This document shows positions 1 through 64,000 of a stretch of DNA of 64,000 nt, piece by piece; positions within the stretch are counted from its first letter, which is position 1; every line of letters starts with the position of its first letter. The DNA comes from Intestinibacillus sp. Marseille-P6563 (lineage in GTDB: Bacteria; Bacillota; Clostridia; Oscillospirales; Butyricicoccaceae). The notes under the pieces were generated by a model that was not told the origin of the DNA, ran no database searches, and saw only the letters and a program-made list of their open reading frames with translations. Where the stretch lies: assembly GCF_900604335.1 (NCBI RefSeq), contig NZ_UWOD01000001.1, positions 994,521 to 1,058,520 on the forward strand. The letters are read 5' to 3'. Both the position numbers and the translations under genes were made by a program.

Positions 1-31
1 CACAAATAGCCACATCATCCAAATAACAAGT

Positions 32-95
32 CCCCCGTCAGTTTGTTTTGTTGGCAAGTTGCTCTTGCCTTCAAAACATAACCAACGGGGGTTTT
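32..95 (+). terminator. Possible composite hairpin with T tail
   Basis: CCCCCGT at 32-38 pairs with ACGGGGG at 85-91, followed by TTTT. A smaller hairpin, GGCAAG/CTTGCC at 53-69, sits inside the loop. The shape fits a terminator or a structured leader, but the loop is long and no gene in view is served by it. Confidence 0.3.
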
Positions 96-133
96 ACGGA
101 CGGTGGTATGAAAGTTTTTACGGGTTGTTTGAC

Positions 134-202
134 GGTGTTATAGTGGTGTTATGACGAAATGGGGTGTTTTGCTGGTTTTCATCGGTGTTATGATGGTGTT
201 AT
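134..202. promoter_or_regulatory. Phased GGTGTTAT direct repeats beside a BTAD regulator gene
   Basis: GGTGTTAT occurs at 134, 145, 184 and 195, so each pair has an 11-bp period. Degenerate copies start near 163 and 174. The array abuts the 3' end of the BTAD regulator gene, and the last copy overlaps its stop codon. SARP/BTAD regulators are known to bind short direct repeats spaced by one helical turn, so these could be binding sites controlling a gene to the left of the window. That role is inference. Confidence 0.35.
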
Positions 203-1569
203 GGGTGCAGTATAATCTGCACCTGCTCTTCCAGCCTTTTTGCCAGCTCCTCATACTCCTCCGGCAGAAGATTACAGCGAGCCATTCGCAGTTCGCTTCT
301 GGCCATTTCTGGATGCTTTAACCGATGCATGGCTACAATCATCCAAAAATACACATCCACGCTGTGCGGGCACAGGTGCATCGCTTTGGAAGCGTATTGC
401 TGTATAGAAAGATAATCTTCAACCTGGTACAGCGACTTCATCAGCTCACTGACTGCCCCAAGATAGCGCATCTCTAACGAGACAACATTGGGCATGATCC
501 AGTGCTCGTGTTTTGCACTTTGAAAAAGCGGCCCCCGGTAGAGATCAACAGCTTTCTTCAGATAATGTATCTTTTCCTCAATATCTATCGCCTTAATGGC
601 AATGCTCCACTTTTTGTCAAACAGATGGAGGTCTGTGAAAATATTCAGCTTCGGATTCAGCTGGTATCCATTTGTGGTCGAGACAATCAAACGATATTCT
701 GAAATGAGTCCAAAGGCGTGCTGTAAGCGGTATATGAGTCCCTTAATATTCTTTACTGCATTGTCTACATCCTCGTCCGGCCAAAGTGCATCCACGATTT
801 CCCTTGGAGAACACGCACTCTTACGGGACATCAAAAGATAAACAAGCAGCCTGGATATTTTAGGAGATTTCAATTCATCTTCAGATAAAACTCCAGCCTT
901 CGTTGTGATTTTCAAGTCCCCAAGAACAGTGATATATACATCCGTGTCATTCGTTATGCGGGGAGAGATGATCGTCAGTTTACGACTTTCCAACAGATGA
1001 TACTCATTGATTAAGGAAACCAGCGCAAAGGTAAGCATACGCAGCAAACCAATCTGTTTCTGGAATCTTTTCGGATTTTTTAGCACAAGGAAACCTTTCG
1101 GTCCTTTCCAGAACGGTACTGAAATGGCGTAGTCAACTTGCAGACGCTGGCAAAGCACATACTCTTCCGGATAAATTTCCTTTATTGCTTCTGGGTCATC
1201 AATAATGACCAGTTCCTGCTTCTGCAAGCATTCGTACCAACGGCCACAACCATCCATCAGCTCAAATTCCTGAAGCAAAACAGACTGTGCCATCGCCCCA
1301 AGCTCTTTGTTGTACCACCAGAACGGAGTCCAAACGCCTACATCATTATCAATATCTAGAATGCCGCACCACTCTGCATCGTAGAATTCCAGTGCAACAC
1401 GAAGCAAAATCATAGCAGCTTCTTTGGGGTCTACTGTATTTGACAGGCACTTATGCAATTCCTGAATTGTATTTTCGGCCTGAAGAGCATACTGGGCGTA
1501 CTCTTCCTTGTCAAATTTCCTATTTCCTTCTGTTCCCAAATTATTGTCATTGAGTTGTCTTTCTGGCAA
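199..1569 (-). CDS. GAF / winged-helix / BTAD (SARP-like) transcriptional regulator
   Basis: This 456-residue protein has three parts. Residues about 25-200 look like a GAF-type sensory domain ('DAEWCGILDID', 'AISVPFWKG'). Residues about 215-310 look like an OmpR-type winged helix ('LSRLLVYLLMSRK'-like core, 'ALWPDEDVDNAVKN'). The C-terminal 130 residues form a helical bacterial transcriptional activator domain ('YRGPLF', 'ALHLCPHSVDVY'-like repeats). This order fits SARP/BTAD activators that sense a small molecule. The gene is transcribed away from the secretion locus, with about 280 bp between it and the next regulator. Phased direct repeats lie just past its stop codon. The ligand cannot be told from sequence. 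Domain calls are by motif recognition only. Confidence 0.75.
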   Translation of the reverse strand: MPERQLNDNNLGTEGNRKFDKEEYAQYALQAENTIQELHKCLSNTVDPKEAAMILLRVALEFYDAEWCGILDIDNDVGVWTPFWWYNKELGAMAQSVLLQEFELMDGCGRWYECLQKQELVIIDDPEAIKEIYPEEYVLCQRLQVDYAISVPFWKGPKGFLVLKNPKRFQKQIGLLRMLTFALVSLINEYHLLESRKLTIISPRITNDTDVYITVLGDLKITTKAGVLSEDELKSPKISRLLVYLLMSRKSACSPREIVDALWPDEDVDNAVKNIKGLIYRLQHAFGLISEYRLIVSTTNGYQLNPKLNIFTDLHLFDKKWSIAIKAIDIEEKIHYLKKAVDLYRGPLFQSAKHEHWIMPNVVSLEMRYLGAVSELMKSLYQVEDYLSIQQYASKAMHLCPHSVDVYFWMIVAMHRLKHPEMARSELRMARCNLLPEEYEELAKRLEEQVQIILHP

Positions 1570-1849
1570 TTCAATACCTCCTCGCTATGACATATATGAA
1601 AAAAACCGCAAAACTACCCTGACCCTGTTTCCAGGGCCCTGACAGCTTTACGGTTCAAAGTTGTTTATTGGTTTTGGCTGTCATATCAAGTACGATACTG
1701 GCAGTCAAGACAGCTTGCTAACGAAATGCAATTTGTGTATCCAGTTGTTTTGATACTTAATGGCATTCACAGGAGTTCATCTGTTCACAACAGATCAGCT
1801 GGTGTGTCTTGCACTGAAGATGTTATCAAGTACCATTCAATTGTAGCTA

Positions 1850-2209
1850 TTATTTTGTGGCGCTCTTAGCCTTACGGAGTGCTGTTTTTGTTGCGTGAAT
1901 GATTTCCAATATTGCCTGGAGTTCTGCCGCATCACAGTCCTCCAACTCTTCTGCGATGCTCTTGTCAAAAACAGGTTTTGCCTGTTCCAAGCTATCACAG
2001 AGCAGTTCATCAACAGAAACGGACAATGCATTTGCAATCTTAACGATAGTCGGCAGAGCCAACTTGGTCTTTCCTGTTTCTATATGGCTCATGTGAGAAG
2101 TAGTAAGGTCTGCACGGTAGGCGACTTCTGATTGTTGCCATCCCAACTTGTTGCGGGCAGCTCTGATACGCTGTCCAATTTTAACATAATCCACTTCATA
2201 TGCGTCCAT
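1850..2209 (-). CDS. XRE-family helix-turn-helix regulator
   Basis: A 119-residue protein with an N-terminal Cro/C1-type helix-turn-helix at about residues 10-65 ('IGQRIRAARNKLGWQQSEVA', 'SHMSHIETGKTKLALPTI', 'VDELL'). The C-terminal half is acidic and helical and probably dimerises. The ATG at 2209 is preferred because AAGGAGGTGATC lies just upstream; an in-frame ATG at 2233 would add eight residues and place the ribosome site inside the gene. It is probably an element-borne repressor of the adjacent divergent region, as repeated GGTCACT motifs lie upstream of its promoter. Confidence 0.8.
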   Translation of the reverse strand: MDAYEVDYVKIGQRIRAARNKLGWQQSEVAYRADLTTSHMSHIETGKTKLALPTIVKIANALSVSVDELLCDSLEQAKPVFDKSIAEELEDCDAAELQAILEIIHATKTALRKAKSATK

Positions 2210-2247
2210 CGTTCCGATCACCTCCTTGTCCATACTCCTGAAATTTT

Positions 2248-2276
2248 ATTCTATGGGCATTCTGACTTTTTGTCGA
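2248..2276 (-). promoter_or_regulatory. Putative sigma-A promoter for the XRE regulator
   Basis: On the minus strand, TCGACA (2271-2276) and TAGAAT (2248-2253) are separated by 17 bp and sit about 40 bp before the start codon. Upstream, GGTCACT occurs at about 2287 and 2336 in similar context, so it could be an operator pair for autoregulation. Confidence 0.4.
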
Positions 2277-2374
2277 TTTGGTATATGGTCACTCTGTCTA
2301 TACAGAATAATTTCGGCTGATATTTTTTGCTGTACGGTCACTACATTGCCTGTATAACCAGTAACAAACAAAAA

Positions 2375-2415
2375 GAAGCCCAGCTACTGATGTTCAACAT
2401 CTGTTTCTGGACTTC
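2375..2415 (-). terminator. Stem-loop with T-rich tail (minus strand)
   Basis: GAAGCCCAG pairs with CTGGACTTC (one mismatch), and GATGT/ACATC pairs inside. Read on the minus strand the hairpin ends in CTTCTTTTTG, as in an intrinsic terminator. It lies in the gene-free stretch 2210-2723 between the two XRE genes. No minus-strand gene in view needs it, so it may block read-through towards the regulator or be a mobile-element remnant. Confidence 0.4.
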
Positions 2416-2578
2416 CTCTAACATCATAAGAAATTACTAGTAATTGGCCTGAGCTTAAAATAACCTTTTTCATGAATATAATTCTGAAGGCTTATTGGGC
2501 AAAATGCTACAAGCAGATTTTCAATTATATGCATATCGTAGATTTTTTAGAATTTTGAGAGTATATCTAATGTACACA

Positions 2579-2607
2579 TTGACAAATCATACGACATTTT
2601 GTATATT
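2579..2607 (+). promoter_or_regulatory. Strong sigma-A promoter upstream of the secretion locus
   Basis: TTGACA (2579-2584) and TATATT (2602-2607) are separated by exactly 17 bp. It is the clearest promoter seen in this region and lies about 115 bp before the small XRE gene. The imperfect palindrome around TTAGCATTAGATGCTAATT just downstream could be an operator. It probably drives the XRE gene and perhaps the genes that follow. Confidence 0.6.
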
Positions 2608-2723
2608 ATTAGCATTAGATGCTAATTAGGGAACGATGAATTGCGATTGAAAGTCCGATACTCTATGATAAAAAGTTAGATAAAAATTGTTATATTATAC
2701 AGAAAGGATGTATAAACAACGAC

Positions 2724-3002
2724 TTGAATACCTTTGACAAGCTTGATCTAATGATGACGTTAACTACTGAACTACCTGTTTTAAGGGCACGTCTTGGAAT
2801 ATCTCAAGAAACAATAGCACAAAACATAGGCTTATCGAGGCAGACATATTGCGCAATAGAAAACGGAACAAGAAAAATGACATGGACAATTTTTATGGCT
2901 CTAGTAGCTTTTTTCGACTTGAATGAGGCTACATCAGTCATGCTTGACCAAATCCCGTCATTTATTGAATCTATACGAGAGATTTTGCGAGAGAATAAAT
3001 AA
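2724..3002 (+). CDS. Small XRE-family helix-turn-helix regulator
   Basis: This 92-residue protein is almost entirely a Cro/C1-type DNA-binding domain ('LRARLGISQETIAQNIGLS', 'RQTYCAIENGTRKMTW'), followed by one helix. A TTG start at 2724 follows GAAAGGATG with long spacing; ATG codons at 2751 and 2754 are alternatives. It is the first gene after the promoter at 2579 and 63 bp before the next gene, so it may regulate the secretion locus. Direct control is inference. Confidence 0.7.
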   Translation: MNTFDKLDLMMTLTTELPVLRARLGISQETIAQNIGLSRQTYCAIENGTRKMTWTIFMALVAFFDLNEATSVMLDQIPSFIESIREILRENK

Positions 3003-3065
3003 TTGTCTTAATCGGTTAATATCGACCGTTTAGGAATAGAACATTTATTATAGGAGGAATCAATC

Positions 3066-3536
3066 ATGGCAAAATCCGAATTTACCGGAAGAAGTAACAG
3101 CTACATCTTTGAGGATGCAGGCGGCATGCGGGATCAGCTTGAGCAGACCATCTTGAATGAGTTGCAGGCCAAGAAGTATCCTCTGAAGGCTACTATTTCT
3201 ACGCTGAAGTCCGGCAAGGGACTGGCAGGTGCATTGTTTGGAAGCAAGGAGCAGTGTGTTGTCATTACCATTGATGACGAAGCTCAGATTGCAATTTCCA
3301 ACACCACGGTTGGTACATATCTCTATGTGGAAGTGTACCTGATGGTTCAGCAGAAGCTCATTTCTTTTGCAGCCCTTTCTGCGGCTATCGGAGATGTCTT
3401 CAAGATGCAGTACCGGAACGCTGTGTTCTCTGCTGCTATCGAAGCAACCGAGTCTGCTTTTGCAAAGTTGGGTCTGAAGCAGTGCAATAGCGGTTACAAA
3501 GCAGATAAGAAAGAAACCAAGAGCGAGAACGGCTAA
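3066..3536 (+). CDS. Conserved hypothetical protein of the T7SS-like locus
   Basis: A soluble protein of 156 residues with no signal peptide or membrane segment. It starts at ATG after TAGGAGGAATCA. The middle is rich in beta strands ('CVVITIDDEAQIAIS', 'YLYVEVYLMV') and the C-terminus is helical and ends in a charged lysine-rich tail. I do not recognise the family. Its place at the head of the gene run, before the zinc-ribbon/TPR and SPFH genes, suggests a cytoplasmic accessory role, but nothing in the sequence shows a reaction. Confidence 0.6.
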   Translation: MAKSEFTGRSNSYIFEDAGGMRDQLEQTILNELQAKKYPLKATISTLKSGKGLAGALFGSKEQCVVITIDDEAQIAISNTTVGTYLYVEVYLMVQQKLISFAALSAAIGDVFKMQYRNAVFSAAIEATESAFAKLGLKQCNSGYKADKKETKSENG

Positions 3537-3554
3537 CAATTATCAAAAGATTAA

Positions 3555-3609
3555 AATTATGGACGGGATGAGATATGTTCATGAATGTTATCTCGTTCCG
3601 TCCATAATT
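3555..3609 (+). promoter_or_regulatory. Long stem-loop between secretion-locus genes
   Basis: Two 21-nt arms (3555-3575 and 3589-3609) are inverted repeats with only two mismatches, around a 13-nt loop. No T tract follows and the ribosome site GGGGAGG lies just after it. It could be an mRNA processing or attenuation structure that sets the level of downstream genes, or a protein-binding palindrome. Confidence 0.5.
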
Positions 3610-3629
3610 GTTGTGGGGAGGTTTTAAGA

Positions 3630-4466
3630 GTGGCAAAGATAAGTTTAATTTGCGAGCAATGCGGTGGTAACATCATTCTTGATGATTCCCACGAAATTGG
3701 AACCTGTGAAAATTGTTTTGCCCAGTTTGTTGTTAAGCAGGATCAAATCGTACAAAAGATTACACAGAATATTACCAAACACGTTTATGGGTATCAAGGA
3801 AAAGATGTGGAAGAATTATTAGCAGATGGATACAGATTACTTGACCTGGGGGATACTCGTACAGCAAATGCCAAATTTAGTCGTGCCATTGACATTGAGC
3901 CTGATTGTTGGAGTGCACACCTTGGATATGCCTCTACTGGTGGGAATCGTTCCGGATATTTATCTATGGTGCCTGAATACCGCAGAGCCTATAGCCTCGC
4001 TTCCACGGAGCAACAAGAAATCGATACTTTTGTTGATATGACTGGTTATCTTCCCGACAAGCATCTACGTTCTGCATTTGTTAGAGCTTTTAATATTGCT
4101 TCTAGCAAAGAACGTGTCAAGATCTTTAATCTTGTTTCTGGCGTTATCGGCTGTGATGAGTCTGAAATTGCCTCGTTGGCGGTAGATTTATGTCCAAATG
4201 ACTGGAGAGCACTTTTCGCAATGGCAAAATTCAGGCAAATTAGGGCAAGATGGTGTGAATTGGAAGGGAATTTCTTCACAGGGAAGCATTTACCTAAAGC
4301 AGCACAAGAAGTTGTGGACATTTTCATGAAAGCGTATCGCTCTGCAAAAAGCGAAAACGAACAAGCAAAACAAACGATTATCTCGTATGTAAATTCCCTT
4401 GCGCAAGATAATTCTTACAAGGTATTTACGAACACTTTGCTTTCTCAAATTCAAAGAGAAGGTTAA
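3630..4466 (+). CDS. Zinc-ribbon / TPR-type protein
   Basis: This 278-residue protein has a zinc ribbon at its N-terminus (CEQCGG and CENC, residues about 8-30). Helical repeats follow; the segment around 'GYRLLDLGDTRTANAKFSRAIDIEPDCWSAHLG' resembles a tetratricopeptide repeat. GTG at 3630 is chosen because GGGGAGG lies 9 bases before it; an upstream in-frame ATG at 3585 falls inside the preceding hairpin. It is 16 bp before the SPFH gene and so translationally linked to it. A scaffold or adaptor role at the secretion complex is plausible but unproven. Confidence 0.65.
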   Translation: MAKISLICEQCGGNIILDDSHEIGTCENCFAQFVVKQDQIVQKITQNITKHVYGYQGKDVEELLADGYRLLDLGDTRTANAKFSRAIDIEPDCWSAHLGYASTGGNRSGYLSMVPEYRRAYSLASTEQQEIDTFVDMTGYLPDKHLRSAFVRAFNIASSKERVKIFNLVSGVIGCDESEIASLAVDLCPNDWRALFAMAKFRQIRARWCELEGNFFTGKHLPKAAQEVVDIFMKAYRSAKSENEQAKQTIISYVNSLAQDNSYKVFTNTLLSQIQREG

Positions 4467-4482
4467 TTAAGGAGGGATTTGA

Positions 4483-5613
4483 ATGGCCATTATTGATAGA
4501 ATAAAATATGATGGACCAACCAATGGAGCGCAATGGCTAATTTATAAATGTCCCTCTGAAGAATTTGTCCTCGGCTCACAATTAATCGTCAATCAAGGGC
4601 AAGAAGCTTTGTTTTTCAAAGGTGGAGAGGCTCTTGACTTATTTGGCCCAGGTACGCATACATTGTCTACAGGCAATTTGCCGTTGTTAAAAAAAATAGT
4701 AAATTTGCCGTTCGGAGGCAAAACCCCATTTGCTGCTGAAGTTTACTACATAAACAAAACAGCTAATCTTAATATGAAATGGGGAACATCTACACCGATT
4801 CCCTTGGAAGATCCTAAATATGGTCTTATCTTAAACGTTGGTGCCCGTGGTCAGTACGGAATCACAATTACGGACTCTCGTTTGTTCGTATCTAAAATTA
4901 TCGGTGCTGTTCCGAATGGTACGACGACCAATCCATTGATTATTTTAAGATACTTCAATGGTTTGATTAACTCGAAAATCAAATCTGTTACTGCTTCTTA
5001 TATGATCCAAAAACAGATTTCCTTTCTCGAAATCTCTCAGTATTTGTCTGAATTGTCAGTAGCTTTCCAAGAAACTCTTAACGATGAATTTGAGCGTTTC
5101 GGTATTGAGCTGGTTAATTTCTACTGTGAGTCGATTGCACCAAAGCCTGAAGAATACGAAAAACTTCGTGGTTACAAGGAAGAATTAGCTCTCGGGCAGG
5201 GCTTCTACCAACAACGCCGTTCTCTCGATATTCTCGAAAAACTTGCAGAAAATCCGTCTGCCGGTGGCATTGCTAATGCAGGTATAGGCTTGGGCATGGG
5301 GCTAGGTGCCGCCGGACAATTTGGAAATGTATTTTCTGGAATAGGGCAAAATTTGAATACAACTCCAACCAACGATACTATAACTTGTCCAAAATGCGGT
5401 GCTACAAACAATACAACCATGAAATTCTGCGGTAGTTGCGGAAGCAAACTATCCGCTACTATTATATGTCCGCACTGTGGTAAAGAAGTCCCTGACGGCA
5501 TGAAGTTCTGCGGCGAATGCGGACAACCTATTGGCGCACAAAAATGTCCTTCCTGTGGTTTTGAAAATAAGCCTGGGATGAAGTTCTGTGGTAACTGCGG
5601 AGGAAAATTGTAA
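4483..5613 (+). CDS. SPFH-domain protein with three C-terminal zinc-ribbon pairs
   Basis: A protein of 376 residues. Residues about 30-240 resemble the SPFH (stomatin/prohibitin-like) family often annotated 'virion core protein' or YdjI-like ('LIVNQGQEALFFKGG', 'GARGQYGITITDSRLFV'). A glycine-rich linker follows (about 260-300). The last 75 residues carry three repeated zinc-ribbon units: CPKCG/CGSCG, CPHCG/CGECG and CPSCG/CGNCG, each with a 'MKFCG' motif. There is no clear membrane segment. Such proteins can form oligomeric rings or membrane platforms. The gene sits directly before the FtsK-type ATPase, which suggests an assembly or targeting role. The ribbons resemble those of the neighbouring zinc-ribbon proteins. 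Confidence 0.75.
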   Translation: MAIIDRIKYDGPTNGAQWLIYKCPSEEFVLGSQLIVNQGQEALFFKGGEALDLFGPGTHTLSTGNLPLLKKIVNLPFGGKTPFAAEVYYINKTANLNMKWGTSTPIPLEDPKYGLILNVGARGQYGITITDSRLFVSKIIGAVPNGTTTNPLIILRYFNGLINSKIKSVTASYMIQKQISFLEISQYLSELSVAFQETLNDEFERFGIELVNFYCESIAPKPEEYEKLRGYKEELALGQGFYQQRRSLDILEKLAENPSAGGIANAGIGLGMGLGAAGQFGNVFSGIGQNLNTTPTNDTITCPKCGATNNTTMKFCGSCGSKLSATIICPHCGKEVPDGMKFCGECGQPIGAQKCPSCGFENKPGMKFCGNCGGKL

Positions 5614-5639
5614 ACATTATTTATAGAGGTGGTGAAAAG

Positions 5640-8600
5640 ATGGCTAAATCCAAGAATAATTCGATGTCGGATTTCTTGGTAACGTTCTTCGTTGAAGATC
5701 GAGCAATTTCACGGATGCTGAGCGATGTCCTGAAAAACAGAAGTAATCATCTGTTTCTGGAAACTCTTGGACTTCCCACCGGCTTTGCTATTCCTTTTTC
5801 AAGGGAAGAAGGAGAGGCATCTGTCATTTATACTTTGAAACAAGACTACGACAATAACTATGAAGTAACGCTAAATGGTCATCCTTGCAATGACCGTGTG
5901 ATACATAGTGGAGACTATTTTGTATTTAAGAATAACGATAATAACAAAGTAGTTAAAACCCTGTTCATTGCCACCTCGGATATACAAGTAGGCTATAAAA
6001 AATACAAGCTGTCGAACGATACCAATATTTTCATAGGGCGTACTCCACTTAATGATATTTCGTATGACTTTAGTGACTTTGTTTCAAGAGAAAAACACGC
6101 AGCAATTCGTATCGACGGCAACGGGAACGCATTTATTGAGGATTTGAAACGAAGCGTAGGCATTTATGTAAATGGTCGCCTTACTCATTCACAGCAGCTG
6201 AAACCCTTTGATGAAGTTTTCATCATGGGGCTTTCAATCATTTACATGGGTGACTTCATAGCTGTCCGTAGCCTAAGGACTGAAAGTACGCAACCGTTGA
6301 TGACATCTTTTTTGACAAAAATCCCCATCGACGATACGCAAGAAAAGAAATATTTTGTCAGCACCCCTCGCATTCTGAAATCATTGGATAGTGACGAAGT
6401 TGAAATTGATGCACCCCCCAGCCCATTTACCGTAGATAAAACCCCCGCAATTCTAACTTTGGGGCCAAGCCTTACCATGTCCATGGTGATGTTGGCAAGT
6501 TTGGGAGTATCTGTTACAAACGCAATCAGTGGTGGTGAATTATCTACAATTGTTGCTAGTGGTATGATGGCAGTAGGTATGCTGTTAGGTTCGCTAATGT
6601 GGCCTTCTTTGCTTAGAAGTTATCAAAAAAGACGAACCCTGGCAGAAGAAGCTCACAGGAAAAGCAGGTATTCATCGTACATCGCTGACATTGAAAAAGG
6701 CTTAGTTGCTAAACGGGAACGTGCCGTTCGGCTTCTGAACGACTCGTTATGTCCTTCCCCTGAACTCCTTTGCTCTATGCTTGATAATGAAAGCAACAAA
6801 CTCCGTTTGTGGGAACGTTCCTATGAGGATGGTGACTTTCTTGCTATCCGTATGGGGTTAGGTAACAGACCTTTTGAAGTTAAATTAAAAATCCCAAAGC
6901 AAGGATTTCAGTTGTATGAGGACGAACTTCGCAATTTGCCGGCTGAGCTTTCAAAGAAGTACGGTATTTTAAGCAATGTACCTTTGACCATTGATATTCG
7001 CACTAACCATACAATTGGCGTTATCGGGAGTCAGAAAAATATCCGTACTATTCTTTATGAGACCATCTTGAATATCATTTCCCTTCATTCCTACGACGAA
7101 GTGAAGCTAGTGCTCGTTACTTCTCCAAAACAAGCACATGTATTTGATGATTTCAAGAATGTACCTCATATTTGGAGCAACGACAAAAAAATCAGATTTT
7201 TTTCTACCAATCCTGATGAGGTTCACTTCATTTTTAACATCATTGACGAAACGATTAAGGAACGTGAAGGGGCTGAGGGCCGAGATAATCCCATCGTCCC
7301 TCATTTTGTTGTGATTGTTACGGAGCCTCATTTAATTGAAAAAGAAGCTCTGCTCAGATACATGAATGATGCTGATAATCAAGTTGGCATTACTACCATT
7401 TTTGCATACGGCGATGTAACAAAGCTGCCCAAATCCTGCAAAACCATTATTCAAAGCGATGATACTCGCACGGGATACTACATAAAAAACAAAAATGCTA
7501 ACCGCTTTATCCCGTTTGCTCTTGATAGCATAGAAACAAGTCGCATTCGTTCTTTTGCAAATGAACTATCTCGATTGCCGATCAAAAGAGATTCTCGCTC
7601 TCTGGGCATCGTTGATCGAATCTCGTTCTTGCAAATGTACAAGGCAGGCAATGTTAGTGAGCTTGGTATTGAAAGTCATTGGGACAATGACAATTCCGCA
7701 AAATCGTTGGCTGCACCAATAGGTGTTATGGCAGGCGGTGAGGTATTTAGCCTGGATCTGCATGAAGCATATCATGGATGTCATGGTCTTGTTGCCGGCA
7801 CTACCGGTTCCGGTAAGAGTGAATTTTTGCAGGCATTTATCTTGTCACTGGCAATTAACTACAGTCCGAGAGAAGTTGCTTTCGTTCTGGTAGACTTCAA
7901 AGGTGGAGATATGGCAAGACCGTTTATGGCCAAGCCTTTTGCTCCAGCACTTCCACACCTGTCAGCAACAATTTCTAATTTGTCAGGGAACATTCTATAC
8001 CGTGCATTGGTTTCCTTGGAAGCGGAGATAAAATCTCGCCAACGCATTTTTAATGAAGCTGCAGCGGTACTTGGTGTGGATAAGCTGGACATCAACTCCT
8101 ACCACAAATATTACAAAGGAGGCCGTCTTGACACACCCCTACCACATCTCATCATTATTATTGACGAATTTGCACAGCTGAAAACACAGCAACCGGAATT
8201 TCTGGCTCAACTCATCAATGTGGCTCAGGTTGGCCGAAGTCTTGGAATCCATTTGATCCTGGCTACACAGAAGCCAAGCGGGATCGTTGATCCACAAATC
8301 ATGAGCAACTCCCGTTTCCGAGTTTGCTTGAAAGTAGCGGATAAGCAGGACAGCATTGACCTGATTAACAAGCCGGATGCTGCCATGATCAAAAACCCTG
8401 GTCGTCTGTATCTGCAGGTTGGTTATGATGAAATTTACGAGTGCATTCAATCTGGTTACAGCGGAGCCGATTATGTTCCAACAAAAACCTACATGCCTGA
8501 TGAAGAAATCACAGTGCAGATGACCGATAACACGGCAAACCCGATACACAGTGCCAAGATCGACCTTTCGGGAGGTAAATCTGATAAGACGCAGCTCGAA

Positions 8601-10271
8601 GCTGTTGTTGCTGAGATAGTTTCCCTCGGGCAGAAGAAGGGGCTTGCTGCTAAACCTTTGTGGTTGGATATGTTGCCGGAGAAGATTGCTTTGCATACAC
8701 TTAAAGTTGGCAAAAAGGGATTGTGTTCTGCAACCATTGGTTTGGTTGACTTTGTTCGTACTCAAGAGCAAAAACCGCTTAGCATAGACTTTGCTAAAAC
8801 CGGTCATGTTGGCCTGTATGGTGCAAGCGGCACAGGGAAGACAACATTCCTTCAAACCTTGGTTTATTCGATGGTATGTGGCTACCGTTATACTCCGGAA
8901 GAACTCAATCTGTATGCAATGGATTTTGGTGGTCGAAATCTGGGGTATCTTGCTGATCTGCCACATACCGGTGGTGTGGTCTTTGCGGATGATGAATCTA
9001 AACTCACAGAGCTAGCTTCTGTATTGCATGGCATCATTGATGAGCGAAAGCGCATTTTTTCTGACAACAATTGCGGGACATTTGCTGACTATCGTGCAAT
9101 TAGTAAGAAACCTTTGCCGGCAATCCTCGTGCTAATCGACAACTTCGCATCCTTCCGTGATCACTACATGGATATTGCGGATAGCTTTATCGACATTATC
9201 AGCTCTGGCAAGACGTTTGGTGTTTATTTTGTAATCACCGGGAGCACTAGAAACTCCATTTATTACAAGGTGACGGAGCACATTTCAACTTACTTCACCT
9301 TGAAGATGAATGACCCAAGCAATTACTTGGATATTCATAATATGCGTCCTCCGGTTACGCCAGAAGACATCAGTGGCCGTGGAATTACTGTTGTGAACAA
9401 AGAAATTGTGGAGTTTCAGACAGCTGTTGCATTTGATAGCGAAACCGAAGCCGAACGAGTTACGGCGATCACGCAATCCTACTGTGACCTTGCAGAAAAG
9501 TGGCACGGATACGAGCCGCTCCGGTTGGATAGCTCGGTGGACGGACCCGATGATTCATATGAGACCTCTATAAGCTACTATACTCCCCTCTCACGAAGCA
9601 ACCCGCCTGAATCAATCATTGACGACAGCAGGAATCTTGTGCTGGGCACTTCCAAATCAGGTGCCTTGACCTATGGCTTGACCCTGTCTGAGGATTACAA
9701 GGTCTGTGCTTGTGCGAGCAGTGCGGAGCAGCTAATGACATTCTACGGAGCGGTTCTCTCCAATGCTGCTCAGTACAGTAACAGGCATCTGATCTTTATC
9801 GATGATGACAGGCAGATCTTTGCGAGCATCGTAGAGGCGTGTCCTTCTTGTCAGTACATCAGCGGTTCCACTGCGCTGGACAGTTTTATCGAGGCGCTAA
9901 AGCCTGAACTCAACGCCCGCTTGGAGGAACCTGCCAAACAACATGAGCAGCTATTCATTGTTATCTCTGAGTTTAATGACTTTTTCAACATGATTACCGA
10001 TGAGCAGGCTGTTTTTATGCGAAAAGTTTTCCAATACATTGACTCTCCGCAATACGGAATTTGTTTCTTGTGCGGGTTCAATGTGAATGGGGAAAAGAGC
10101 AATGATCGGCTGTTTATGTCTTTGGTGGTCAATGCAGAAAACTATATTCTCTGCCCTAACTGTTATGAAACTGCTTCCGCCAAGATAGAAACTCTACCAC
10201 TTGTTTCGGATGTAAAGTCTCACAGTTGTTACTTTTGTCTTAAGGAAAAGAATGTTGAGATAAGGTGGTGA
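5640..10271 (+). CDS. essC: FHA-FtsK/SpoIIIE ATPase, type VII secretion motor (EssC-like)
   Basis: The protein has 1543 residues, close to EssC/YukBA length. An FHA domain lies at about 115-190 (GRT at 132-134, 'SREKHAAI'). Two hydrophobic segments lie at about 280-325. FtsK/SpoIIIE modules follow. The first has Walker A 'GTTGSGKS' (720-727) and Walker B 'IIIIDE' (D842, E843). The second has Walker A 'GASGTGKTT' (1061-1069) but a Walker B ending in Asp1167-Asn1168, lacking the glutamate. The third, near 1360, has a degenerate P-loop ('GTSKSGALT'). The family is the membrane motor that recognises WXG100 substrates. The FHA domain should bind phosphothreonine, which fits the kinase and phosphatase downstream. 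Its stop overlaps the ribosome site of the next gene. Confidence 0.92.
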   Translation: MAKSKNNSMSDFLVTFFVEDRAISRMLSDVLKNRSNHLFLETLGLPTGFAIPFSREEGEASVIYTLKQDYDNNYEVTLNGHPCNDRVIHSGDYFVFKNNDNNKVVKTLFIATSDIQVGYKKYKLSNDTNIFIGRTPLNDISYDFSDFVSREKHAAIRIDGNGNAFIEDLKRSVGIYVNGRLTHSQQLKPFDEVFIMGLSIIYMGDFIAVRSLRTESTQPLMTSFLTKIPIDDTQEKKYFVSTPRILKSLDSDEVEIDAPPSPFTVDKTPAILTLGPSLTMSMVMLASLGVSVTNAISGGELSTIVASGMMAVGMLLGSLMWPSLLRSYQKRRTLAEEAHRKSRYSSYIADIEKGLVAKRERAVRLLNDSLCPSPELLCSMLDNESNKLRLWERSYEDGDFLAIRMGLGNRPFEVKLKIPKQGFQLYEDELRNLPAELSKKYGILSNVPLTIDIRTNHTIGVIGSQKNIRTILYETILNIISLHSYDEVKLVLVTSPKQAHVFDDFKNVPHIWSNDKKIRFFSTNPDEVHFIFNIIDETIKEREGAEGRDNPIVPHFVVIVTEPHLIEKEALLRYMNDADNQVGITTIFAYGDVTKLPKSCKTIIQSDDTRTGYYIKNKNANRFIPFALDSIETSRIRSFANELSRLPIKRDSRSLGIVDRISFLQMYKAGNVSELGIESHWDNDNSAKSLAAPIGVMAGGEVFSLDLHEAYHGCHGLVAGTTGSGKSEFLQAFILSLAINYSPREVAFVLVDFKGGDMARPFMAKPFAPALPHLSATISNLSGNILYRALVSLEAEIKSRQRIFNEAAAVLGVDKLDINSYHKYYKGGRLDTPLPHLIIIIDEFAQLKTQQPEFLAQLINVAQVGRSLGIHLILATQKPSGIVDPQIMSNSRFRVCLKVADKQDSIDLINKPDAAMIKNPGRLYLQVGYDEIYECIQSGYSGADYVPTKTYMPDEEITVQMTDNTANPIHSAKIDLSGGKSDKTQLEAVVAEIVSLGQKKGLAAKPLWLDMLPEKIALHTLKVGKKGLCSATIGLVDFVRTQEQKPLSIDFAKTGHVGLYGASGTGKTTFLQTLVYSMVCGYRYTPEELNLYAMDFGGRNLGYLADLPHTGGVVFADDESKLTELASVLHGIIDERKRIFSDNNCGTFADYRAISKKPLPAILVLIDNFASFRDHYMDIADSFIDIISSGKTFGVYFVITGSTRNSIYYKVTEHISTYFTLKMNDPSNYLDIHNMRPPVTPEDISGRGITVVNKEIVEFQTAVAFDSETEAERVTAITQSYCDLAEKWHGYEPLRLDSSVDGPDDSYETSISYYTPLSRSNPPESIIDDSRNLVLGTSKSGALTYGLTLSEDYKVCACASSAEQLMTFYGAVLSNAAQYSNRHLIFIDDDRQIFASIVEACPSCQYISGSTALDSFIEALKPELNARLEEPAKQHEQLFIVISEFNDFFNMITDEQAVFMRKVFQYIDSPQYGICFLCGFNVNGEKSNDRLFMSLVVNAENYILCPNCYETASAKIETLPLVSDVKSHSCYFCLKEKNVEIRW

Positions 10272-10276
10272 GATTC

Positions 10277-10525
10277 GTGGAAAAAATATCTATCACAGTA
10301 GAGATACCTGCCTTAAATGGTACTTATGATTTCGTTGTTCCTAGCAATATGTCTATCCGAAATGTTCAGAATCTGATGATACGGATATTAAATTCAGAAT
10401 ATGGAATCTCAGATCAAAGCACCGATGCAATGCTGTTTGACAAAGAAGATAATAAAGCGTTACGTCTGGAATGCAGCTTTGCCCAGCTTGGTATCTCCGA
10501 TGGCGCCAAGCTACTACTGATTTAG
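10277..10525 (+). CDS. YukD/EsaB-like ubiquitin-fold protein
   Basis: A protein of 82 residues with the ubiquitin-like pattern of YukD/EsaB: strand ('KISITVEIPALNGTYDFVVP'), helix ('SIRNVQNLMIRIL'), short strands, and an ending 'LGISDGAKLLLI'. The GTG at 10277 is preferred because AAGGTGGTGA, which contains the ATPase stop codon, is correctly spaced before it; GTG codons at 10265 and 10268 are alternatives. YukD/EsaB proteins are small cytoplasmic parts of Firmicutes type VII systems and are not known to be conjugated to targets. Its place between the ATPase and the first WXG100 gene supports the call. Confidence 0.8.
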   Translation: MEKISITVEIPALNGTYDFVVPSNMSIRNVQNLMIRILNSEYGISDQSTDAMLFDKEDNKALRLECSFAQLGISDGAKLLLI

Positions 10526-10544
10526 CAGGAAGGAGATCTAGCCT

Positions 10545-10847
10545 ATGAAATATAGGATTAACTATTCAAAAGTCATTTCACAGGCCAACTCTGTTGCTGG
10601 TAATGCCTCTGAGCTTTCAACTCAAATTAGGTTACTGGAGCAAATGGAGCAGGACTGTAGGTCTGCTTGGAAAGGACAAGCCGCAGACGCATTTATTACC
10701 AAACTTAGAACTCTGCGAACTGAAATGAGCAGAACAAAAAGCCAAATGTCCACTTTAGCATCAACGATTAAATACTGTGCAGACAGAATTCAGCGTGAAG
10801 ATCGCCGAGCAGAGGAACGAGCTGCGGCGTTGAACTCTGGGCACTAA
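10545..10847 (+). CDS. WXG100-family secreted protein
   Basis: A helical hairpin protein of 100 residues with the canonical turn motif 'WKG' at about residue 42, 'AADAF' just after it, and a long heptad-rich C-terminal helix. Length and layout match ESAT-6/EsxA-type substrates, which leave the cell as dimers through the EssC motor. The C-terminus is charged (E-D-R-R-A-E-E) and has no clear YxxxD/E signal. The ribosome site AGGAGATC precedes the start. The next gene of the array lies on the far side of an IS110 insertion. Confidence 0.88.
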   Translation: MKYRINYSKVISQANSVAGNASELSTQIRLLEQMEQDCRSAWKGQAADAFITKLRTLRTEMSRTKSQMSTLASTIKYCADRIQREDRRAEERAAALNSGH

Positions 10848-11012
10848 GTATTAAATCAAAATCTGAATAACTGAAAGATTAACTATTAAAAGTCAACCCC
10901 TAAAATGAATGGTGGTGGTCAAGTGGTGGTCAACCGGAGATGGTTCAAAAAGGGCATAGCAAAGCTGAGGTCTTGTCAGACCCCTACTGGGCGGCTATTC
11001 AAGTGGTGTCAC

Positions 11013-12191
11013 TCAGGCTGCTGAGCGATAGGGTTGCTTGGATTTCTCCATGGCAAAGATAAGCCGCACCAGCTTCTTGGCAGCGTGGGAGATGGCAACA
11101 TTGTAGTGCTTACCCTCGGCCCTCTTTTTAGCGAGATAGGCGGCAAAGGTTGGATTCCAAAGACAGACATACTTAGTAGTATTGTAAAGAGCGTAGCGTA
11201 AGTATCGGGAACCTCGTTTCTCCATGTGCGGGTAGCAATTTTTGAGCTGTCCGGATTGGTAAGTAGACGGTGACATTCCGGCATAAGCCAACAGCTTGTC
11301 TGAGGAGTCGAAGCGAGAGAGATCCCCAACCTCTGCCAGGATCATGGCACCCATGCGGCAGCCAATACCTGGAATGGTGGTGATGGGAGAATGGATTTCC
11401 TCCATCATGGCCTCAATTTCTGCTTCAATCTCGTCAATCTCGGTATCTAATTCCTGGATGAGACGGATGGTGTGCTGTAATTCCAAGGACTTGGCAGGCA
11501 TTTTAGAACCAATAGAGTTTCGTGCCGCATCCCGAACTGCCACAGCCATATCCCGCTTATAGCGTCCTTTGGAGGCATTCTCCAGAAGGGATTTGAGCCT
11601 TGTCAGGTGTGCCTTGGCAATCTGTTTGGCACCTGGAAACTCTTCCAGCAGAGCATAGACAGTCGCCAAATGGAGAGAGGACACCAGCTTCTCCAGTTCA
11701 GGGAAGAGAATGCAAACCAGTCTGGAAATTGAGCTTTTCAGTTTTGCTCGTTCTTTTACCTTGTCAAAACGGTATCTGGTGAGTGACTTTAGTTCCTCAT
11801 TGTGATATGCTGCATTCGTGTAGGGTTTGAGGCCCACATCGGATAACAGCATAGCAGCAATGGTTCGAGCATCTACATGGTCGGTCTTGGTCTTTCGCAG
11901 GCTGAGACTTTTCCGGTAGAGGTTCGTGCGTAAGGGCTTCAAGACATAGGTGGCCAGACCGTTGTCAAGAAGAAATCCAAGCAGATTGTAGCTGTAATGT
12001 CCCGTAGCCTCAAGCCCTACCTTTATTTTGTCCTGGGATGCGGTGCAGACCTGGATTTTCTCCAGCAGTGTGTGAAATCCATCCATATTGTTGGAAATGG
12101 TAAACACATCTGCAAGCACTTCACCCTCCGAACTCTGAATAAAGCAGTCGTGCTTGTCCTTTGCCACATCAATACCAACAGAAACTACCAT
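11013..12191 (-). CDS. IS110-family transposase (DEDD recombinase)
   Basis: A protein of 392 residues. The N-terminal RuvC-like DEDD domain starts with 'VSVGIDVAKDKHDCFI' and carries further acidic residues in 'KVGLEATGHYSYNL' and 'KTDHVDARTIA'. The C-terminal Tnp20 domain contains 'ITTIPGIG', 'MILAEVGDLSRF', 'LLAYAGMSPS' and the conserved serine region. ATG 12191 is chosen because TTGGAGG lies 8 bases before it. Length and both domains appear complete, so the element may be active. IS110 enzymes use an element-encoded bridge RNA to choose targets. Confidence 0.92.
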   Translation of the reverse strand: MVVSVGIDVAKDKHDCFIQSSEGEVLADVFTISNNMDGFHTLLEKIQVCTASQDKIKVGLEATGHYSYNLLGFLLDNGLATYVLKPLRTNLYRKSLSLRKTKTDHVDARTIAAMLLSDVGLKPYTNAAYHNEELKSLTRYRFDKVKERAKLKSSISRLVCILFPELEKLVSSLHLATVYALLEEFPGAKQIAKAHLTRLKSLLENASKGRYKRDMAVAVRDAARNSIGSKMPAKSLELQHTIRLIQELDTEIDEIEAEIEAMMEEIHSPITTIPGIGCRMGAMILAEVGDLSRFDSSDKLLAYAGMSPSTYQSGQLKNCYPHMEKRGSRYLRYALYNTTKYVCLWNPTFAAYLAKKRAEGKHYNVAISHAAKKLVRLIFAMEKSKQPYRSAA

Positions 12192-12303
12192 TTCTAAAAC
12201 CTCCAACGGTAAATTTGTAATGCTGTTCCACAGAACACTTTGCTTTTGTAACCTTGTTCCACATAAACCGTCTGGCGGTATTTAACTGATTAACAAAACT
12301 GCA

Positions 12304-12393
12304 AAGGGCTGTGGTTGGAACCTTTCAGGAACCATCTTGTGGTAGGAGAATCGCACCAATCCACAGCATCCCTTACAGTGTAGCACAGCCCTT
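12304..12393 (-). ncRNA. Candidate IS110 bridge RNA region
   Basis: AAGGGCTGTG at 12304-12313 and CACAGCCCTT at 12384-12393 are a perfect 10-bp inverted repeat enclosing 70 nt that contain further short complementary arms (TGGTT/AACCA). The segment lies in the 5' non-coding end of the IS110 element, where IS110-group elements encode the bridge RNA that pairs with target and donor DNA. The position is from knowledge of the family and the fold is seen. The identity is inference. Confidence 0.35.
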
Positions 12394-12441
12394 GGAGAGG
12401 GGCCTTAAAAACTACTACTCTATAATACAAGGAGAACTACT

Positions 12442-12753
12442 ATGGCATCCACAATTTTTGATGTGACCCCTGAAGAACTCGAAGCATCTGCAAGCAAAAT
12501 CGAGGGCAAAACTAGTGAATTTACCAAGGCGTACAACAGCATTTATACTGCGGTGTCCGATCTGCGTGTAACCTACAAAGGTGAAGCAAGCGACACTTTC
12601 AACCAGAGAATTGAGGGCTATAAGAACGATTTCTCCGCAGCAGAAAAAGCACTGAAAAATTATGTTCAGTTCCTCCGTGAGTATGCCGCCAAGATGAAGA
12701 GCACTGAGAACGAAATCAAGAGCAAGGCAAGCGCACTTAGCGTCGGCAAATAA
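12442..12753 (+). CDS. WXG100-like protein with YKG turn
   Basis: A helix-turn-helix hairpin protein of 103 residues. The turn reads 'VTYKGEASDTFNQRI', so the usual tryptophan is replaced by tyrosine while the glycine and the A-x-x-F spacing are kept. The long second helix is rich in Lys, Ala and Glu. The ribosome site AAGGAGAACTACT precedes ATG. The next WXG100-size gene is 35 bp on. The family is WXG100/ESAT-6 and the protein is a likely substrate or partner of the upstream ATPase. Confidence 0.8.
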   Translation: MASTIFDVTPEELEASASKIEGKTSEFTKAYNSIYTAVSDLRVTYKGEASDTFNQRIEGYKNDFSAAEKALKNYVQFLREYAAKMKSTENEIKSKASALSVGK

Positions 12754-12788
12754 TTCAACATTATCACTTCGAAAGGAGATTATTAACT

Positions 12789-13094
12789 ATGGCACAAGTA
12801 GTAGTAGATTCCAGCGTTATGCGTGATAAATCCAAGACCCTCGAAAATGCAGCTGTAACAATCCAGTCTCTGTATGCAGAAATGCTTCAGGAGGTTACTA
12901 CAACTGCTAATAAAATGAAGGGTACCACAATCGAGACAGAGAAAAAGCAGTTTGCTGGTATGCAGAATACATTTGATACCATTGTTAAAGACATGAAGGC
13001 ATATAGCACTTTCCTTACCCAGGCCGCTGAGAGTTATGAAGCTGCTGAACGTGAAGGCACCCAAAAAGCCCAGGATCAGGGAAAGATTTTCTGA
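12789..13094 (+). CDS. Divergent WXG100-like helical protein
   Basis: A 101-residue protein predicted almost wholly helical. The mid-protein turn reads 'NKMKGTTIETEKKQF', giving M-K-G in place of W-x-G. The spacing to the following phenylalanine is retained and the tail is charged ('AAEREGTQKAQDQGK'). AAAGGAGATTATTAACT precedes the start. Position in the array and size support a WXG100 call. It may form heterodimers with a neighbour, which is inference. Confidence 0.7.
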   Translation: MAQVVVDSSVMRDKSKTLENAAVTIQSLYAEMLQEVTTTANKMKGTTIETEKKQFAGMQNTFDTIVKDMKAYSTFLTQAAESYEAAEREGTQKAQDQGKIF

Positions 13095-13111
13095 TTTTTC
13101 AAAAGAAAAAA

Positions 13112-13157
13112 ATCGGCTATCCCCAGTAGAGCGAAGTGCTCTGCTGGGGAAACCGAT
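13112..13157 (+). promoter_or_regulatory. GC-rich stem-loop before the cargo-like gene
   Basis: CCCCAGTAGAGC pairs with GCTCTGCTGGGG (one mismatch) around GAAGT, extended by ATCGG (13112-13116) and CCGAT (13153-13157). No T tract follows; instead the ribosome site AAAGGAGG lies a few bases on. It may stabilise or end part of the upstream mRNA so that small substrates are made in excess over downstream proteins. Confidence 0.6.
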
Positions 13158-13176
13158 GGAAAGGAGGTTGTGATGT

Positions 13177-14352
13177 ATGCCAAGAATTTATGTTGAGTTT
13201 GCTCGCCTCAACCAGATTGGAAATAATTGCAAAACAATAGCATCACGAATTGATACCATCCAATCCGATTTTCAAAATACAATCCAGCAACTTGACTGGG
13301 ACATTCGTTTTGATTCAAATATAAATAGCACGGCCATGCAGCTTGCAAGAAAGCTCGAACAATATTCAAGGGCATTAGAAGCTTATCAGCGATTTATCGA
13401 GGATGCTCGCAATGAATATGGCAAGCTCGACGAGTACAAGAAGCTCAATTTAGAAGACTATATTTCTGTTGCTCCAATCGATCCTAACAAATTTATTATT
13501 CTTGGGCCTGGTGGACAATTTCATTTGGATTGGGATAGTATTTTCAAAGATATAGTTATCACAAAACCTTATGTATTTCCAGGGCTGCTATCTCTGATTT
13601 CACCTATAACAAGTTTGCTTTATCTTACCAGTGGCATTCATACAGGGAATACACCTTCATTCTTTGACTACTCTCGTACCCCGTCGGCAAGTGCAACTGC
13701 CAACTGGTTAGGTTATGAACTGTCTGACGACAATCCAGGCGTAACAGCTTGGGTTGGAAAGGCAGGTGCAGAAGCACAAAATGAATGGGGTTATGCTGGT
13801 GTCAATGCATATCTGGGCAAAGGCGAAGCCGCTGCCAAGGCCGATGCTGGCATTATGAAAACAACAACCAAAAAAGAATACAAAGACGGTAAATGGGTTG
13901 AAAAAACCAGGACGGATTTCATTACCGCCGAAGCCGGTGCAAGTGCTAGTGTTTCTGCATTAGCTGGTGACGCTGAAGCCGGTTTGGGAAGTGATATGCT
14001 CGGAGTTGAGGGAAAAGCTGAAGGTACTGTTGGCACAGCTAAAGCTGAAGCCAAGGGAAAGTTTTCTGTTAGTGAAGATGGTGTTAATGCCAATGTTAAA
14101 GGCGAAGCAATGGTTGCCGCCGTTGAAGGTGAAGCATCTGGAACCATCAATATTCTGGGCTTAGAGATAACCGGAAAAGTCGGTGGCTATGCTGGCGCAG
14201 TTGGCGTTGAAGGAAAAGTCGGCATCGAAGATAATAAGTTCGTATTGGAAGGCGGTGCTGCCGCTTTGATCGGTGGTTCAGCTGGTATTGAAATCGGCTT
14301 CAACGATGACGGATGGGATAACTTTGTTGACTTTATCGTATTTTGGGATTGA
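13177..14352 (+). CDS. Putative type VII cargo protein with Ala/Gly-rich C-terminal region
   Basis: A protein of 391 residues. The first about 95 residues are helical with a WXG/LXG-like hairpin look ('FARLNQIGNNCKTIASRIDTIQ', 'LDWDIRF', 'LEQYSRALEAYQRFIED'). A short hydrophobic stretch follows at about 130-150. From about 195 to the end there is a low-complexity series of Ala/Gly/Glu-rich strands ('AEAGASASVSALAGDAEAG', 'VEGKAEGTVGTAKAEAKG'). The N-terminus suggests export by the adjacent motor. The repetitive tail resembles amphipathic strand repeats and could contact membranes or a surface. No toxin motif is recognised. AAAGGAGGTTGTGATGT precedes ATG. Confidence 0.6.
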   Translation: MPRIYVEFARLNQIGNNCKTIASRIDTIQSDFQNTIQQLDWDIRFDSNINSTAMQLARKLEQYSRALEAYQRFIEDARNEYGKLDEYKKLNLEDYISVAPIDPNKFIILGPGGQFHLDWDSIFKDIVITKPYVFPGLLSLISPITSLLYLTSGIHTGNTPSFFDYSRTPSASATANWLGYELSDDNPGVTAWVGKAGAEAQNEWGYAGVNAYLGKGEAAAKADAGIMKTTTKKEYKDGKWVEKTRTDFITAEAGASASVSALAGDAEAGLGSDMLGVEGKAEGTVGTAKAEAKGKFSVSEDGVNANVKGEAMVAAVEGEASGTINILGLEITGKVGGYAGAVGVEGKVGIEDNKFVLEGGAAALIGGSAGIEIGFNDDGWDNFVDFIVFWD

Positions 14353-14368
14353 TTATAAGAGGTGACAT

Positions 14369-14620
14369 ATGAGCATGAAATCTTTTAGATATGAGTTCAC
14401 CGCTAAAGAATTAACGTATTTCTTATTCAAAAAGAAATCGTGTCCCAAATGCGGTGGAAATATGAAGAAAGAAAAATGTTGTGAAACTGTAGACGGCTCC
14501 GTGTTTAATACAAATTCGGTTCCACTTTATATCCAGGGCCGCCAAGTAAAGCATTATTTTTACCGTTTTACCTGCGAAAAATGCGGTTCTGAATTCACCT
14601 TATCTGAATTGTCGAAATAA
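14369..14620 (+). CDS. Small zinc-ribbon protein
   Basis: An 83-residue protein with two Cys pairs, CPKCGG (about residues 25-30) and CEKCGS (about 69-74), separated by about 38 residues. This should bind one zinc ion in a ribbon fold. No membrane or export signal is seen. AGAGGTGACAT precedes the start, and it lies 16 bp after the cargo-like gene and 14 bp before the DUF4176-type gene. A chaperone or immunity role for the cargo protein is possible by position only. Confidence 0.6.
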   Translation: MSMKSFRYEFTAKELTYFLFKKKSCPKCGGNMKKEKCCETVDGSVFNTNSVPLYIQGRQVKHYFYRFTCEKCGSEFTLSELSK

Positions 14621-14634
14621 GAAAGGAGATTGAA

Positions 14635-14901
14635 ATGAAGAAATTTCTGCCTATCGGCTCAGTTGTATTATTAAAAGAGAGCCAGAAACGAATTATGATT
14701 GTTGGAGTAAAGCAGAAGCAAGCAAACTCCGACAAAGTATGGGATTATAGCGCCTGCCTGTACCCTGAAGGAATCATCGATCCAGATAAACTGTTCCTAT
14801 TTGATGCTGAACAGATTGAGCGTTTGTATTTTGTTGGACTTCAGGACGGAGAAGGATTAGCTTTCTTGAATAAGTTAAATCACCTGGATGATAATGCATA
14901 A
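14635..14901 (+). CDS. DUF4176-type small protein
   Basis: This 88-residue protein begins 'MKKFLPIGSVVLLKESQKRIMIVG', the pattern I associate with the DUF4176 family, followed by 'WDYSACLYPEGII' and 'LFDAEQIERLYFVG'. The family is found beside type VII secretion genes in Firmicutes and is thought to help handle substrates. The recognition is from memory, not from a search. GAAAGGAGATTGAA precedes the ATG. Confidence 0.7.
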   Translation: MKKFLPIGSVVLLKESQKRIMIVGVKQKQANSDKVWDYSACLYPEGIIDPDKLFLFDAEQIERLYFVGLQDGEGLAFLNKLNHLDDNA

Positions 14902-14939
14902 CCCCGCAACCAATCATCCGGAAACGAGAGGTTTAGCTT

Positions 14940-15746
14940 ATGGACAAGCCTGTCTGTTCCTCCCACATTGGAAAACGTCCAAACCATGAAGATAATTTTT
15001 TGATTGATGGCTCTTATCTGTCATCTGACATACAAAAGCGAATGTCAGATAAGCGCTGCTATTTCGTTAATGGTGCATCTTCCTCGAACATACATCTTTA
15101 TGCTGTTAGCGATGGTATGGGCGGTCATAATGCAGGAGAAGTTGCCAGCCGAATATGTGTGGAGAGACTTTCGTTAGCATATAACGAACTGCAGCAATCC
15201 CGTTCGCTCAAAGAAGCGGTGACCTATCTTCAAGCAATCATTGCCGAAATCAATGATACTGTCTGTAACATGAGTCGCAAGCAACCTGAATTGAAAGGTA
15301 TGGGGGCAACTCTTGTCTTATTGATTGCATATAAAGACGAATATGCCCTCTTAAATATTGGCGATAGTCGTGCATATTATTTTAGCGACAGCACAATTAC
15401 ACAAATTACAAAAGACCATACCGAAGGACAACGAATGCTTGACCTCGGTCTATTAACGAGGAAAGAACTCTCTGGTTTTCCTGCACGCAAAAACTTGAAC
15501 CGTTATATAGGTTATAATCAAAACGGCTATGTTTTACAAGCAGATGAATACTATCCTGTTTTAGAAAACGGAGTAGTTCTGCTATGTAGTGATGGCATTT
15601 CAGATTTTCTTTCAAATGATCAAATCGTCGAAATACTAAGTGCGGCAAGCAACCTTGAAATTGCTGTAAGTCAGCTGGTTGACAAGGCCGTGTCAGCACT
15701 TAATGCAGATAATGCAACGGCTATACTGATACCACTTAGGAGGTGA
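14940..15746 (+). CDS. PP2C-family Ser/Thr protein phosphatase
   Basis: A protein of 268 residues with the PP2C motifs in order: 'GKRPNHEDNFL' (metal Asp), 'AVSDGMGGHNAGEVAS', 'GMGATLVLLIA', 'LNIGDSRAYYF', 'ITKDHT', 'LLCSDGISDFLS' and 'DNATAILI'. All metal-binding aspartates are present, so it should be an active Mn/Mg-dependent phosphatase. Its stop lies in the ribosome site of the kinase gene 4 bp on, so the two are co-translated. It should reverse the kinase, and the FHA domain of the secretion ATPase is a likely reader of that phosphorylation. Confidence 0.9.
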   Translation: MDKPVCSSHIGKRPNHEDNFLIDGSYLSSDIQKRMSDKRCYFVNGASSSNIHLYAVSDGMGGHNAGEVASRICVERLSLAYNELQQSRSLKEAVTYLQAIIAEINDTVCNMSRKQPELKGMGATLVLLIAYKDEYALLNIGDSRAYYFSDSTITQITKDHTEGQRMLDLGLLTRKELSGFPARKNLNRYIGYNQNGYVLQADEYYPVLENGVVLLCSDGISDFLSNDQIVEILSAASNLEIAVSQLVDKAVSALNADNATAILIPLRR

Positions 15747-15750
15747 TTCT

Positions 15751-17661
15751 GTGGCGCAAACAAACTTAATTGGCAAAAATATTCTCGGATATACTGTCAT
15801 CGAAAAACTCGGTTCAGGTGCATTTGGAACGGTGTACAAAGTTGTTAAATCAAATGCAGCAGGCCAGTATGTTCGTGCGCTAAAGCACATCACAATTCCA
15901 ACAGAAAAGCAATACAACTCCGTATTAAGCTCTATGGGTGGTGATGTTTCTAAAGCCGACAATTATTTTTCGCAAATGCTCAATAATATCGTTTCGGAAA
16001 TCAGAATCCTAAATGATTTATCTGAAAAGGGCGTACAGCATATCGTCAGATATTATGAAAATGATATACTTGTTACTGACTCCCCAAGGCGATATGATAT
16101 TTTTATTCTTATGGAATATCTGACTCCTCTTGAAGATTTCATCCGGGGTACAGATTTCCTTGTGCGTGATGTTCTCAGGTTAGGATTAGATGTTCTATAT
16201 GGACTTCAATCATGTCACGATAACGGCGTAATTCATCGAGATATAAAAGATGACAACATTTTCGTATCTGATAAAGGCGAATATAAAATTGGCGATTTTG
16301 GCGTTTCAAAAGTTTTGAAAGACAGCTCAAAAGCTGAGTCCTTAAAGGGTACACCTAATTTCCTCGCACCAGAAGTCTATTTAGGCAAGGAAGGATATAC
16401 AAAATCCGTTGACCTTTACTCCCTGGGTATTGTGCTCTACAGGCTCTTAAATTACAGCAGAAATCCATTCCTGCCTCGCTTCCCTGAACAATATTTTGCT
16501 CAGGATGAAGATGCTGCTTTTGAAGAAAGAATGAGTGGCAAGACTCCGGATTTTCCGGCCCTTGGTGGCGAGGCTATCGGGCGTGTGATTGTGAAATCTA
16601 TTTCCAATAGCACAGAAAGATTCCAAACTGCTGATGAGTTTATAAACGCCTTGGAGCAAGCAATCGACCAAACACCGCCCGAGATATTTAATGAAAAAAT
16701 TAAATTCGGAGTATCCTCTTCTGTAGAGTCCACAGAAGAACCAAAAGCAAAACAATATGGCTCTACTTTGGGTGAAACAGTCCCTGATTCTGCACCAGAA
16801 GAATACTCTGAAGACGAGCATAACACTTCTATCAATAGGCATTTGTTTGAAAGCATTGGAGAAGTTCCGTCCACCGACATCCCAGCAGTTGATCCTGTTG
16901 CAAGCCACGAACACGATCACAGACAAGAAAGCACATCAGGTACATCCCAGCAAAATATAAACAGACGAGTTGTGGATTTCGTCCCCCCAGATATAAGTGA
17001 GCCAGAGGAGCCTGCTGCACTGGACAAGAAAGTGATGAACAAATTTGTGTTCTTCATTCCTGTGATTATACTTTTTGTAGGTGTGATTGCATACTTTATT
17101 GTGGTTCCTAACATCTATGGACGGGTCGTATCTTTTGTGGATTGGCTTTTCACCGATCCTCAGAATATCATATCTACACTTCGTGATCCGAATGCTGTTT
17201 TGCCGCAGGTCAACAGCATCATTGGCATGAGAATCTTTTGGTGGGTATGGTTGGCTGGACTGATTACTTCCCTATTTTTTGTTGGTAAGCAACTTCAGTC
17301 AAAGCCCGAACCTAATGCTCCCAATGCTATCTTAACAAAGAAAGAGCCTTATTTGATGATTCAGGATGTCATTGATGCTCTGAAGCAAGTAAAGGCTCAC
17401 AACTATAGTAAACAGCTCGACTCTTTGATTTATTCTGCAAAGAAGCTTGAAGAAAAATTGTCCGTGGAGAGCGACTTCGGATACGGAAAAAATGTTGTTA
17501 TCAGTTGTGAAAATAACATAGCACGACAGATTCAGTTTCTTGTAGACATCGCCCCATGCGTTGAAAATGGCGATTTTGAGGAAAACATAAAAGCCATGAA
17601 CACAGCAATAATGAACATCAACTCTTTGCTTCGTAGACGAATAGAGCTCAAGAAACGATAA
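15751..17661 (+). CDS. Membrane-anchored Ser/Thr protein kinase
   Basis: A protein of 636 residues. The kinase domain spans about 10-305: glycine loop 'LGSGAFGTVYKV', catalytic lysine in 'ALKHI', 'VIHRDIKDDN', 'IGDFGVS' and 'LAPEVY'. A disordered acidic linker (about 310-425) joins two transmembrane segments near 430-455 and 490-510, then a helical cytoplasmic tail. It lacks the PASTA repeats of PknB/PrkC. GTG start after AGGAGGTGATTCT. It ends the secretion-locus run and with the phosphatase forms a phospho-switch, probably acting on the FHA protein. The link to secretion is inference from context. Confidence 0.88.
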   Translation: MAQTNLIGKNILGYTVIEKLGSGAFGTVYKVVKSNAAGQYVRALKHITIPTEKQYNSVLSSMGGDVSKADNYFSQMLNNIVSEIRILNDLSEKGVQHIVRYYENDILVTDSPRRYDIFILMEYLTPLEDFIRGTDFLVRDVLRLGLDVLYGLQSCHDNGVIHRDIKDDNIFVSDKGEYKIGDFGVSKVLKDSSKAESLKGTPNFLAPEVYLGKEGYTKSVDLYSLGIVLYRLLNYSRNPFLPRFPEQYFAQDEDAAFEERMSGKTPDFPALGGEAIGRVIVKSISNSTERFQTADEFINALEQAIDQTPPEIFNEKIKFGVSSSVESTEEPKAKQYGSTLGETVPDSAPEEYSEDEHNTSINRHLFESIGEVPSTDIPAVDPVASHEHDHRQESTSGTSQQNINRRVVDFVPPDISEPEEPAALDKKVMNKFVFFIPVIILFVGVIAYFIVVPNIYGRVVSFVDWLFTDPQNIISTLRDPNAVLPQVNSIIGMRIFWWVWLAGLITSLFFVGKQLQSKPEPNAPNAILTKKEPYLMIQDVIDALKQVKAHNYSKQLDSLIYSAKKLEEKLSVESDFGYGKNVVISCENNIARQIQFLVDIAPCVENGDFEENIKAMNTAIMNINSLLRRRIELKKR

Positions 17662-17922
17662 CAGCACAAATTGGCAAGCAGTGCAAAGTGGTACCACTTT
17701 GCTCATTTTCTCAATTTCGCCGCAGGCTCAATTTTCAAAAATTGCTTGTTGGTGCAGCAGCCCCAAGCCCCATTGAACAACATCTGCGATGTTGGCTACA
17801 CGGTCATTTTGACCGTTACTTGCAGACAGCACTATGGAAAAATTGAGAGTCACACTGTATAATCGTGATAACAAGATTGCTCTGTTTTGAAACTCAATTC
17901 ACGAAAGTATGGAGGTGAGTCT

Positions 17923-18762
17923 ATGATTAAGCTCGGTAAATATCGTCATTTCAAAGGAAATGAATACGAAGTTTTAGACTTTGCTACACATTCTGAAACT
18001 CTGGAGCCAATGGTTGTATACCGTCCTCTCTATGGTGAGGGAAAACTTTGGGTTCGGCCTGCTTCTATGTGGGAGGAAATGGTGGAGGAAGACGGTAAAC
18101 TCGTTCCTCGCTTTTCTTACATCCCCAAAGAGTACACAAACACACTGAGCCAGTTATGGTACGATGGAGATGAGGCGAAATGGGAAAAAGCATTAGCCCA
18201 CTACCACACGCTTTACAAAGATGTATCATTGGAAACCTTTATGGAAGAACTGCGCCCGGAAGTAGTGGAGCAGATGTCCGCTTCTGAGTTTTATTATTTT
18301 CTCCATGATAAGTATTTCGTCTGGAAGTATACAGCCAAAAACAGGCTGGCAACCACACGCAGCCATCTACGGAAATATCTTGATGGCAATCAACTTCACC
18401 GGCTCGAACAGATACATAATCAGATTTTCTCTACGGACAGAAGTAAGGCAACCGATATGCTAACCGTTGTATCCCAAATCAAAGGGCTTGGTATTGCCGG
18501 TGCCAGCGGGCTGCTTTCTATCCTCTTTCCAGAACAGTATGGAACAGTGGATCAGTTTGCTGTGTTGGCCTTGCTGACCATTGATGAATTACCAGAACAT
18601 GACCGTTTGGGAAAGATGAAGCCAGAGTTTCTTTCTCTCAAGGATGGAGTTCTTTTGGAAGAAATCATGCGTCAAAAGGCTTTAGAATTGAATCGAAAGT
18701 TTCAGAGCAACAGATGGACGCCAAGAAAAATTGACATGGTGCTCTGGGCATACGGTCGATAA
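17923..18762 (+). CDS. DUF1653 protein with helix-hairpin-helix-like C-terminus
   Basis: A protein of 279 residues starting at the ATG after ATGGAGGTGAGTCT. The first 70 residues match DUF1653 ('LGKYRHFKGNEYEVLDFA', 'YGEGKLWVRPASMW'). Residues about 95-279 are helical and contain 'VSQIKGLGIAGASGLLSILFP', which looks like a helix-hairpin-helix as in DNA glycosylase-type folds. Preceding DNA (17662-17922) holds no gene I can support. Function unknown. A strong terminator follows at 18768. Confidence 0.65.
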   Translation: MIKLGKYRHFKGNEYEVLDFATHSETLEPMVVYRPLYGEGKLWVRPASMWEEMVEEDGKLVPRFSYIPKEYTNTLSQLWYDGDEAKWEKALAHYHTLYKDVSLETFMEELRPEVVEQMSASEFYYFLHDKYFVWKYTAKNRLATTRSHLRKYLDGNQLHRLEQIHNQIFSTDRSKATDMLTVVSQIKGLGIAGASGLLSILFPEQYGTVDQFAVLALLTIDELPEHDRLGKMKPEFLSLKDGVLLEEIMRQKALELNRKFQSNRWTPRKIDMVLWAYGR

Positions 18763-18767
18763 AACAA

Positions 18768-18817
18768 AAAATACCGCCACTACCAACTCTATCGAGAGCC
18801 GGTAGTGGCGGTATTTT
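18768..18817. terminator. Bidirectional intrinsic terminator
   Basis: A 17-bp perfect stem (18768-18784 with 18801-18817) with A-rich 5' and T-rich 3' flanks closes the DUF1653 gene just before the IS256 element. Confidence 0.85.
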
Positions 18818-18994
18818 ATCGGGTAGAACTTACTTCTCTCTGATGTTGCTTCTCTTTTTGGTCGATGCCAAGGATATGGATAGATAAGGTACAATAAGTT
18901 TCGCAAATTGAAAAGTAGATAAAAAGAGACATGGTTTGCAAATCTCTGGTAGAATGAAGTCGCAACACACCATTCTGAAAGGAGACAGCAAACC

Positions 18995-20185
18995 ATGTCC
19001 GAGAAGATTGTACAGCTAAACGAGGAAGTAATCAAGGGGCAGCTCAAGGAACTTGTGCGCGGAAGCGTAGAGGAAACCCTCAACGAACTGCTGGAGGCCG
19101 AAGCAGAAAAGTTGACCCAGGCAGCCCGGTACGAGCGCAATGAACAGCGCCAGGGCTACCGCAGCGGCCACTACAACCGCAACCTTACCACCACATCCGG
19201 GGATGTCACCCTCAAGGTGCCCAAACTCAAGGGGATCTCCTTTGAGACCGCCATCATTGAGCGGTATCGCCGCCGGGAGAGCAGTGTGGAAGAGGCCCTC
19301 ATTGAGATGTACCTGGCCGGCGTATCCGTCCGGCGTGTGGAGGACATCACCGAGGCCCTGTGGGGCAGTAAGGTGTCTCCCTCCACCATCAGTGAACTGA
19401 ATAAGAAAGCGTATGTCCACATTGAAGATTGGCGGAACCGTCCTCTGCAGGGCGGGCGGTATCCGTATGTCTATGTGGATGGGCTCTACCTGCGCCGCAA
19501 CTGGGGCGGAGAATTTGAAAATGTAGCCATTCTTGTGGCAATTGCGGTTAATGAGGACGGATATCGTGAGGTTCTGGGCGCCGCTGAGGGCATGAAAGAG
19601 GACAAGGCCAGCTGGATCAGCTTCTTCAAGTGGCTGCGCGGGCGTGGTCTGGACGGCGTGAAACTGGTGGTTGGCGACAAGTGTCTTGGTATGCTGGAAG
19701 CCGTGGGAGAGGTGTTTCCTGAGGCCAAATACCAGCGGTGTACCGTGCACTTTTACCGCAATGTTTTCGCTGTCACGCCTCGTTCCAAGGTGAAGCAGGT
19801 GGCCAAGATGCTCAAGGCGATCCACTCCCAGGAGAGCAAAAAAGCTGCCCGCGAAAAGGCCAAGGCGGTGGTGGAGCAACTGCGCTCTATGAAGCTGAAG
19901 GAATCTGCCAAGAAAGTGGAGGACGGCATTGAAGAAACCCTGACCTACTGCGATTTTCCCAGTGAGCACTGGACCCGTATCCGCACCAACAATGTCATTG
20001 AGAGGCTAAACCGGGAGATCCGCCGCCGCACCCGTGTGGTGGGCAGTTTCCCGGACGGCAACTCTGCACTGATGCTGGTCTGTGCCCGGCTGCGCCATGT
20101 GGCTGGCACCCAGTGGGGCAACAAAAAGTACATGAACATGAAGCACCTGGAGGCCTCCGTTGAGGATGTCTCCATTGCCGGCTGA
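18995..20185 (+). CDS. IS256-family (Mutator-type) transposase
   Basis: A protein of 396 residues with family features: N-terminal 'RYERNEQRQGYRSGHYNR', 'VPKLKG', DDE residues in 'YVYVDGLYLR' and 'KLVVGDKCLGMLEAV', the 'CTVHFYRNVF' motif, and the C-terminal glutamate region 'RTNNVIERLNREIRRR'. GC content is well above that of the neighbouring secretion locus. The ORF is intact with GAAAGGAGA before the start. The element was later invaded at its right terminus by IS66. Confidence 0.95.
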   Translation: MSEKIVQLNEEVIKGQLKELVRGSVEETLNELLEAEAEKLTQAARYERNEQRQGYRSGHYNRNLTTTSGDVTLKVPKLKGISFETAIIERYRRRESSVEEALIEMYLAGVSVRRVEDITEALWGSKVSPSTISELNKKAYVHIEDWRNRPLQGGRYPYVYVDGLYLRRNWGGEFENVAILVAIAVNEDGYREVLGAAEGMKEDKASWISFFKWLRGRGLDGVKLVVGDKCLGMLEAVGEVFPEAKYQRCTVHFYRNVFAVTPRSKVKQVAKMLKAIHSQESKKAAREKAKAVVEQLRSMKLKESAKKVEDGIEETLTYCDFPSEHWTRIRTNNVIERLNREIRRRTRVVGSFPDGNSALMLVCARLRHVAGTQWGNKKYMNMKHLEASVEDVSIAG

Positions 20186-20361
20186 CTTCATTCAAAACAG
20201 AGTCTGCAAACCAATTTGCGAAAAATTCTGTAAGCGTAAAAACAGTCGGCGACTTGTCAGTAAAGAAAGCCTCTGCCAAACTATAAGAGTCTGAGAAAGT
20301 GCATGGTAGTACAAGATAGTACCAGAGAGTATCCCAGACTCCAAGATAGTGAGGTGCAGGC

Positions 20362-20703
20362 ATGGAGAAGGCGGCAAGTTTACAGAGAGCCAATCAACAA
20401 CAGCGGTTGGTGGAATGGAGCCGGCGTGTAGAGGCCTGCCGGAGCAGCGGGCTGCCGGTAGGTCAATGGTGCCAGGAAAATGGGATAGCGGTATCCACCT
20501 ATTTCTTCTGGCAGAGGAAGGTATTTCAGGCGCTGAAAGAACTCCAGGAGGTGACCTTCGCAGAGGTGCCGGTCATAGAGCGTACCCAGCCCTCCGGGCA
20601 TATCGTAGCAGCCATGGAGGTAAGCGGTGTGCGGATCCAGGTCTACGAGGGAGCGGATAAGGACACACTGCAGGCAATTCTCCAGGCGGCAAAGTCATGC
20701 TGA
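20362..20703 (+). CDS. tnpA: IS66 accessory protein TnpA
   Basis: This 113-residue protein has an IS66 TnpA pattern: N-terminal helix-turn-helix-like region ('WSRRVEACRSSGLPVGQWC', 'STYFFWQRKV') and a short C-terminal strand region. It is needed with TnpB for IS66 transposition, though its exact role is unclear. It overlaps tnpB by 7 bp. Confidence 0.85.
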   Translation: MEKAASLQRANQQQRLVEWSRRVEACRSSGLPVGQWCQENGIAVSTYFFWQRKVFQALKELQEVTFAEVPVIERTQPSGHIVAAMEVSGVRIQVYEGADKDTLQAILQAAKSC

Positions 20704-21053
20704 ACGATTTCAACTGCAGCTGCCCGGTGTACATTGCCTGCGGATACACAGACCTGCGGCGAGGCATTGATGGACTGGCCAATCTGGTAAGGAGCCAGTT
20801 CCAGATGGATCCCTTTCAGCGGGCGCTGTTTCTGTTCTGCGGGAGACGGCGGGACCGGCTCAAGGCACTGTACTGGGAGGGAGACGGCTTTCTGCTGCTG
20901 TATAAGCGTCTGGAGAGCGGCAGTTTCCAATGGCCCAGGAACACGGAGGAAGTGCAGACCCTGACACCCCAACAGTACCGCTGGCTGATGGAGGGGCTGA
21001 AGACCGAGCAGCCGAAGGCAAACAAAGCGGTGTCCGGCCTGAGCGTGATCTAA
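20697..21053 (+). CDS. tnpB: IS66 accessory protein TnpB
   Basis: A 118-residue protein with the IS66 Orf2 signature 'YIACGYTDLRRGIDGL', 'LFLFCGRRRDRLKALYWEGDGF' and 'LYKRLESG'. It overlaps the end of tnpA and precedes the main transposase by 9 bp, the usual IS66 layout. Confidence 0.93.
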   Translation: MLNDFNCSCPVYIACGYTDLRRGIDGLANLVRSQFQMDPFQRALFLFCGRRRDRLKALYWEGDGFLLLYKRLESGSFQWPRNTEEVQTLTPQQYRWLMEGLKTEQPKANKAVSGLSVI

Positions 21054-21062
21054 TGCCGGAAA

Positions 21063-22709
21063 ATGCTGAAAACATTGGCTTTTTGCCCTGCTTTGTGGTA
21101 TCATTTACACATGGAACATGAGAAGAACACTGCCGCAAGCACCCCGGAAATGATGACCATCTCACGGGCGGAATACGAATCTCAGCAAGCACAGCTAACT
21201 GAGTTAAAGCTCCAGAACCAATGGCTTCTGGAGCAGCTTGGCCTTGCCAAGAAGCGGCAGTTTGGGGCATCCTCAGAGCGGCTCCAGGAGGGGCTGATGG
21301 ACCAGCTGTCTCTCATGGCGAATGAGGCGGAGGCCTACGCCTATGGGACGAAAAATGCCACAGCGGAGCAGGTGGCGGTAAAGGCCCATGCCCGCAAGCG
21401 GCAGAGCGGCAATGTGTTGGATATCGTACCGGAGGAAACCCCTACGGAAGTGGTGGAGCACCATCTTTCCGAAGAAGAGCGCATCTGTGATGCCTGTGGT
21501 ACAGTCATGGAGGAGATTGGCAAAGAGGTGCGCCGGAGCCTGAAGATGGAGCCGGCCCGGTTTTGGATCCGGGAGGATGTGTACTACACCTACGCCTGCA
21601 AGCAGTGCGAAGCGGAAACAGGCGAAGGCAATCTCCGAAAGGCGCCCAGACAGCCCGTGCTTTGCCCGGGCAGCTTTGCCTCACCTGAGGCGGTAGCCCA
21701 TATCATGACGCAGAAATTTGTCATGTACTCTCCGCTGTACCGTCTGGAGCAGGAGTTCCAGCGGCAGGGGCTGAAGCTTTCCCGGCAGACCATGGCCAAC
21801 TGGATCCTACAGGCCTCGGACACCTGGCTGCGGCCTGTGTACGATGAACTGCACCGGAAGCTGTGCAAGGAAACCGTGCTGCACGGGGATGAGACCACGT
21901 TGCAGGTGCTGAAGGCGCCGGGCAGGACCTCAACAAGCAAGTCTTACATGTGGGTCTACCGGACCAGCGGCTGCGCTGAGCAGCCCATTGTGTTGTACGA
22001 GTACCAGCCCAGCCGGAAGGCGGAGTACGCCCAGGCATTCCTCAAGGATTTCTCCGGCTGGCTGCACGCGGACGGCTACCAGGGCTACCACAAGCTGCGG
22101 TCGAACATCCGGGTGGTGGGCTGCTGGGCTCATGCCAGGAGAAAGTTTGACGAAGCGCTGCAGACACTGCCCAAAGAGAAACGGCAGGAGTCTCTGGCGG
22201 CAGGCGGCGAGTGTTACTGCACCCGGCTGTTTCAGCTGGAGCAGTCTCTCATGGACCTGACGCCGGAAGAACGCTATACCAAGCGGCTGGAACTGGAGAA
22301 ACCGGTTCTGGACGCTCTGTTGGCATGGGCAAATGAGGCCAGCGCCAAAACGGCACCCAAGTCTGCCCTGGGCAAGGCACTGCACTATCTGCGGGAGCAG
22401 TGGCCCTACCTGGTACGCTATCTGGAGGACGGCAGGCTGGAGCTCTCCAACAACCGTGCCGAGCGCAGCATTAAGCCATTCGTCATGGGCCGGAAGAACT
22501 GGCTCTTTTCCAACACCCCCGCCGGCGCCCAGTCCAGCGCTGTGATCTACAGTCTGATTGAAACCGCAAAGGAGAACGACCTGGATCCCTACCGCTACCT
22601 GGTTTGGCTTCTGAACACCGCACCTGGGCTGAGCCAGACGGATGAGGCTTGGGCAGAATCTTTCCTTCCCGTGAATGCTCCGCAGGAATGTAAAATTCCA
22701 AAACCATAA
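21063..22709 (+). CDS. tnpC: IS66 transposase TnpC
   Basis: The 548-residue transposase has an N-terminal coiled coil and leucine-rich helix ('YESQQAQLTELKLQNQWLLEQL'), the zinc-binding region 'ICDACGTVM' and 'YACKQCEA', the DDE domain ('LHGDETTLQVL', 'LHADGYQGYHKL', 'CWAHARRKF') and the C-terminal 'LSNNRAERSIKPFVMGRKNW'. ATG 21111 is an alternative start that removes 16 residues of doubtful sequence. All regions are complete, so the element may be active. Confidence 0.94.
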   Translation: MLKTLAFCPALWYHLHMEHEKNTAASTPEMMTISRAEYESQQAQLTELKLQNQWLLEQLGLAKKRQFGASSERLQEGLMDQLSLMANEAEAYAYGTKNATAEQVAVKAHARKRQSGNVLDIVPEETPTEVVEHHLSEEERICDACGTVMEEIGKEVRRSLKMEPARFWIREDVYYTYACKQCEAETGEGNLRKAPRQPVLCPGSFASPEAVAHIMTQKFVMYSPLYRLEQEFQRQGLKLSRQTMANWILQASDTWLRPVYDELHRKLCKETVLHGDETTLQVLKAPGRTSTSKSYMWVYRTSGCAEQPIVLYEYQPSRKAEYAQAFLKDFSGWLHADGYQGYHKLRSNIRVVGCWAHARRKFDEALQTLPKEKRQESLAAGGECYCTRLFQLEQSLMDLTPEERYTKRLELEKPVLDALLAWANEASAKTAPKSALGKALHYLREQWPYLVRYLEDGRLELSNNRAERSIKPFVMGRKNWLFSNTPAGAQSSAVIYSLIETAKENDLDPYRYLVWLLNTAPGLSQTDEAWAESFLPVNAPQECKIPKP

Positions 22710-22795
22710 TGAAAATGCCGACCGCCATCTCAATGCTTGCGCACTGAGATGGCGGCCTTTTTATACGCCTGGAGATTTGACGGTTACAAAATTCT

Positions 22796-22839
22796 TGACA
22801 CTACCCAAACCAATTTGCGAAAAATTCTTGACACTACCC
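22796..22839 (+). repeat. 33-bp tandem copy of the IS256 terminal sequence
   Basis: A 33-bp unit beginning AAACCAATTTGCG and ending TTGACACTACCC is complete at 22807-22839. An earlier copy is split by IS66 into 20208-20229 and 22796-22806. The IS256 end is therefore duplicated in tandem, which suggests two insertion or slippage events at the same spot. Confidence 0.75.
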
Positions 22840-22900
22840 ACTACCCCAACCTGGTATGAATGGTCAAAATCTGGTGCATCTGAAAATTGTTATGAAAAAA

Positions 22901-22932
22901 GCCGAAAACCCTTGAAAACAAAGGCTTTCGGC
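22901..22932 (-). terminator. Terminator of the partial tRNA-Arg
   Basis: GCCGAAA/TTTCGGC stem followed on the minus strand by GGCTTTTTTC. It is nearly identical to the terminator after the intact tRNA-Arg at 35406-35437. Confidence 0.7.
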
Positions 22933-22941
22933 ATTGTGGGC

Positions 22942-22986
22942 TGGCGTCGCAAAAGGGACTTGAACCCCCGACCCCACGCTTAGGAG
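22942..22986 (-). pseudogene. 3' part of a tRNA-Arg(CCT), candidate attachment site
   Basis: Read on the minus strand, the anticodon-loop bases CTCCTAA, a variable loop, T arm (GGGGG, TTCAAGT, CCC), acceptor strand and CCA are present. The 5' half of the tRNA is missing. It matches the intact tRNA-Arg at 35447-35523 in layout and at the shared core CGCTTAGGAG (22977-22986), with differences in the T stem. This is the pattern left by elements that integrate into a tRNA 3' end. The remaining stretch 22840-23124 holds no gene, only a hairpin (23042-23075: GCAAATTG, CTGCCT and their complements). Confidence 0.7.
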
Positions 22987-23124
22987 TACGGCGTACCATT
23001 TCGTAAATTGTTCATATCATATCTTCCCGTGTTGTTTCTTCGCAAATTGTGCTGCCTGGAGGCAGGTCAATTTGCACAAATTCCCCTGAAATATGCTGCC
23101 TTACAACGGCTTTTCAAATGTCGT

Positions 23125-23197
23125 ATTAGCAAGGTATTAGCAGGAACCCCTTGTGACAGAAGGCTTTCAGGAACCATTTCAAAATGCTATTAGCAGG
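23125..23197 (+). repeat. ATTAGCAAGG/ATTAGCAGG repeats, left end
   Basis: ATTAGCAAGG at 23125 and ATTAGCAGG at 23136 and 23189 precede the excisionase-like gene; the third overlaps its ribosome site. The same motif recurs near the other end of the island (35195-35278). They could be arm sites for an integrase/excisionase, or iterons. Confidence 0.55.
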
Positions 23198-23209
23198 GAG
23201 GATCATTTT

Positions 23210-23419
23210 ATGAGCACCAACGAAAAAGGGACGCCCCAAAGCAGAACATACACTGTGAATGACATCGCAGCCATTCTCGGTATCGGCCGCGCTACGGCCT
23301 ATAAACTCGCCAACTCCGGAGCGTTCAAGACGATCCGCATCGGCAACATGATCCGCATCTCCAGGAAGTCCTTTGAGGATTGGCTAAAAGCGGAGGGACT
23401 GGACGACGAAACGGAATAG
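23210..23419 (+). CDS. Excisionase-family (AlpA/MerR-like) DNA-binding protein
   Basis: A protein of 69 residues with a winged helix of the excisionase type: 'YTVNDIAAILGIGRATAYKLANSGAFKTIRIGNMIRISRKSFEDWL'-like order, here at residues about 12-60. ATG 23210 follows CAGGGAGGATC; a longer frame to 23153 has no ribosome site. Such proteins bend DNA at attachment sites and favour excision. It lies next to repeats and the tRNA fragment, but no integrase gene is seen in the window. Confidence 0.85.
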   Translation: MSTNEKGTPQSRTYTVNDIAAILGIGRATAYKLANSGAFKTIRIGNMIRISRKSFEDWLKAEGLDDETE

Positions 23420-23425
23420 TTGATA

Positions 23426-23458
23426 GGAGCGCCATAGGTTTAAAACCTATGGCGCTCC
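23426..23458. terminator. Perfect long hairpin after the excisionase gene
   Basis: GGAGCGCCATAGGTT (23426-23440) pairs perfectly with 23444-23458. The loop is 3 nt and no long T tract follows, so it may be a Rho-independent terminator of modest strength or a protein-binding palindrome. Confidence 0.6.
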
Positions 23459-23587
23459 AGTATTTAATTAACAAAGCTCGAAATATGCAACCTAAATAGA
23501 ATTGTCTCGCGAACCTTCTAAAACTTCAAGAAGGAGGAATAATATATAATGCCAACAAAATAATTTAATAGATTCTGGAGGGAAAAT

Positions 23588-23950
23588 ATGACAAGAAATA
23601 GCTTAGACGATTTATTTATTGCTCGTCAGATCTTGACTTCATACATCGACTTTTTAGATAGCCGAGTGAAAAAAGAAATGGATGTTCTGCGGAACACATA
23701 TGTTAATATCCCTATTGAGGAACTATCCAGTGAGAGTAAAGTATATATTGAATCGGATGTAAAAAGTCGTATAGAATCTTTGGAAAGTTTTCAAAAATCT
23801 CTTTCCAAAATAAAAACTCAAATTGTAGAAGTATTTCAGAAATATCCCGCTAGACTTTCTATGCTTTCAAAAGAACGGTACAAAAACAATTTAATCGATC
23901 ATCAAAAAAAGATTATTCACTCATTTGAAGAATTAGCAAAATACTGGTGA
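23588..23950 (+). CDS. Hypothetical helical protein, convergent to the signalling operon
   Basis: A protein of 120 residues rich in Lys, Glu, Ser and Leu and predicted as long alpha helices with coiled-coil character ('YIDFLDSRVKKEMDVLRNTY', 'VKSRIESLESFQKSLSKIKT'). TCTGGAGGGAAAAT precedes ATG. Its 3' end overlaps the caspase-like gene on the other strand by 18 bp. Base composition is AT-rich like that operon, so it probably came with it. No family recognised. Confidence 0.55.
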   Translation: MTRNSLDDLFIARQILTSYIDFLDSRVKKEMDVLRNTYVNIPIEELSSESKVYIESDVKSRIESLESFQKSLSKIKTQIVEVFQKYPARLSMLSKERYKNNLIDHQKKIIHSFEELAKYW

Positions 23951-24613
23951 ACACACATTTCCTAATGCAATAAGGGATGCGGCTGATTGACGATGAAATG
24001 TAATGGTTCCAAGAGATCCTAACGTACGGTCATCTGTTTCGTTAAGAATTTTGTTTGTCATCATATCGTTTATACTTTTTATTAGATATTGAACAAATTG
24101 CTGTGCATTGCATTTGGAGTGTAATGATAATAGTATCGTCTTTTCAAAAGCATCGCTATACGAGTCGTATATCAAACCTCTAACATTTTTATGTGCTCCA
24201 TCATCATAAATTATCCCATCTTGAAAGCCAATGTAGAAATCACTCTTTATGTCTGTATCAACGCAATATCTACCTAACGCTTTTGCACTATCACAACAAA
24301 TAGCAATAACTTTTTTCTTGGCAAGTATACTGGCGTTTTCAAAATCAATAAAACTAAAATTCTTTTTTTGATCTTGCTGAATATATTTTGATTTTAATAT
24401 CGCATCCTCTTCACCATGCGTAAAAAACATTACAACATCACTAGATGCTATTTTTTCAAGAATAGATTTATCGATTTGAAAAGATATATATGGCTCGTGA
24501 TAATACACTTCGTTTTTGCTTTCTAATTCTTCCCGGAAAGAATCTTTTTTTAAAAACTTATATATTTTTTTGCTATCATTATCAATTCTATTCCAATAAA
24601 TGAAGATTTTCAT
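23933..24613 (-). CDS. Caspase/CHAT-like putative protease effector
   Basis: A protein of 226 residues. Residues 57-67 form a strand ending in His66-Gly67 ('VVMFFTHGEED'), and residues 100-110 form a strand ending in Cys106-Cys107-Asp-Ser ('KVIAICCDSAKALG'). His-Gly and Cys-Asp-Ser after buried strands, about 40 residues apart, is the catalytic dyad layout of caspase/CHAT-type cysteine proteases. The protein is short for a CHAT protein and has no extra domain. It is the last gene of the five-gene operon, 2 bp after the receiver protein, so it is a likely output. Proteolysis is inferred from these motifs only. Confidence 0.55.
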   Translation of the reverse strand: MKIFIYWNRIDNDSKKIYKFLKKDSFREELESKNEVYYHEPYISFQIDKSILEKIASSDVVMFFTHGEEDAILKSKYIQQDQKKNFSFIDFENASILAKKKVIAICCDSAKALGRYCVDTDIKSDFYIGFQDGIIYDDGAHKNVRGLIYDSYSDAFEKTILLSLHSKCNAQQFVQYLIKSINDMMTNKILNETDDRTLGSLGTITFHRQSAASLIALGNVCSPVFC

Positions 24614-24615
24614 TG

Positions 24616-25257
24616 CTATTGCTCTCCACCAAATTTCATGAAATACGAAATAATTGTCGAATAAATCTCTTCTCTAAACTTTTCCCCGACGGCTGTTCCC
24701 AACCGCAATTCTTGAAGCAATTGATTGGCGGAAATGGATTTCCCTTCAATATAAAAAACTCCATTTTCTCCATAATTACATATTAAATCTTCCATGCTAA
24801 CTAATACCGTATCCAGTTCCTCAATGGCACTTTTTATTGCTTTTGATAAACGAGGAACTTCACGGTTTGTAATTGCAAAGATTTTTAATTCATTTATAAT
24901 CTGAACAAAATCAAGCGCCGACAAATCAAAGTTTCCTTCTCCATCAAAATTAAAGGAACCTGAGTAAAAAATAATTTTTGTTCTACGATTATTTTCACGA
25001 TATCGCTTCAAAAGGGTAAACCCAAATCGTGATTCTTCATAATTTTGGAAGTTATAGTCTTCGCCACTTAGCGCACAGTCAAACATTACTATATCGCAAG
25101 AGTAGTTTTTTAGACTATCAACTTCTGATTGCTTTGATAATATTTTATATTCAATCTTGACCCCGTCTAAGTTAAGCATTTGTTTTACAGCATGCAGCAC
25201 TGGATCCAATGTGTCTGGATTGTCATCAATTGCAACAATACGAAATGTCTTATCCAC
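24616..25257 (-). CDS. Response-regulator receiver-domain protein
   Basis: A protein of 213 residues. The receiver domain is N-terminal, about 1-135: acidic pair Asp11-Asp12 ('IVAIDDNPD'), phospho-acceptor Asp60 ('DIVMFDCALSGED') and Ser99/Ser101 in 'KIIFYSGS'. The usual lysine after the fifth strand is not evident. The C-terminal 80 residues are helical with no known DNA-binding fold, so output may be by protein contact. GTG start after GGAGGG. It sits 13 bp after the kinase gene and 2 bp before the protease-like gene. Confidence 0.75.
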   Translation of the reverse strand: MDKTFRIVAIDDNPDTLDPVLHAVKQMLNLDGVKIEYKILSKQSEVDSLKNYSCDIVMFDCALSGEDYNFQNYEESRFGFTLLKRYRENNRRTKIIFYSGSFNFDGEGNFDLSALDFVQIINELKIFAITNREVPRLSKAIKSAIEELDTVLVSMEDLICNYGENGVFYIEGKSISANQLLQELRLGTAVGEKFREEIYSTIISYFMKFGGEQ

Positions 25258-25270
25258 ATTAAGCCCTCCT

Positions 25271-27382
25271 TCAATAATTAATAGGAAAAGTTAGTTCAAA
25301 TAATGCACCGCCTAATGTTCCGTTTTTTATATAAGATATGTCGCCACCTTGTTCTTTCATATAGGCTAAAGTGCTAGCTAAGCCTATTCCGGTTCCTCCT
25401 GTTCTGGAAAAGGTCACATTAAAAATAAATGGAGCATCCTCGTCTTTGATACCACAACCATTATCTTCAAAATAAACTTTTAAATAGTCGCCAGAGAGCT
25501 TCATAGAAACTTTTATCTTTGGGCTTGTCACATCTTTTAAAGCCTTCATAGAATTATTCATTAAATTATCTAGTACAGTTCGGAAACCGTCTATATTACA
25601 CTTACATCGATTGTAAATGATATCTTTAAATTCAAATTCTATTTTTGGATAGACAAGCTTTTTTTCTTCAATAAAACTACGAATTACCTCAGCAAGAATA
25701 GTGTATTCCTTCTTATTGCGTTTGGGTGATGTTCTTTTCAATGCTGCAAATATCATACGAGAAATATCACTCGCAACTTTTTTTGCACCCGAAGTATCAA
25801 ATTCAAGGCCTTTATTTTGCGCTTCAATTTCAATGGAGATTACCATAGCATTAAGAGCATCCAACTTGTTTTTAACCGCATGGATCAAGTCATATAACAT
25901 AGTTTCTGTTCCTACAATTTTTTCCATCACGATTAAACGTTTTGATAGTTCTTTGTTTGCTTGTTCAACCTGTTGAATGTTTTTTTCTATGGTTCCAAAA
26001 GACTTCAATGTCTGTCCAATTACCAATTCTTTTTTTTGCTGCGGAATATCTATATCATCGTATAATTGTGGAAGGTCTTTTTTAAAAGATAAAAGGTCTT
26101 TTTTAATATCTTCTACAGTTGTCTGAATTACTTTTCCTTGTTTTTGAGCCTCGGTTTTTATTCTAGAAAATATAAATTCTTGTAAAAGGTCTAAAATTTT
26201 CCATATAAAATCTTTAAAATCAGAAAATTCTTGTGTATCTTCATTTAAGCCTTGACGATTTGTTGCATCTTTAAGTGCTGGATTTTGAGATTTGGTAATT
26301 TGAACATATCCAATAATATCTCGAGTACCCAGCGAACGAAATACAGCTTGTGCATGTTTGTTATCAATTCCAAGCCAGTCATTTTCCATTTCACCATAAG
26401 GCAATATTCTAAAATTATCACGAAATAGTTTAATATTGCCATACTCTCGTGTGGTAATGCCATTGTGCCTTGCAAATGCACGCTTTGCAGCTGCATCCAT
26501 ATATAAAATTTTGATTCCTACGGGGCCGAAAGACGGCTTATTTACAGAAATGGAGTTATTTACTGTAGTAAGATCGTCAAACAACTGATAGGTTAATGCA
26601 CCATCACCTGATAATTTTGCATTGATACCTGTAGTAGCATATTCAAGAGAGTCATTTATGATTTTTTCACTATGGTCACCAAATTTAAGAATGATGCAAA
26701 AATCGTCTTGCTCTTGAGCAAATGGAGAGATCATTCTTTTAAGGTGCCTTTTAAGATTTAAAATGTCAGCATTTGTCCAAAAATCTCTAAGATCAGATAT
26801 TTCCAACCGAACGCCAGTTTTTAAAGGCACTTCATTTTGTGTGACGTTACACTCAAACTCGATATCCTGTAGCTTTTTTGTATGATCATCAAGACGGCTC
26901 CAATCGATATCTAAAACAGCGGTTTCAAAGCCATTGTTCCCAGTCGAAATCATCCGCAACTTTGAACCTAGCCTATCACAGCCAAATCGACCAATGCCTT
27001 TTTCGCCGTTCATAACGCGTTTAATAACCCTAGTTCCACGTTTAGAGTTCCTCTCAATGGAACCTTCTTTACTTGTTGTCCCAATTTCCATCCAATTTGA
27101 TTTTATTTCGGAGAACGACATTCCACAGCCATCATCAGAAATAATAATCTTGGATAATGGATTTGAAACAACAGTATCGCGCTTGCCTCGACTATTTAAC
27201 TCTTTATCTGTTCCTGTAGTTTGAAAATTAATAAATTCTATACACACATTACTTGCAAATGCATCATAAGAATTTTTGATCAATTCAAATACAGCTATTA
27301 TGTTATTGGTAATAAGTTCCCGTCCCACCAATTTTCCAAGTTTAGCATTCGTGCTAAAACTTAGTTTTTCTCGTATCTCCAT
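25271..27382 (-). CDS. Histidine kinase with two GHKL ATPase domains
   Basis: A 703-residue protein with no membrane segment. The N-terminal domain is an HSP90/MORC-like GHKL ATPase: N box 'ELIKNSYDA' (33-41), 'DDGCGM' (83-88) and 'GEKGIGRFG' (126-134). A middle region and coiled coil (about 400-490) lead to an H-box-like helix 'LIHAVKNKLDAL' near residue 500. The last 100 residues are a second GHKL domain: 'NLMNNSMKAL', 'FEDNGCGI' and 'TGGTGIGLA'. This suggests a cytoplasmic sensor whose first ATPase acts as a clamp or switch and whose second phosphorylates the receiver protein encoded next. It overlaps the methyltransferase gene by 22 bp. The trigger is unknown. Confidence 0.8.
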   Translation of the reverse strand: MEIREKLSFSTNAKLGKLVGRELITNNIIAVFELIKNSYDAFASNVCIEFINFQTTGTDKELNSRGKRDTVVSNPLSKIIISDDGCGMSFSEIKSNWMEIGTTSKEGSIERNSKRGTRVIKRVMNGEKGIGRFGCDRLGSKLRMISTGNNGFETAVLDIDWSRLDDHTKKLQDIEFECNVTQNEVPLKTGVRLEISDLRDFWTNADILNLKRHLKRMISPFAQEQDDFCIILKFGDHSEKIINDSLEYATTGINAKLSGDGALTYQLFDDLTTVNNSISVNKPSFGPVGIKILYMDAAAKRAFARHNGITTREYGNIKLFRDNFRILPYGEMENDWLGIDNKHAQAVFRSLGTRDIIGYVQITKSQNPALKDATNRQGLNEDTQEFSDFKDFIWKILDLLQEFIFSRIKTEAQKQGKVIQTTVEDIKKDLLSFKKDLPQLYDDIDIPQQKKELVIGQTLKSFGTIEKNIQQVEQANKELSKRLIVMEKIVGTETMLYDLIHAVKNKLDALNAMVISIEIEAQNKGLEFDTSGAKKVASDISRMIFAALKRTSPKRNKKEYTILAEVIRSFIEEKKLVYPKIEFEFKDIIYNRCKCNIDGFRTVLDNLMNNSMKALKDVTSPKIKVSMKLSGDYLKVYFEDNGCGIKDEDAPFIFNVTFSRTGGTGIGLASTLAYMKEQGGDISYIKNGTLGGALFELTFPINY

Positions 27383-28572
27383 TGTTCTACCTCACTTAAA
27401 ACACAACCCACTTGTTCAGCAAATATTGGGGGAATTGCATTAGCAACTTGAGTATATCTAGGGACCTCTAACTTTCTCGCCTTTCCTCCAGTTGTATATT
27501 TTCCTTTGAATTCGAAATCATCTGGAAAACTTTGTATTCTGGCATGTTCTCTAACCGTCATAATCCTCGGCTCAGAATAATGGATTAAATCATCAGGAAT
27601 GGATGTAATAGTAGGACAAATTGTATCAGGTTTAAGTGGGGTAATCCCCCTTTTTTTCAAACCTTTAACCAAGTTTTGTTCAGGAGCGATTCTAACAGAT
27701 GTTTTTGTCGCCTCCATTATTTCTTTTAATAATTCTACAGTTTCTTTCCTTTGATTTGCAAAACGATGACTATCCGGTATTGCTTTTTCTGCAATGTGTT
27801 CTCTCATAACTTTTTGATAAGGCGTATCAATTTTTCCGTAGATTCCATTAAAAAATCCTTTTGAGTCCCTACTTTCTACTACACCATGCTTCTTTTCTAG
27901 ATCCCCAATAGCATCTTTAATTGATACAGGTCCTTTGTAACCTTTTTTACGCAAAAAGCTTTCTCGACCGTTCTCCAATCTTTCGAAAAATTTTTCTGCA
28001 TTGCCATTTTTTATTCCAAATAGAATAAAGCGTATGCGGTTTTGTGGCACACCATAGTCTGCCATCGTGATCATCCGAAAAGCAACAGAATATCCCTCTT
28101 CTTCAAGTGCCGAAACCAATTTTTGAGAATATGGAATTCCCTTTATTTTGGGATTTGTTGAACTTTTAAAGCCGATTGTGAATCCGTGAACATTTTCAAA
28201 AAATATCATTTGAGGTTGCACTAATTTGATAAATTCAATATATGAATTCATTAATTGATTGCGCACATCGTCTGTTTTTCTTTGGCCCGCTAACGAAAAA
28301 CCTTGACACGGTGGACCTCCAACAACCAAAGAAACGGTATTTCTTAAAGATATTAGCTCCTTACGTTTGTCACGTAGTAGATCGTTTATATCAAGGTTCT
28401 TTACATCGAGCCAGTCAGGCCAAGCAAAATGATTGCACCGATCAATAAGATTAAACTTCAATGTGGAAAATGCAATATCATTTTTTTCTACTGCAAATAG
28501 CCCTTTTAGTCCCGCTTTATATAAGCCTAAAGATAGGCCTCCACATCCAGCAAATAAATCTATATATAACAT
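27361..28572 (-). CDS. C5-cytosine DNA methyltransferase
   Basis: A protein of 403 residues with the C5 methyltransferase motifs in order: I 'DLFAGCGGLSLG', IV 'GGPPCQGFSLAG' (catalytic Cys), VI 'FFENVHG', VIII 'QNRIRFI', a target-recognition region, and IX-X ending 'TQVANAIPP'. It should methylate cytosine in a short DNA site. ATG 28572 places motif I at the start as usual; a longer frame to 28686 adds 38 residues and overlaps the Fic gene. No restriction enzyme is nearby. It overlaps the kinase gene, so the modification state of DNA may be tied to the signalling system. Confidence 0.92.
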   Translation of the reverse strand: MLYIDLFAGCGGLSLGLYKAGLKGLFAVEKNDIAFSTLKFNLIDRCNHFAWPDWLDVKNLDINDLLRDKRKELISLRNTVSLVVGGPPCQGFSLAGQRKTDDVRNQLMNSYIEFIKLVQPQMIFFENVHGFTIGFKSSTNPKIKGIPYSQKLVSALEEEGYSVAFRMITMADYGVPQNRIRFILFGIKNGNAEKFFERLENGRESFLRKKGYKGPVSIKDAIGDLEKKHGVVESRDSKGFFNGIYGKIDTPYQKVMREHIAEKAIPDSHRFANQRKETVELLKEIMEATKTSVRIAPEQNLVKGLKKRGITPLKPDTICPTITSIPDDLIHYSEPRIMTVREHARIQSFPDDFEFKGKYTTGGKARKLEVPRYTQVANAIPPIFAEQVGCVLSEVEQWRYEKN

Positions 28573-28646
28573 TTTTTCACCATACTTTTTGCGCAGGTTG
28601 GATGGATTCCAACTTTTAACACAAAATAATCTATTCAAATATCCAT

Positions 28647-29630
28647 TTACATTAATTGATAAGCCCAGTGTCCATTGACTCGGCATTTAATTAAAGTACC
28701 CTCTTCAACCAATCTGCCAAGGATTCTATTGGCTGTAGCTGCTGATACATCGCATAACGCCCTAACATTGGCATTCATAATATAATTATGGTTTTTTAAG
28801 TATGACTCGATTTTACTCGAACGGATTGAGGCCTTATCCGTTGGTTTATCTTCCATTCCATTCATCCTACTGATGGTTTCTACAAGAGCTGTTTTGATAA
28901 CAGACAACATAAATTCGATAAACACTGTGGACTCACCAGTGTCGTTTGATTTATTGATTGCCGCATAGTAATCCTTTTGTTTGGAGTAGATAATGGAGTC
29001 TACTGGAATCCAAGCAAAGTCAGAATTCCACTGAGATAACAGTAATGTATGCCAAAGACGACCAAGCCGACGATTTTCATCTATAAAAGGATGAATTCTA
29101 TCGAACTCATAATGGAACACACAACTGCGGATTAACATATGCAAGTCGCTATTCTTTGTCCAATCCAGCAGCTCCTTCACCAAGTCAGACATATACTGGG
29201 GCAATACTCCGCAATGAACAATGTATCCTTCTTGATTCATTACTCCAGTAGGGTGGAAACGAAATTTCTCTGATTCCTCGACTAATCCATGCATCATTAT
29301 TCCGTGTGCCATGAGCAAGTCATCTACTGAGTATGGGTTTAATTTATCCAATCTTTCATAAAGCTCATAGGTATTTTTGACTTTGGCAATGTCTTTTGGG
29401 GGAGCAAAAATCTGCTTTCCATTAAGCACCGCTATAACTTGCTCCAGACCAAGCGTATTCTTTTCAATAGCAAGAGAGCTGTAAATGGTGCGAATGCGGT
29501 TGCCTCGGCACAATGAAGCGTTATTAGAAACACAGTCAGAAAGTGACATTTTTCCAACCAACTCCGCGATTTCTGCTACATAATCAATCATATTATTCGT
29601 AATCTGAAATAGGGGTTGCTTGCTATTCAT
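28647..29630 (-). CDS. Fic-family protein with variant active-site motif
   Basis: A protein of 327 residues. The Fic core motif reads 'HPFIDENRRLGR', keeping the catalytic His and the final Arg but replacing the two glycines of HPFxDGNGRxxR by Glu and Arg. An N-terminal segment 'SSLAIEKNTL' resembles the inhibitory helix. A C-terminal winged helix (about 265-327, 'DVSAATANRILGRLVEEGTLIK') may bind DNA. Fic enzymes usually transfer AMP to protein hydroxyls; the altered anion-binding loop may change or abolish this. ATG 29630 follows GAGGTGTTCT. It is the first gene of the AT-rich operon. Confidence 0.8.
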   Translation of the reverse strand: MNSKQPLFQITNNMIDYVAEIAELVGKMSLSDCVSNNASLCRGNRIRTIYSSLAIEKNTLGLEQVIAVLNGKQIFAPPKDIAKVKNTYELYERLDKLNPYSVDDLLMAHGIMMHGLVEESEKFRFHPTGVMNQEGYIVHCGVLPQYMSDLVKELLDWTKNSDLHMLIRSCVFHYEFDRIHPFIDENRRLGRLWHTLLLSQWNSDFAWIPVDSIIYSKQKDYYAAINKSNDTGESTVFIEFMLSVIKTALVETISRMNGMEDKPTDKASIRSSKIESYLKNHNYIMNANVRALCDVSAATANRILGRLVEEGTLIKCRVNGHWAYQLM

Positions 29631-29662
29631 AGAACACCTCATGGTTTGAGTATATTAAATTA

Positions 29663-29691
29663 ATTATATCATTTTATTCCATCAACAGCAA
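29663..29691 (-). promoter_or_regulatory. Promoter of the Fic-methyltransferase-kinase operon
   Basis: On the minus strand, TTGCTG (29686-29691) and TATAAT (29663-29668) are separated by 17 bp and lie about 35 bp before the Fic start codon. Confidence 0.6.
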
Positions 29692-29731
29692 CACATCTCT
29701 CATTCCATCAATCATATAATGTTCTTTCTGC

Positions 29732-29760
29732 ACGCCACAGGGTATCCCTGTGGCGTTTTT
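29732..29760 (+). terminator. Intrinsic terminator
   Basis: ACGCCACAGGG and CCCTGTGGCGT form an 11-bp stem around TAT, followed by TTTT. It separates the AT-rich island from the following GC-rich element. The rest of 29770-29970 holds no gene I can support. Confidence 0.8.
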
Positions 29761-29988
29761 ACATCAAATTTATTTCCCGTCGTATCTTTCAAATTTTTGA
29801 TTTCTATGAGTCAATTATTATTTTTTCAAAACTGCATCGAAAGGAGCCCAAATTCCATGTTTTTCTTCCACAATCAGCCGAAAGACCACTGCCCATAGGT
29901 TTTCCCCTCCGAGGTATCCGGGCGGCATAGAGGCTGCCTTTGCTCTAAAAATTAACACTTTTCCAGACCGCCGAAGGGAGGTGATACC

Positions 29989-30882
29989 ATGGCGGTATTT
30001 CGCATTGAGAAAACCCGCAACTATACGGTGATGTCCAACCACCACCTGCGCAACGCGGGGCTGTCCCTGAAATCCAAAGGGCTGCTCTCCATGATGCTGT
30101 CCTTGCCGGAGGACTGGAACTACACCACCAGGGGCTTGGCTAAAATCTGCAAGGAGGGCACGGACAGCATTGGCTCCGCCCTGAAGGAGCTGGAACGGGC
30201 CGGGTACATAGTCCGCAACCGGCTCCGGGACAGTAAGGGCAAGATCGTGGATGTGGAGTATGTCATCTACGAGACACCCCGTTCCCCGGACACGGGCCAG
30301 CCGTGTGAGGACGAGCCGGATACGGCTTGTCCAGATACGGAAAACCCGGATATGGATAACCCATGTCTGGAAAACCGGCCGCAATTAAATAAAGAGAAAA
30401 GAAATCCTGAAGAACAAAATACTGATTTATTAAGTACGAAAGGATCAAATCCTATCCAATCAAGCCCCCAAATCCCCACAGGGGTTAGCCGGACCGGACG
30501 GGACTGGATGCGGGAGCGAGAAGTCTATCGGGAACTGATTTTGGAGAACATTGAGTACGACATCCTCATACAGAACGAGCGCATGGACCGTGACCGTCTG
30601 GACGAGCTGGTGGAGCTCATGGTGGATACCGTCTGTTCCCGCAGGGAGACGATCCGCATTGCCGGGGACGACTATCCGGCAGAGGTGGTCAAATCCCGGT
30701 TCCTGAAGCTGAACAGTTCTCACATCGAGTATGTGTTGGACCGTATGCGGGAGAACACCACCTATGTCCGCAACATCAAGAAATATCTGCTGGCTGCCCT
30801 GTATAACGCCCCGGCCACCATCGACAGTTACTATGCGTCCCTGGTGAACCACGACCTGTACGGCAGCGGAGAAAGGAGATGA
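29989..30882 (+). CDS. Replication-initiator-like protein of a conjugative element (DUF6017 C-terminus)
   Basis: A protein of 297 residues. The N-terminal 95 residues are a winged-helix domain ('LSLKSKGLLSMMLSLPEDWNYT', 'SIGSALKELERAGYIVR'). A variable acidic linker follows. The C-terminal 110 residues ('CSRRETIRIAGDDYPAEVV', 'LNSSHIEYVLDRMRENT', 'AALYNAPATID') match DUF6017. GGGAGGTGATACC precedes ATG. GC content is about 60%, against about 35% in the island before it. Its C-terminal part is clearly homologous to that of the repA gene at 33786, so the window holds parts of two related elements. Confidence 0.8.
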   Translation: MAVFRIEKTRNYTVMSNHHLRNAGLSLKSKGLLSMMLSLPEDWNYTTRGLAKICKEGTDSIGSALKELERAGYIVRNRLRDSKGKIVDVEYVIYETPRSPDTGQPCEDEPDTACPDTENPDMDNPCLENRPQLNKEKRNPEEQNTDLLSTKGSNPIQSSPQIPTGVSRTGRDWMREREVYRELILENIEYDILIQNERMDRDRLDELVELMVDTVCSRRETIRIAGDDYPAEVVKSRFLKLNSSHIEYVLDRMRENTTYVRNIKKYLLAALYNAPATIDSYYASLVNHDLYGSGERR

Positions 30883-30888
30883 TGACTT

Positions 30889-31377
30889 ATGCAGGAAGAA
30901 GTCACCCAGCGCACCGTTGCCCTCTGTGTGGAGGCCACCAAGCTCTCCGCCGGGATGCTGCAACAGGCCATGAAAAAAGTGCTGGACGAGATGCAGAAAG
31001 GAGTGACCGGCCACAAGACCAAGCTGCACCACGGCAAGCAGACCCTCCGGCAGCTTATGAAGCACAACACCGGCGTTTCCAACATTGAGATTACCGATCA
31101 GAATATCCGGGCCTTTTCCGCCACCGCCAAGAAATACGGCATTGACTTTGCACTGAAAAAGGATACCAGCGGCGAGATACCCCGCTACCTGGTGTTCTTC
31201 AAGGGCCGGGATGCCGACGTCATCACGGCGGCTTTTCGGGAGTTTTCCGCAAAGAACCTGGAGAAAGAGAAAAAGCCCTCTATCCGCAAGGAACTGGCTC
31301 AGGCAAAGCAGCAGTCCAAAGCCCAGCACCGCCAGCGGGAGAAGGTCAAGACCAAAGACCGGGGTGTGGAATTATGA
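30889..31377 (+). CDS. PcfB-family (DUF3801) conjugation protein
   Basis: This 162-residue protein is of the PcfB/DUF3801 type: 'RTVALCVEATKLSAGMLQQAM', 'GKQTLRQLMKHNTGVSNIEI', 'YGIDFALKKD', 'YLVFFKGRDADVITAAF'. In Tn1549-like elements it lies just before the VirD4-type coupling protein and is thought to help assemble the relaxosome. It starts 7 bp after the replication gene and overlaps the coupling-protein fragment by 4 bp. Confidence 0.85.
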   Translation: MQEEVTQRTVALCVEATKLSAGMLQQAMKKVLDEMQKGVTGHKTKLHHGKQTLRQLMKHNTGVSNIEITDQNIRAFSATAKKYGIDFALKKDTSGEIPRYLVFFKGRDADVITAAFREFSAKNLEKEKKPSIRKELAQAKQQSKAQHRQREKVKTKDRGVEL

Positions 31378-31661
31378 CGGTTGACTTGAAGAAGGTTCTC
31401 ATCCTCAACCTTCCGTATCTGCTGTTCGTGTATCTCTTTGATAAGCTCTGCCAGGCGGTGCGCCTTGCGCCCGGCCTTGACGCCTCTGAAAAGTTCCTGC
31501 ATTTGAGCCAGGGCTTTACGGGGGCGTTTTCTTATGCGGCACCAAGCCTGCATCCGCTGGACCTGCTGGCAGGTATTGCCGGGGCGGTCATCGTCCGGCT
31601 GGCGGTGTACGCCAAAGGGAAAAACGCCCGCAAATACCGTAGTAGAAGTCACCGGACTTGA
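31374..31661 (+). pseudogene. Truncated VirD4/TraG-type coupling protein (N-terminus only)
   Basis: Residues 1-90 match the start of the conjugative coupling ATPase of Tn1549-like elements: a first membrane segment ('LILNLPYLLFVYLFD'), a loop, a second membrane segment ('LDLLAGIAGAVIVRLAVY') and 'KGKNARKYR'. The normal protein is about 600 residues. The reading frame breaks at about 31,645 and ends after a few unrelated residues, so all ATPase motifs are lost. Loss of this gene and of everything normally after it means the element can no longer transfer itself. Confidence 0.8.
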
Positions 31662-32013
31662 TGACCATGCTGACGTTGTGTACCAGAGCAAAACTCATAT
31701 CTTCCAGCAGCCACAGCTCCCGATTATAGGAAGTATCGGTCATGTCGTAAATGCCGATTTCCATATCCGAATAAATCAGACAAGCTCTCTGCATGAACAG
31801 TTCCTTGCCACGGTACTCGAATCCACGGTCGATATTGGTTTTTACGACATACTCATACGGTGTTTCTGCCTTATCTCGGAGAGCCATACAAACTTCCGGC
31901 AGACACAAGGCAGCACAGCCGACTTCTTCTTCATCATACGCTTCATAGTCCTCTGGCTGAAACAGATCAAACAGCCACTTCAAAGCATCGCTCATTTCTT
32001 TTTCTGTAAACAT
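31588..32013 (-). pseudogene. Hypothetical protein truncated at an element junction
   Basis: The 141-residue frame reads sensibly for about 120 residues ('MSDALKWLFDLFQPEDYEAYDEEEVGC', 'YEYVVKTNIDRGFEYRGKELF'), then runs into the antisense of the coupling-protein fragment, where the last about 20 residues ('FSLWRTPPAGR') are unlike the rest. The gene was cut at the same junction (about 31,645). It lies 13 bp after parB on the same strand. I do not recognise the family. Confidence 0.5.
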
Positions 32014-32026
32014 TTATGCGTCCTCC

Positions 32027-32950
32027 TTATCTCTCCATAGATTTCTCACGTTTTCGCTGCCATTGTTCGAGCAGTTTTATAATGGTGTCCTCCATTTGCT
32101 TTGGGGTATAAGATTTGGGGAAATACTTACGAAGTACATCATGTTTAATTGTTACCCTATCCAATTCACCCTTTTTTTCCTCAGACATGATTGCACACAT
32201 GGCATCCAAACTGCATTTTCCTTCCTGGCTAAATTTTTTCAGACGTTGCGCCTGGGACAGAGAAGGGGTGGATTGTGCATAGTCCATTGCTTCCAGAAAG
32301 TCTTGCTGTTCCTCTGGTTTCAGATAAGAAATTTCGACCGCAGGGTTAAAGGCGATCTTCTTTTCATCTACCATATCCAACAGCTCAGGAATGAGATTTG
32401 TGAGTCGAATATAGCGTTTTACATTGTCACTACTCATTCCGCTTTCTTCACCTATGATGGCGGTCGTTAACTTCGGTGCAACTTGCACCGAAGTTAAATC
32501 AGTGCGCATACCCTGGCGCTTCATTGCATCCAATTTCATTTTGAAAGCAAAAGCTCTCTCACTGGGGAGGAGTGTTTCCCTTTGCAGATTGGAATCTACC
32601 ATCAAAATTGTGGCTGCATCATCGTCCATATCCCGTACAATCACCGGCATGGTGTCTTTGCCAGCAAGCTCAGAAGCATGGTGGCGGCGATGTCCAGCGA
32701 TTATCTCATATCCACCTTCCGGACGGGGACGGGCGATTGCAGGAGTCATAACACCAAACTGTGCGATACTTTCGACAGTTTTCTGCATAGCTTCATCATC
32801 CAGCACTTTGAAGGGGTGTCCCTTAAAAGGGTGGAGTTCAGAAAGCGGAATTTCCTGCACTCGTTCCTGTTGAGCTTCCTCTCGTGACTGGTCGGTCTGG
32901 AAAATATCATCGTAGCTGCTCAAGCTGATGTTTCCGCCTTTTTTCGGCAT
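32027..32950 (-). CDS. parB: ParB/Spo0J-family partition protein
   Basis: A protein of 307 residues. The ParB N-terminal CTPase domain is clear: 'IPLSELHPFKGHPFKV', 'GVMTPAIARPRPEGGYEIIAGHRRHHAS' and 'LMVDSNLQRETLLPSERAFAFKMK'. A helix-turn-helix follows ('TAIIGEESGMSSDNVKRYIRLTNL'). The gene starts inside the last 44 bp of parA. The pair should stabilise an element with a free replicating form by moving centromere-like sites. The parS site was not identified. Confidence 0.93.
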   Translation of the reverse strand: MPKKGGNISLSSYDDIFQTDQSREEAQQERVQEIPLSELHPFKGHPFKVLDDEAMQKTVESIAQFGVMTPAIARPRPEGGYEIIAGHRRHHASELAGKDTMPVIVRDMDDDAATILMVDSNLQRETLLPSERAFAFKMKLDAMKRQGMRTDLTSVQVAPKLTTAIIGEESGMSSDNVKRYIRLTNLIPELLDMVDEKKIAFNPAVEISYLKPEEQQDFLEAMDYAQSTPSLSQAQRLKKFSQEGKCSLDAMCAIMSEEKKGELDRVTIKHDVLRKYFPKSYTPKQMEDTIIKLLEQWQRKREKSMER

Positions 32951-33731
32951 TGCTCAACACCTCCTTCGTCAATACTCGATAGGCATCAGCTACTTTGCCT
33001 TTCGGATCATGCTTGAAAATACTGGTTCCTTCTGCACTGATTTCTTCAGCACGAACCGAACGGGGAATATCTGTCTTATAAACTTTGAGTTTGCCACCAT
33101 AATTTTCCCGAATCAGATTACTGATGTCTTTGGAGTAATTCGTGCGGCTATCTACCATTGTCAGCAGAATGCCCTCAATTCGCAGCTTCGGATTGATTTG
33201 GCGGCGCACCTTATTGATAGTCTGTAAAAGCTGCTCCAAGCCTTTCGCAGGGAGATATGCCGCCTGAACTGGAATCAGTACGTTGTCTGCCGCAGCCAGT
33301 GCATTAACTGTAAGCATACCCAAAGAGGGCATACAGTCCAGAAGAATGAAATCATAGTTCTGTTTTACGGTATCCAGGTATTGCTTGAGAATAGTTTCTC
33401 GACTCATAGCATTAACCAACGATACCTCCAAACCGGATAACTCAATGTTGGCAGGCATCAAGTCAACACCTTCCGGATGATGCAGAATGCCTTCGCCAGG
33501 AGCAATAGGCTGCTCTGAAAGGATTTTCCCCATCATATCCGATAATGTTGGAGAAAGCTGATCAGGAACAGGATGACCGAGGCAAATAGTGAGCGATGCT
33601 TGTGGATCAGTGTCTACCAAAAGCACTTTTTTACCTTCCATTGCCAAACCAACCCCCAGATTCTCGCAGGTAGTTGTTTTTCCTGTTCCGCCTTTCTGGT
33701 TAACTACTGCCAGGACAGTTGCTTTTGCCAA
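32907..33731 (-). CDS. parA: ParA-family partition ATPase
   Basis: A protein of 274 residues with the deviant Walker A 'QKGGTGKTTTCENLG' (Lys at both key places), Walker A' 'VLLVDTDPQAS' and Walker B 'FILLDCMPSLGML'. It lacks an N-terminal DNA-binding extension, so it is a chromosome-type or type Ib ParA. It is cotranscribed with parB and follows repA on the minus strand, as in plasmids and conjugative elements of Firmicutes. Confidence 0.94.
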   Translation of the reverse strand: MAKATVLAVVNQKGGTGKTTTCENLGVGLAMEGKKVLLVDTDPQASLTICLGHPVPDQLSPTLSDMMGKILSEQPIAPGEGILHHPEGVDLMPANIELSGLEVSLVNAMSRETILKQYLDTVKQNYDFILLDCMPSLGMLTVNALAAADNVLIPVQAAYLPAKGLEQLLQTINKVRRQINPKLRIEGILLTMVDSRTNYSKDISNLIRENYGGKLKVYKTDIPRSVRAEEISAEGTSIFKHDPKGKVADAYRVLTKEVLSNAEKRRKHQLEQLR

Positions 33732-33785
33732 AATTCATCACCTTACCTTTCCTAATTGTTTCTCTCATTTCTATATCACCACCTT

Positions 33786-34673
33786 TCAAATTAAACCAGA
33801 AGCCATATCATGCCGCACATCGGCGTCAATTTTTATATCTATCGTGACTGGAGCATTATACAAAGCAGCAAGAGCATATTGTTTGGGGTTGCGGATTTTG
33901 GTTGTGTTGTCCTTAAAGCAGTCTAGTACATAGCGAATGTGCTCGGAATTTAACTTCATCAAACGACTTCGTACAACCTCAGCTGGCTTATCATCACTGG
34001 CTACCCGAATTAACTTTCGTTTGCTACATACGGTTTCAACCAATATTTCCAAAATGCTTTCCAGGACTTCTTTATCATAGGGAAATTCCCTGAAAAGATA
34101 GTCCATTTCAAGTTCTTCATAAAAATACTGATAGTAGCTCTGAAATTCCTCATCCTTTTCCACATCCCTTCCAGAAAAATCGGAAGATAGGATAGGATCA
34201 GTATCACTATACTCAGTATCTTTAATATCAGTATTATTACCTTGTGCTTTTGACAACTCTTGAAGTGTTTTATCGACAGTTCCAGAATTGTCCTTTTGAC
34301 AATTCAAGAATTGTCTTTCCACAGAGTTATCCACAAAGTTTTTTACATAGATATAATTGGGCTTCCCCAGTCCAATACGTTTGCGTTCGATCAAGCCACA
34401 TTTGTTTTCCAGCTCATGCAAGAGCTTTACTGCTTTTTTCTCTGCACATCCAAGTGCGCCTTTAATTTCTTCAATCGTGAATATGATGTAGACCCGACCA
34501 AGTTCATCCACCCATCCGTTTTTTGCCGATAAATTCATACGGTCAAGCATAATACCATAGAGCAGTTTTGCATCAGAAGATATATTCGAGAATTTTTCGT
34601 CTGTAAACAGAACTTTGGGAACCCGATAGAATGAAAATAGCTCTGCCTGCTGTCCGTAGAAATAATCATACAT
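33786..34673 (-). CDS. repA: RepA_N-type replication initiator with DUF6017 C-terminus
   Basis: A protein of 295 residues. Residues 1-110 match the RepA_N winged-helix domain ('FYRVPKVLFTDEKFSNISSDAKLLYGIMLDRM', 'TIEEIKGALGCAEKKAVKLLHEL'). The C-terminal part ('CSKRKLIRVASDDKPAEVV', 'LNSEHIRYVLDCFKDNT', 'AALYNAPVTID') is homologous to the end of the protein at 29989. GAGGAGCA precedes ATG. RepA_N proteins bind iterons, often within their own gene; ATTAGCA repeats lie about 500 bp upstream. The gene leads the repA-parA-parB set. Confidence 0.9.
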   Translation of the reverse strand: MYDYFYGQQAELFSFYRVPKVLFTDEKFSNISSDAKLLYGIMLDRMNLSAKNGWVDELGRVYIIFTIEEIKGALGCAEKKAVKLLHELENKCGLIERKRIGLGKPNYIYVKNFVDNSVERQFLNCQKDNSGTVDKTLQELSKAQGNNTDIKDTEYSDTDPILSSDFSGRDVEKDEEFQSYYQYFYEELEMDYLFREFPYDKEVLESILEILVETVCSKRKLIRVASDDKPAEVVRSRLMKLNSEHIRYVLDCFKDNTTKIRNPKQYALAALYNAPVTIDIKIDADVRHDMASGLI

Positions 34674-34797
34674 TGCTCCTCCTCACCGCCTTTTTCCTGA
34701 AGAATCTTTCTGTGCTTAGAGGAGCCATTTTAAGAGTGCCATCCCTGATACGATAAGGACAGCGAACAAGGATCATCGCCAGTAATCGCAACTTCAT
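34666..34797 (-). CDS. Small basic ORF overlapping repA start
   Basis: A 43-residue frame from ATG 34797 with a very good ribosome site (AAAGGGGTGATGGAAA). It overlaps the repA start codon by 8 bases. The product is basic with a hydrophobic start ('MKLRLLAMILVRCPYR'). It may be a leader peptide that couples translation of repA or a small protein in its own right. Confidence 0.45.
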   Translation of the reverse strand: MKLRLLAMILVRCPYRIRDGTLKMAPLSTERFFRKKAVRRSNV

Positions 34798-34803
34798 TTT
34801 CCA

Positions 34804-35028
34804 TCACCCCTTTCCGATGACCTCACGCAAGAGCTTTTTCGTACACCACCCAATGCAAGGCTGCGCTCGCCCATAAGGGCATCCATCGCAATCGCTTTTA
34901 AGTTTAGGCGGCGGTGAAATCCGATAGTAACAGTTTGCTTTGCCCAGGCTGCATCCTGTCCTTTTGTTTTTCCAGTAGTAGCAGTATCGACAGTCGCTTG
35001 GTTTATCAGCGGCATATTGTGTTTTCAT
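34804..35028 (-). CDS. Cysteine-rich small protein of the mobile element
   Basis: This 74-residue protein has eight cysteines arranged in short pairs (CRYC, CSLG, CYY, CDGCPYG, CIGWC), which suggests metal or Fe-S binding. AAAGGAGGTATTTGAATC precedes ATG. It opens the minus-strand run that leads into repA. Similar Cys-rich small proteins lie at this place in Clostridia elements, but no function is known to me. Confidence 0.6.
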   Translation of the reverse strand: MKTQYAADKPSDCRYCYYWKNKRTGCSLGKANCYYRISPPPKLKSDCDGCPYGRAQPCIGWCTKKLLREVIGKG

Positions 35029-35194
35029 GATTCAAATACCTCCTTTCCTCCAGTCGCTTCAGAAGCAGTCTGGAAACAAAAAAAGAGTGTCTATTCACTC
35101 CCTAATAAGGGAGAAATAAACACTCTATGTAAACGAAAAAATATTAGATTGTATTTGGCATAACGACGTAGGACACGCAACAGCCACCTTTTTA

Positions 35195-35278
35195 ATTAGC
35201 AAGGTTTTTTGCACCATTTTGGCTCTGATTAGCAGGAATGCCTTTCTGATTAGCAAAAACAGGCTTTTTCTTGCTAAT
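35195..35278. repeat. ATTAGCA repeats, right end (possible arm sites or origin)
   Basis: ATTAGCAAGG at 35195, ATTAGCAGG at 35228, ATTAGCAA at 35249 and an inverted copy TTGCTAAT at 35271. The motif matches the left-end repeats at 23125-23197. The gene-free stretch 35029-35446 holds these, an A-rich stretch, and the tRNA terminator. Confidence 0.55.
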
Positions 35279-35405
35279 GATTAGCTGGAAATTTTGTTTT
35301 TTCACCAGAGTTCGATGTCTGTTTGTGGTGCTACAAAAAATTTTTTTAAGTAATCACAGCTCTAAGATTAGATGCGGTGCTCATCTGCGACTGAAAACAA
35401 ATAAA

Positions 35406-35437
35406 GCCGAAAACCCTTGAAAATAAAGGCTTTCGGC
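35406..35437 (-). terminator. Terminator of tRNA-Arg
   Basis: GCCGAAA/TTTCGGC stem with a T-rich tail on the minus strand, directly after the tRNA. The partial tRNA at 22942 has a nearly identical terminator. Confidence 0.75.
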
Positions 35438-35446
35438 GTTATGAGC

Positions 35447-35523
35447 TGGCGTCCATAAGAGGATTTGAACCTCCGACCCCTCGCTTAGGAGGCGAGTGCT
35501 CTATCCAGCTGAGCTATATGGAC
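35447..35523 (-). tRNA. tRNA-Arg (anticodon CCT)
   Basis: A full cloverleaf can be drawn on the minus strand: acceptor GTCCATA/TATGGAC, D stem GCTC/GAGC, anticodon stem CTCGC/GCGAG around loop CTCCTAA, variable loop GGGTC, T arm with TTCAAAT, discriminator G and an encoded CCA (35447-35449). Anticodon CCU reads AGG. The mobile region lies immediately past its 3' end, so this is the likely integration site. Confidence 0.93.
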
Positions 35524-35570
35524 GTGTCTAATATATGATTATAGCCCGACCAAAGTCGAACTGCAATCCC

Positions 35571-35800
35571 TTATTCAATTTTATCCAGTTGAGCGTTATA
35601 ACATGACCTTAGGAGGCGGACCCTCTATCCTGGTGAGGTACGGGGGCATATACAGAAATTATTCAATTTTACAAGGCTCCGGGATTCGAACGGTTCGATT
35701 GTTAGGAGGCGACCGCTCTATCCAACTGAGCTACGGGGGCTTATACAGAAAATATTCAATTTTGCAGGGCTCCAGGATTCGATGTTAGGAGACAGGCCCT
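35571..35800 (-). repeat. Tandem decayed tRNA-Arg-like copies
   Basis: Three units with period about 90 bp share TTATTCAATTTT (35571, 35659, about 35752), a tRNA-like body with TTAGGAGGCG or TTAGGAGACA (anticodon-loop region), D-arm remnants and GTACGGGGGC or CTACGGGGGC. The middle unit keeps a good D arm and CTCCTAA loop, but its anticodon stem, T arm and acceptor no longer pair, so it is not a working tRNA. The rest of 35801-36308 holds no gene I can support, only AT-rich upstream sequence of the decarboxylase operon. Confidence 0.65.
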
Positions 35801-36308
35801 TTATCGCAGAGAATTTTCACGGCATGTTCTGGAAATATTTTGCCATCCATGTTATTTCTGTTTACAACATTCTGCGGGTTTTACTCTTTCAAGTTGCTTT
35901 CATCTGGAACGTATGGAATTTTTATGTATTTCCGAAAGGGTCCGCACAAAATTTTTCCGTAGAAATTATCAAAATATACAATGCTTTGTTTTTTTAGGCA
36001 ATATGTAACCACAGTATTTTTAATCATATCGTATTCTGATTCAAAAGTCAACCTATTGTCCTAATCTTACAAAAACTTCAGATAAACTTGTCCTTTTTCT
36101 ACCGTGTACCATCGAATTCCTTGCCGTTTTTTACGTGTTTTTATCCATGTAATTCAAAAATAATCGCAAGATTCTTGTGAAGATATCATAAAAAAAGATG
36201 AAATAGTTATTTCCTATGACCGATTCCTATGTTATGATAAAGTTAGTTCATTTTGGTCGTTTTCTTCGGCCATTCGAATAATTATGCTGTAAAGGGAAGT
36301 GAACAGCG

Positions 36309-37688
36309 ATGAAAATTCATTTTACCGAAACCGTCTTGCGCGATGCAAACCAGTCGCTCATGGCGACACGGTTGCGTATGCAGGATTTTACAGACATCCT
36401 GGATACCATCGATCAAGCCGGTTACCACTCCATTGAATGCTGGGGCGGCGCAACATTTGATTCATGTTTGCGTTACCTGAGCGAAGATCCGTGGGAACGT
36501 CTGCGCACCATTAAAAAGCATATGAAGAATACCAAGCTTCAAATGTTGCTGCGCGGCCAGAACCTGCTCGGATATCACCATTATTCGGACGATATGGTGC
36601 GCCGGTTCGTGCGCGCATCGATCGAAAATGGCATGGATATCATTCGTATCTTCGATGCACTCAATGACTTGCGCAACATCCGTACGGCGGTCGATGAATG
36701 TCTGAAAGCCGGCGGTCATGCACAGGGCACGATTTGTTACACCCTCTCCCCAATTCACAATCTGGAGATGTATGTGGGACTGGGCAAGGAAATCGAAGCC
36801 ATGGGCTGTCAATCGTTGTGCATTAAGGATATGGCGGGCATTATGAGTCCCAAGGAATGCTTTGATCTGGTCACCGAGCTGAAAAAACAGGTCAAGATTC
36901 CGATCTATGTCCACACCCATCAGACGACCGGGTTGGGCTTTATGACCTATCTCAAGGCTGCCGAAGCCGGAGCAGACGGCATTGACTGTGCGATCTCCGC
37001 CTTCGCCGGTGGTACCAGCCAGCCGGCAACCGAAACCATGGCCTATACCCTGTCCCAGATGGGCTTTGATTGCGGCGTTGATTCCAAGGTGCTCAAAAAA
37101 ATCAATGACTTCTTCCTGCCAGAAGAACGGGAATTCATTGAAAACGGTACCTTCGATCCTTCGGTGCTGGCGGTCAAGGCCGACGCCCTGGTCTATCAGA
37201 TTCCGGGCGGCATGCTGTCCAACCTGATGGCGCAGCTCAAGGCACAGGGCGCTCTCGACCGACTGGATGAAGTGTTGGAAGAGACTCCCCGCGTCCGTGC
37301 AGACCTCGGCTATCCGCCGCTGGTCACCCCCCTCTCGCAGATGGTTGGTGTCCAGGCGACGGTCAATGTCCTGGTCGGTGAACGGTACAAAAACATCGGT
37401 AAGGAAATCAAGGCGTATATCAAGGGCGAATACGGCAAGGCGCCCGGCCCGATCGATCCGGACCTGATGAAAAAAGTTCTGGGCGATGAGCCGCCGTTTA
37501 CCGGCCGCTATGCCGAAACGCTGGAGCCTGAGTTTGAAAAAGCCAAGGCCGAACTGGGCAATCGTGCAGAATCTGATCTGGATGTTTTGTCCTATATCTG
37601 TTTCCCGCAGCAGGCGCTGCACTTCTTTGAAGAGCGCGAACTGAAAAAAGCGCTCGTCGCAACGTATACCATCGAGGAGGTAAAGTAA
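36309..37688 (+). CDS. oadA: Oxaloacetate decarboxylase alpha-type carboxyltransferase subunit
   Basis: A protein of 459 residues with the carboxyltransferase TIM barrel: 'TETVLRDANQSLMATR', 'LRGQNLLGY', 'RIFDALND', 'LCIKDMAG' (carboxylated Lys region), 'HTHQTTG' (metal ligands) and 'GGTSQPATE'. The C-terminal conserved PYC/OADA domain is present, but the biotin domain is encoded separately at 38041. The enzyme moves carboxylate from oxaloacetate (or a related acid) to biotin. AAAGGGAAGTGAACAGCG precedes ATG. First gene of a four-gene operon for a membrane Na+-pumping decarboxylase. Confidence 0.9.
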   Translation: MKIHFTETVLRDANQSLMATRLRMQDFTDILDTIDQAGYHSIECWGGATFDSCLRYLSEDPWERLRTIKKHMKNTKLQMLLRGQNLLGYHHYSDDMVRRFVRASIENGMDIIRIFDALNDLRNIRTAVDECLKAGGHAQGTICYTLSPIHNLEMYVGLGKEIEAMGCQSLCIKDMAGIMSPKECFDLVTELKKQVKIPIYVHTHQTTGLGFMTYLKAAEAGADGIDCAISAFAGGTSQPATETMAYTLSQMGFDCGVDSKVLKKINDFFLPEEREFIENGTFDPSVLAVKADALVYQIPGGMLSNLMAQLKAQGALDRLDEVLEETPRVRADLGYPPLVTPLSQMVGVQATVNVLVGERYKNIGKEIKAYIKGEYGKAPGPIDPDLMKKVLGDEPPFTGRYAETLEPEFEKAKAELGNRAESDLDVLSYICFPQQALHFFEERELKKALVATYTIEEVK

Positions 37689-37689
37689 G

Positions 37690-38022
37690 ATGGGCAATCT
37701 TTCTGGCGGCGCATTTCTGGTCGCCCTCTCTGGTATCGTGATCGTTTTCATGATGTTGGCCATCCTGTGTTTGATGATCCCGGTGATTTCCAAGATCGTG
37801 CAATCCGTCCAGCGGCCTGTTGTCCGCGAACGGGTGGCAACCACGCAGAAGGCCGCGTCCGCAGCTGCACCGGCTCCCGCTCCGGCAGTGACCGCGGTTT
37901 CGGGCGATGTCAAGCTGATCGACGTGGATGAGAAAACAGCCGCTTGTATCATGGCGATCGTCAGCCATGAAACCGGCATTCCGCTTTCCGAACTGATCTT
38001 TAAGACCATCAAGGCGCTCTAA
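37690..38022 (+). CDS. Sodium-pump decarboxylase gamma subunit (OadG-like)
   Basis: A protein of 110 residues with one N-terminal membrane segment ('GAFLVALSGIVIVFMMLAILCLMIPVI'-like, residues about 7-33), an Ala/Pro-rich linker and a short soluble C-terminus ('AACIMAIVSHETGIPLSELIFK'). This is the layout of gamma/delta subunits that anchor the carboxyltransferase and biotin carrier to the membrane. It starts 1 bp after the alpha gene. Confidence 0.8.
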   Translation: MGNLSGGAFLVALSGIVIVFMMLAILCLMIPVISKIVQSVQRPVVRERVATTQKAASAAAPAPAPAVTAVSGDVKLIDVDEKTAACIMAIVSHETGIPLSELIFKTIKAL

Positions 38023-38040
38023 CGCAGGGGGAACCAAATT

Positions 38041-38424
38041 ATGAAATATGTTGTTACACTCAATGGAAAAAAATATGAAGTTGAAGTAGAAAAAGGGCAG
38101 GCAACCGCGGTTTACGCCGGACAGGCAACCGCTCCGGCTCCGGCAGCTGCTCCGGCCGCACCGGCGGCAGCTCCTGCTCCCGCTCCGGCTGCCGCTGCAC
38201 CCGCAGGGGCTGGCGATCCGGTTGCAGCACCGATGCCTGGCACCATCCTGGACGTTCGCTGCTCCAATGGGCAGACGGTCAAGAAGGGTGACGTTCTGTT
38301 CATCCTGGAAGCCATGAAAATGGAAAATGAAATTTTTGCACCCAAGAACGGTACCATCACCTCGGTCATGGCAAGCAAGGGGGCAGCGGTCGACACAGGC
38401 ACCGTCCTGTGCACGCTGGCATAA
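38041..38424 (+). CDS. Biotin carboxyl carrier subunit
   Basis: A protein of 127 residues. A short N-terminal strand region is followed by a long Ala/Pro hinge (about 27-60) and a biotinyl domain with 'EAMKMENEI'; the lysine near residue 93 should carry biotin. The flexible hinge lets biotin swing between alpha (carboxylation) and beta (decarboxylation). AGGGGGAACCAAATT precedes ATG. Confidence 0.9.
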
Positions 38425-38439
38425 AGGGGGCTTATCACC

Positions 38440-39609
38440 ATGAATGATTTCTCCTTTTTTGGCACCTTGCAACGCATCTTGGAAGAATCCGGCTTTGCGG
38501 CCTTTTTGTCTGACCCGCGCAGCCTGATCATGATCGTTGTCGCCTGTGTCCTGCTGTATTTGGGCATCGGCAAAAAATTCGAACCTCTGCTGCTCGTACC
38601 GATTGCATTCGGCATCCTGCTGGCGAACTTCCCGCTCACCGGCCTGCTCAATGCACCGGCTATCGCAGCCGACGGTGCGGTTACCAGCCCCGGTTTTCTG
38701 TGGGTCATCTATCAGGGCGTACAACACGCCATTTATCCGTCCATCATCTTCCTGGGCATCGGTGCGATGACCGACTTTGGTCCGCTGATCGCCCGCCCCT
38801 CTTCGCTGCTGCTGGGCGCAGCCGCACAGTTTGGTATCTTTACCGCCTTCCTGCTGGCACTGGCTCTGGGCTTTGACCCGGCGGTTGCGGCAGCGATTGG
38901 TGTTATCGGCGGCGCAGACGGCCCGACGGCCATCCTGACCGCTTCCAAGCTGGCAGCCGATTATCTACCGGCCATCGCCATTGCAGCGTATTCCTACATG
39001 GCGCTGATTCCGCTCATCCAGCCGCCGCTCATGCGTCTGATGACCACGCCCAAGGAACGCGAAGTCAAGATGGAGCAGCTCCGCCCGGTTTCCAAAGTCG
39101 AGAAGATCGTTTTCCCGATCGCGGTTGCTGTGTTTGTCATCCTGCTGCTGCCGGATACCGCTCCGCTGATCGGTATGCTCATGCTGGGCAACCTGTTCCG
39201 CGAATGCGGCGTGACCGAGCGCTTGTCCGATACTGCACAGAACGCTCTGTGTAATATCATAACCATCTTCCTGGGTCTGTCGGTCGGCTGCAAAGCCACA
39301 GCGACCACCTTCCTGACCTGGGATACCATCAAGATCATCATTCTGGGTCTGCTCGCCTTCATGCTGTCTACGGTCGGCGGCCTGCTGTTCGGCAAGGTTA
39401 TGTACCGGCTGTCAGGCGGCAAGATCAACCCGCTCATCGGTTCGGCCGGTGTATCGGCGGTGCCGATGGCCGCGCGCGTATCGCAGGTCGAAGGACAAAA
39501 GGCCAATCCGGCCAACTTCCTGCTCATGCACGCCATGGGTCCGAACGTTGCCGGTGTTATCGGCTCTGCGGTTGCCGCAGGCTTTATGATCAAGGTATTT
39601 GGCGGCTGA
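38440..39609 (+). CDS. oadB: Sodium ion-translocating decarboxylase beta subunit
   Basis: A membrane protein of 389 residues with about nine to eleven segments. It contains the family motif 'GGADGPTAI' with the aspartate needed for Na+ transport and the C-terminal '[36 protein letters not shown]'-type end (short parts recognised). It decarboxylates carboxy-biotin and exports sodium, so the operon conserves energy during organic acid fermentation. The acid could be oxaloacetate, methylmalonyl-CoA or glutaconyl-CoA; the alpha subunit type favours oxaloacetate. Confidence 0.92.
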
Positions 39610-39664
39610 TACGCCGTATGTTGCAACCTGCTGGGACATGTTCCTGGCAGGTTGTCTTATTGCA

Positions 39665-39699
39665 GAAAAGCGGCGGCCTTGCTCGGGCCGCCGCTTTTC
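39665..39699 (+). terminator. Intrinsic terminator of the decarboxylase operon
   Basis: GAAAAGCGGCGGCC pairs with GGCCGCCGCTTTTC around a 7-nt loop. A second hairpin (CAACCTG/CAGGTTG) lies just before it. The region after it up to 40095 includes an unusual purine-rich tract and no convincing gene. Confidence 0.9.
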
Positions 39700-39708
39700 C
39701 ATCAGGGG

Positions 39709-39855
39709 GTTAAAACCAAAAGAAAAAAGAAAAGGGGAAATGTAAGATATGTTCAAAAGAGAAAAAGGGGGGATGAAGCAGCGGAAGGTCTGCCAAGGGG
39801 GGAAAGGCGTTTTACCCTTCCGCGCTTCAGAAAAAAGGGGGAAATAGGGGGTTAG
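39709..39855 (+). other. Purine-rich tract with repeated GGGG/AAAA blocks
   Basis: The plus strand here is mostly G and A, with many GGGG runs (for example around 39766, 39796, 39836) separated by A runs. It contains a 32-codon frame from 39750 that I do not trust as a gene. Such a tract could form a G-quadruplex or triplex. Function unknown. Confidence 0.4.
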
Positions 39856-40095
39856 GGGTAAAATAGAATGTGCGGTACGTTGTATACCTCTTCTGCTTTA
39901 CGAGTACAGTATACCATCGACTTGCCTTCCAATTATGAACATACTATGAATGGACTGTGAAACAATTTTAAAATTGGATTTTCGTCCGTTTCCCCCCTTT
40001 GCCCTTGTGTTTCCCCGGCGTTTGTGTTACCCTTAATTTGGTGGACGCCGGCGGCGCTGCGTCCCAAAATTTCCGAATAAAGCGAGGTTTTTCCC

Positions 40096-41430
40096 ATGAA
40101 GCATGCCCTTTTTCGTCCTTTGGGCACGTTATTTTGCTCGGCTCTGCTGCTCGGTGCATTGAGCATTCCGGCCCAGGCGGCAAACAACATCACCGTGAAA
40201 GTCGACGATCAGACGGTCGCATTTACCGACGCTTATCCCCTTCTACGGGATGACCGGACCTATGTTCCCTTCCGCGCCATCTTTGAAGAGATGGATGCTG
40301 CAGTCACCTGGGACAATGCGACCCAGACGGTCACCGCCACGCGGGACGGCCGAGATGTCCGCTTCCAGATCGGCAAGACCGATGTGACCATTACCGAAGA
40401 TGGGCAGACTCAGACGATCTCGACCGATGCCGCTCCCTTTATCGAGGGCAGCCGGACCTATGTCCCCATTCGCTTTGCTTCCGAGGCCTTTGGCGCCTGT
40501 GTCGATTGGGTACAGTCCAGCCAGACGGTGCTGATCGTGGACGTGGCGGCCCTGGCGGATGATGCCTATGCCGCGTCGTTTGGCCGCATGGACCAATACC
40601 TGGACTTTACGGCATCCGATACTGCCCAGGCGGTCCAGGGTGATTTCTCGTTTGATATGCAATACAAAGCCGCGATGGGTGACCTGCCGGTGCAACTGAC
40701 AGGCACGGTTTCCGGTTCGTCGAATGCCGATGCTTCCGAACTGGCCGGTCAGGTGCAGGCCGATGTGACCGCCTTGCGCGAAGCCATTGAAAAAAATGAA
40801 GGCGCGGACGTGATCGACAGCGAAATCGAATCGCTGCTGCAAAGTCTGGCCAACACCTCGTATCAGGTGATTTTCAGCCGTGCCGACCGCACGCTGTATC
40901 TGTCGGGTGCGCTGATGACCGAACTTGGCGCGGCATCCGACGGCTGGATGGCTTTCCCCTTTGATACGTTTGCCGGACAGGCGGGCGGCGATCTGCTGGC
41001 CGCGCCGGCACAGGAGCATTTTGCCGACGTTATCGCCAGCCAGGCGCAGCAACTGGACCTGGAAGGCGCCCCCAATGCCACCGTACAGACCGTGCGTACC
41101 TTCCTGGAACAGGCCAAGGCCACCTATGGCGATACCGCTTTCCAAACTTCGGGCAATCAGGCCGTGCTGTCGACGGGCAGCTACCGCATCACGCTGACCT
41201 ATGATGCAGCAAACACGGTCGAACGGGCCCAGGTTTCCGGACAAGCCCAGGCCGATGGTACAACTTATGGCATGGAAATCGACCAGACAGCAAGCGGCTC
41301 GACCCTGACGCTGACCGTACAGGGCGGCTCCACCTCCGACCTGTCGATGAAAATTACGCTGACCCAGGCCGACGGCGGCAAGACCCCTGTGTCCCGGCCG
41401 TCTGGTTCGGTCACCACCTGGACGAACTAA
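40096..41430 (+). CDS. Secreted protein with copper-amine-oxidase N-terminal-like domain
   Basis: A protein of 444 residues with a signal peptide (positive start, hydrophobic core, 'AQA-A' cleavage near residue 29). Residues 30-150 form the Cu_amine_oxidN1 type domain ('RTYVPFRAIFEEMDAAVTWD', 'RTYVPIRFASEAFGACVDW'), which despite the name is a cell-envelope domain common in Clostridia. The remaining 290 residues are a repetitive, strand-rich region with no recognised enzyme. Probably wall-associated. It stands alone with its own terminator. Confidence 0.8.
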   Translation: MKHALFRPLGTLFCSALLLGALSIPAQAANNITVKVDDQTVAFTDAYPLLRDDRTYVPFRAIFEEMDAAVTWDNATQTVTATRDGRDVRFQIGKTDVTITEDGQTQTISTDAAPFIEGSRTYVPIRFASEAFGACVDWVQSSQTVLIVDVAALADDAYAASFGRMDQYLDFTASDTAQAVQGDFSFDMQYKAAMGDLPVQLTGTVSGSSNADASELAGQVQADVTALREAIEKNEGADVIDSEIESLLQSLANTSYQVIFSRADRTLYLSGALMTELGAASDGWMAFPFDTFAGQAGGDLLAAPAQEHFADVIASQAQQLDLEGAPNATVQTVRTFLEQAKATYGDTAFQTSGNQAVLSTGSYRITLTYDAANTVERAQVSGQAQADGTTYGMEIDQTASGSTLTLTVQGGSTSDLSMKITLTQADGGKTPVSRPSGSVTTWTN

Positions 41431-41435
41431 AAACA

Positions 41436-41463
41436 GCCTCTGCTTTCTTTGGACGGCAGAGGC
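41436..41463 (+). terminator. Terminator of the secreted-protein gene
   Basis: GCCTCTGC/GCAGAGGC stem followed by TTTCTTTTT. Confidence 0.85.
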
Positions 41464-41476
41464 TTTCTTTTTGCAT

Positions 41477-41510
41477 AAAAAAGCGGCAGGTTTCGACCTG
41501 CCGCTTTTTT
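41477..41510. terminator. Bidirectional terminator between convergent genes
   Basis: GCGGCAGGT/ACCTGCCGC stem with A6 before and T6 after. It serves the AraC-type gene on the minus strand and can back up the plus-strand terminator. Confidence 0.88.
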
Positions 41511-41511
41511 C

Positions 41512-42414
41512 TTATGTACGGTCCTTGCGATACCGCGCCCGAAATTCGGAAACCGTTGTCCCTTCGATCTCTTTGAAGAGCTGGTACAGCATTTTGGGCG
41601 AGGAAAACCCGACCAGTTCGGAAATCTTTTCGGCCGGATAGTTGGTGTCCATGAGATAATTTTTGGCATAGTTGAGGCGGTAGATATTCAGGGTCCGCTT
41701 GAAACTCTGCCCGAAATATTCTTCAAACACGCGGTTGATGTGCCGTGGGGACACATAGAACACATCGGCGATATCTTGCAGGGAAATATTTTTGTTATAG
41801 TTGGCGTGCATGTACTTGGTCATGGCAATGGCCAGGTTGATATTGGAAGGCACTGCCTCCTCCTGTTTGGCCGAAACCAGATGGCGGAAAATCGTGATGA
41901 GATACTGCTGATACAGCGCGTTGATCATCTGGTTCTTGCCCGGCCGGTCGGAACCGATCTCCTCCCCCAGCTTCTTGAGCACGGCATTGCTTTGGAAACG
42001 GTCTTTGCAGATGAAATGGGTGTGCTCCTCAAAATACCGCAGCGCTGCCGACAGGAACTCCAATTCCGATTGTACGCCCTTACTGCGGCTCTTGGACGAG
42101 TTGGCCGTGGGCGGCGTAAAGACGAACACGACATACTGCTTGAGCAGCGTCGGCTCATAGACCGTGTAATGATGCACGCCCGGCCGGATAACAGCAAAGG
42201 AATCGGCAGTGAGTACGTGCTGTTCCCCATCGATCATCAGGTGCTGCATCCCGCTCAGGCAGTAATAGATCTCATAGCAGTCGTGCACATGCTGAAACTC
42301 CACGCAGGTCTGATCGAGCATGTCCGCGTAGTTGACCACAAAATCTAGCGTGCCCATGCTCATGCGCACCAGATTGGGATTATAAAACGGATATTGCCTT
42401 TGTTGATACTTCAT
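41512..42414 (-). CDS. AraC-family transcriptional regulator
   Basis: A protein of 300 residues. The N-terminal cupin-like sensing domain (about 20-130: 'QHVHDCYEIYYCLSG', 'DSFAVIRPGVHHY') precedes a double helix-turn-helix at the C-terminus ('NISLQDIADVFYVSPRHINRVFEEYFGQSF', 'ISELVGFSSPKMLYQLFKEIEG'). ATG 42414 follows AGGAGGGAG; a longer frame to 42540 lacks such a site. It diverges from the transporter-dehydrogenase cluster at 42821 with about 400 bp between, in which I see no gene, so it probably controls that cluster in response to the transported compound. Confidence 0.9.
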   Translation of the reverse strand: MKYQQRQYPFYNPNLVRMSMGTLDFVVNYADMLDQTCVEFQHVHDCYEIYYCLSGMQHLMIDGEQHVLTADSFAVIRPGVHHYTVYEPTLLKQYVVFVFTPPTANSSKSRSKGVQSELEFLSAALRYFEEHTHFICKDRFQSNAVLKKLGEEIGSDRPGKNQMINALYQQYLITIFRHLVSAKQEEAVPSNINLAIAMTKYMHANYNKNISLQDIADVFYVSPRHINRVFEEYFGQSFKRTLNIYRLNYAKNYLMDTNYPAEKISELVGFSSPKMLYQLFKEIEGTTVSEFRARYRKDRT

Positions 42415-42820
42415 GCGGTCTTTTCTCCCTCCTATCCATATCCGCAGTCCCTTTTTTCTTATTATGATACCATAAATTTCGTTTTTAAAAAATATCTCTT
42501 GTGCAGAATGCCCGCCGAAAAAGGTCCTGTTTTTCGGCAATCATGTCCGTTTTTCACACAATGTTAAATAAATCACAGTTTTTTTTCGTTTTTCTGTATT
42601 TATTGCACAATATTCTGCCAGTGCGTATTGTGGAAGTTCACAAATATGCCGGTGATTCCAGACATTTTGCTTGGCAAACCTGTCTGTTTTCGGAATTGTT
42701 TCCGCACCGTCCGTCCGTTTACAATAAGAGCACAGACAGAAGAAGAAATCCAGAACAGAAAGGAGGGCAGTTCTTCAAACCCGCAATTATGGAAGAGAAA
42801 AGGGAGGTCAGCATTCTGCC

Positions 42821-44242
42821 ATGAATCATAAGGATCCATCCACTTGGAAAACCACATCATCCCAGTACGGTTACTACAAACTGAACAAAAAAGAAGTACT
42901 CGGTTACTCCTCCATCGACTTTGCAATGAACCTGGTGTTCCAGTGCATTGCGCTTTACATCAGCTATTTCTACACCGATATTTTCGGGCTCAAACCCGGA
43001 CATGTCGCCATTATCTTCGCGGTATCCCGCATTTGGGACGCAATCAACGACCCGATGATGGGCACGATCTGCGAACGCCTGCAGCCTAAGAAGGGCAAAT
43101 ACTGGATTTACATCCGCTGGGGCGCCATTCCATTCGGTCTGGCCGCCATCATGACCTACACCACCCCGAACTTCAGCTATGGCATGAAGGTTGTTTGGGC
43201 AGTCGTTGGTTACAACCTGCTGAACATGCTCTATACCTTCATCATCCAGCCGTACATCTCGGCGGCCACGCTGATGACCAATGACCAGCACGAACGTACC
43301 CGCCTGCAGTCCATCCGCATGACGCTGGCACAGGCCGGCGGCGTTGTCTGCGCAATCATGCTGCCGGAGCTTTCGAACTTCTTCTCCGAAGGCATGGGCA
43401 TGACGCTGGCACAGGGCTACATGCTCACCACCGTCATCATGGCGATCATCATGGTCGCGATCTTACTCTGGGGTTCCAGCCAGATCGTAGAACGCATCGC
43501 GGCTCCCCCGATCGACCCGAACAACAAGGCAAGCGTCAAGGACGTTTTCTACCTGCTGTTCCGCGTTGGTCCGGTATTCGTCACCTTCGTCCTGTTCCTC
43601 GGTGTTTACACCATGAGCCAGGTACAGTCCACCATGGGTGCTTACTACATCAACTACTACGCAAATCGCAGCGACATGCTTTCGTGGTTCTCCATGATTA
43701 TGATGCTGTTCTCGGTCATCGGCGTACCGTGCGTGCCGTATCTGACCAAGCGTCTGCATAAAAAAGGCACGGTTATGTTTGGTCTCGCAGTTGCCGGCAT
43801 CGGCTGCCTGCTGCTGTACCTCATGCCGACCACGGCGATCACCGGTATGATGATCTCCCGCGCCATCACCGGTTACGGCTACGGCGTGCTGATGGGCATC
43901 TGCTGGTCGGTCATCACCGACCCGGTCGAATACGCAGACTGGAAGACCGGCAAGCGCTACACGGCCATCGTTATGACGCTGGTTGGCCTGGGCATCAAGT
44001 TCTCCATGATCGTTGGCGGCTCGCTGCCGACCGCGGTTCTGGAAGCAACCGGCTATGTCGCCAACCAGGCACAAAATGAAACCACCCTGACTGCCATCCG
44101 CGTGATGACCACCCTGCTGCCGCTCGGCGCGGTTGTGGTTGCCATGTTGGTATACGGCTTATTCTACCATCTGAACGAAGAAAAAATCCGTCAGATCCAA
44201 GAGGATATTGCCAAGCGCAATGCCCAGATGGCGGCAAAATAA
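42821..44242 (+). CDS. GPH-family (MelB-like) cation symporter
   Basis: A protein of 473 residues with about 12 membrane segments and glycoside-pentoside-hexuronide family features: 'LGYSSIDFAMNLVFQ', 'SRIWDAINDPMMGTI', 'KYWIYIRWGAIPFG' and 'DPVEYADWKTGKR' in the second half. These transporters import sugars, glycosides, uronates and, in some anaerobes, steroids or sulphonates with H+ or Na+. First gene of the cluster under the AraC regulator. The substrate cannot be read from sequence. Confidence 0.88.
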   Translation: MNHKDPSTWKTTSSQYGYYKLNKKEVLGYSSIDFAMNLVFQCIALYISYFYTDIFGLKPGHVAIIFAVSRIWDAINDPMMGTICERLQPKKGKYWIYIRWGAIPFGLAAIMTYTTPNFSYGMKVVWAVVGYNLLNMLYTFIIQPYISAATLMTNDQHERTRLQSIRMTLAQAGGVVCAIMLPELSNFFSEGMGMTLAQGYMLTTVIMAIIMVAILLWGSSQIVERIAAPPIDPNNKASVKDVFYLLFRVGPVFVTFVLFLGVYTMSQVQSTMGAYYINYYANRSDMLSWFSMIMMLFSVIGVPCVPYLTKRLHKKGTVMFGLAVAGIGCLLLYLMPTTAITGMMISRAITGYGYGVLMGICWSVITDPVEYADWKTGKRYTAIVMTLVGLGIKFSMIVGGSLPTAVLEATGYVANQAQNETTLTAIRVMTTLLPLGAVVVAMLVYGLFYHLNEEKIRQIQEDIAKRNAQMAAK

Positions 44243-44282
44243 GCAAACCCACCACCCACACGGAGCAAAGGAGTTACAAACT

Positions 44283-45347
44283 ATGAAGGTTGTATGTGCA
44301 ACAAGAGTCGGCAATATGAAAGACCCGAACCCGGAAACCCGGGGCACGGTCGGCATCGTCGATATGCCGATCAAGGAACTGAAAGATGACGAAGTGCTCA
44401 TCAAGGTTGCGTACTGCGGCATCTGCGGCAGCGACCCGCACGTGGTCGACGGCTGCTTCAACAAGCCGGAAGACGCACCGTTCGGCATCGGCCATGAGAT
44501 GTCCGGCGTCATCGTCAAACTTGGCAAGAACGCCACGGCCAAGGGCCTGAAGGTCGGCGACCGTGTGGGCGGCAACTTCCTGGGCTACTGCGGCAAGTGC
44601 TATCAGTGCTCGATCGGCCACCCCGAATACTGCACCAACATCGGCAACGAGCCGTGCATGGCCGAATATGTCGTCTGGAACGAATCGCAGGTCTGCAAGC
44701 TGCCCGACAGCGTCAGCCTGCGCGAAGGCAGCCTGATGGAGCCGCTCTCCATTGCCGTTCGTGCGATGGATAAGATCGGCATGCTGGTCGGCAAGCGCGT
44801 GCTGATTTCGGGCGGCGGCCCGATCGGCCAGCTGTGTGCACAGCTCGCAGCCAAGTATGGCGCTGCGGAACTGACCATGTCCGAGCCGGTCGAAAGCCGC
44901 TGCGAGCTGGCCAAGAAGATCGGCGTGGAGCACATCATCAACCCGATCACCGAAGACATCGTGGAACGCGCCATGGAGATCACAAACGGTCTGGGCTATG
45001 ATGTCATTCTGGAATGCTCGGCCGTTCCGAGCGCAGCCGTCAACATGCTCAAGGTTTCGGCCAAGTATGCGAACATCCTGTATGTCGCCCAGTTCCCGGT
45101 CGATTACGAGATGCCGCTGAACCTGTTTGAGTACTGCTACATGCGCCAGGTCAACATCACAGGCATGTACTGCGCACACTTCAACTTTGAGCGCACGGCC
45201 GAATACCTCAAGTATGTCGATCTGTCTGCCTTTACGGCTGACGAACAGGTCTATGACATCGACGACGTCGAAGAGGCGTTCAAAATGCATCTGACCAGCA
45301 AGTATCCCAAGATCCTCATTCGCTGCAACAAGTTCGAGGGCGAATAA
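44283..45347 (+). CDS. Zinc-dependent medium-chain alcohol dehydrogenase
   Basis: A protein of 354 residues. Catalytic zinc ligands lie in 'CGICGSDPH' and 'GIGHEMSG'; structural zinc cysteines in 'CGKCYQCSIGHPEYC'; the NAD-binding glycine motif is 'GGGPIGQLCAQ'. ATG 44283 follows AAAGGAG; the longer frame from 44208 overlaps the transporter. The family includes sorbitol, threonine and butanediol dehydrogenases and the DesC 20-alpha-hydroxysteroid dehydrogenase. Its place directly before the split transketolase mirrors both sugar alcohol loci and steroid desmolase loci. Confidence 0.88.
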   Translation: MKVVCATRVGNMKDPNPETRGTVGIVDMPIKELKDDEVLIKVAYCGICGSDPHVVDGCFNKPEDAPFGIGHEMSGVIVKLGKNATAKGLKVGDRVGGNFLGYCGKCYQCSIGHPEYCTNIGNEPCMAEYVVWNESQVCKLPDSVSLREGSLMEPLSIAVRAMDKIGMLVGKRVLISGGGPIGQLCAQLAAKYGAAELTMSEPVESRCELAKKIGVEHIINPITEDIVERAMEITNGLGYDVILECSAVPSAAVNMLKVSAKYANILYVAQFPVDYEMPLNLFEYCYMRQVNITGMYCAHFNFERTAEYLKYVDLSAFTADEQVYDIDDVEEAFKMHLTSKYPKILIRCNKFEGE

Positions 45348-45366
45348 ACCGAAAGGATGAGTGAAA

Positions 45367-46227
45367 ATGAGTAAAAAACTGCAAACCATCGCGGAACTCG
45401 AGGACAAGTGCGTCGATATCCGTTCCAATCTGTTGACTTTTATCCATCGCATCGGCATGGGCCACCTGGGTGGTGAGCTGTCTATCGTGGAAATGGCGGT
45501 TGCGCTGTACTACAAATACTTAAACTTCGACGTTATGGACCCGCATAAGGAAGGCCGCGACCGCTTCATCCTTTCCAAGGGCCATTGCTCGGAGACCCTG
45601 TACACCATCTTCTCCGATCTGGGCGCTTACACCCAGGACTACATGGTCGAGCACTTCGAGAGCCTGGACACCTACAAGTTCGGCATGCACTCCAACCGCA
45701 AAAAGTGCCCGCAGATCGAAGTTTCGGCCGGTTCGCTCGGCCACGGCCTGCCGATCGCAGTCGGCTACGCGCTGGGCGCCCGCTACCGCAAGGAAAATTA
45801 CCGTGTCATGGTCATGATCGGTGACGGCGAGTTCGACGAAGGCACCAACTGGGAAGCTCTGATGGCTGGCGGCCACTATAAGCTGAACAACCTGGTCTGC
45901 ATCCTCGACAAGAACCAGCTGCAAATGACCGGCAACACCAAGCTGATCATGAACATCGACCCGGTAGCCGATAAGGTTCGCGCCTTTGGCTGGGATGTCA
46001 TTGAAATTGAGGACGGCAACGACATGGCTCAGGTTTGCGCCGCACTCGACAAGCTGCCCCCGCTCGATTACACCAAGGAAGCCCGTCCGACCTTCATCAT
46101 CTCCAACACCATCAAGGGCAAGGGCGTTTCCTTCATGGAAGGCAACCACAAGTGGCACGGCGGCGGCATCGGCGACGAAGACCTCAAGATCGCCCTGGCA
46201 GACGTTGCAAAAATGAGAAAGGCGTGA
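45367..46227 (+). CDS. Transketolase N-terminal (thiamine-binding) subunit
   Basis: A protein of 286 residues, equal to the first half of a transketolase. Thiamine diphosphate/Mg2+ motif 'GDGEFDEGTNWEALMAGG' with 'LDKNQ' following (about 150-185); upstream 'GHLGGELSIVEMAVALYY' and 'SAGSLGHGLPIAVGYALG'. It pairs with the next gene to form an alpha2beta2 enzyme that moves two-carbon ketol units. The split form is common in Clostridia pentose pathways. It is also the form of DesA, which cleaves the side chain of 17-hydroxy, 20-keto steroids. ATG 45367 follows AAAGGATGAGTGAAA. Confidence 0.93.
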   Translation: MSKKLQTIAELEDKCVDIRSNLLTFIHRIGMGHLGGELSIVEMAVALYYKYLNFDVMDPHKEGRDRFILSKGHCSETLYTIFSDLGAYTQDYMVEHFESLDTYKFGMHSNRKKCPQIEVSAGSLGHGLPIAVGYALGARYRKENYRVMVMIGDGEFDEGTNWEALMAGGHYKLNNLVCILDKNQLQMTGNTKLIMNIDPVADKVRAFGWDVIEIEDGNDMAQVCAALDKLPPLDYTKEARPTFIISNTIKGKGVSFMEGNHKWHGGGIGDEDLKIALADVAKMRKA

Positions 46228-46233
46228 TGATAA

Positions 46234-47202
46234 ATGGCAGCGAAAACAACCTACGATTTTGATATGATGCTCTCCAACGCCCGCGAAGCATACGGCGAGG
46301 AGCTTTATAAAATGGCCTGCGAAGGCAAGGATTTTGTATTCACCTATTCGGATAACGTTGCCCCCTCTTCTTCGGCGGGCAAACTGCTCAAGGAATTCCC
46401 CGAGCGCTGCTTCAACTTCGGCATTGCCGAACCCGATCAGGTTGGCGCTTCGGCGGGTCTGGCTCTGTCCGGCTGCACGGTCTTTTCTCAGGTATTTGGA
46501 CCCTTCCTTCCGCTGCGTGCAGCCGACCAGATCCATACGGATATTGCATACAACGACGTAAACGTCCGTCTGATCGGCACCCACTCGGGCGTTACCGCCG
46601 GCGGCGGCCCCACCCATAACGACATCGCCGACCTGGCGCTCTATCGTGCAATCCCCAACCTGACCGTTGTCGTTCCCGCGGACGCTGGCCAGTGCTGCAA
46701 GTTCATCCGTCAGTCGATGGACTTCCAGGGCCCCATGATCATCCGCATCGACCGCGCGGGCTCCCCGAACGTATACGCAGAAGATTATGACCTGGTCATC
46801 GGCAAGGCCATCGAAACGCTGGAAGGCACCGACGCTTACATCATTTCTTGCGGCTCCAACCTGTATGAATGCCTGATGGCTGCCAAGATGATGAAGGAAA
46901 AGCACGGCTCTTCGATCGGCATTTTGGATATGCACACCATCAAGCCGCTCGATACCGAAGCTATCCTGCGCGTGGCGCAGAAGACCGGCAACATCGTCAC
47001 CGTCGAAGACCACTCGATCAACGGCGGTCTGGGCGGCGCAGTTGCAGAAGTTCTGTGCGAATCGAGCTACAAGGGCAACTTCAAGCGCGTCGGCATGCCC
47101 GATGAATTCGCTGTTCTGGGCGCCGTAGACGAAATCTATCACTACTATCACATGGATCGCGACGGCATCGTCGAAGCACTCGAGCAGATGCTGCGCATCT
47201 AA
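46234..47202 (+). CDS. Transketolase C-terminal subunit
   Basis: A protein of 322 residues with the pyrimidine-binding domain (catalytic Glu in 'FGIAEPDQVGASAGLALSG', 'THSGVTAGGGPTHNDIADLALYR'-like substrate region) and the C-terminal transketolase domain ('HTIKPLDTEAILRVA', 'GNIVTVEDHSINGGLG'). The usual His-Glu/Gln variations in the substrate loop could reveal specificity for phosphorylated sugars or other ketols. It begins 6 bp after the N-terminal subunit, so the two are made together. It would be DesB in a desmolase reading. Confidence 0.93.
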   Translation: MAAKTTYDFDMMLSNAREAYGEELYKMACEGKDFVFTYSDNVAPSSSAGKLLKEFPERCFNFGIAEPDQVGASAGLALSGCTVFSQVFGPFLPLRAADQIHTDIAYNDVNVRLIGTHSGVTAGGGPTHNDIADLALYRAIPNLTVVVPADAGQCCKFIRQSMDFQGPMIIRIDRAGSPNVYAEDYDLVIGKAIETLEGTDAYIISCGSNLYECLMAAKMMKEKHGSSIGILDMHTIKPLDTEAILRVAQKTGNIVTVEDHSINGGLGGAVAEVLCESSYKGNFKRVGMPDEFAVLGAVDEIYHYYHMDRDGIVEALEQMLRI

Positions 47203-47291
47203 GCCACCATGTTTTTTGGCGGGGCGCGCGACGGAGTGTACCCCGCCCCTCTCTCAAATCTTGTGTTTCCCCAGAAAGGATGTGTTTTTCG

Positions 47292-48077
47292 ATGTCGACT
47301 GTTTTTGATAAATTCAGCCTGGATTGGTTCCGTCTGGATGGCAAGGTCGCCATGGTTACGGGCGCCAATCAGGGCTTGGGCATGGCTTACGCGGTTGCAT
47401 TCGCCAAGGCTGGCGCCGACCTGTTTATCCCCCATTTCACCGAAGATGTTTCCGAGATCAAAGAACTGATCGAAAAGGAAGGACGTAAGGTTTACTTCCT
47501 GCGCGGCGACCTGACCGATAAGGATTACCGCAAGGCCTGTGTGGACGAGTGCATGAAGCAGTATGGCCGCATCGATATCCTGGTCAACAACGCTGGTGCA
47601 AGCGCCTTTGCTGACTTTGACGATTATCCGGATAAATACTGGGATATGTGCATCAACCTGGACCTGAACGCCGTATACTTCATGTCCAAGGAAGTCGCCC
47701 GCGTGATGAAGAAGCAGGGCGGCGGCAAGATCATCAACATCGGTTCGGCGCTCAGCTACACCTCGGACGCCAAGTGCCCGCCGTACACGGCAGCCAAGCA
47801 CGGCGTTATCGGCATCACCCGCAACTTCTCCAACGAACTGGGCCGGTATAACATCCAGACCAATGCGATCTGCCCGGGCTTTTTGGCCACCGAGGTCAAT
47901 GCCGAGCTGCGCAAGGACCCGAAGTTCTATGATAAGATCACCAATCGCATCGCGGCTGGCCGCTGGGGCGAGATGGACGACCTGATGGGCACCATCGTAT
48001 TCCTGGCTTCCCGCGCATCCGATTACCTGAACGGCGTTGACATCAACGTGGACGGCGGCTTCTTTACCGTCCTATAA
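47292..48077 (+). CDS. Short-chain dehydrogenase/reductase (KduD-like)
   Basis: A protein of 261 residues of the classical SDR type: 'VTGANQGLGMAYAVAFAKAGAD' cofactor motif, 'NNAGASAF', catalytic Ser in 'IGSALSY' and 'YTAAKHG'. The N-terminus 'FDKFSLDWFRLDGKVAMVTG' is as in KduD-like (2-deoxy-gluconate dehydrogenase type) proteins, a group that also contains bacterial 20-beta-hydroxysteroid dehydrogenases (DesE). ATG 47292 gives the usual start; GAAAGGATG lies before it. The reaction is an NAD(P)-linked ketone/alcohol conversion, substrate unknown. Confidence 0.88.
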   Translation: MSTVFDKFSLDWFRLDGKVAMVTGANQGLGMAYAVAFAKAGADLFIPHFTEDVSEIKELIEKEGRKVYFLRGDLTDKDYRKACVDECMKQYGRIDILVNNAGASAFADFDDYPDKYWDMCINLDLNAVYFMSKEVARVMKKQGGGKIINIGSALSYTSDAKCPPYTAAKHGVIGITRNFSNELGRYNIQTNAICPGFLATEVNAELRKDPKFYDKITNRIAAGRWGEMDDLMGTIVFLASRASDYLNGVDINVDGGFFTVL

Positions 48078-48116
48078 TCCTGCCGATCCGTTTTTTTCTT
48101 TCCAAACCATATTGTG

Positions 48117-48155
48117 AAGAGCGGCTTTGCAGGAGGGTCCTGTAAAGCCGCTTTT
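48117..48155 (+). terminator. Hairpin between SDR and flavoenzyme genes
   Basis: AGCGGCTTT pairs with AAAGCCGCT, extended by GCAGGA/TCCTGT, followed by TTTT. It likely ends some transcripts after the SDR gene; the flavoenzyme may have its own promoter or depend on read-through. Confidence 0.75.
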
Positions 48156-48181
48156 CCGCCCTATACCAGAGGAATGAAGCT

Positions 48182-50128
48182 ATGCAAAACAAATTCTATC
48201 CCCATCTGGCCAGCCCGATCACCATCAAGGGCGTGACCTTTAAAAACCGCATCCTCGGCGCACCGATGAGCAATCCGGAGATGGATTCGGACAGCCATAT
48301 GCGCAAAGAGGACATCGCTTTTCACGAAAACCGGGCACGCGGCGGCCTGTCCAGCGTTGCCATCGGTCTTGGTATTGTGGACGCGGTCGGCCGCACACAC
48401 ACCAAGGAAGTGGCGCTTTATGACATCGGCTCCCTGCCCTCGCTGAAAGAGGCATCCAAAGCCATGCACCGCCATAACTGCAAAGCAGTCATGGAACTGG
48501 CCCATGGCGGCAAATACGCCAATGCCCGCGGCCATGGACATGCTTCCGAAGCCTATGCCCTGGGCCCCAACGATGAAGTCAACCCGGATGGACTGCCTGT
48601 GCGCGCGATGACCGAGGAAGAGATCGTCCGCACGGCCGAAGCTTTCGGCAAGGCAGCCGCGCTCGTCAAGCAAGCCGGTTTTGATATGATCCTGATTCAC
48701 GGCGGCCACGGCTGGCTGCTCGGACAGTTTATGTCGCCCTCCATGAACCACCGCACCGACCGTTGGGGCGGCAGTCTGGAAAACCGTATGCGGTTCCCTC
48801 TGCTGGTCATTGAAAAGGTGCGCGAAGCCGTCGGCGATAATTTCCCGATCGAATTCCGCATGTCGGGCGCCGAACTGACCAAGGATGGTTATGGACTGGA
48901 CGAAGGCATCGCCATGGCCAAGGCCATCGACGGCAAGGTGGATATCATCCACGTTTCGGCTGGTGTGCATGAGGACCCGGACGTCTTCGTCCTGACCCAC
49001 CCGTCGATGTTCGTCGAACACGGCTGCAACGTGTATCTGGCAGCCGAGATCAAAAAGCACGTCAAGACCCCGGTGGCCACTCTGGGCGGCCTGAACGACC
49101 CCGACCAGATGGAAGAGATCATCGCATCCGGCAAGGCCGACATCATCGAGATCGCCCGCCAGTCGATTTGCGACCCCTACTTCCCCGAAAAGGCCTTCTC
49201 CGGTCACAAGGACGATATCACCCGTTGCTGCCGCTGCTTTACCTGCTTCTACAACTACCTGACCAACCGCACCTTCTGCTGTGCGTTCAACCCCGTGGTC
49301 GGCCGCGAGATGGAAAGCTTCTATGGCGCACCGGCGACCACCCCCAAAAAGGTCATCGTCGTTGGCGGCGGCCCGGGCGGCATGTATGCCGCCATTACAG
49401 CAGCCCAGCGCGGTCATACGGTCACGCTGTATGAAAAGAACAGCCGTCTGGGTGGACAGCTGCTCTCCGAACAATACATCCCCTTCAAGCAGGATATGTA
49501 CCGTTTCGTCAAGGTTCTGGAAGGCCGTTTAGCGCAGACTGGCGTGGAAGTCAAGCTGAACACCGAACTGACCGCCGAGCAGGCCGAAGCGCTGCAGGCC
49601 GACGTGATCATCGTCGCCGTGGGCGCCAAGCCCATCGTGCCGCCCATCCCGGGCATCGACAGCGACAAGGTCGTAACCTTGGATGCTTTGCACCAGGAAA
49701 CCCCGGCCCTCGGCCAAAAGGTGGTCATCCTGGGCGGCGGTCTGGTCGGCAGCGAATGCGCCATTTATCTGGACGGCCTGGGCAAGGATGTCACCATCGT
49801 GGAAATGAAGGACGACTGGGCAGCAGATTCCTACTTCATGCACAAAAACGCCATGAAGATCTACATGCGCAATCATGATATTCATATCCATGTGAACACC
49901 ACCGCCAAGTCGGTCACCGATGCCGGTCTGCTGTGCGAAGGCCCGGACGGCGAAAAACTGCTCGAAGCGGACACCATCTTGCTGGCCGCCGGTATGAAGG
50001 CCGACCGCGCTTGTGCCGAAAGCTTCTACAATGCTGCGCCGCGTGTCTTTGAAGTGGGCGACTGCATCAAGGCCGGTCGCGTCGTCGAAGCGGTTTCGGG
50101 CGGCTATTACCGAGCGCTCGATATTTAA
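48182..50128 (+). CDS. BaiCD-like NADH:flavin oxidoreductase (Old Yellow Enzyme family, Fe-S)
   Basis: A protein of 648 residues. FMN TIM barrel at about 1-340; four cysteines near 348-365 ('CCRCFTCF' and 'FCCAFNP') for a 4Fe-4S cluster; FAD motif 'VGGGPGGMYAA' near 393; NADH motif 'LGGGLVGSECAIYL' near 517. This is the 2,4-dienoyl-CoA reductase/BaiCD/BaiH architecture, which reduces activated C=C bonds of enoates and of 3-keto-delta-4 steroids. It is unusual in a sugar pathway, and supports a lipid-like or unsaturated ketone substrate for the cluster. Confidence 0.9.
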   Translation: MQNKFYPHLASPITIKGVTFKNRILGAPMSNPEMDSDSHMRKEDIAFHENRARGGLSSVAIGLGIVDAVGRTHTKEVALYDIGSLPSLKEASKAMHRHNCKAVMELAHGGKYANARGHGHASEAYALGPNDEVNPDGLPVRAMTEEEIVRTAEAFGKAAALVKQAGFDMILIHGGHGWLLGQFMSPSMNHRTDRWGGSLENRMRFPLLVIEKVREAVGDNFPIEFRMSGAELTKDGYGLDEGIAMAKAIDGKVDIIHVSAGVHEDPDVFVLTHPSMFVEHGCNVYLAAEIKKHVKTPVATLGGLNDPDQMEEIIASGKADIIEIARQSICDPYFPEKAFSGHKDDITRCCRCFTCFYNYLTNRTFCCAFNPVVGREMESFYGAPATTPKKVIVVGGGPGGMYAAITAAQRGHTVTLYEKNSRLGGQLLSEQYIPFKQDMYRFVKVLEGRLAQTGVEVKLNTELTAEQAEALQADVIIVAVGAKPIVPPIPGIDSDKVVTLDALHQETPALGQKVVILGGGLVGSECAIYLDGLGKDVTIVEMKDDWAADSYFMHKNAMKIYMRNHDIHIHVNTTAKSVTDAGLLCEGPDGEKLLEADTILLAAGMKADRACAESFYNAAPRVFEVGDCIKAGRVVEAVSGGYYRALDI

Positions 50129-50163
50129 TCCCCAAAACCAAACCCGAGAAAGAGGTATGTTCT

Positions 50164-51270
50164 ATGAAAATCAAAGCTGCTGTTACCTACGAACAAGGCG
50201 CGCCGTTCAAAATCGAAGAAGTCGAACTGGCCCCGCCGCAGAAACACGAAATTCTGGTCAAAGTGACCGCGTGCGGCGTTTGCCACACCGATGACGCGGC
50301 CCGTGCACAGGTCATTCCGGTTCCACTGCCGGCCGTTCTGGGCCATGAAGGCTGCGGCATCGTCGAAGCGGTTGGTCCCGAAGTCACTGAATTCAAGGTT
50401 GGCGATAAGGTCGGCCTGTCGTTCGGCTTCTGCGGCCATTGCCACAACTGCATGACCGCGCACCAGCACGCCTGCGAAAACTTCAACGCCATCAACTTCG
50501 GCGGCGTTCAGGCAGACGGCACCACCCGTCTGTCCACCCTGGATGGCAAGCCGCTGGCCACCTTCTTTGGCCAGTCCTCGTTTGCGACCCATGTCGTCGT
50601 CAACGAGTCGAGCGCGGTCAAGGTCGACTATGACGACATCGATCTGGCGCTGATCGGCCCCATGGGCTGCGGCATCCAGACCGGCGCCGGTGCAGTCCTC
50701 AACCGCCTGCGCCCGGAATTCGGTTCGTCCATCGCCGTTTTCGGCTGCGGCACGGTCGGCATGAGCGCCATTATGGCGGCTAAGATTGCAGGCTGCGAAA
50801 AGATCATCGCGGTCGGCGGCAACCCAAAAAGCCTGGAACTCGCCAAGGAACTGGGTGCAACCCATACCATCAACCGCAAGGAAGTCGATGACATCGTCGG
50901 CACCATCCGCAATGAAATCACCGATGGCGGCGTCAACTACGCCATCGACACCTCGGGTGTGCCCGATTTCGTCAAGAAAGCCCTGGCATCCTGCCGCTTC
51001 ATGGGCACCGCTGTTGTGCTCGGCGCGACTGGCGACGTGACCTTCAACATCCAGGTCGAACTGATGGGCGACGCCAAGAGCCTGATCGGCATTGTCGAAG
51101 GCGACTCCATCCCGAAGCTGTTCATTCCGAAGCTGCTCGACTACTACAAAAAGGGCATGTTCCCGTTTGATAAGCTCATCAAGTTCTATCCCTTCGAGCA
51201 GATCAACGAAGCCTTTGCCGAGTCCGGTGCCGGCAAGTGCATCAAGGCCGTTCTCCGTATGGACGGCTGA
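50164..51270 (+). CDS. Zinc-dependent alcohol dehydrogenase (aryl/benzyl-alcohol type)
   Basis: A protein of 368 residues. Catalytic zinc motif 'CGVCHTDDAARAQ' and 'GHEGCGIVEAVG'; structural cysteines 'CGHCHNCMTAHQHAC'; long loop 'GVQADGTTRLS'; NAD motif 'VFGCGTVGMSAIMAAK'. The pattern fits the class III/benzyl alcohol dehydrogenase branch that oxidises bulky primary or secondary alcohols. GAAAGAGGTATGTTCT precedes ATG. Last plus-strand gene of the cluster. Confidence 0.88.
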   Translation: MKIKAAVTYEQGAPFKIEEVELAPPQKHEILVKVTACGVCHTDDAARAQVIPVPLPAVLGHEGCGIVEAVGPEVTEFKVGDKVGLSFGFCGHCHNCMTAHQHACENFNAINFGGVQADGTTRLSTLDGKPLATFFGQSSFATHVVVNESSAVKVDYDDIDLALIGPMGCGIQTGAGAVLNRLRPEFGSSIAVFGCGTVGMSAIMAAKIAGCEKIIAVGGNPKSLELAKELGATHTINRKEVDDIVGTIRNEITDGGVNYAIDTSGVPDFVKKALASCRFMGTAVVLGATGDVTFNIQVELMGDAKSLIGIVEGDSIPKLFIPKLLDYYKKGMFPFDKLIKFYPFEQINEAFAESGAGKCIKAVLRMDG

Positions 51271-51343
51271 TTCCAAACTGCCGTTCCGGTTTGCTGCCGG
51301 GGTCTGGACCTCCCCTGCCGGTAAACCTGTCGGATATCCCCTG

Positions 51344-51378
51344 AAAAAAGACCTCGCCTTTTTGGCGAGGTCTTTCCC
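51344..51378. terminator. Bidirectional terminator
   Basis: AAAGACCTCGCC pairs with GGCGAGGTCTTT; T-rich on both outgoing strands. It separates the convergent dehydrogenase and permease genes. Confidence 0.9.
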
Positions 51379-51383
51379 TTTTT

Positions 51384-52556
51384 TTAAACTTCCCGTCCCC
51401 GGGTGGCAATGGCATGCACCACAAAGGGGATAAACAACGTAATGAATGCCGCATAACCCAGATACGCATAACCCTTGCTGACCACGGTCATCAGGCCGAA
51501 CTGGGCGATGGCGAAAGCCAGGAAGGTGAAAATCAGCGTAAAGATAGCATTGCGTGTCAGGTGGCCCTGCTGCCGCTTTTCCGGCGTAGGCATCCGCCGC
51601 TCTACCGCATTGACGCAGCGGGTGACGATACCCGAAATCATGTTGACCGCCGTGGAGATTGCGCCCAGAATAATGAGCAGCGAAATGATCGGGGTCAGCA
51701 CGCTGGCGCCGACGCCGTTCTGCACCAGAATGAGCATGGGCACCGATGCGGTGGCGAGTTCTGCGACAAAGGCAATGGCCAGCAGGCCGATGATGGACAG
51801 TTCCATCGCCACAAAGTTGCAGACAAACATACCGATGGCCGCGCGGTCGATCTGCTTAACGTCCGTGACCGGCTCCATGTGCTGATACATGACCGAAACT
51901 GAGGCCAGCTGGAAGAAGAAATACAGCACTGCCGACCACAGCGCCGGGCCAAACGCACCCGACTGCTGGCTCAGGACGGTCATTTCCCCGGCGCTCATGC
52001 GTCCGATGGAGTCCATGATATTGTCCCACTGGGCAATGATGTTGGGCACCAGCACGAGCAGCAGGCCAATCAGAATGAGCACGCTCAGCGTGGATGCACA
52101 CTTGCGCACGACCGTGGTACCGAACAGAGCGATGACAAAGATGAATGCCGCAACGATAACCGTACACAGCCAATACGGCAGGCCGAACAGGGTTTCAATG
52201 GTCGAGCCGCCGGTCGCAAACGCGGCCGCGGAAGCGGTGCCAATCATGATGAGATAGCAAATTTCGTACAGGTTACTCATCACATGGCGGGTCTTGCCGT
52301 AGAGACTGTCCGAAAAGCTGCGGTAGTCGTAGGTCTTGTGCTTGTAGGCATAGCGCATGCCGTACCAGAAGAACAGGGCGTACAGGCCCTGGGTCAGCAC
52401 GGGCAAAATCAGGCACCAAATGCCATAATTGATGAAATACTGATAGATCTGCGCGCCCGAGGCAAAGCCGCCGCCGAACTGGGTAGTGAAGGCGACAAAC
52501 GCGATGCCCATCGCGAGCGGCATCCGACTTTTATCCACGAGAAGTGAGTTTTTCAT
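51384..52556 (-). CDS. YkvI-like membrane transporter
   Basis: A membrane protein of 390 residues with about ten segments, opening with 'FVAFTTQFGGGFASGAQIYQYFI', the family start of YkvI-type members of the APC superfamily. No function is established for the family. Being 18 bp downstream of the FAD dehydrogenase and Etf genes on the same strand, it may import the hydroxy-acid they oxidise, which is inference. Confidence 0.75.
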   Translation of the reverse strand: MKNSLLVDKSRMPLAMGIAFVAFTTQFGGGFASGAQIYQYFINYGIWCLILPVLTQGLYALFFWYGMRYAYKHKTYDYRSFSDSLYGKTRHVMSNLYEICYLIMIGTASAAAFATGGSTIETLFGLPYWLCTVIVAAFIFVIALFGTTVVRKCASTLSVLILIGLLLVLVPNIIAQWDNIMDSIGRMSAGEMTVLSQQSGAFGPALWSAVLYFFFQLASVSVMYQHMEPVTDVKQIDRAAIGMFVCNFVAMELSIIGLLAIAFVAELATASVPMLILVQNGVGASVLTPIISLLIILGAISTAVNMISGIVTRCVNAVERRMPTPEKRQQGHLTRNAIFTLIFTFLAFAIAQFGLMTVVSKGYAYLGYAAFITLFIPFVVHAIATRGREV

Positions 52557-52574
52557 GTCTGTTCCCCCTGAGGT

Positions 52575-53996
52575 TTATCCCTTATTAAATTCGATCATCT
52601 TGCCGGGATTTAAGATCAGTTTTTCGTCAAAGGCCAGTTTGATGGCCTTATACAGCGCGATCATACGCGAGCCGACGAATTCCTCCAAGAACTCGATGCG
52701 GCCGTTGCCGATGCCGTGTTCGCCCGAAAGCTGGCCGCCCAGTTCCTTGGACAAAGCATACAGCTCGGTCAGGCAGGCATGGGTGGCACTCTTCCACTCT
52801 TCGTCGCTCATCTCCGGGCCGCGCAGCATCTCGGTATGGATGTTGCCGTCGCCACAGTGGCCGCAAGGCTCAACACGAATGCCATGCGACAGCGCAATGC
52901 GCTTGGCTGCCTTGACATATTCGGCAATGCGGGCGCGCGGCACAACGACATCGCATTCCTCCTGCGACACCGAATCGGCCTTCATACCCTCCAAAATCGC
53001 GCCGCGTACCGCCCAAACCGACGCCGCCCGCTCGGGCGTGTCCGCAATGCAGCAGTCGATGGCGCCATGGGCCAAGGCAGCTTCGGCGGCCGCTTCGACC
53101 GCGCTGTCCAGCTCCTGCCGGCTGGATGCGTCATACATAACGATGAGCACCGCCTCACCCTGCTGGACGGGCAGCATCTTATGCAGGTTGTCCTGCACGA
53201 TGTCGATCAGTTCGCGCTCCAAAAACTCGATGGCCGTGGGCACAAACGGCAGCGCCAGCACCTCGGGTACCATGTCCGCGCAGGCTTCCAGGCTGTCAAA
53301 CGGCATGACCAGCGTACACGAGCAGGTGGGCGCGGGCAGTAGCTTGAGCGTCACCTGAGTCAGCACGCACAGCGTGCCTTCCGAGCCAATAATCAGGTCT
53401 TTGACGTCGTAGCCGGTCGTATTCTTGACTACGTTCGACGAAAACTCCATGATCGAACCGTCGGGCAGCACAGCTTCGATGCAGCGCACAAAATCGCGGG
53501 TCAGTCCGTAGCGCACGGCCTTCATGCCGCCCGCATTGGTGATGACATTGCCGCCAATGGACGCTGTTTTTTCGCCCGGGTCGGGCGGATAGAACAGGCC
53601 CTCAGCCGCGGCTGCCGCCTGCACGTCGATGAGCAGCGCACCCGGCTCGACCGTGATGGTCTGGTTTTTGCGGTCAACCGGGAAAATGCGGTTCATACGC
53701 ATGACCGACAGCAAAATACCGCCGTATTTGCAGGTCGCGCCGCCCGCCAGTCCGGTGCCCGCACCGCGGCAGACGACCGGGATATTGTTCTCATAAGCAT
53801 AGGCCAGAATGGCCGAAACTTCTTCTTTGTTGATGACTTCGACGTACAATTCGGGCGGATAGACGCCGTACTCGGGCATCTCGTCGCGGTGGTATTCGGA
53901 CGCGATCTCGTCACCCACCCACACGCGCTCGGGCGCGGTCGCCGAACGGATGAAGTCAAAATCGGCTTCGGTCATCTTTTTATAGGGAAATGGCAT
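52575..53996 (-). CDS. FAD-linked 2-hydroxyacid dehydrogenase (GlcD/LctD-like)
   Basis: A protein of 473 residues. The FAD-binding PCMH domain contains 'VVCRGAGTGLAGGATC', 'PPDPGEKTASIGGNVITNAGG' and 'LTRDFVRCIEAVLPDG'. The C-terminal substrate domain ends with 'EPCGHCGDGNIHTEM' and 'GQLSGEHGIGNGRIEFL'. The family oxidises D- or L-lactate or glycolate. With EtfAB directly upstream it matches the electron-confurcating lactate dehydrogenase of acetogens, which drives NAD+ reduction by lactate with help from reduced ferredoxin. It starts 3 bp after etfA. Confidence 0.92.
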   Translation of the reverse strand: MPFPYKKMTEADFDFIRSATAPERVWVGDEIASEYHRDEMPEYGVYPPELYVEVINKEEVSAILAYAYENNIPVVCRGAGTGLAGGATCKYGGILLSVMRMNRIFPVDRKNQTITVEPGALLIDVQAAAAAEGLFYPPDPGEKTASIGGNVITNAGGMKAVRYGLTRDFVRCIEAVLPDGSIMEFSSNVVKNTTGYDVKDLIIGSEGTLCVLTQVTLKLLPAPTCSCTLVMPFDSLEACADMVPEVLALPFVPTAIEFLERELIDIVQDNLHKMLPVQQGEAVLIVMYDASSRQELDSAVEAAAEAALAHGAIDCCIADTPERAASVWAVRGAILEGMKADSVSQEECDVVVPRARIAEYVKAAKRIALSHGIRVEPCGHCGDGNIHTEMLRGPEMSDEEWKSATHACLTELYALSKELGGQLSGEHGIGNGRIEFLEEFVGSRMIALYKAIKLAFDEKLILNPGKMIEFNKG

Positions 53997-53999
53997 CGG

Positions 54000-55190
54000 T
54001 TAGTCCTCCTTCCGTCCGCGGGCCAGTTCGGTCAGGCGCGGCACCACGCGGTACAGGTCGTCCACCAGGCAATAGTGCGCAACCTTGAAAATCGGCGCCT
54101 CCGGGTCGGTGTTGATGGCCACGATGCACTCGGCGCCGGTCATGCACGAGGTAAACTGAATGGCGCCCGATACACCGCAGGTGATGATCAACTTGGGCCG
54201 CACGGTGCGGCCGGACAGGCCAATCTGATGGGCATTGTCGCCAAAGCCGTTTTCGACCATGGGACGGGTGAAGGCTAATTGACCACCCAGGGCTTGTGCC
54301 AGTTCGCGGCACATTTCGACGTCCTTCTCGCTGCGCACGCCGCGCCCCGCTACGACCAGAATGTCCTCTTCTTCCAGGCTCTTGTTCTTTTCCACGGTCG
54401 TAGAGGACAGCACCCGAATGCGCGAGGACGCCATTTCATCACTCACCGCACACCGAATGATCTCGCCTTGGGGCTTGTCCAGCCGGGGCGCACGGTCCAT
54501 AACACGGTAGCGCACGGTCGCAAACTGCGGGCGCGACCGGGTAATGGCGATCTGCGCCATGATATTGCCGCCAAAGGCCGGACGAATCTGCACCAAGTCG
54601 GTGCTGGGCTTGATGTCCAGCGTGGTGCAGTCGGCGGTCAGTCCGGTATGGAAACGGGTGGACAGCCGGGGCGCAAGCGAACGGCCCAGGGCGGTCGCAC
54701 CGATAAGCACAGAGCTGGGCTTGATGGCGGCGATGCAGTCGGCCACCGCGTCGGCATAGCAGTCGGCGCGGAAGCCGGTAAAGCCCTCGTGCTCATACAC
54801 ATATACCTTATGTACGCCGTAGTGCAGCAGCTTTTCGGCGTTTTGGGCTGTCCCCGGCCCACCGACGATGACGCAGTTGACCTGATAGCCGACCTTGGGC
54901 GCCATTTTGCGCGCCTCGCCGATCAGCTCATAGGCCACCGGATGGATGTCCCCGCGCTCCTGCTCGACATAGACCAGGAAATCGCGCCACTGGCTCTTGT
55001 CGATCTCGTTCGCGCGCTGCTCAAAGCGGATGGCCTGCTCCGGGCAATGGCGCACACACAGGCCGCACATGCGGCAGTTTTCATTGACTTCGATGCTGTC
55101 CTTGCCGATGCTCAGCGCGCCAAAGGGACAGCTCTGCACGCACTGGCCGCACAACACGCATTTCTGCGCGTCAAATTTCAAAAATTCCAC
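54000..55190 (-). CDS. etfA: Electron-transfer flavoprotein alpha subunit with N-terminal 2x[4Fe-4S] ferredoxin
   Basis: A protein of 396 residues. The first 65 residues carry two CxxCxxCxxxCP cluster motifs ('CVLCGQCVQSCP', 'CRMCGLCVRHCP'). The EtfA Rossmann domain and the C-terminal FAD-binding domain follow ('LVVAGRGVRSEKD'-like segment, 'GLSGRTVRPKLII', 'CGVSGAIQF', 'AINTDPEAPIF'). The ferredoxin extension is seen in Etf proteins of bifurcating lactate or caffeyl-CoA systems. It forms a complex with EtfB and the GlcD-type enzyme. Confidence 0.93.
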   Translation of the reverse strand: MEFLKFDAQKCVLCGQCVQSCPFGALSIGKDSIEVNENCRMCGLCVRHCPEQAIRFEQRANEIDKSQWRDFLVYVEQERGDIHPVAYELIGEARKMAPKVGYQVNCVIVGGPGTAQNAEKLLHYGVHKVYVYEHEGFTGFRADCYADAVADCIAAIKPSSVLIGATALGRSLAPRLSTRFHTGLTADCTTLDIKPSTDLVQIRPAFGGNIMAQIAITRSRPQFATVRYRVMDRAPRLDKPQGEIIRCAVSDEMASSRIRVLSSTTVEKNKSLEEEDILVVAGRGVRSEKDVEMCRELAQALGGQLAFTRPMVENGFGDNAHQIGLSGRTVRPKLIITCGVSGAIQFTSCMTGAECIVAINTDPEAPIFKVAHYCLVDDLYRVVPRLTELARGRKED

Positions 55191-55204
55191 AGATTCCGCC
55201 CTCC

Positions 55205-55993
55205 TCAGATCACTTTCTTGCCGGTCAGGATGGCAAACAGCGCGTCGGCCTTGCCTTCGGCGTCGCCGTCCAGATAGACCTGCGTTTCGGTTTCCGGGGG
55301 CGCAAACATGCGCTCGACGGCCGTGGGCGAACCGACCAGTCCATACCGGCTCAAATCGCGGTCAGGCAAATCGTCAAAGCCCAAGAACCGGACCGGACGC
55401 TCGGCGGTCGCCCGCTTCAAAAGATACGACGGTAACCGCGGTACACAGATATCCTTATCAACCGTAATCAGGCACGGATAGGGCAGCTCGGACACCTGCG
55501 ACACACTCGCAAGGTCCTGCCGCACCCGAATCGCCGTTTCATCGGCGTCCTCAATGGCGCTGACCCAGGCCGCATGCGGGATGGTCAGATGCTCGGCAAT
55601 GGCCGGGCCGACCTGGGCGGTGTCGCCGTCGGTCGTCTGCCGGCCGCAGATGATGAGGTCGGCGCCGCCCAGCACCTGGATGCCCTGCGACAGTGTATAC
55701 GAGGTGGCCAGCACATCCGACCCCGCAAACTTGCGGTCGGACAAAATGACCGCCTCATCCGCGCCCATCGTGTAGGCATCCCGCATCATGCTTTCGGCCT
55801 GCGGTGGCCCCATGGTCAATACCGTGACCGTGCCGCCCAGCTTTTCCCGCAGACGCAGCGCGGTTTCTAACGCAAACAGATCATACGGATTGGTGCGCAC
55901 ATCGCCCGTCGGGCGCTTCATCGCACCGGTTTCCGGGTCAATGTCCACCTTGGTGCTGCCCGGGACCTGTTTCATGCATACCAGAATTTTCAT
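55205..55993 (-). CDS. etfB: Electron-transfer flavoprotein beta subunit
   Basis: A protein of 262 residues beginning 'MKILVCMKQVPGSTKVDID', with 'DLFALETALRLRE', 'TMGPPQAESMMRDAYTMGADEAVIL' and 'GRQTTDGDTAQVGPAIAEHL'. These are the EtfB nucleotide-binding and signature regions and fit the bifurcating type. ATG 55993 matches the family start; an upstream in-frame ATG at 56023 would add ten residues. First gene of the etfB-etfA-dehydrogenase-permease run. Confidence 0.93.
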   Translation of the reverse strand: MKILVCMKQVPGSTKVDIDPETGAMKRPTGDVRTNPYDLFALETALRLREKLGGTVTVLTMGPPQAESMMRDAYTMGADEAVILSDRKFAGSDVLATSYTLSQGIQVLGGADLIICGRQTTDGDTAQVGPAIAEHLTIPHAAWVSAIEDADETAIRVRQDLASVSQVSELPYPCLITVDKDICVPRLPSYLLKRATAERPVRFLGFDDLPDRDLSRYGLVGSPTAVERMFAPPETETQVYLDGDAEGKADALFAILTGKKVI

Positions 55994-56138
55994 AACTTCT
56001 ACTTCCCCATTCAGCTTTTTCACTTTAGCAGTTAAAACAGCGGTTTTATTATAGCACCTTGTTTGTCACTTGTCGAGTATTTTCACGGTTTTCTTTGGCA
56101 TTTTATACAAAGCAGCTTTGGTTTTTTCAGCGAAGTTG

Positions 56139-56291
56139 TTAAGATTTCTTGATACCAGTGTCGTTTGGCTGTTGCTGCGTCTCGCGTTCCAGCTCGCGCA
56201 GTTTCTCCAAAATACGCTCGGCCTGCTGTTCGGCTTCCGATGGTTCCCGTTTGCCTTTGTTCCGTTTGGGATAATAAACGATCATTTTCAT
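56139..56291 (-). CDS. Small basic protein, unknown
   Basis: A 50-residue frame: 'MKMIVYYPKRNKGKREPSE' start, then a charged amphipathic helix 'AEQQAERILEKLRELERE' and a polar tail. GGGAGGTGG lies about 28 bases before the ATG, so an upstream in-frame GTG may be the real start. It stands alone between etfB and the aldo-keto reductase terminator. The helix and coding-like codon use suggest a real small protein of unknown role. Confidence 0.45.
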   Translation of the reverse strand: MKMIVYYPKRNKGKREPSEAEQQAERILEKLRELERETQQQPNDTGIKKS

Positions 56292-56393
56292 AAGCAGCCG
56301 CGCATGTGCGCGCTCCACCTCCCTGTTTGGAAATCCCTTCTTTACTATATCGCGCCCCTCTTGTCCCCTATGCCTGAAAAATCCCCGAAAAAC

Positions 56394-56419
56394 ATCCCCG
56401 GATCAAACGATCCGGGGAT
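56394..56419 (-). terminator. Terminator after the aldo-keto reductase
   Basis: ATCCCCGGATC pairs with GATCCGGGGAT around AAAC, with an outer weaker stem. On the minus strand it is followed by GTTTTTC. Confidence 0.8.
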
Positions 56420-56434
56420 TTGGGGTTTATCCAC

Positions 56435-57541
56435 TTATTTCATCCTATTTTCTTGAAAAAATTCCTGGATTTCGTTCATCCGGTCGACCTGTGCCACATG
56501 GAACGGACACCGGCGGTCACAGTGTCCGCAATGAACGCAAGCATCGGCTTTCTTCTCCAGCTTGTCATAATGATTGCGCGCCAGTGCATCGCCTGCTTTG
56601 GCCAAATCGTAATATTTATTGATGAGTCCTACATCCAGTCCAGCCGGACAAGGCTGGCAGTGATTGCAATATACACACAGACCTTTTGCATCCGTAGGCG
56701 TAAACGTGCCGAGCACTGCATAGTCTCTTTCTTCGGGTGAAGCCTGCAAGTATCCCAAAATGCGGCGCAAATCTTCCCGGTTGCGCACACCAGGCAATAC
56801 GGTGAGCACACCCGGTTTATCCAGCGCATACTGGATGCACTGATACTCGGTCAGCGCTGCACCAAACGGAGAGGTCTTCTCTTGCAGCAATTGTCCGCCG
56901 CTGAACGCTTTCATGACGGAAATTCCGACCCCTTCTGCCTGGCAACGGCGATATAACTCCATCCGTTCATCTGCACCGCCAACTCCGTAGTCCCCATGGT
57001 GATAATCATATCCGGGATTGATACTGAACATCAGCAGATCGATCACGCCCCAGTCCAGCACCCGGTTGGCCAGCCGCGGTGTATGCGAACTCAAACCAAT
57101 ATGCCGCACCACCCCTTCTTTTTGAAGCTGCTGGATGTATTCCAACACACCACTGTTTTCTATCTGCTCCAAATCGGATTCTTCATCGATGCAGTGCAAA
57201 AAGCCAAAATCGATATAATCGGTGCGAAGCGCCTGCAACTGCCATGCAATAGAGCGCTCGATGGTACTGCGGTCGGTTGTCCAGCCATAGGTACCGCCTT
57301 CATAATTTGCCCCAAAATGGATTTGAAAATAAACACGATCCCGGCATCCCTGCATAGCCTGTCCATAGACCGGAAACGGCGCGGCATCGGCCGAAGCCAT
57401 ATCAAAAAAGTTGATGCCCTGCTCCAGGGCCAATTCTACCGTGGCACGAATTTCCTTTTCTCCGGCCATCCCAATAGAACTGGTACCCAAACCTAGAATA
57501 CTGATCGATTCCCCGCCGTGGGGTAATGTCCGATATTCCAT
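56435..57541 (-). CDS. Aldo-keto reductase with C-terminal 4Fe-4S motifs
   Basis: A protein of 368 residues. The AKR barrel includes 'LGLGTSSIGMAG', 'FDMASADAAPFPVYGQA', 'DYIDFGFLHCIDEES', 'VVRHIGLSSHTP' and 'LTVLPGVRNREDL'. The tail has two cysteine groups, 'CVYCNHCQPCPAGLD' and 'CVHCGHCDRRCP', typical of the ferredoxin-like AKR subgroup of anaerobes. The usual catalytic Tyr/Lys residues are hard to place by eye, so redox chemistry is inferred. Single gene with its own terminator; substrate unknown. Confidence 0.85.
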   Translation of the reverse strand: MEYRTLPHGGESISILGLGTSSIGMAGEKEIRATVELALEQGINFFDMASADAAPFPVYGQAMQGCRDRVYFQIHFGANYEGGTYGWTTDRSTIERSIAWQLQALRTDYIDFGFLHCIDEESDLEQIENSGVLEYIQQLQKEGVVRHIGLSSHTPRLANRVLDWGVIDLLMFSINPGYDYHHGDYGVGGADERMELYRRCQAEGVGISVMKAFSGGQLLQEKTSPFGAALTEYQCIQYALDKPGVLTVLPGVRNREDLRRILGYLQASPEERDYAVLGTFTPTDAKGLCVYCNHCQPCPAGLDVGLINKYYDLAKAGDALARNHYDKLEKKADACVHCGHCDRRCPFHVAQVDRMNEIQEFFQENRMK

Positions 57542-57731
57542 ATCCGTTGACTCCCTTCCTCGCTTCTCTGATACTGGTTGCTCCTCTTATTGTACGGGTC
57601 CTATGGGCAAATGTAAAATACCTTTGCGGCATGGTCTATCATACATATTTTGCATGCCTTTTGGGGCCGTACCTGGACTTTCATCGACAAGTCTTGAATC
57701 CATACCAGATAGCAAGGAAGGAGGTTCGGTC

Positions 57732-58763
57732 TTACAACAGCCCCATCATATGCTGCATAATCAGGCTTGCAGCCGTGATGCCGACCCAGCAGCATACCCC
57801 CATAAAGATGGGCTTTCCGCCTGTTTTGACCAGCTTGATGAGATCGGTATTCAGGCCAATGGCAGCCATGGCCAAAATGATGAAGAATTTGGACAGTTCC
57901 TTAAATGGCTGGAAGAACTCGGCCGAAACACCTGCCATCGTGGAAACGGTCGTAATGATAGACGCCAGCACAAAGAACAAAATGAAGAAGGGAAAAATCT
58001 TTTTCAGGTCAAACGAACCATTGGATGTATTGCCGCCGCGCTTGACCTTCCAGGTCCGCCAAAATGCGAGTGCCAGTGTAATCGGAATGATCGCCAGTGT
58101 GCGGGTCAGCTTGACAATGGTGGCATATCCCAGCACAGCGCCGTTGGTACCGTGTAACGTATCCCATGTGGACGCCGCCGCCGTTACCGAAGAGGTATCA
58201 TTGATCGCCGTTCCGGCAAACAGCCCAAAGCCTTCGTTGCTCATCCCCAGCAGTCCGCCCAGCGTGGGAAATAGCAGCGCCGCCAGAATATTGAACAAAA
58301 AGATGACCGAAATGGATTGTACGATCTCCTCGTCATCCGCTCCGATGACCGGTGCTGTCGCTGCAATGGCCGAGCCGCCGCAGATCGAAGAGCCTACACC
58401 CACCAGCACCGAGATATTGTCCGGGATTGACAGGCGCTTGTGCAGAACAAACGCAATCACCAGCGACATGGTGATCGTTGTGCAAATGATGGGCAACGAT
58501 TTGGCGCCTACCTTTGCAATTTCAGACAGGTTCAGACCAAATCCCAACAAAATCACCGCATATTGCAGAATCTTTTTGGAAGTAAAGGCGATGCCCGGCT
58601 GATACCGGACGCGGCTGCGCAAACACATCGACACGACCATGCCTGCCAAAATGGCAAACACCGGTCCGCCGATTACCGGGAACATCCGGCCCAACCACCA
58701 GCACGGAATGGACAACACCAGGCAGAGCAGCAAACCCGGTCCAATCTTTTTTACAAAATCCAT
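57732..58763 (-). CDS. YeiH-family (UPF0324) putative sulfate/sulfite exporter
   Basis: A membrane protein of 343 residues with about ten segments. Family regions: '[15 protein letters not shown]', '[18 protein letters not shown]', '[20 protein letters not shown]' and '[15 protein letters not shown]'. YeiH-type proteins are linked to sulphur compound export and are often beside a LysR regulator of the YeiE/CysB type, as here. ATG 58763 has AGAGAGATG spaced before it; 58769 is possible. About 190 bp with no gene lie between it and the aldo-keto reductase. Confidence 0.88.
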
Positions 58764-58881
58764 GTTCATCTCTCTTTTCTATGTATTTTGTTTTCCTGCT
58801 CTTGATTATATCCCAAGTCAGCGATAAAATAAAATGAAGATTTCTTATGTTACCATAAATCTACTGAATAGGTGATCGATG

Positions 58882-59742
58882 ATGTTAGACCCTCGATGGA
58901 ATACTTTTCTGGTCCTGTGTGAAACCATGAACTATACCCGTGCTGCTGAACGGCTGTGCCTGACACAACCGGCGGTAACACATCATATTCACTATCTGGA
59001 AGCGCACTATGGCTGCCGTCTTTTTTCCTATGAAGGCAAGGTACTTCGCTTGACCGATGCCGGCCTTCGTTTGCGGGAGTTTACCCGCTCCATGGCGTAC
59101 AACAGCCAAAAAGTAGAAGAAAATTTGGCGATGCCTGCTCCGATCTCGTTACGTGTCGGTGCTTCCAAAACCATTGGCGAGTTTTTGATTGCGCCCAAAA
59201 TCGAACGATTTTTGCGTGCCCATCCGGAAGCATCCTTTTCCCTTGTGGTCGATAACACTGAAATTTTGCTGCATGCTCTACAAGCCGGACAACTGGATTT
59301 TGCTCTGGTGGAAGGCTTTTTCGATCAAAGCCGTTATGAATCCCAACTCTACCGACGGGAAGAGTTTTTCGGCGTGTGCAATCCTGCGCATCCGCTGGCT
59401 GGCAGGGCTGTATCCATCGAAGAACTCCTGGACGAACGGCTCATCCTACGCGAAACCGGTTCGGGTACCCGGGCTATTTTTGAAGAAGCCTTGCACCGCG
59501 AAAATCATACCCTGCAAAGTTTTTCCCGCGTAGTCACCATCAGTGATTTTTCCACCATCAAATCCCTGGTGATGAACGGACTGGGTGTATCGTTTTTCTA
59601 TGCACCGGTGGTCGAACCGGAACTGGCCAACGGTACGTTGGCCCGCTTTGATTTGGCCGGTGTACCGATGCGTGGCGCTTTTTATTTTATGTGCTTAAAA
59701 GACAATTTATTCGCCCAGTCGTGGACCGATTGGATGCAATAA
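58882..59742 (+). CDS. LysR-family transcriptional regulator
   Basis: A protein of 286 residues. N-terminal winged helix 'LVLCETMNYTRAAERLCLTQPAVTHHIHYLEAHYG'-type region (residues about 9-45) and a two-lobed effector domain ('RVGASKTIGEFLIAPKI', 'LDFALVEGFFDQ', 'NPAHPLAG', 'RETGSGTRAIFEE'). It is divergent from the YeiH gene with about 115 bp between them, so it probably controls that exporter. Start chosen six bases after AGGTGA. Confidence 0.92.
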   Translation: MLDPRWNTFLVLCETMNYTRAAERLCLTQPAVTHHIHYLEAHYGCRLFSYEGKVLRLTDAGLRLREFTRSMAYNSQKVEENLAMPAPISLRVGASKTIGEFLIAPKIERFLRAHPEASFSLVVDNTEILLHALQAGQLDFALVEGFFDQSRYESQLYRREEFFGVCNPAHPLAGRAVSIEELLDERLILRETGSGTRAIFEEALHRENHTLQSFSRVVTISDFSTIKSLVMNGLGVSFFYAPVVEPELANGTLARFDLAGVPMRGAFYFMCLKDNLFAQSWTDWMQ

Positions 59743-60011
59743 ACCGTATATTACCGCAAACGCATTCCGGTAGGCTAGGCTTGCTGCTTTCTCTCCTCGG
59801 TTCGATGCTTTCGAAAGAAAAAACACGAAATCCATAGAACCGCCAATAACATGTCCCTGGGGAACCCCGTATAATCAAAGATGCTAGAAGATTGCATACA
59901 AGGAGGTGAACCCGGCATCGACAATCGACACTCTGTCGGCTGTCATGCGCATGCAAGGGGATAAAACGCGTCGAAAATATGACCGACGCGCAGAAAAAAG
60001 GAGAAGTGAGC

Positions 60012-60071
60012 ATGCTATTTACATTCGTTACTTTTGTGTTTTTCACCATATTGGTTGCGGTTATTTCCTAA
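60012..60071 (+). pseudogene. Truncated sodium:solute symporter (first about 19 residues)
   Basis: After a strong ribosome site (AAAAGGAGAAGTGAGC) the frame reads 'MLFTFVTFVFFTILVAVIS' and stops. This is like the first membrane segment of YidK/SGLT-type symporters of the SSS family, which goes on for about 500 residues. The break falls at about 60,066, exactly where the opposite-strand sensor gene also loses its end. It could instead be a tiny membrane peptide, which I think less likely. Confidence 0.45.
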
Positions 60072-61050
60072 AGTCGCCGCTACCCACCGCTTCCATCGCC
60101 TGCGCCAACTCGCGCAGCGGCTTGGCCAACCAGTGGGATAAAATAATCGACAGAAAAAACAGAATGCAAAACGCAACAAATAACCGTACTACCTGGGATA
60201 ACAGAATTTCCTGTAAGCCCTGTGCCACAGTGCCAAGGTCGCTTTGGCAGACCAGGTAATACTGCGACAGCGGTGCGGCCACCGAAATGGTCAGCTGATT
60301 CCCCTGCTGCTCATCCGCGTTCATTTTCTTTCCCTGCATGGCATCAAATGCTTCGAACTTTTGCCCCAATTCTGCCGCAGACGCGGCCGAGTGAATCCGG
60401 CCTTGCGGCGAGATCAGCCGGTAGTGGTCCTGCGCCGCTGTGTTCAGCGGTGAGAGCAGATCATAATACAGCATTCTTTCATCCAGCATGATGCAAAGCA
60501 GGGCAATCGGTTCGCCTGCTGTATCTTCAATCGGCACCGCATAACAGAAAACATACTGTGCCGACTGCAACAACGGATTTTCCATATAGGTCGGTGTGAG
60601 CGGCTGGAGATCGTCCCTGTGCACAAGGGCCGCCAGTTCTTCTTCCGATACATCGGCATTGGAACGGTAGGCGACCGAAGAAATCACCTGCTGTGTTTCC
60701 GGCACATATAAAAACAGCTCAAATTGCCCGCCATCGGCCGACTGCATGCCGGCCAAGCGTTCCGAATAAGCAGCCTGTGATAAATTGGATGGTGTGCCGC
60801 GCCGGCAATCCGCAACCAACTGTTCCAGCTGCTCCTGCTTGCTGATATGCAGCACCTGCTGATACATTTGCTGCATCATTGCATCAAACCGGTCGGCCTG
60901 CAAAGATAGCTTGTCCTCCAAATTGAGAATGTAGTTTTCGGTCAGCAGGCGCTTGGAGTCATAGTAGTTATTGACACAAAAGGCCGCAGCCATCAAAAAG
61001 GCCACCACCAAAATCGTCAGCATGACCCGGAAACGGAATACAAATTTCAT
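60061..61050 (-). pseudogene. Membrane sensor protein truncated in its HAMP domain
   Basis: A 329-residue frame: transmembrane segment near residues 8-26 ('MLTILVVAFLMAAAFCV'), an extracellular region (about 30-270) with Cache-like features, a second segment ('LFVAFCILFFLSIILSHWL') and the start of a HAMP domain ('PLRELAQAMEAVGSGDF'). Sequence ends there, so the histidine kinase (YesM-like) or other output domain is missing. ATG 61050 has GGGGATTGCC before it; 61074 is possible. It diverges from the dehydrogenase gene at 61247 and may once have controlled it. Confidence 0.7.
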
Positions 61051-61246
61051 GGCAATCCCCAATCGCCAAAACATTTTTTCTTATTATAGTATTCCTTGCG
61101 AAATGGTGTCAACGCCATCGGGTCAAATCCATCGGAAACCGAAAAAAATCACATGTTATCATGAAAAAAGACAAGCTTCGCCGCCGAGGAACCCTTTTAT
61201 AATAAATGCAGTTCCCAAGAAATATGTGAAATCAGGAGGGTTCCCC

Positions 61247-62068
61247 ATGAAAGTAGGCATCATCGGCGCCGGCCGTATCGGCAAGGTCCATGCCCAGAAC
61301 ATTTCCCGTTTTGTACCCGAACTAGAGATCAAAACCCTTGCCGATCCGTTCATGAACGAGCAGACCGAAGCGTTTGCCCAGTCGTGCGGCATCCCGCATC
61401 GCACCAAGGATGCAAACGACATTTTAAACGACCCCGAGATCGAGGCTGTGCTCATTTGCTCGTCGACCGATACGCACGCCAAGTACATCATCGAGGCAGC
61501 GCATGCCGGCAAGCACATCTTCTGCGAAAAGCCGATCGATTACGATCTGGCCCGTGTCCATGAGGCAATTAACGCAGCCAAGGACGCTGGCGTGAAGCTG
61601 CAAATCGGTTTCTGCCGCCGCTTTGACCACAACCACCGCGCGGTATACGATATGGTACGCGACGGCAAGGTGGGCAAGGTCAATATCATCAAAATCTCCT
61701 CGCGCGACCCCGAGCCGCCCCCGGTATCCTATGTCAAAGTTTCTGGTGGTATCTTCTATGATATGATGATCCATGATTTCGATATGGCCCGCTTCTTGGC
61801 AGGCAGCGAAGTGACCGAGGTCAATGCGGTTGGCTCGGTGCTGGTCGATCCGGGCATCGGCGAAGCGGGCGATGTCGACACCGCTGTGGTAACGCTGAAG
61901 TTTGAAAACGGCGCCATTGGCGTGATCGACAACAGCCGCAAGGCCGTTTATGGATATGACCAGCGCGTCGAAGTCTTCGGCTCGGATGGCTGCGCCGAAG
62001 ACCAGAACGATACCCCCAACACGGCCGTTCTTTCGACGGCTGACGGCGCAGTGCATGGCGTGGCCTAA
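61247..62068 (+). pseudogene. Inositol 2-dehydrogenase-like oxidoreductase, C-terminus lost
   Basis: 273 residues against about 335 for the family. NAD motif 'GIIGAGRIGKVHAQNI', 'EKPIDYDLARVHEAI' (catalytic Lys region), 'GFCRRFDHNH', 'GGIFYDMMIHDFDMARFL' and 'DTAVVTLKFENGAIGVIDNSR' fit the IolG/Gfo-Idh-MocA family. The frame breaks at about 62,066, where the truncated recombinase begins on the other strand. Start after TCAGGAGGGTTCCCC. The last strands and helix of the barrel are missing, so it is probably inactive. Confidence 0.8.
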
Positions 62069-62804
62069 AGAGTTCTTGCGGGACAATGGCGGGAACGCCG
62101 CCGGGAATTACTACATCTTGGTATTTGTACTCGCCTATGTATTTACGGTTTTTCAAGATGGCGTTAAAGCTGTTCATGCTGTACGGCTTGTTCCGCTTAG
62201 TCTGTAAGCCGCGCTTGTTCAGGGATTCCACGATTGCCCGCACGGTTTCACCCTCGGCATAGCGTGTGAAGATTTCCAGCACAACAGGCGCGGTAATGGG
62301 GTCAATCTCTAATCGCTGGTCTTTCCCTAATACATAGCCTAATGGAATCCTGCCGCCATTGTTCAAACCTTTTAGCGCGTTTTCTTTCTGTCCTCGGTGT
62401 ATTTTCTCGGACAATTCAACAGAGTAAAATTCGGCATAGCCCTCCAAAAGACTTTCCAGCAAAATTCCGGTGCTGTCCTCGGCTATGGCCTCTTTTGCCG
62501 ACACCACTTTGACACCGTTTTTCTTTAAGATTGCTTTATAGTGTGCGCTGTCATAGCGGTTTCTGGAAAATCTGTCCAGTTTCCACACAAGGACAATATC
62601 AAAAAGTCCTTTCGCGCTATCCTTAATCATGCGCTGAAAGTCCGGCCGGTTATCGGTTTTCGCGGACAAAGCCCGATCAATATAGGTGCTTAATACGGTT
62701 ATCCCGTTGCGTTCGGCGTACTCTTTGCACTCCCGAAGCTGTCCTTCTATGCTTTCCTCACGCTGGCTGTCAGAGGAATAACGGGCATAAATAACTGCTT
62801 TCAT
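61821..62804 (-). pseudogene. Serine recombinase (resolvase/TnpX-like), truncated
   Basis: The real gene part is 62067-62804 (about 246 residues): catalytic N-terminal domain 'AVIYARYSSDSQREESIEGQL', 'RPDFQRMI', 'VLVWKLDRFSRNRYDSAHYK', then the recombinase domain 'GRIPLGYVLGKDQRLEID' and 'LNKRGLQTKRNKPYSMNSFNAIL'. After 'VPQELF' the frame runs antisense into the dehydrogenase gene for about 80 unrelated residues. Large serine recombinases of Tn4451 type have a long zinc-ribbon and coiled-coil tail, which is missing here, so it should not work. Confidence 0.85.
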
Positions 62805-62942
62805 TTTTGCACGTCCTTTCGTTATTTCGTGGGTGGCTTGCCCGCCTCACCGGGGGGCGTTCCCCTTGATTACCTCCGATTCAAAAATCCTCGTTTGTCA
62901 AGGTCTGGCAAAGTGAAGTGCTCCCCAAAAGTTGGACAAAAG

Positions 62943-63791
62943 TTATGCGGCAAAGCCATTTTGAATTCTGTATTGGACAGGACTTAACCCATTCAATTTT
63001 TCTTTGATTCGGTTATGGTTATAGTATTCAAGATAAGCGATCAGTTCCTGGCAGAACTCGTCTAATGATTGGAACGTCCGCAGGTATAGCAGTTCCGATT
63101 TTAACAGTCCGAAGAAGTTTTCCATAACCGCATTGTCCAGACAGTTTCCCTTTCTGGACATACTTTGCCGAATGCCTTTTTCTAACAGTCTTTTTTGATA
63201 CCTGACGTTCTGATATTGCCAGCCCTGATCCGAATGAAGGATCAGCCCGCTGCTGTCCGGGAGCCGGGAGAATGCTTTATCCAGCATCTCATCCACCTGG
63301 CGGTAATTAGCCCGTTCACTGATGGCATAGCTGATGATCTCACCATTATACAGGTCAAGCACAGGAGAAAGATAAAGTTTGTTTCCAAACAGGGAAAACT
63401 CAGTCACATCAGTTACCCATTTCTGATTCGGCCTTTCCGCATGGAAATCTCTAGCCAGTAGATTTGGTGCAATCTTGCCGACTTCTCCACGGTAAGAACG
63501 ATACTTTTTCATTCGTACCATACATTTTAGGCCTGACTCCTTCATCAGCTTTTGTACCGTCTTGTGGTTCAGACAAAAGCCTCTGTTGCGTAATTCCATA
63601 CCAATCCGCCGATACCCGTACCGGCCTTGATTCTCCTGATAAATTGCTATGATTTCCGCCCTTTCTTTTGCGTATTTATCCACAGCATTGGCTTTCCGGG
63701 AATGATAGTAGTATGTACTTCGGGGAATGCCGGCCAGTTTAAGTAATGCTGCCAGAGGATAATCACGCCTTAATTCTGTAACAGCAGCCAC
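62943..63791 (-). CDS. IS3-family transposase OrfB (DDE)
   Basis: A protein of 282 residues. 'YGYRRIGMELRNRGFCLNHKTVQKLM' helix region, then the DDE integrase core: Asp in 'KWVTDVTEF', Asp in 'LILHSDQGWQYQ', Glu in 'NAVMENFFGLLKSELLY', and 'YNHNRIKEKLNGLSPVQYR' at the end. It is in the -1 frame relative to orfA. A run of seven T at 63839-63845 (A7 on the coding strand) in the overlap is a likely slippery site for making the OrfAB fusion. Confidence 0.93.
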   Translation of the reverse strand: MAAVTELRRDYPLAALLKLAGIPRSTYYYHSRKANAVDKYAKERAEIIAIYQENQGRYGYRRIGMELRNRGFCLNHKTVQKLMKESGLKCMVRMKKYRSYRGEVGKIAPNLLARDFHAERPNQKWVTDVTEFSLFGNKLYLSPVLDLYNGEIISYAISERANYRQVDEMLDKAFSRLPDSSGLILHSDQGWQYQNVRYQKRLLEKGIRQSMSRKGNCLDNAVMENFFGLLKSELLYLRTFQSLDEFCQELIAYLEYYNHNRIKEKLNGLSPVQYRIQNGFAA

Positions 63792-63799
63792 AACATCGC

Positions 63800-64000
63800 T
63801 TATTCGGGTTCTTCCCGCTTCTGAATTAAGGCGTTTAATTTTTTTAGGTAATCATTCTCCATTCTCAACCGGTAATTTTCTTCTGACAGCCGCTTGTTTT
63901 CCTGTTGCAGCTCCGACTGTTCCTGCTTCTTTTGTCGTTTTTCGCTACCTTTTGTCGCCTGCTTTTTCATAAGTCCCCGTGCACCTTCCTTTTGGAATTT
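63800..64000 (-). CDS. IS3-family OrfA, C-terminal part (partial)
   Basis: The last 66 codons of orfA before its TAA. The sequence is a charged coiled coil ('QEQSELQQENKRLSEENYRL', 'ENDYLKKLNALI'), the leucine-zipper end usual in OrfA. The N-terminal helix-turn-helix lies outside the window. The A7 run (63839-63845) allows a -1 shift into orfB. Confidence 0.88.
   Translation of the reverse strand, partial: KFQKEGARGLMKKQATKGSEKRQKKQEQSELQQENKRLSEENYRLRMENDYLKKLNALIQKREEPE

What the first reader, a model, noticed from the sequence alone, without database searches (positions are those of the whole stretch)
2579..17661. Type VII-like locus without EssA/EssB/EsaA but with kinase, phosphatase and SPFH/zinc-ribbon genes
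The FHA-FtsK ATPase, YukD-like protein and three WXG100-size proteins are clear, yet I find no membrane partners EssA, EssB/YukC or EsaA/YueB. Instead the locus has a PP2C/STK pair, an SPFH protein with six zinc-ribbon halves and a zinc-ribbon/TPR protein. The phospho-switch and the FHA domain suggest control by threonine phosphorylation. It may be a distinct type VII variant in gut Clostridia.
Basis: partly seen in the sequence, partly recalled or inferred. Interest (0 to 1): 0.55.

Follow-up and report, generated by a model that had tools for sequence, protein, structure and literature searches.

The report
Kinase-and-SPFH type VII secretion locus
A bacterium carries an unusual version of the type VII protein export machine that lacks the usual membrane partners and instead comes with its own protein kinase, phosphatase and membrane-scaffold protein; it is a rare new variant of a known machine, seen so far in two genomes.

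Summary
Window 2579-17702 is a one-direction gene run with a true EssC-type ATPase (978.7 bits against a cut-off of 778.4), YukD, three WXG100 proteins, an LXG-like candidate effector, a PP2C phosphatase, an intact transmembrane Ser/Thr kinase, an SPFH protein with six CxxC halves and a zinc-ribbon protein whose TPR call is weak. EssB, EsaA and EssA were not found anywhere in the complete host genome, which has one EssC. The same gene set, in the same order, occurs in a genome of another family (L060). Most of those genes have saturated or near-saturated synonymous divergence and low dN, so the cluster is old and selected; its middle block recombined recently.

T7SS variants without EssA/EssB/EsaA but with kinase and phosphatase were published in 2024 (T7SSc-T7SSj, PMC11217815), so that part is known. 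This gene set matches none of the published subtypes I could test, and the SPFH, zinc-ribbon/TPR and 156-aa genes are not mentioned in the main text I searched. The FHA phospho-switch is only half supported: the FHA asparagine is a valine. An IS110 element splits the window's copy. Verdict: new variant of a known kind.

The parts
2579..2607 (+). promoter-like site (TTGACA-17-TATATT)
   Evidence: 11 of 12 consensus matches; 52 such sites found against 33.2 expected, so weak evidence
2724..3002 (+). small HTH protein, possible local regulator (not in L060)
   Evidence: a relative lies directly upstream of EssC in L059
3066..3536 (+). 156-aa protein of no known family, alpha/beta
   Evidence: no family; 2 of 345 genomes; model pLDDT 66
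3630..4466 (+). zinc-ribbon protein with weak TPR match (open frame from 3585; L060 start corresponds to 3630)
4483..5613 (+). SPFH (Band_7_1) protein with three C-terminal zinc ribbons, YdjI-like architecture
5640..10271 (+). EssC-type ATPase with FHA domain
10265..10525 (+). YukD/EsaB-like ubiquitin-fold protein
   Evidence: PF08817 30.6 bits
10545..10847 (+). WXG100 protein 1 (WKG motif), probable TsxA
11013..12206 (-). IS110-family transposase inserted in the run (not part of the system)
   Evidence: L060 has 36 bp between the two WXG genes here
12442..12753 (+). WXG100 protein 2
12789..13094 (+). WXG100 protein 3
13177..14352 (+). LXG-like protein, candidate secreted effector with variable C-terminus
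   Evidence: N-terminus shared with two L060 proteins, C-termini not
14369..14620 (+). 83-aa zinc-ribbon protein, possible immunity or partner gene
14635..14901 (+). DUF4176 protein, T7SS-associated
   Evidence: PF13780 99.4 bits; role unknown (PMC9600955)
14940..15746 (+). PP2C-family protein phosphatase
15751..17661 (+). Ser/Thr kinase with intact HRDIKDDN and DFG, one clear and one borderline transmembrane segment, helical C-terminus
17683..17702 (+). terminator-like hairpin after the kinase

Best explanation
This is a distinct subtype of type VII secretion system within the kinase/phosphatase-bearing group, with its own core set: 156-aa protein, zinc-ribbon(/TPR) protein, SPFH-zinc-ribbon protein, FHA-EssC, YukD, WXG100 proteins, PP2C and a transmembrane Ser/Thr kinase. 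Shown by sequence: the parts, their conservation as a unit in two families, and the absence of recognisable EssA, EssB and EsaA. Inferred: EssC drives export of WXG100 and LXG-like proteins; the transmembrane kinase takes the place of EssB (whose cytoplasmic domain is a pseudokinase that binds the FHA region of the ATPase in B. subtilis) as the membrane hub docked on EssC; PP2C reverses its phosphorylations, so assembly or firing is gated; the SPFH-zinc-ribbon protein, helped by the zinc-ribbon and 156-aa proteins, is a dedicated inner-leaflet scaffold for assembly, as FloA is for the S. aureus system; the variable C-terminal half of EssC selects the local substrates.
For: EssC equivalog score. 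EssB, EsaA, EssA and PspA each 0 in the complete own genome, single EssC. Same gene order in L060, another family. p156, WXG1 and STK have saturated dS; WXG2, WXG3 and PP2C have dS 2.6-2.8; all six have dN 0.07-0.24, so the cluster is old and under purifying selection. In 104 loci plus the window, SPFH and zinc-ribbon/TPR models match only window and L060. EssC is an isolated branch (100/100, length 1.7; length 1.3). Kinase motifs intact, transmembrane segment, kinase fold. YukC pseudokinase binds the FHA region of YukB (PMC9600267 passages); FloA binds EssB and aids assembly (PMC5718613 passages). No kinase in any of 11 EssB loci and no EssB in any of 26 kinase loci, of 103. EssC identity drops from about residue 961 (92.9% to 68.3%), as in S. 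aureus EssC variants (PMC5994694).
Against: Only two members known. SPFH and zinc-ribbon/TPR sit in a recently recombined block (dS 0.012 and 0.071), so their own age in the cluster is not shown. FHA Asn is Val and Thr is Ile, so phosphothreonine binding may be weak or absent. Profile comparison of EssB with kinases is weak (probability 9.5, E 0.0034, 48 columns). Kinase-EssB exclusion is marginal (hypergeometric 0.03 for 103 loci, 0.06 for the 75 with 5 kb on both sides) and not corrected for relatedness. IS110 splits the window's copy and may uncouple downstream genes. No secretion shown. Structure models of the 156-aa protein and of the kinase C-terminus are low confidence.
Confidence: 0.55

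Rival explanations
1. It is not a separate subtype but a reduced or diverged T7SSe/T7SSj-type system that lost its TsxI, TsxJ, TsxH and TsxK parts; the SPFH block is an accessory.
For: Kinase, PP2C, FHA-EssC, YukD and paired WXG proteins are shared with T7SSe (PMC11217815); in the 97-row tree the branch joins the group that also holds an Atopobiaceae EssC (L077) and other kinase loci with 96 support.
Against: Isolated long EssC branch, 28-31% identity to eight other EssCs; no DUF6382-FHA protein and no large extracellular protein in the run or in L060, and none found with DUF6382 in the genome, while the same model rings in L044 of this order; kinase C-terminus has no match outside L060.
Confidence: 0.25
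2. The SPFH, zinc-ribbon and 156-aa genes are an independent membrane-stress module that happens to sit upstream of a kinase-type T7SS.
For: The SPFH protein has the architecture of B. subtilis YdjI/YdjL, which serves PspA (PMC8581546, PMC11237479); SPFH relatives occur without EssC in nine loci looked at.
Against: No PspA in the host genome while 9 of 14 control genomes ring; 16-bp and 26-bp spacing between zinc-ribbon, SPFH and EssC genes; order kept in a second family; zinc-ribbon and 156-aa genes not found apart from this EssC.
Confidence: 0.15
3. The window's copy is decaying: IS110 split the operon and IS elements flank it, so it no longer secretes.
For: IS110 transposase on the opposite strand in the middle of the run; transposase genes downstream.
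Against: All frames open, kinase and ATPase motifs intact; dN/dS far below 1 between the two loci where it could be computed, although that measures the long shared past and not the time since the insertion.
Confidence: 0.15

Closest known systems
T7SSe / T7SSd / T7SSj (Garrett, Higginson and Palmer 2024, PMC11217815)
   Same: FHA-bearing EssC, WXG100 proteins, membrane kinase; YukD and PPM phosphatase in e and j; no EssA/EssB/EsaA
   Different: No DUF6382-FHA protein (TsxJ), no large extracellular TsxI; different kinase C-terminus; adds SPFH, zinc-ribbon(/TPR) and 156-aa genes; FHA motif only partly kept
T7SSb of Bacillus and Staphylococcus (EssC/EssB/EsaA/EssA)
   Same: EssC passes the T7_EssCb_Firm cut-off; YukD; WXG100; LXG-like candidate effector and DUF4176 gene
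   Different: EssB, EsaA and EssA not found in the genome; active-type kinase instead of pseudokinase
T7SSf (PMC11217815)
   Same: FHA-EssC, YukD, PP2C
   Different: T7SSf has no kinase and has TsfJ and a TadZ-like ATPase; loci of this kind are in the same order (L044) and are clearly apart
YdjI/YdjL SPFH proteins of the pspA-ydjGHI operon (PMC8581546, PMC11237479)
   Same: SPFH domain followed by C-terminal zinc ribbons, no transmembrane segment above the scan's cut-off
   Different: No PspA in the genome; sits in a T7SS operon
S. aureus FloA (PMC5718613)
   Same: SPFH protein that aids T7SS assembly
   Different: FloA is a general flotillin that binds EssB (that it is encoded outside the T7SS locus is recalled); here the SPFH gene lies in the operon and there is no EssB

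Membership tests
Type VII secretion system (general) | EssC/EccC-type FtsK ATPase | tested here: met
   TIGR03928 978.7 bits, cut-off 778.4
Type VII secretion system (general) | WXG100 protein gene beside it | tested here: met
   three PF06013 matches over cut-off
Type VII secretion system (general) | secretion of WXG100 proteins | not testable with these tools
   needs culture work
T7SSb | EssB/YukC | tested here: not met
   PF10140: 0 matches in own complete genome; B. subtilis control rings
T7SSb | EsaA | tested here: not met
   TIGR03929: 0 matches at E 0.1
T7SSb | EssA | tested here: not met
   PF10661: 0 matches at E 1; short divergent family, so less sure
T7SSc | EssC without FHA | tested here: not met
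   FHA at residues 131-193, 36.9 bits, cut-off 20.7
T7SSe | kinase, PPM phosphatase, YukD, two WXG100 | tested here: met
T7SSe | TseJ (DUF6382 plus FHA) | tested here: not met
   no such domain in the run; PF19909 0 in own genome (none of the 14 controls rang, but the model rings in L044)
T7SSe | TseI, large extracellular Ig-like protein at the locus | tested here: not met
   apart from EssC no protein over 640 aa in the run; rest of genome not searched
T7SSe | conserved phosphothreonine motif in EssC FHA | tested here: inconclusive
   Arg134, Ser149 and His153 kept; Asn and Thr of NGT replaced by Val and Ile
T7SSe | TseH and TseK small membrane proteins | tested here: inconclusive
   none seen in the run, but short frames could be missed
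T7SSe | EssC falls in the TseC clade | not tested
   published accessions are in supplements I could not open; nearest available trees are
T7SSj | kinase with TPR C-terminus, TsjI, TsjJ | tested here: not met
   no TPR in the kinase; TsjI and TsjJ as for T7SSe
T7SSf | TadZ-like AAA+ protein and TsfJ, no kinase | tested here: not met
   kinase present, the others absent from the run
YdjI-type SPFH | Band_7_1 domain with C-terminal zinc ribbons | tested here: met
   PF13421 133 bits, zinc-ribbon models, six CxxC
YdjI-type SPFH | PspA partner | tested here: not met
   PF04012: 0 in own genome, 9 of 14 controls ring

The most novel reading that the evidence does not exclude
A self-scaffolded, kinase-gated T7SS: an active transmembrane Hanks-type kinase does the docking job that EssB's pseudokinase does elsewhere, with a captured PspA-type SPFH-zinc-ribbon protein and two new proteins as a dedicated assembly platform, and no gene in the operon for an envelope-spanning conduit.
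Probability: 0.4. Interest if true: 0.65.

Novelty: new variant of a known kind. Interest (0 to 1): 0.42.

Why it matters
EssB is a dead kinase that binds FHA domains which, in T7SSb, have lost phosphothreonine binding; why the machine is built on a kinase fold and an FHA fold is open. This locus has a kinase with intact motifs, a phosphatase and a half-kept FHA motif side by side, with no EssB, so it lets one test whether kinase-FHA docking came first and lost its chemistry later. It also puts an SPFH scaffold inside a T7SS operon, which would make the role of flotillin-like proteins in T7SS assembly directly testable. That only two genomes have it limits the weight.

Tried and rejected
EssB hidden elsewhere in the genome: not supported by whole-genome family search. 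The kinase as a sequence-level EssB homologue: hhalign gives only probability 9.5, with the catalytic loops in register; not claimed. I first suspected that the 344-352-aa gene before EssC in L042, L044, L046, L047 and L179 was a diverged EssB; Pfam on L044 shows AAA_31 and, beside it, a DUF6382-FHA protein and an Ig-like protein, that is, T7SSf-like (only L044 and the 352-aa gene of L090 were scanned).

156-aa protein: no Pfam, NCBIfam, PADLOC or PDB sequence match. Single-sequence model pLDDT 66 (five models 33.7 to 66.0). Foldseek best is the BamC N-terminal domain (E 3.2e-4, TM 0.32 by query, rmsd 11.9); VIA-align best Z 8.3, tied among KA1 domains of SAD kinases and phosphoglucomutase C-terminal domains. 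No fold claimed. Kinase model: domain good, residues 321-470 and most of the C-terminus under pLDDT 50; Foldseek lists only ordinary protein kinases in its top 50, so it does not test EssB.

Mobile copies: plasmids hold no EssC over 60% identity (408 records, all below), no zinc-ribbon/TPR protein, no near DNA; viral contigs gave no relative. PADLOC hits of the kinase are generic kinase matches. My ORF picker dropped the window's 156-aa gene in favour of an antisense frame (1 hit instead of 2).

Dropped before counts: of the 80 loci, the analysis used L064-L100 and 19 of the other 43, chosen by hand, plus L032-L060 and L164-L182 (104 in all); 103 records including the window had an EssC match; 75 of these have 5 kb on both sides. 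The tree left out L038 and L040 as partial (28 rows); the tree kept EssCs of 1000 aa or more (97 rows).
Full report
Observation. The gene run at 2579-17702 is as described. In order: promoter-like site, small HTH protein, 156-aa protein, zinc-ribbon protein, SPFH protein, EssC, YukD, WXG100, [IS110 transposase on the other strand], WXG100, WXG100, LXG-like protein, 83-aa zinc-ribbon protein, DUF4176, PP2C, kinase, terminator-like hairpin. Apart from the IS110 gap of 1594 bases, gaps between neighbours run from -7 to 93 bases. EssC passes the curated EssC cut-off (978.7 against 778.4 bits). The TPR label of the zinc-ribbon protein rests on matches below cut-off.

Missing partners. In the host genome (3.28 Mb, 11 contigs, 100% complete) EssB, EsaA and EssA models find nothing, while B. 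subtilis rings over the cut-off as control. There is one EssC; the second match (98.6 bits, 901-aa frame) is probably FtsK. PspA is also absent while 9 of 14 controls ring, so the SPFH protein has no PspA to serve.

Second member. Of 394 genomes of the order, 28 have an EssC; of 300 genomes of the family of G098, 20; of 87 of the window's own family, 3. Among the EssC loci examined, only G098 (L060) carries this set: 156-aa 71%, zinc-ribbon 99.3%, SPFH 99.5%, EssC 83%, YukD 71%, PP2C 68%, kinase 75%, with the three WXG genes contiguous. Apart from G098's own, the other 22 EssC matches are 31-43% identical over the matched stretch. In 104 loci plus the window, SPFH and zinc-ribbon models match only these two. 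The 156-aa protein was found in 2 of 345 genomes; the zinc-ribbon protein strongly in 2 of 391, with one weak partial match; SPFH relatives in 134 of 345, the nine nearest outside these two at 39-49%. In nine loci of such relatives no EssC, kinase, PP2C, zinc-ribbon/TPR or 156-aa match lies within seven genes.

Age and selection. Between window and L060 the 156-aa, WXG1 and kinase genes have saturated dS; WXG2, WXG3 and PP2C have dS 2.6-2.8; dN of these six is 0.07-0.24. Zinc-ribbon and SPFH genes have dS 0.071 and 0.012, and EssC codons 1-960 have dS 0.41, while the rest of EssC is saturated. So an old, selected cluster has had its middle block overwritten recently by recombination. DNA matching in L060 begins at window 3028, so the HTH gene is not shared.

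Substrate side. EssC identity falls from 92.9% (1-960) to 68.3% (961-end), lowest in the block from 1261 (33%), and the LXG-like proteins share N-termini but not C-termini between the loci. S. aureus EssC variants diverge in the second and third ATPase domains together with their substrates, and EssC sets specificity (PMC5994694, passages). The same logic probably holds here (inference).

Kinase, FHA, phosphatase. The kinase has HRDIKDDN and DFG, a clear transmembrane segment near 434-452 and a second, borderline one near 493-511; AlphaFold gives a kinase fold, two long helices and a helical C-terminus, the last two at low confidence. Its C-terminus matches only L060 among the collected loci. 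In the FHA, Arg134, Ser149 and His153 are kept; N-G-T reads V-G-I in both members, while 6 of the 8 other EssCs aligned have N-G-T and the other two read N-G-L and N-N-T. Which residues contact phosphothreonine is recalled. In T7SSb the YukC pseudokinase binds the FHA region of YukB, and the authors infer that this does not need phosphorylation (PMC9600267, passages). Docking of the kinase on EssC is therefore likelier than a strict phosphothreonine switch; both are inferences. Among 103 EssC loci, 11 have EssB and 26 a kinase-fold gene, none both (hypergeometric 0.03, or 0.06 for the 75 well-flanked loci; not corrected for relatedness).

SPFH. FloA of S. aureus binds EssB and promotes assembly (PMC5718613, passages). 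SPFH-zinc-ribbon proteins of the ydj operon chaperone PspA at the membrane (PMC8581546 and PMC11237479, passages). An SPFH gene 26 bases before EssC, in a genome without PspA, is best read as a dedicated scaffold (inference).

Comparison with what is known. PMC11217815 (I read abstract, Methods, Results parts 1 and 2 of 3, and passages; no supplements or figures) names T7SSc-T7SSj, with kinases, PPM phosphatases and FHA. Its main text has no occurrence of the words SPFH, zinc ribbon or TPR, although T7SSj's kinase is said to have a tetratricopeptide domain. Searches for such a system elsewhere listed nothing else that uses the T7SSc-j names, and no title or abstract start listed describes SPFH within a T7SS operon; the library lacks most subscription papers and holds no bioRxiv preprints of its own. 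The window fits none of the subtypes by the features tested: FHA present (not c), no DUF6382-FHA protein (not e, f, j), kinase present (not f), no large extracellular protein at the locus (not d, e, j). Subtypes g, h and i were compared only by their description. T7SSf-like loci in the same order (L044) show that the DUF6382 model works here.

Verdict. A real, rare variant; not the first T7SS without EssB/EsaA; mechanism plausible and untested. My confidence is about 0.75 that it is a T7SS distinct in gene content from the published list, and about 0.4 for the full mechanistic model (kinase as hub, SPFH as scaffold).

Noticed in passing
window 11013-12206: IS110-family transposase inserted between WXG100 genes 1 and 2; L060 lacks it. 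It may be polar on the downstream effector, phosphatase and kinase genes.
   Followed up: partly
window 3028-9457 and L060 8660-15087: Mosaic conservation: zinc-ribbon, SPFH and first 100 EssC codons about 98-99.6% identical in DNA between two families while flanks are saturated, a sign of recent recombination or transfer.
   Followed up: yes
window 18883-19451 and L060 1-553: Related transposase genes (84.7% DNA identity) lie just downstream of both loci, so the cluster may have moved with insertion sequences.
   Followed up: no
window 23153-35523: Region with excisionase-like HTH, C5-methylase, Fic, DUF6017, DUF3801, ParB and RepA_N genes next to a tRNA-Arg: looks like an integrative element. 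Whether the T7SS belongs to it is untested.
   Followed up: partly
L049, L051, L053, L058, L075: Kinase-fold membrane proteins beside EssC in which my scan found no HRD or DFG motif: likely pseudokinases in loci without a recognised EssB, possible intermediates between kinase and EssB.
   Followed up: no
L044, 1-12431: A T7SSf-like locus of this order also encodes an 1838-aa Ig-like protein and a DUF6382-FHA protein beside EssC; the Ig-like protein is not listed for T7SSf in the parts of the paper I read.
   Followed up: partly
L070: EssC locus in a MAG labelled Deltaproteobacteria that pairs with an EssC of the window's order (L166) in the tree; probably a binning error or a transfer.
   Followed up: no
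L059, 12569-12982: Relative of the window's HTH protein (E 2.2e-13) directly upstream of EssC in an otherwise different locus; may be a T7SS regulator.
   Followed up: no
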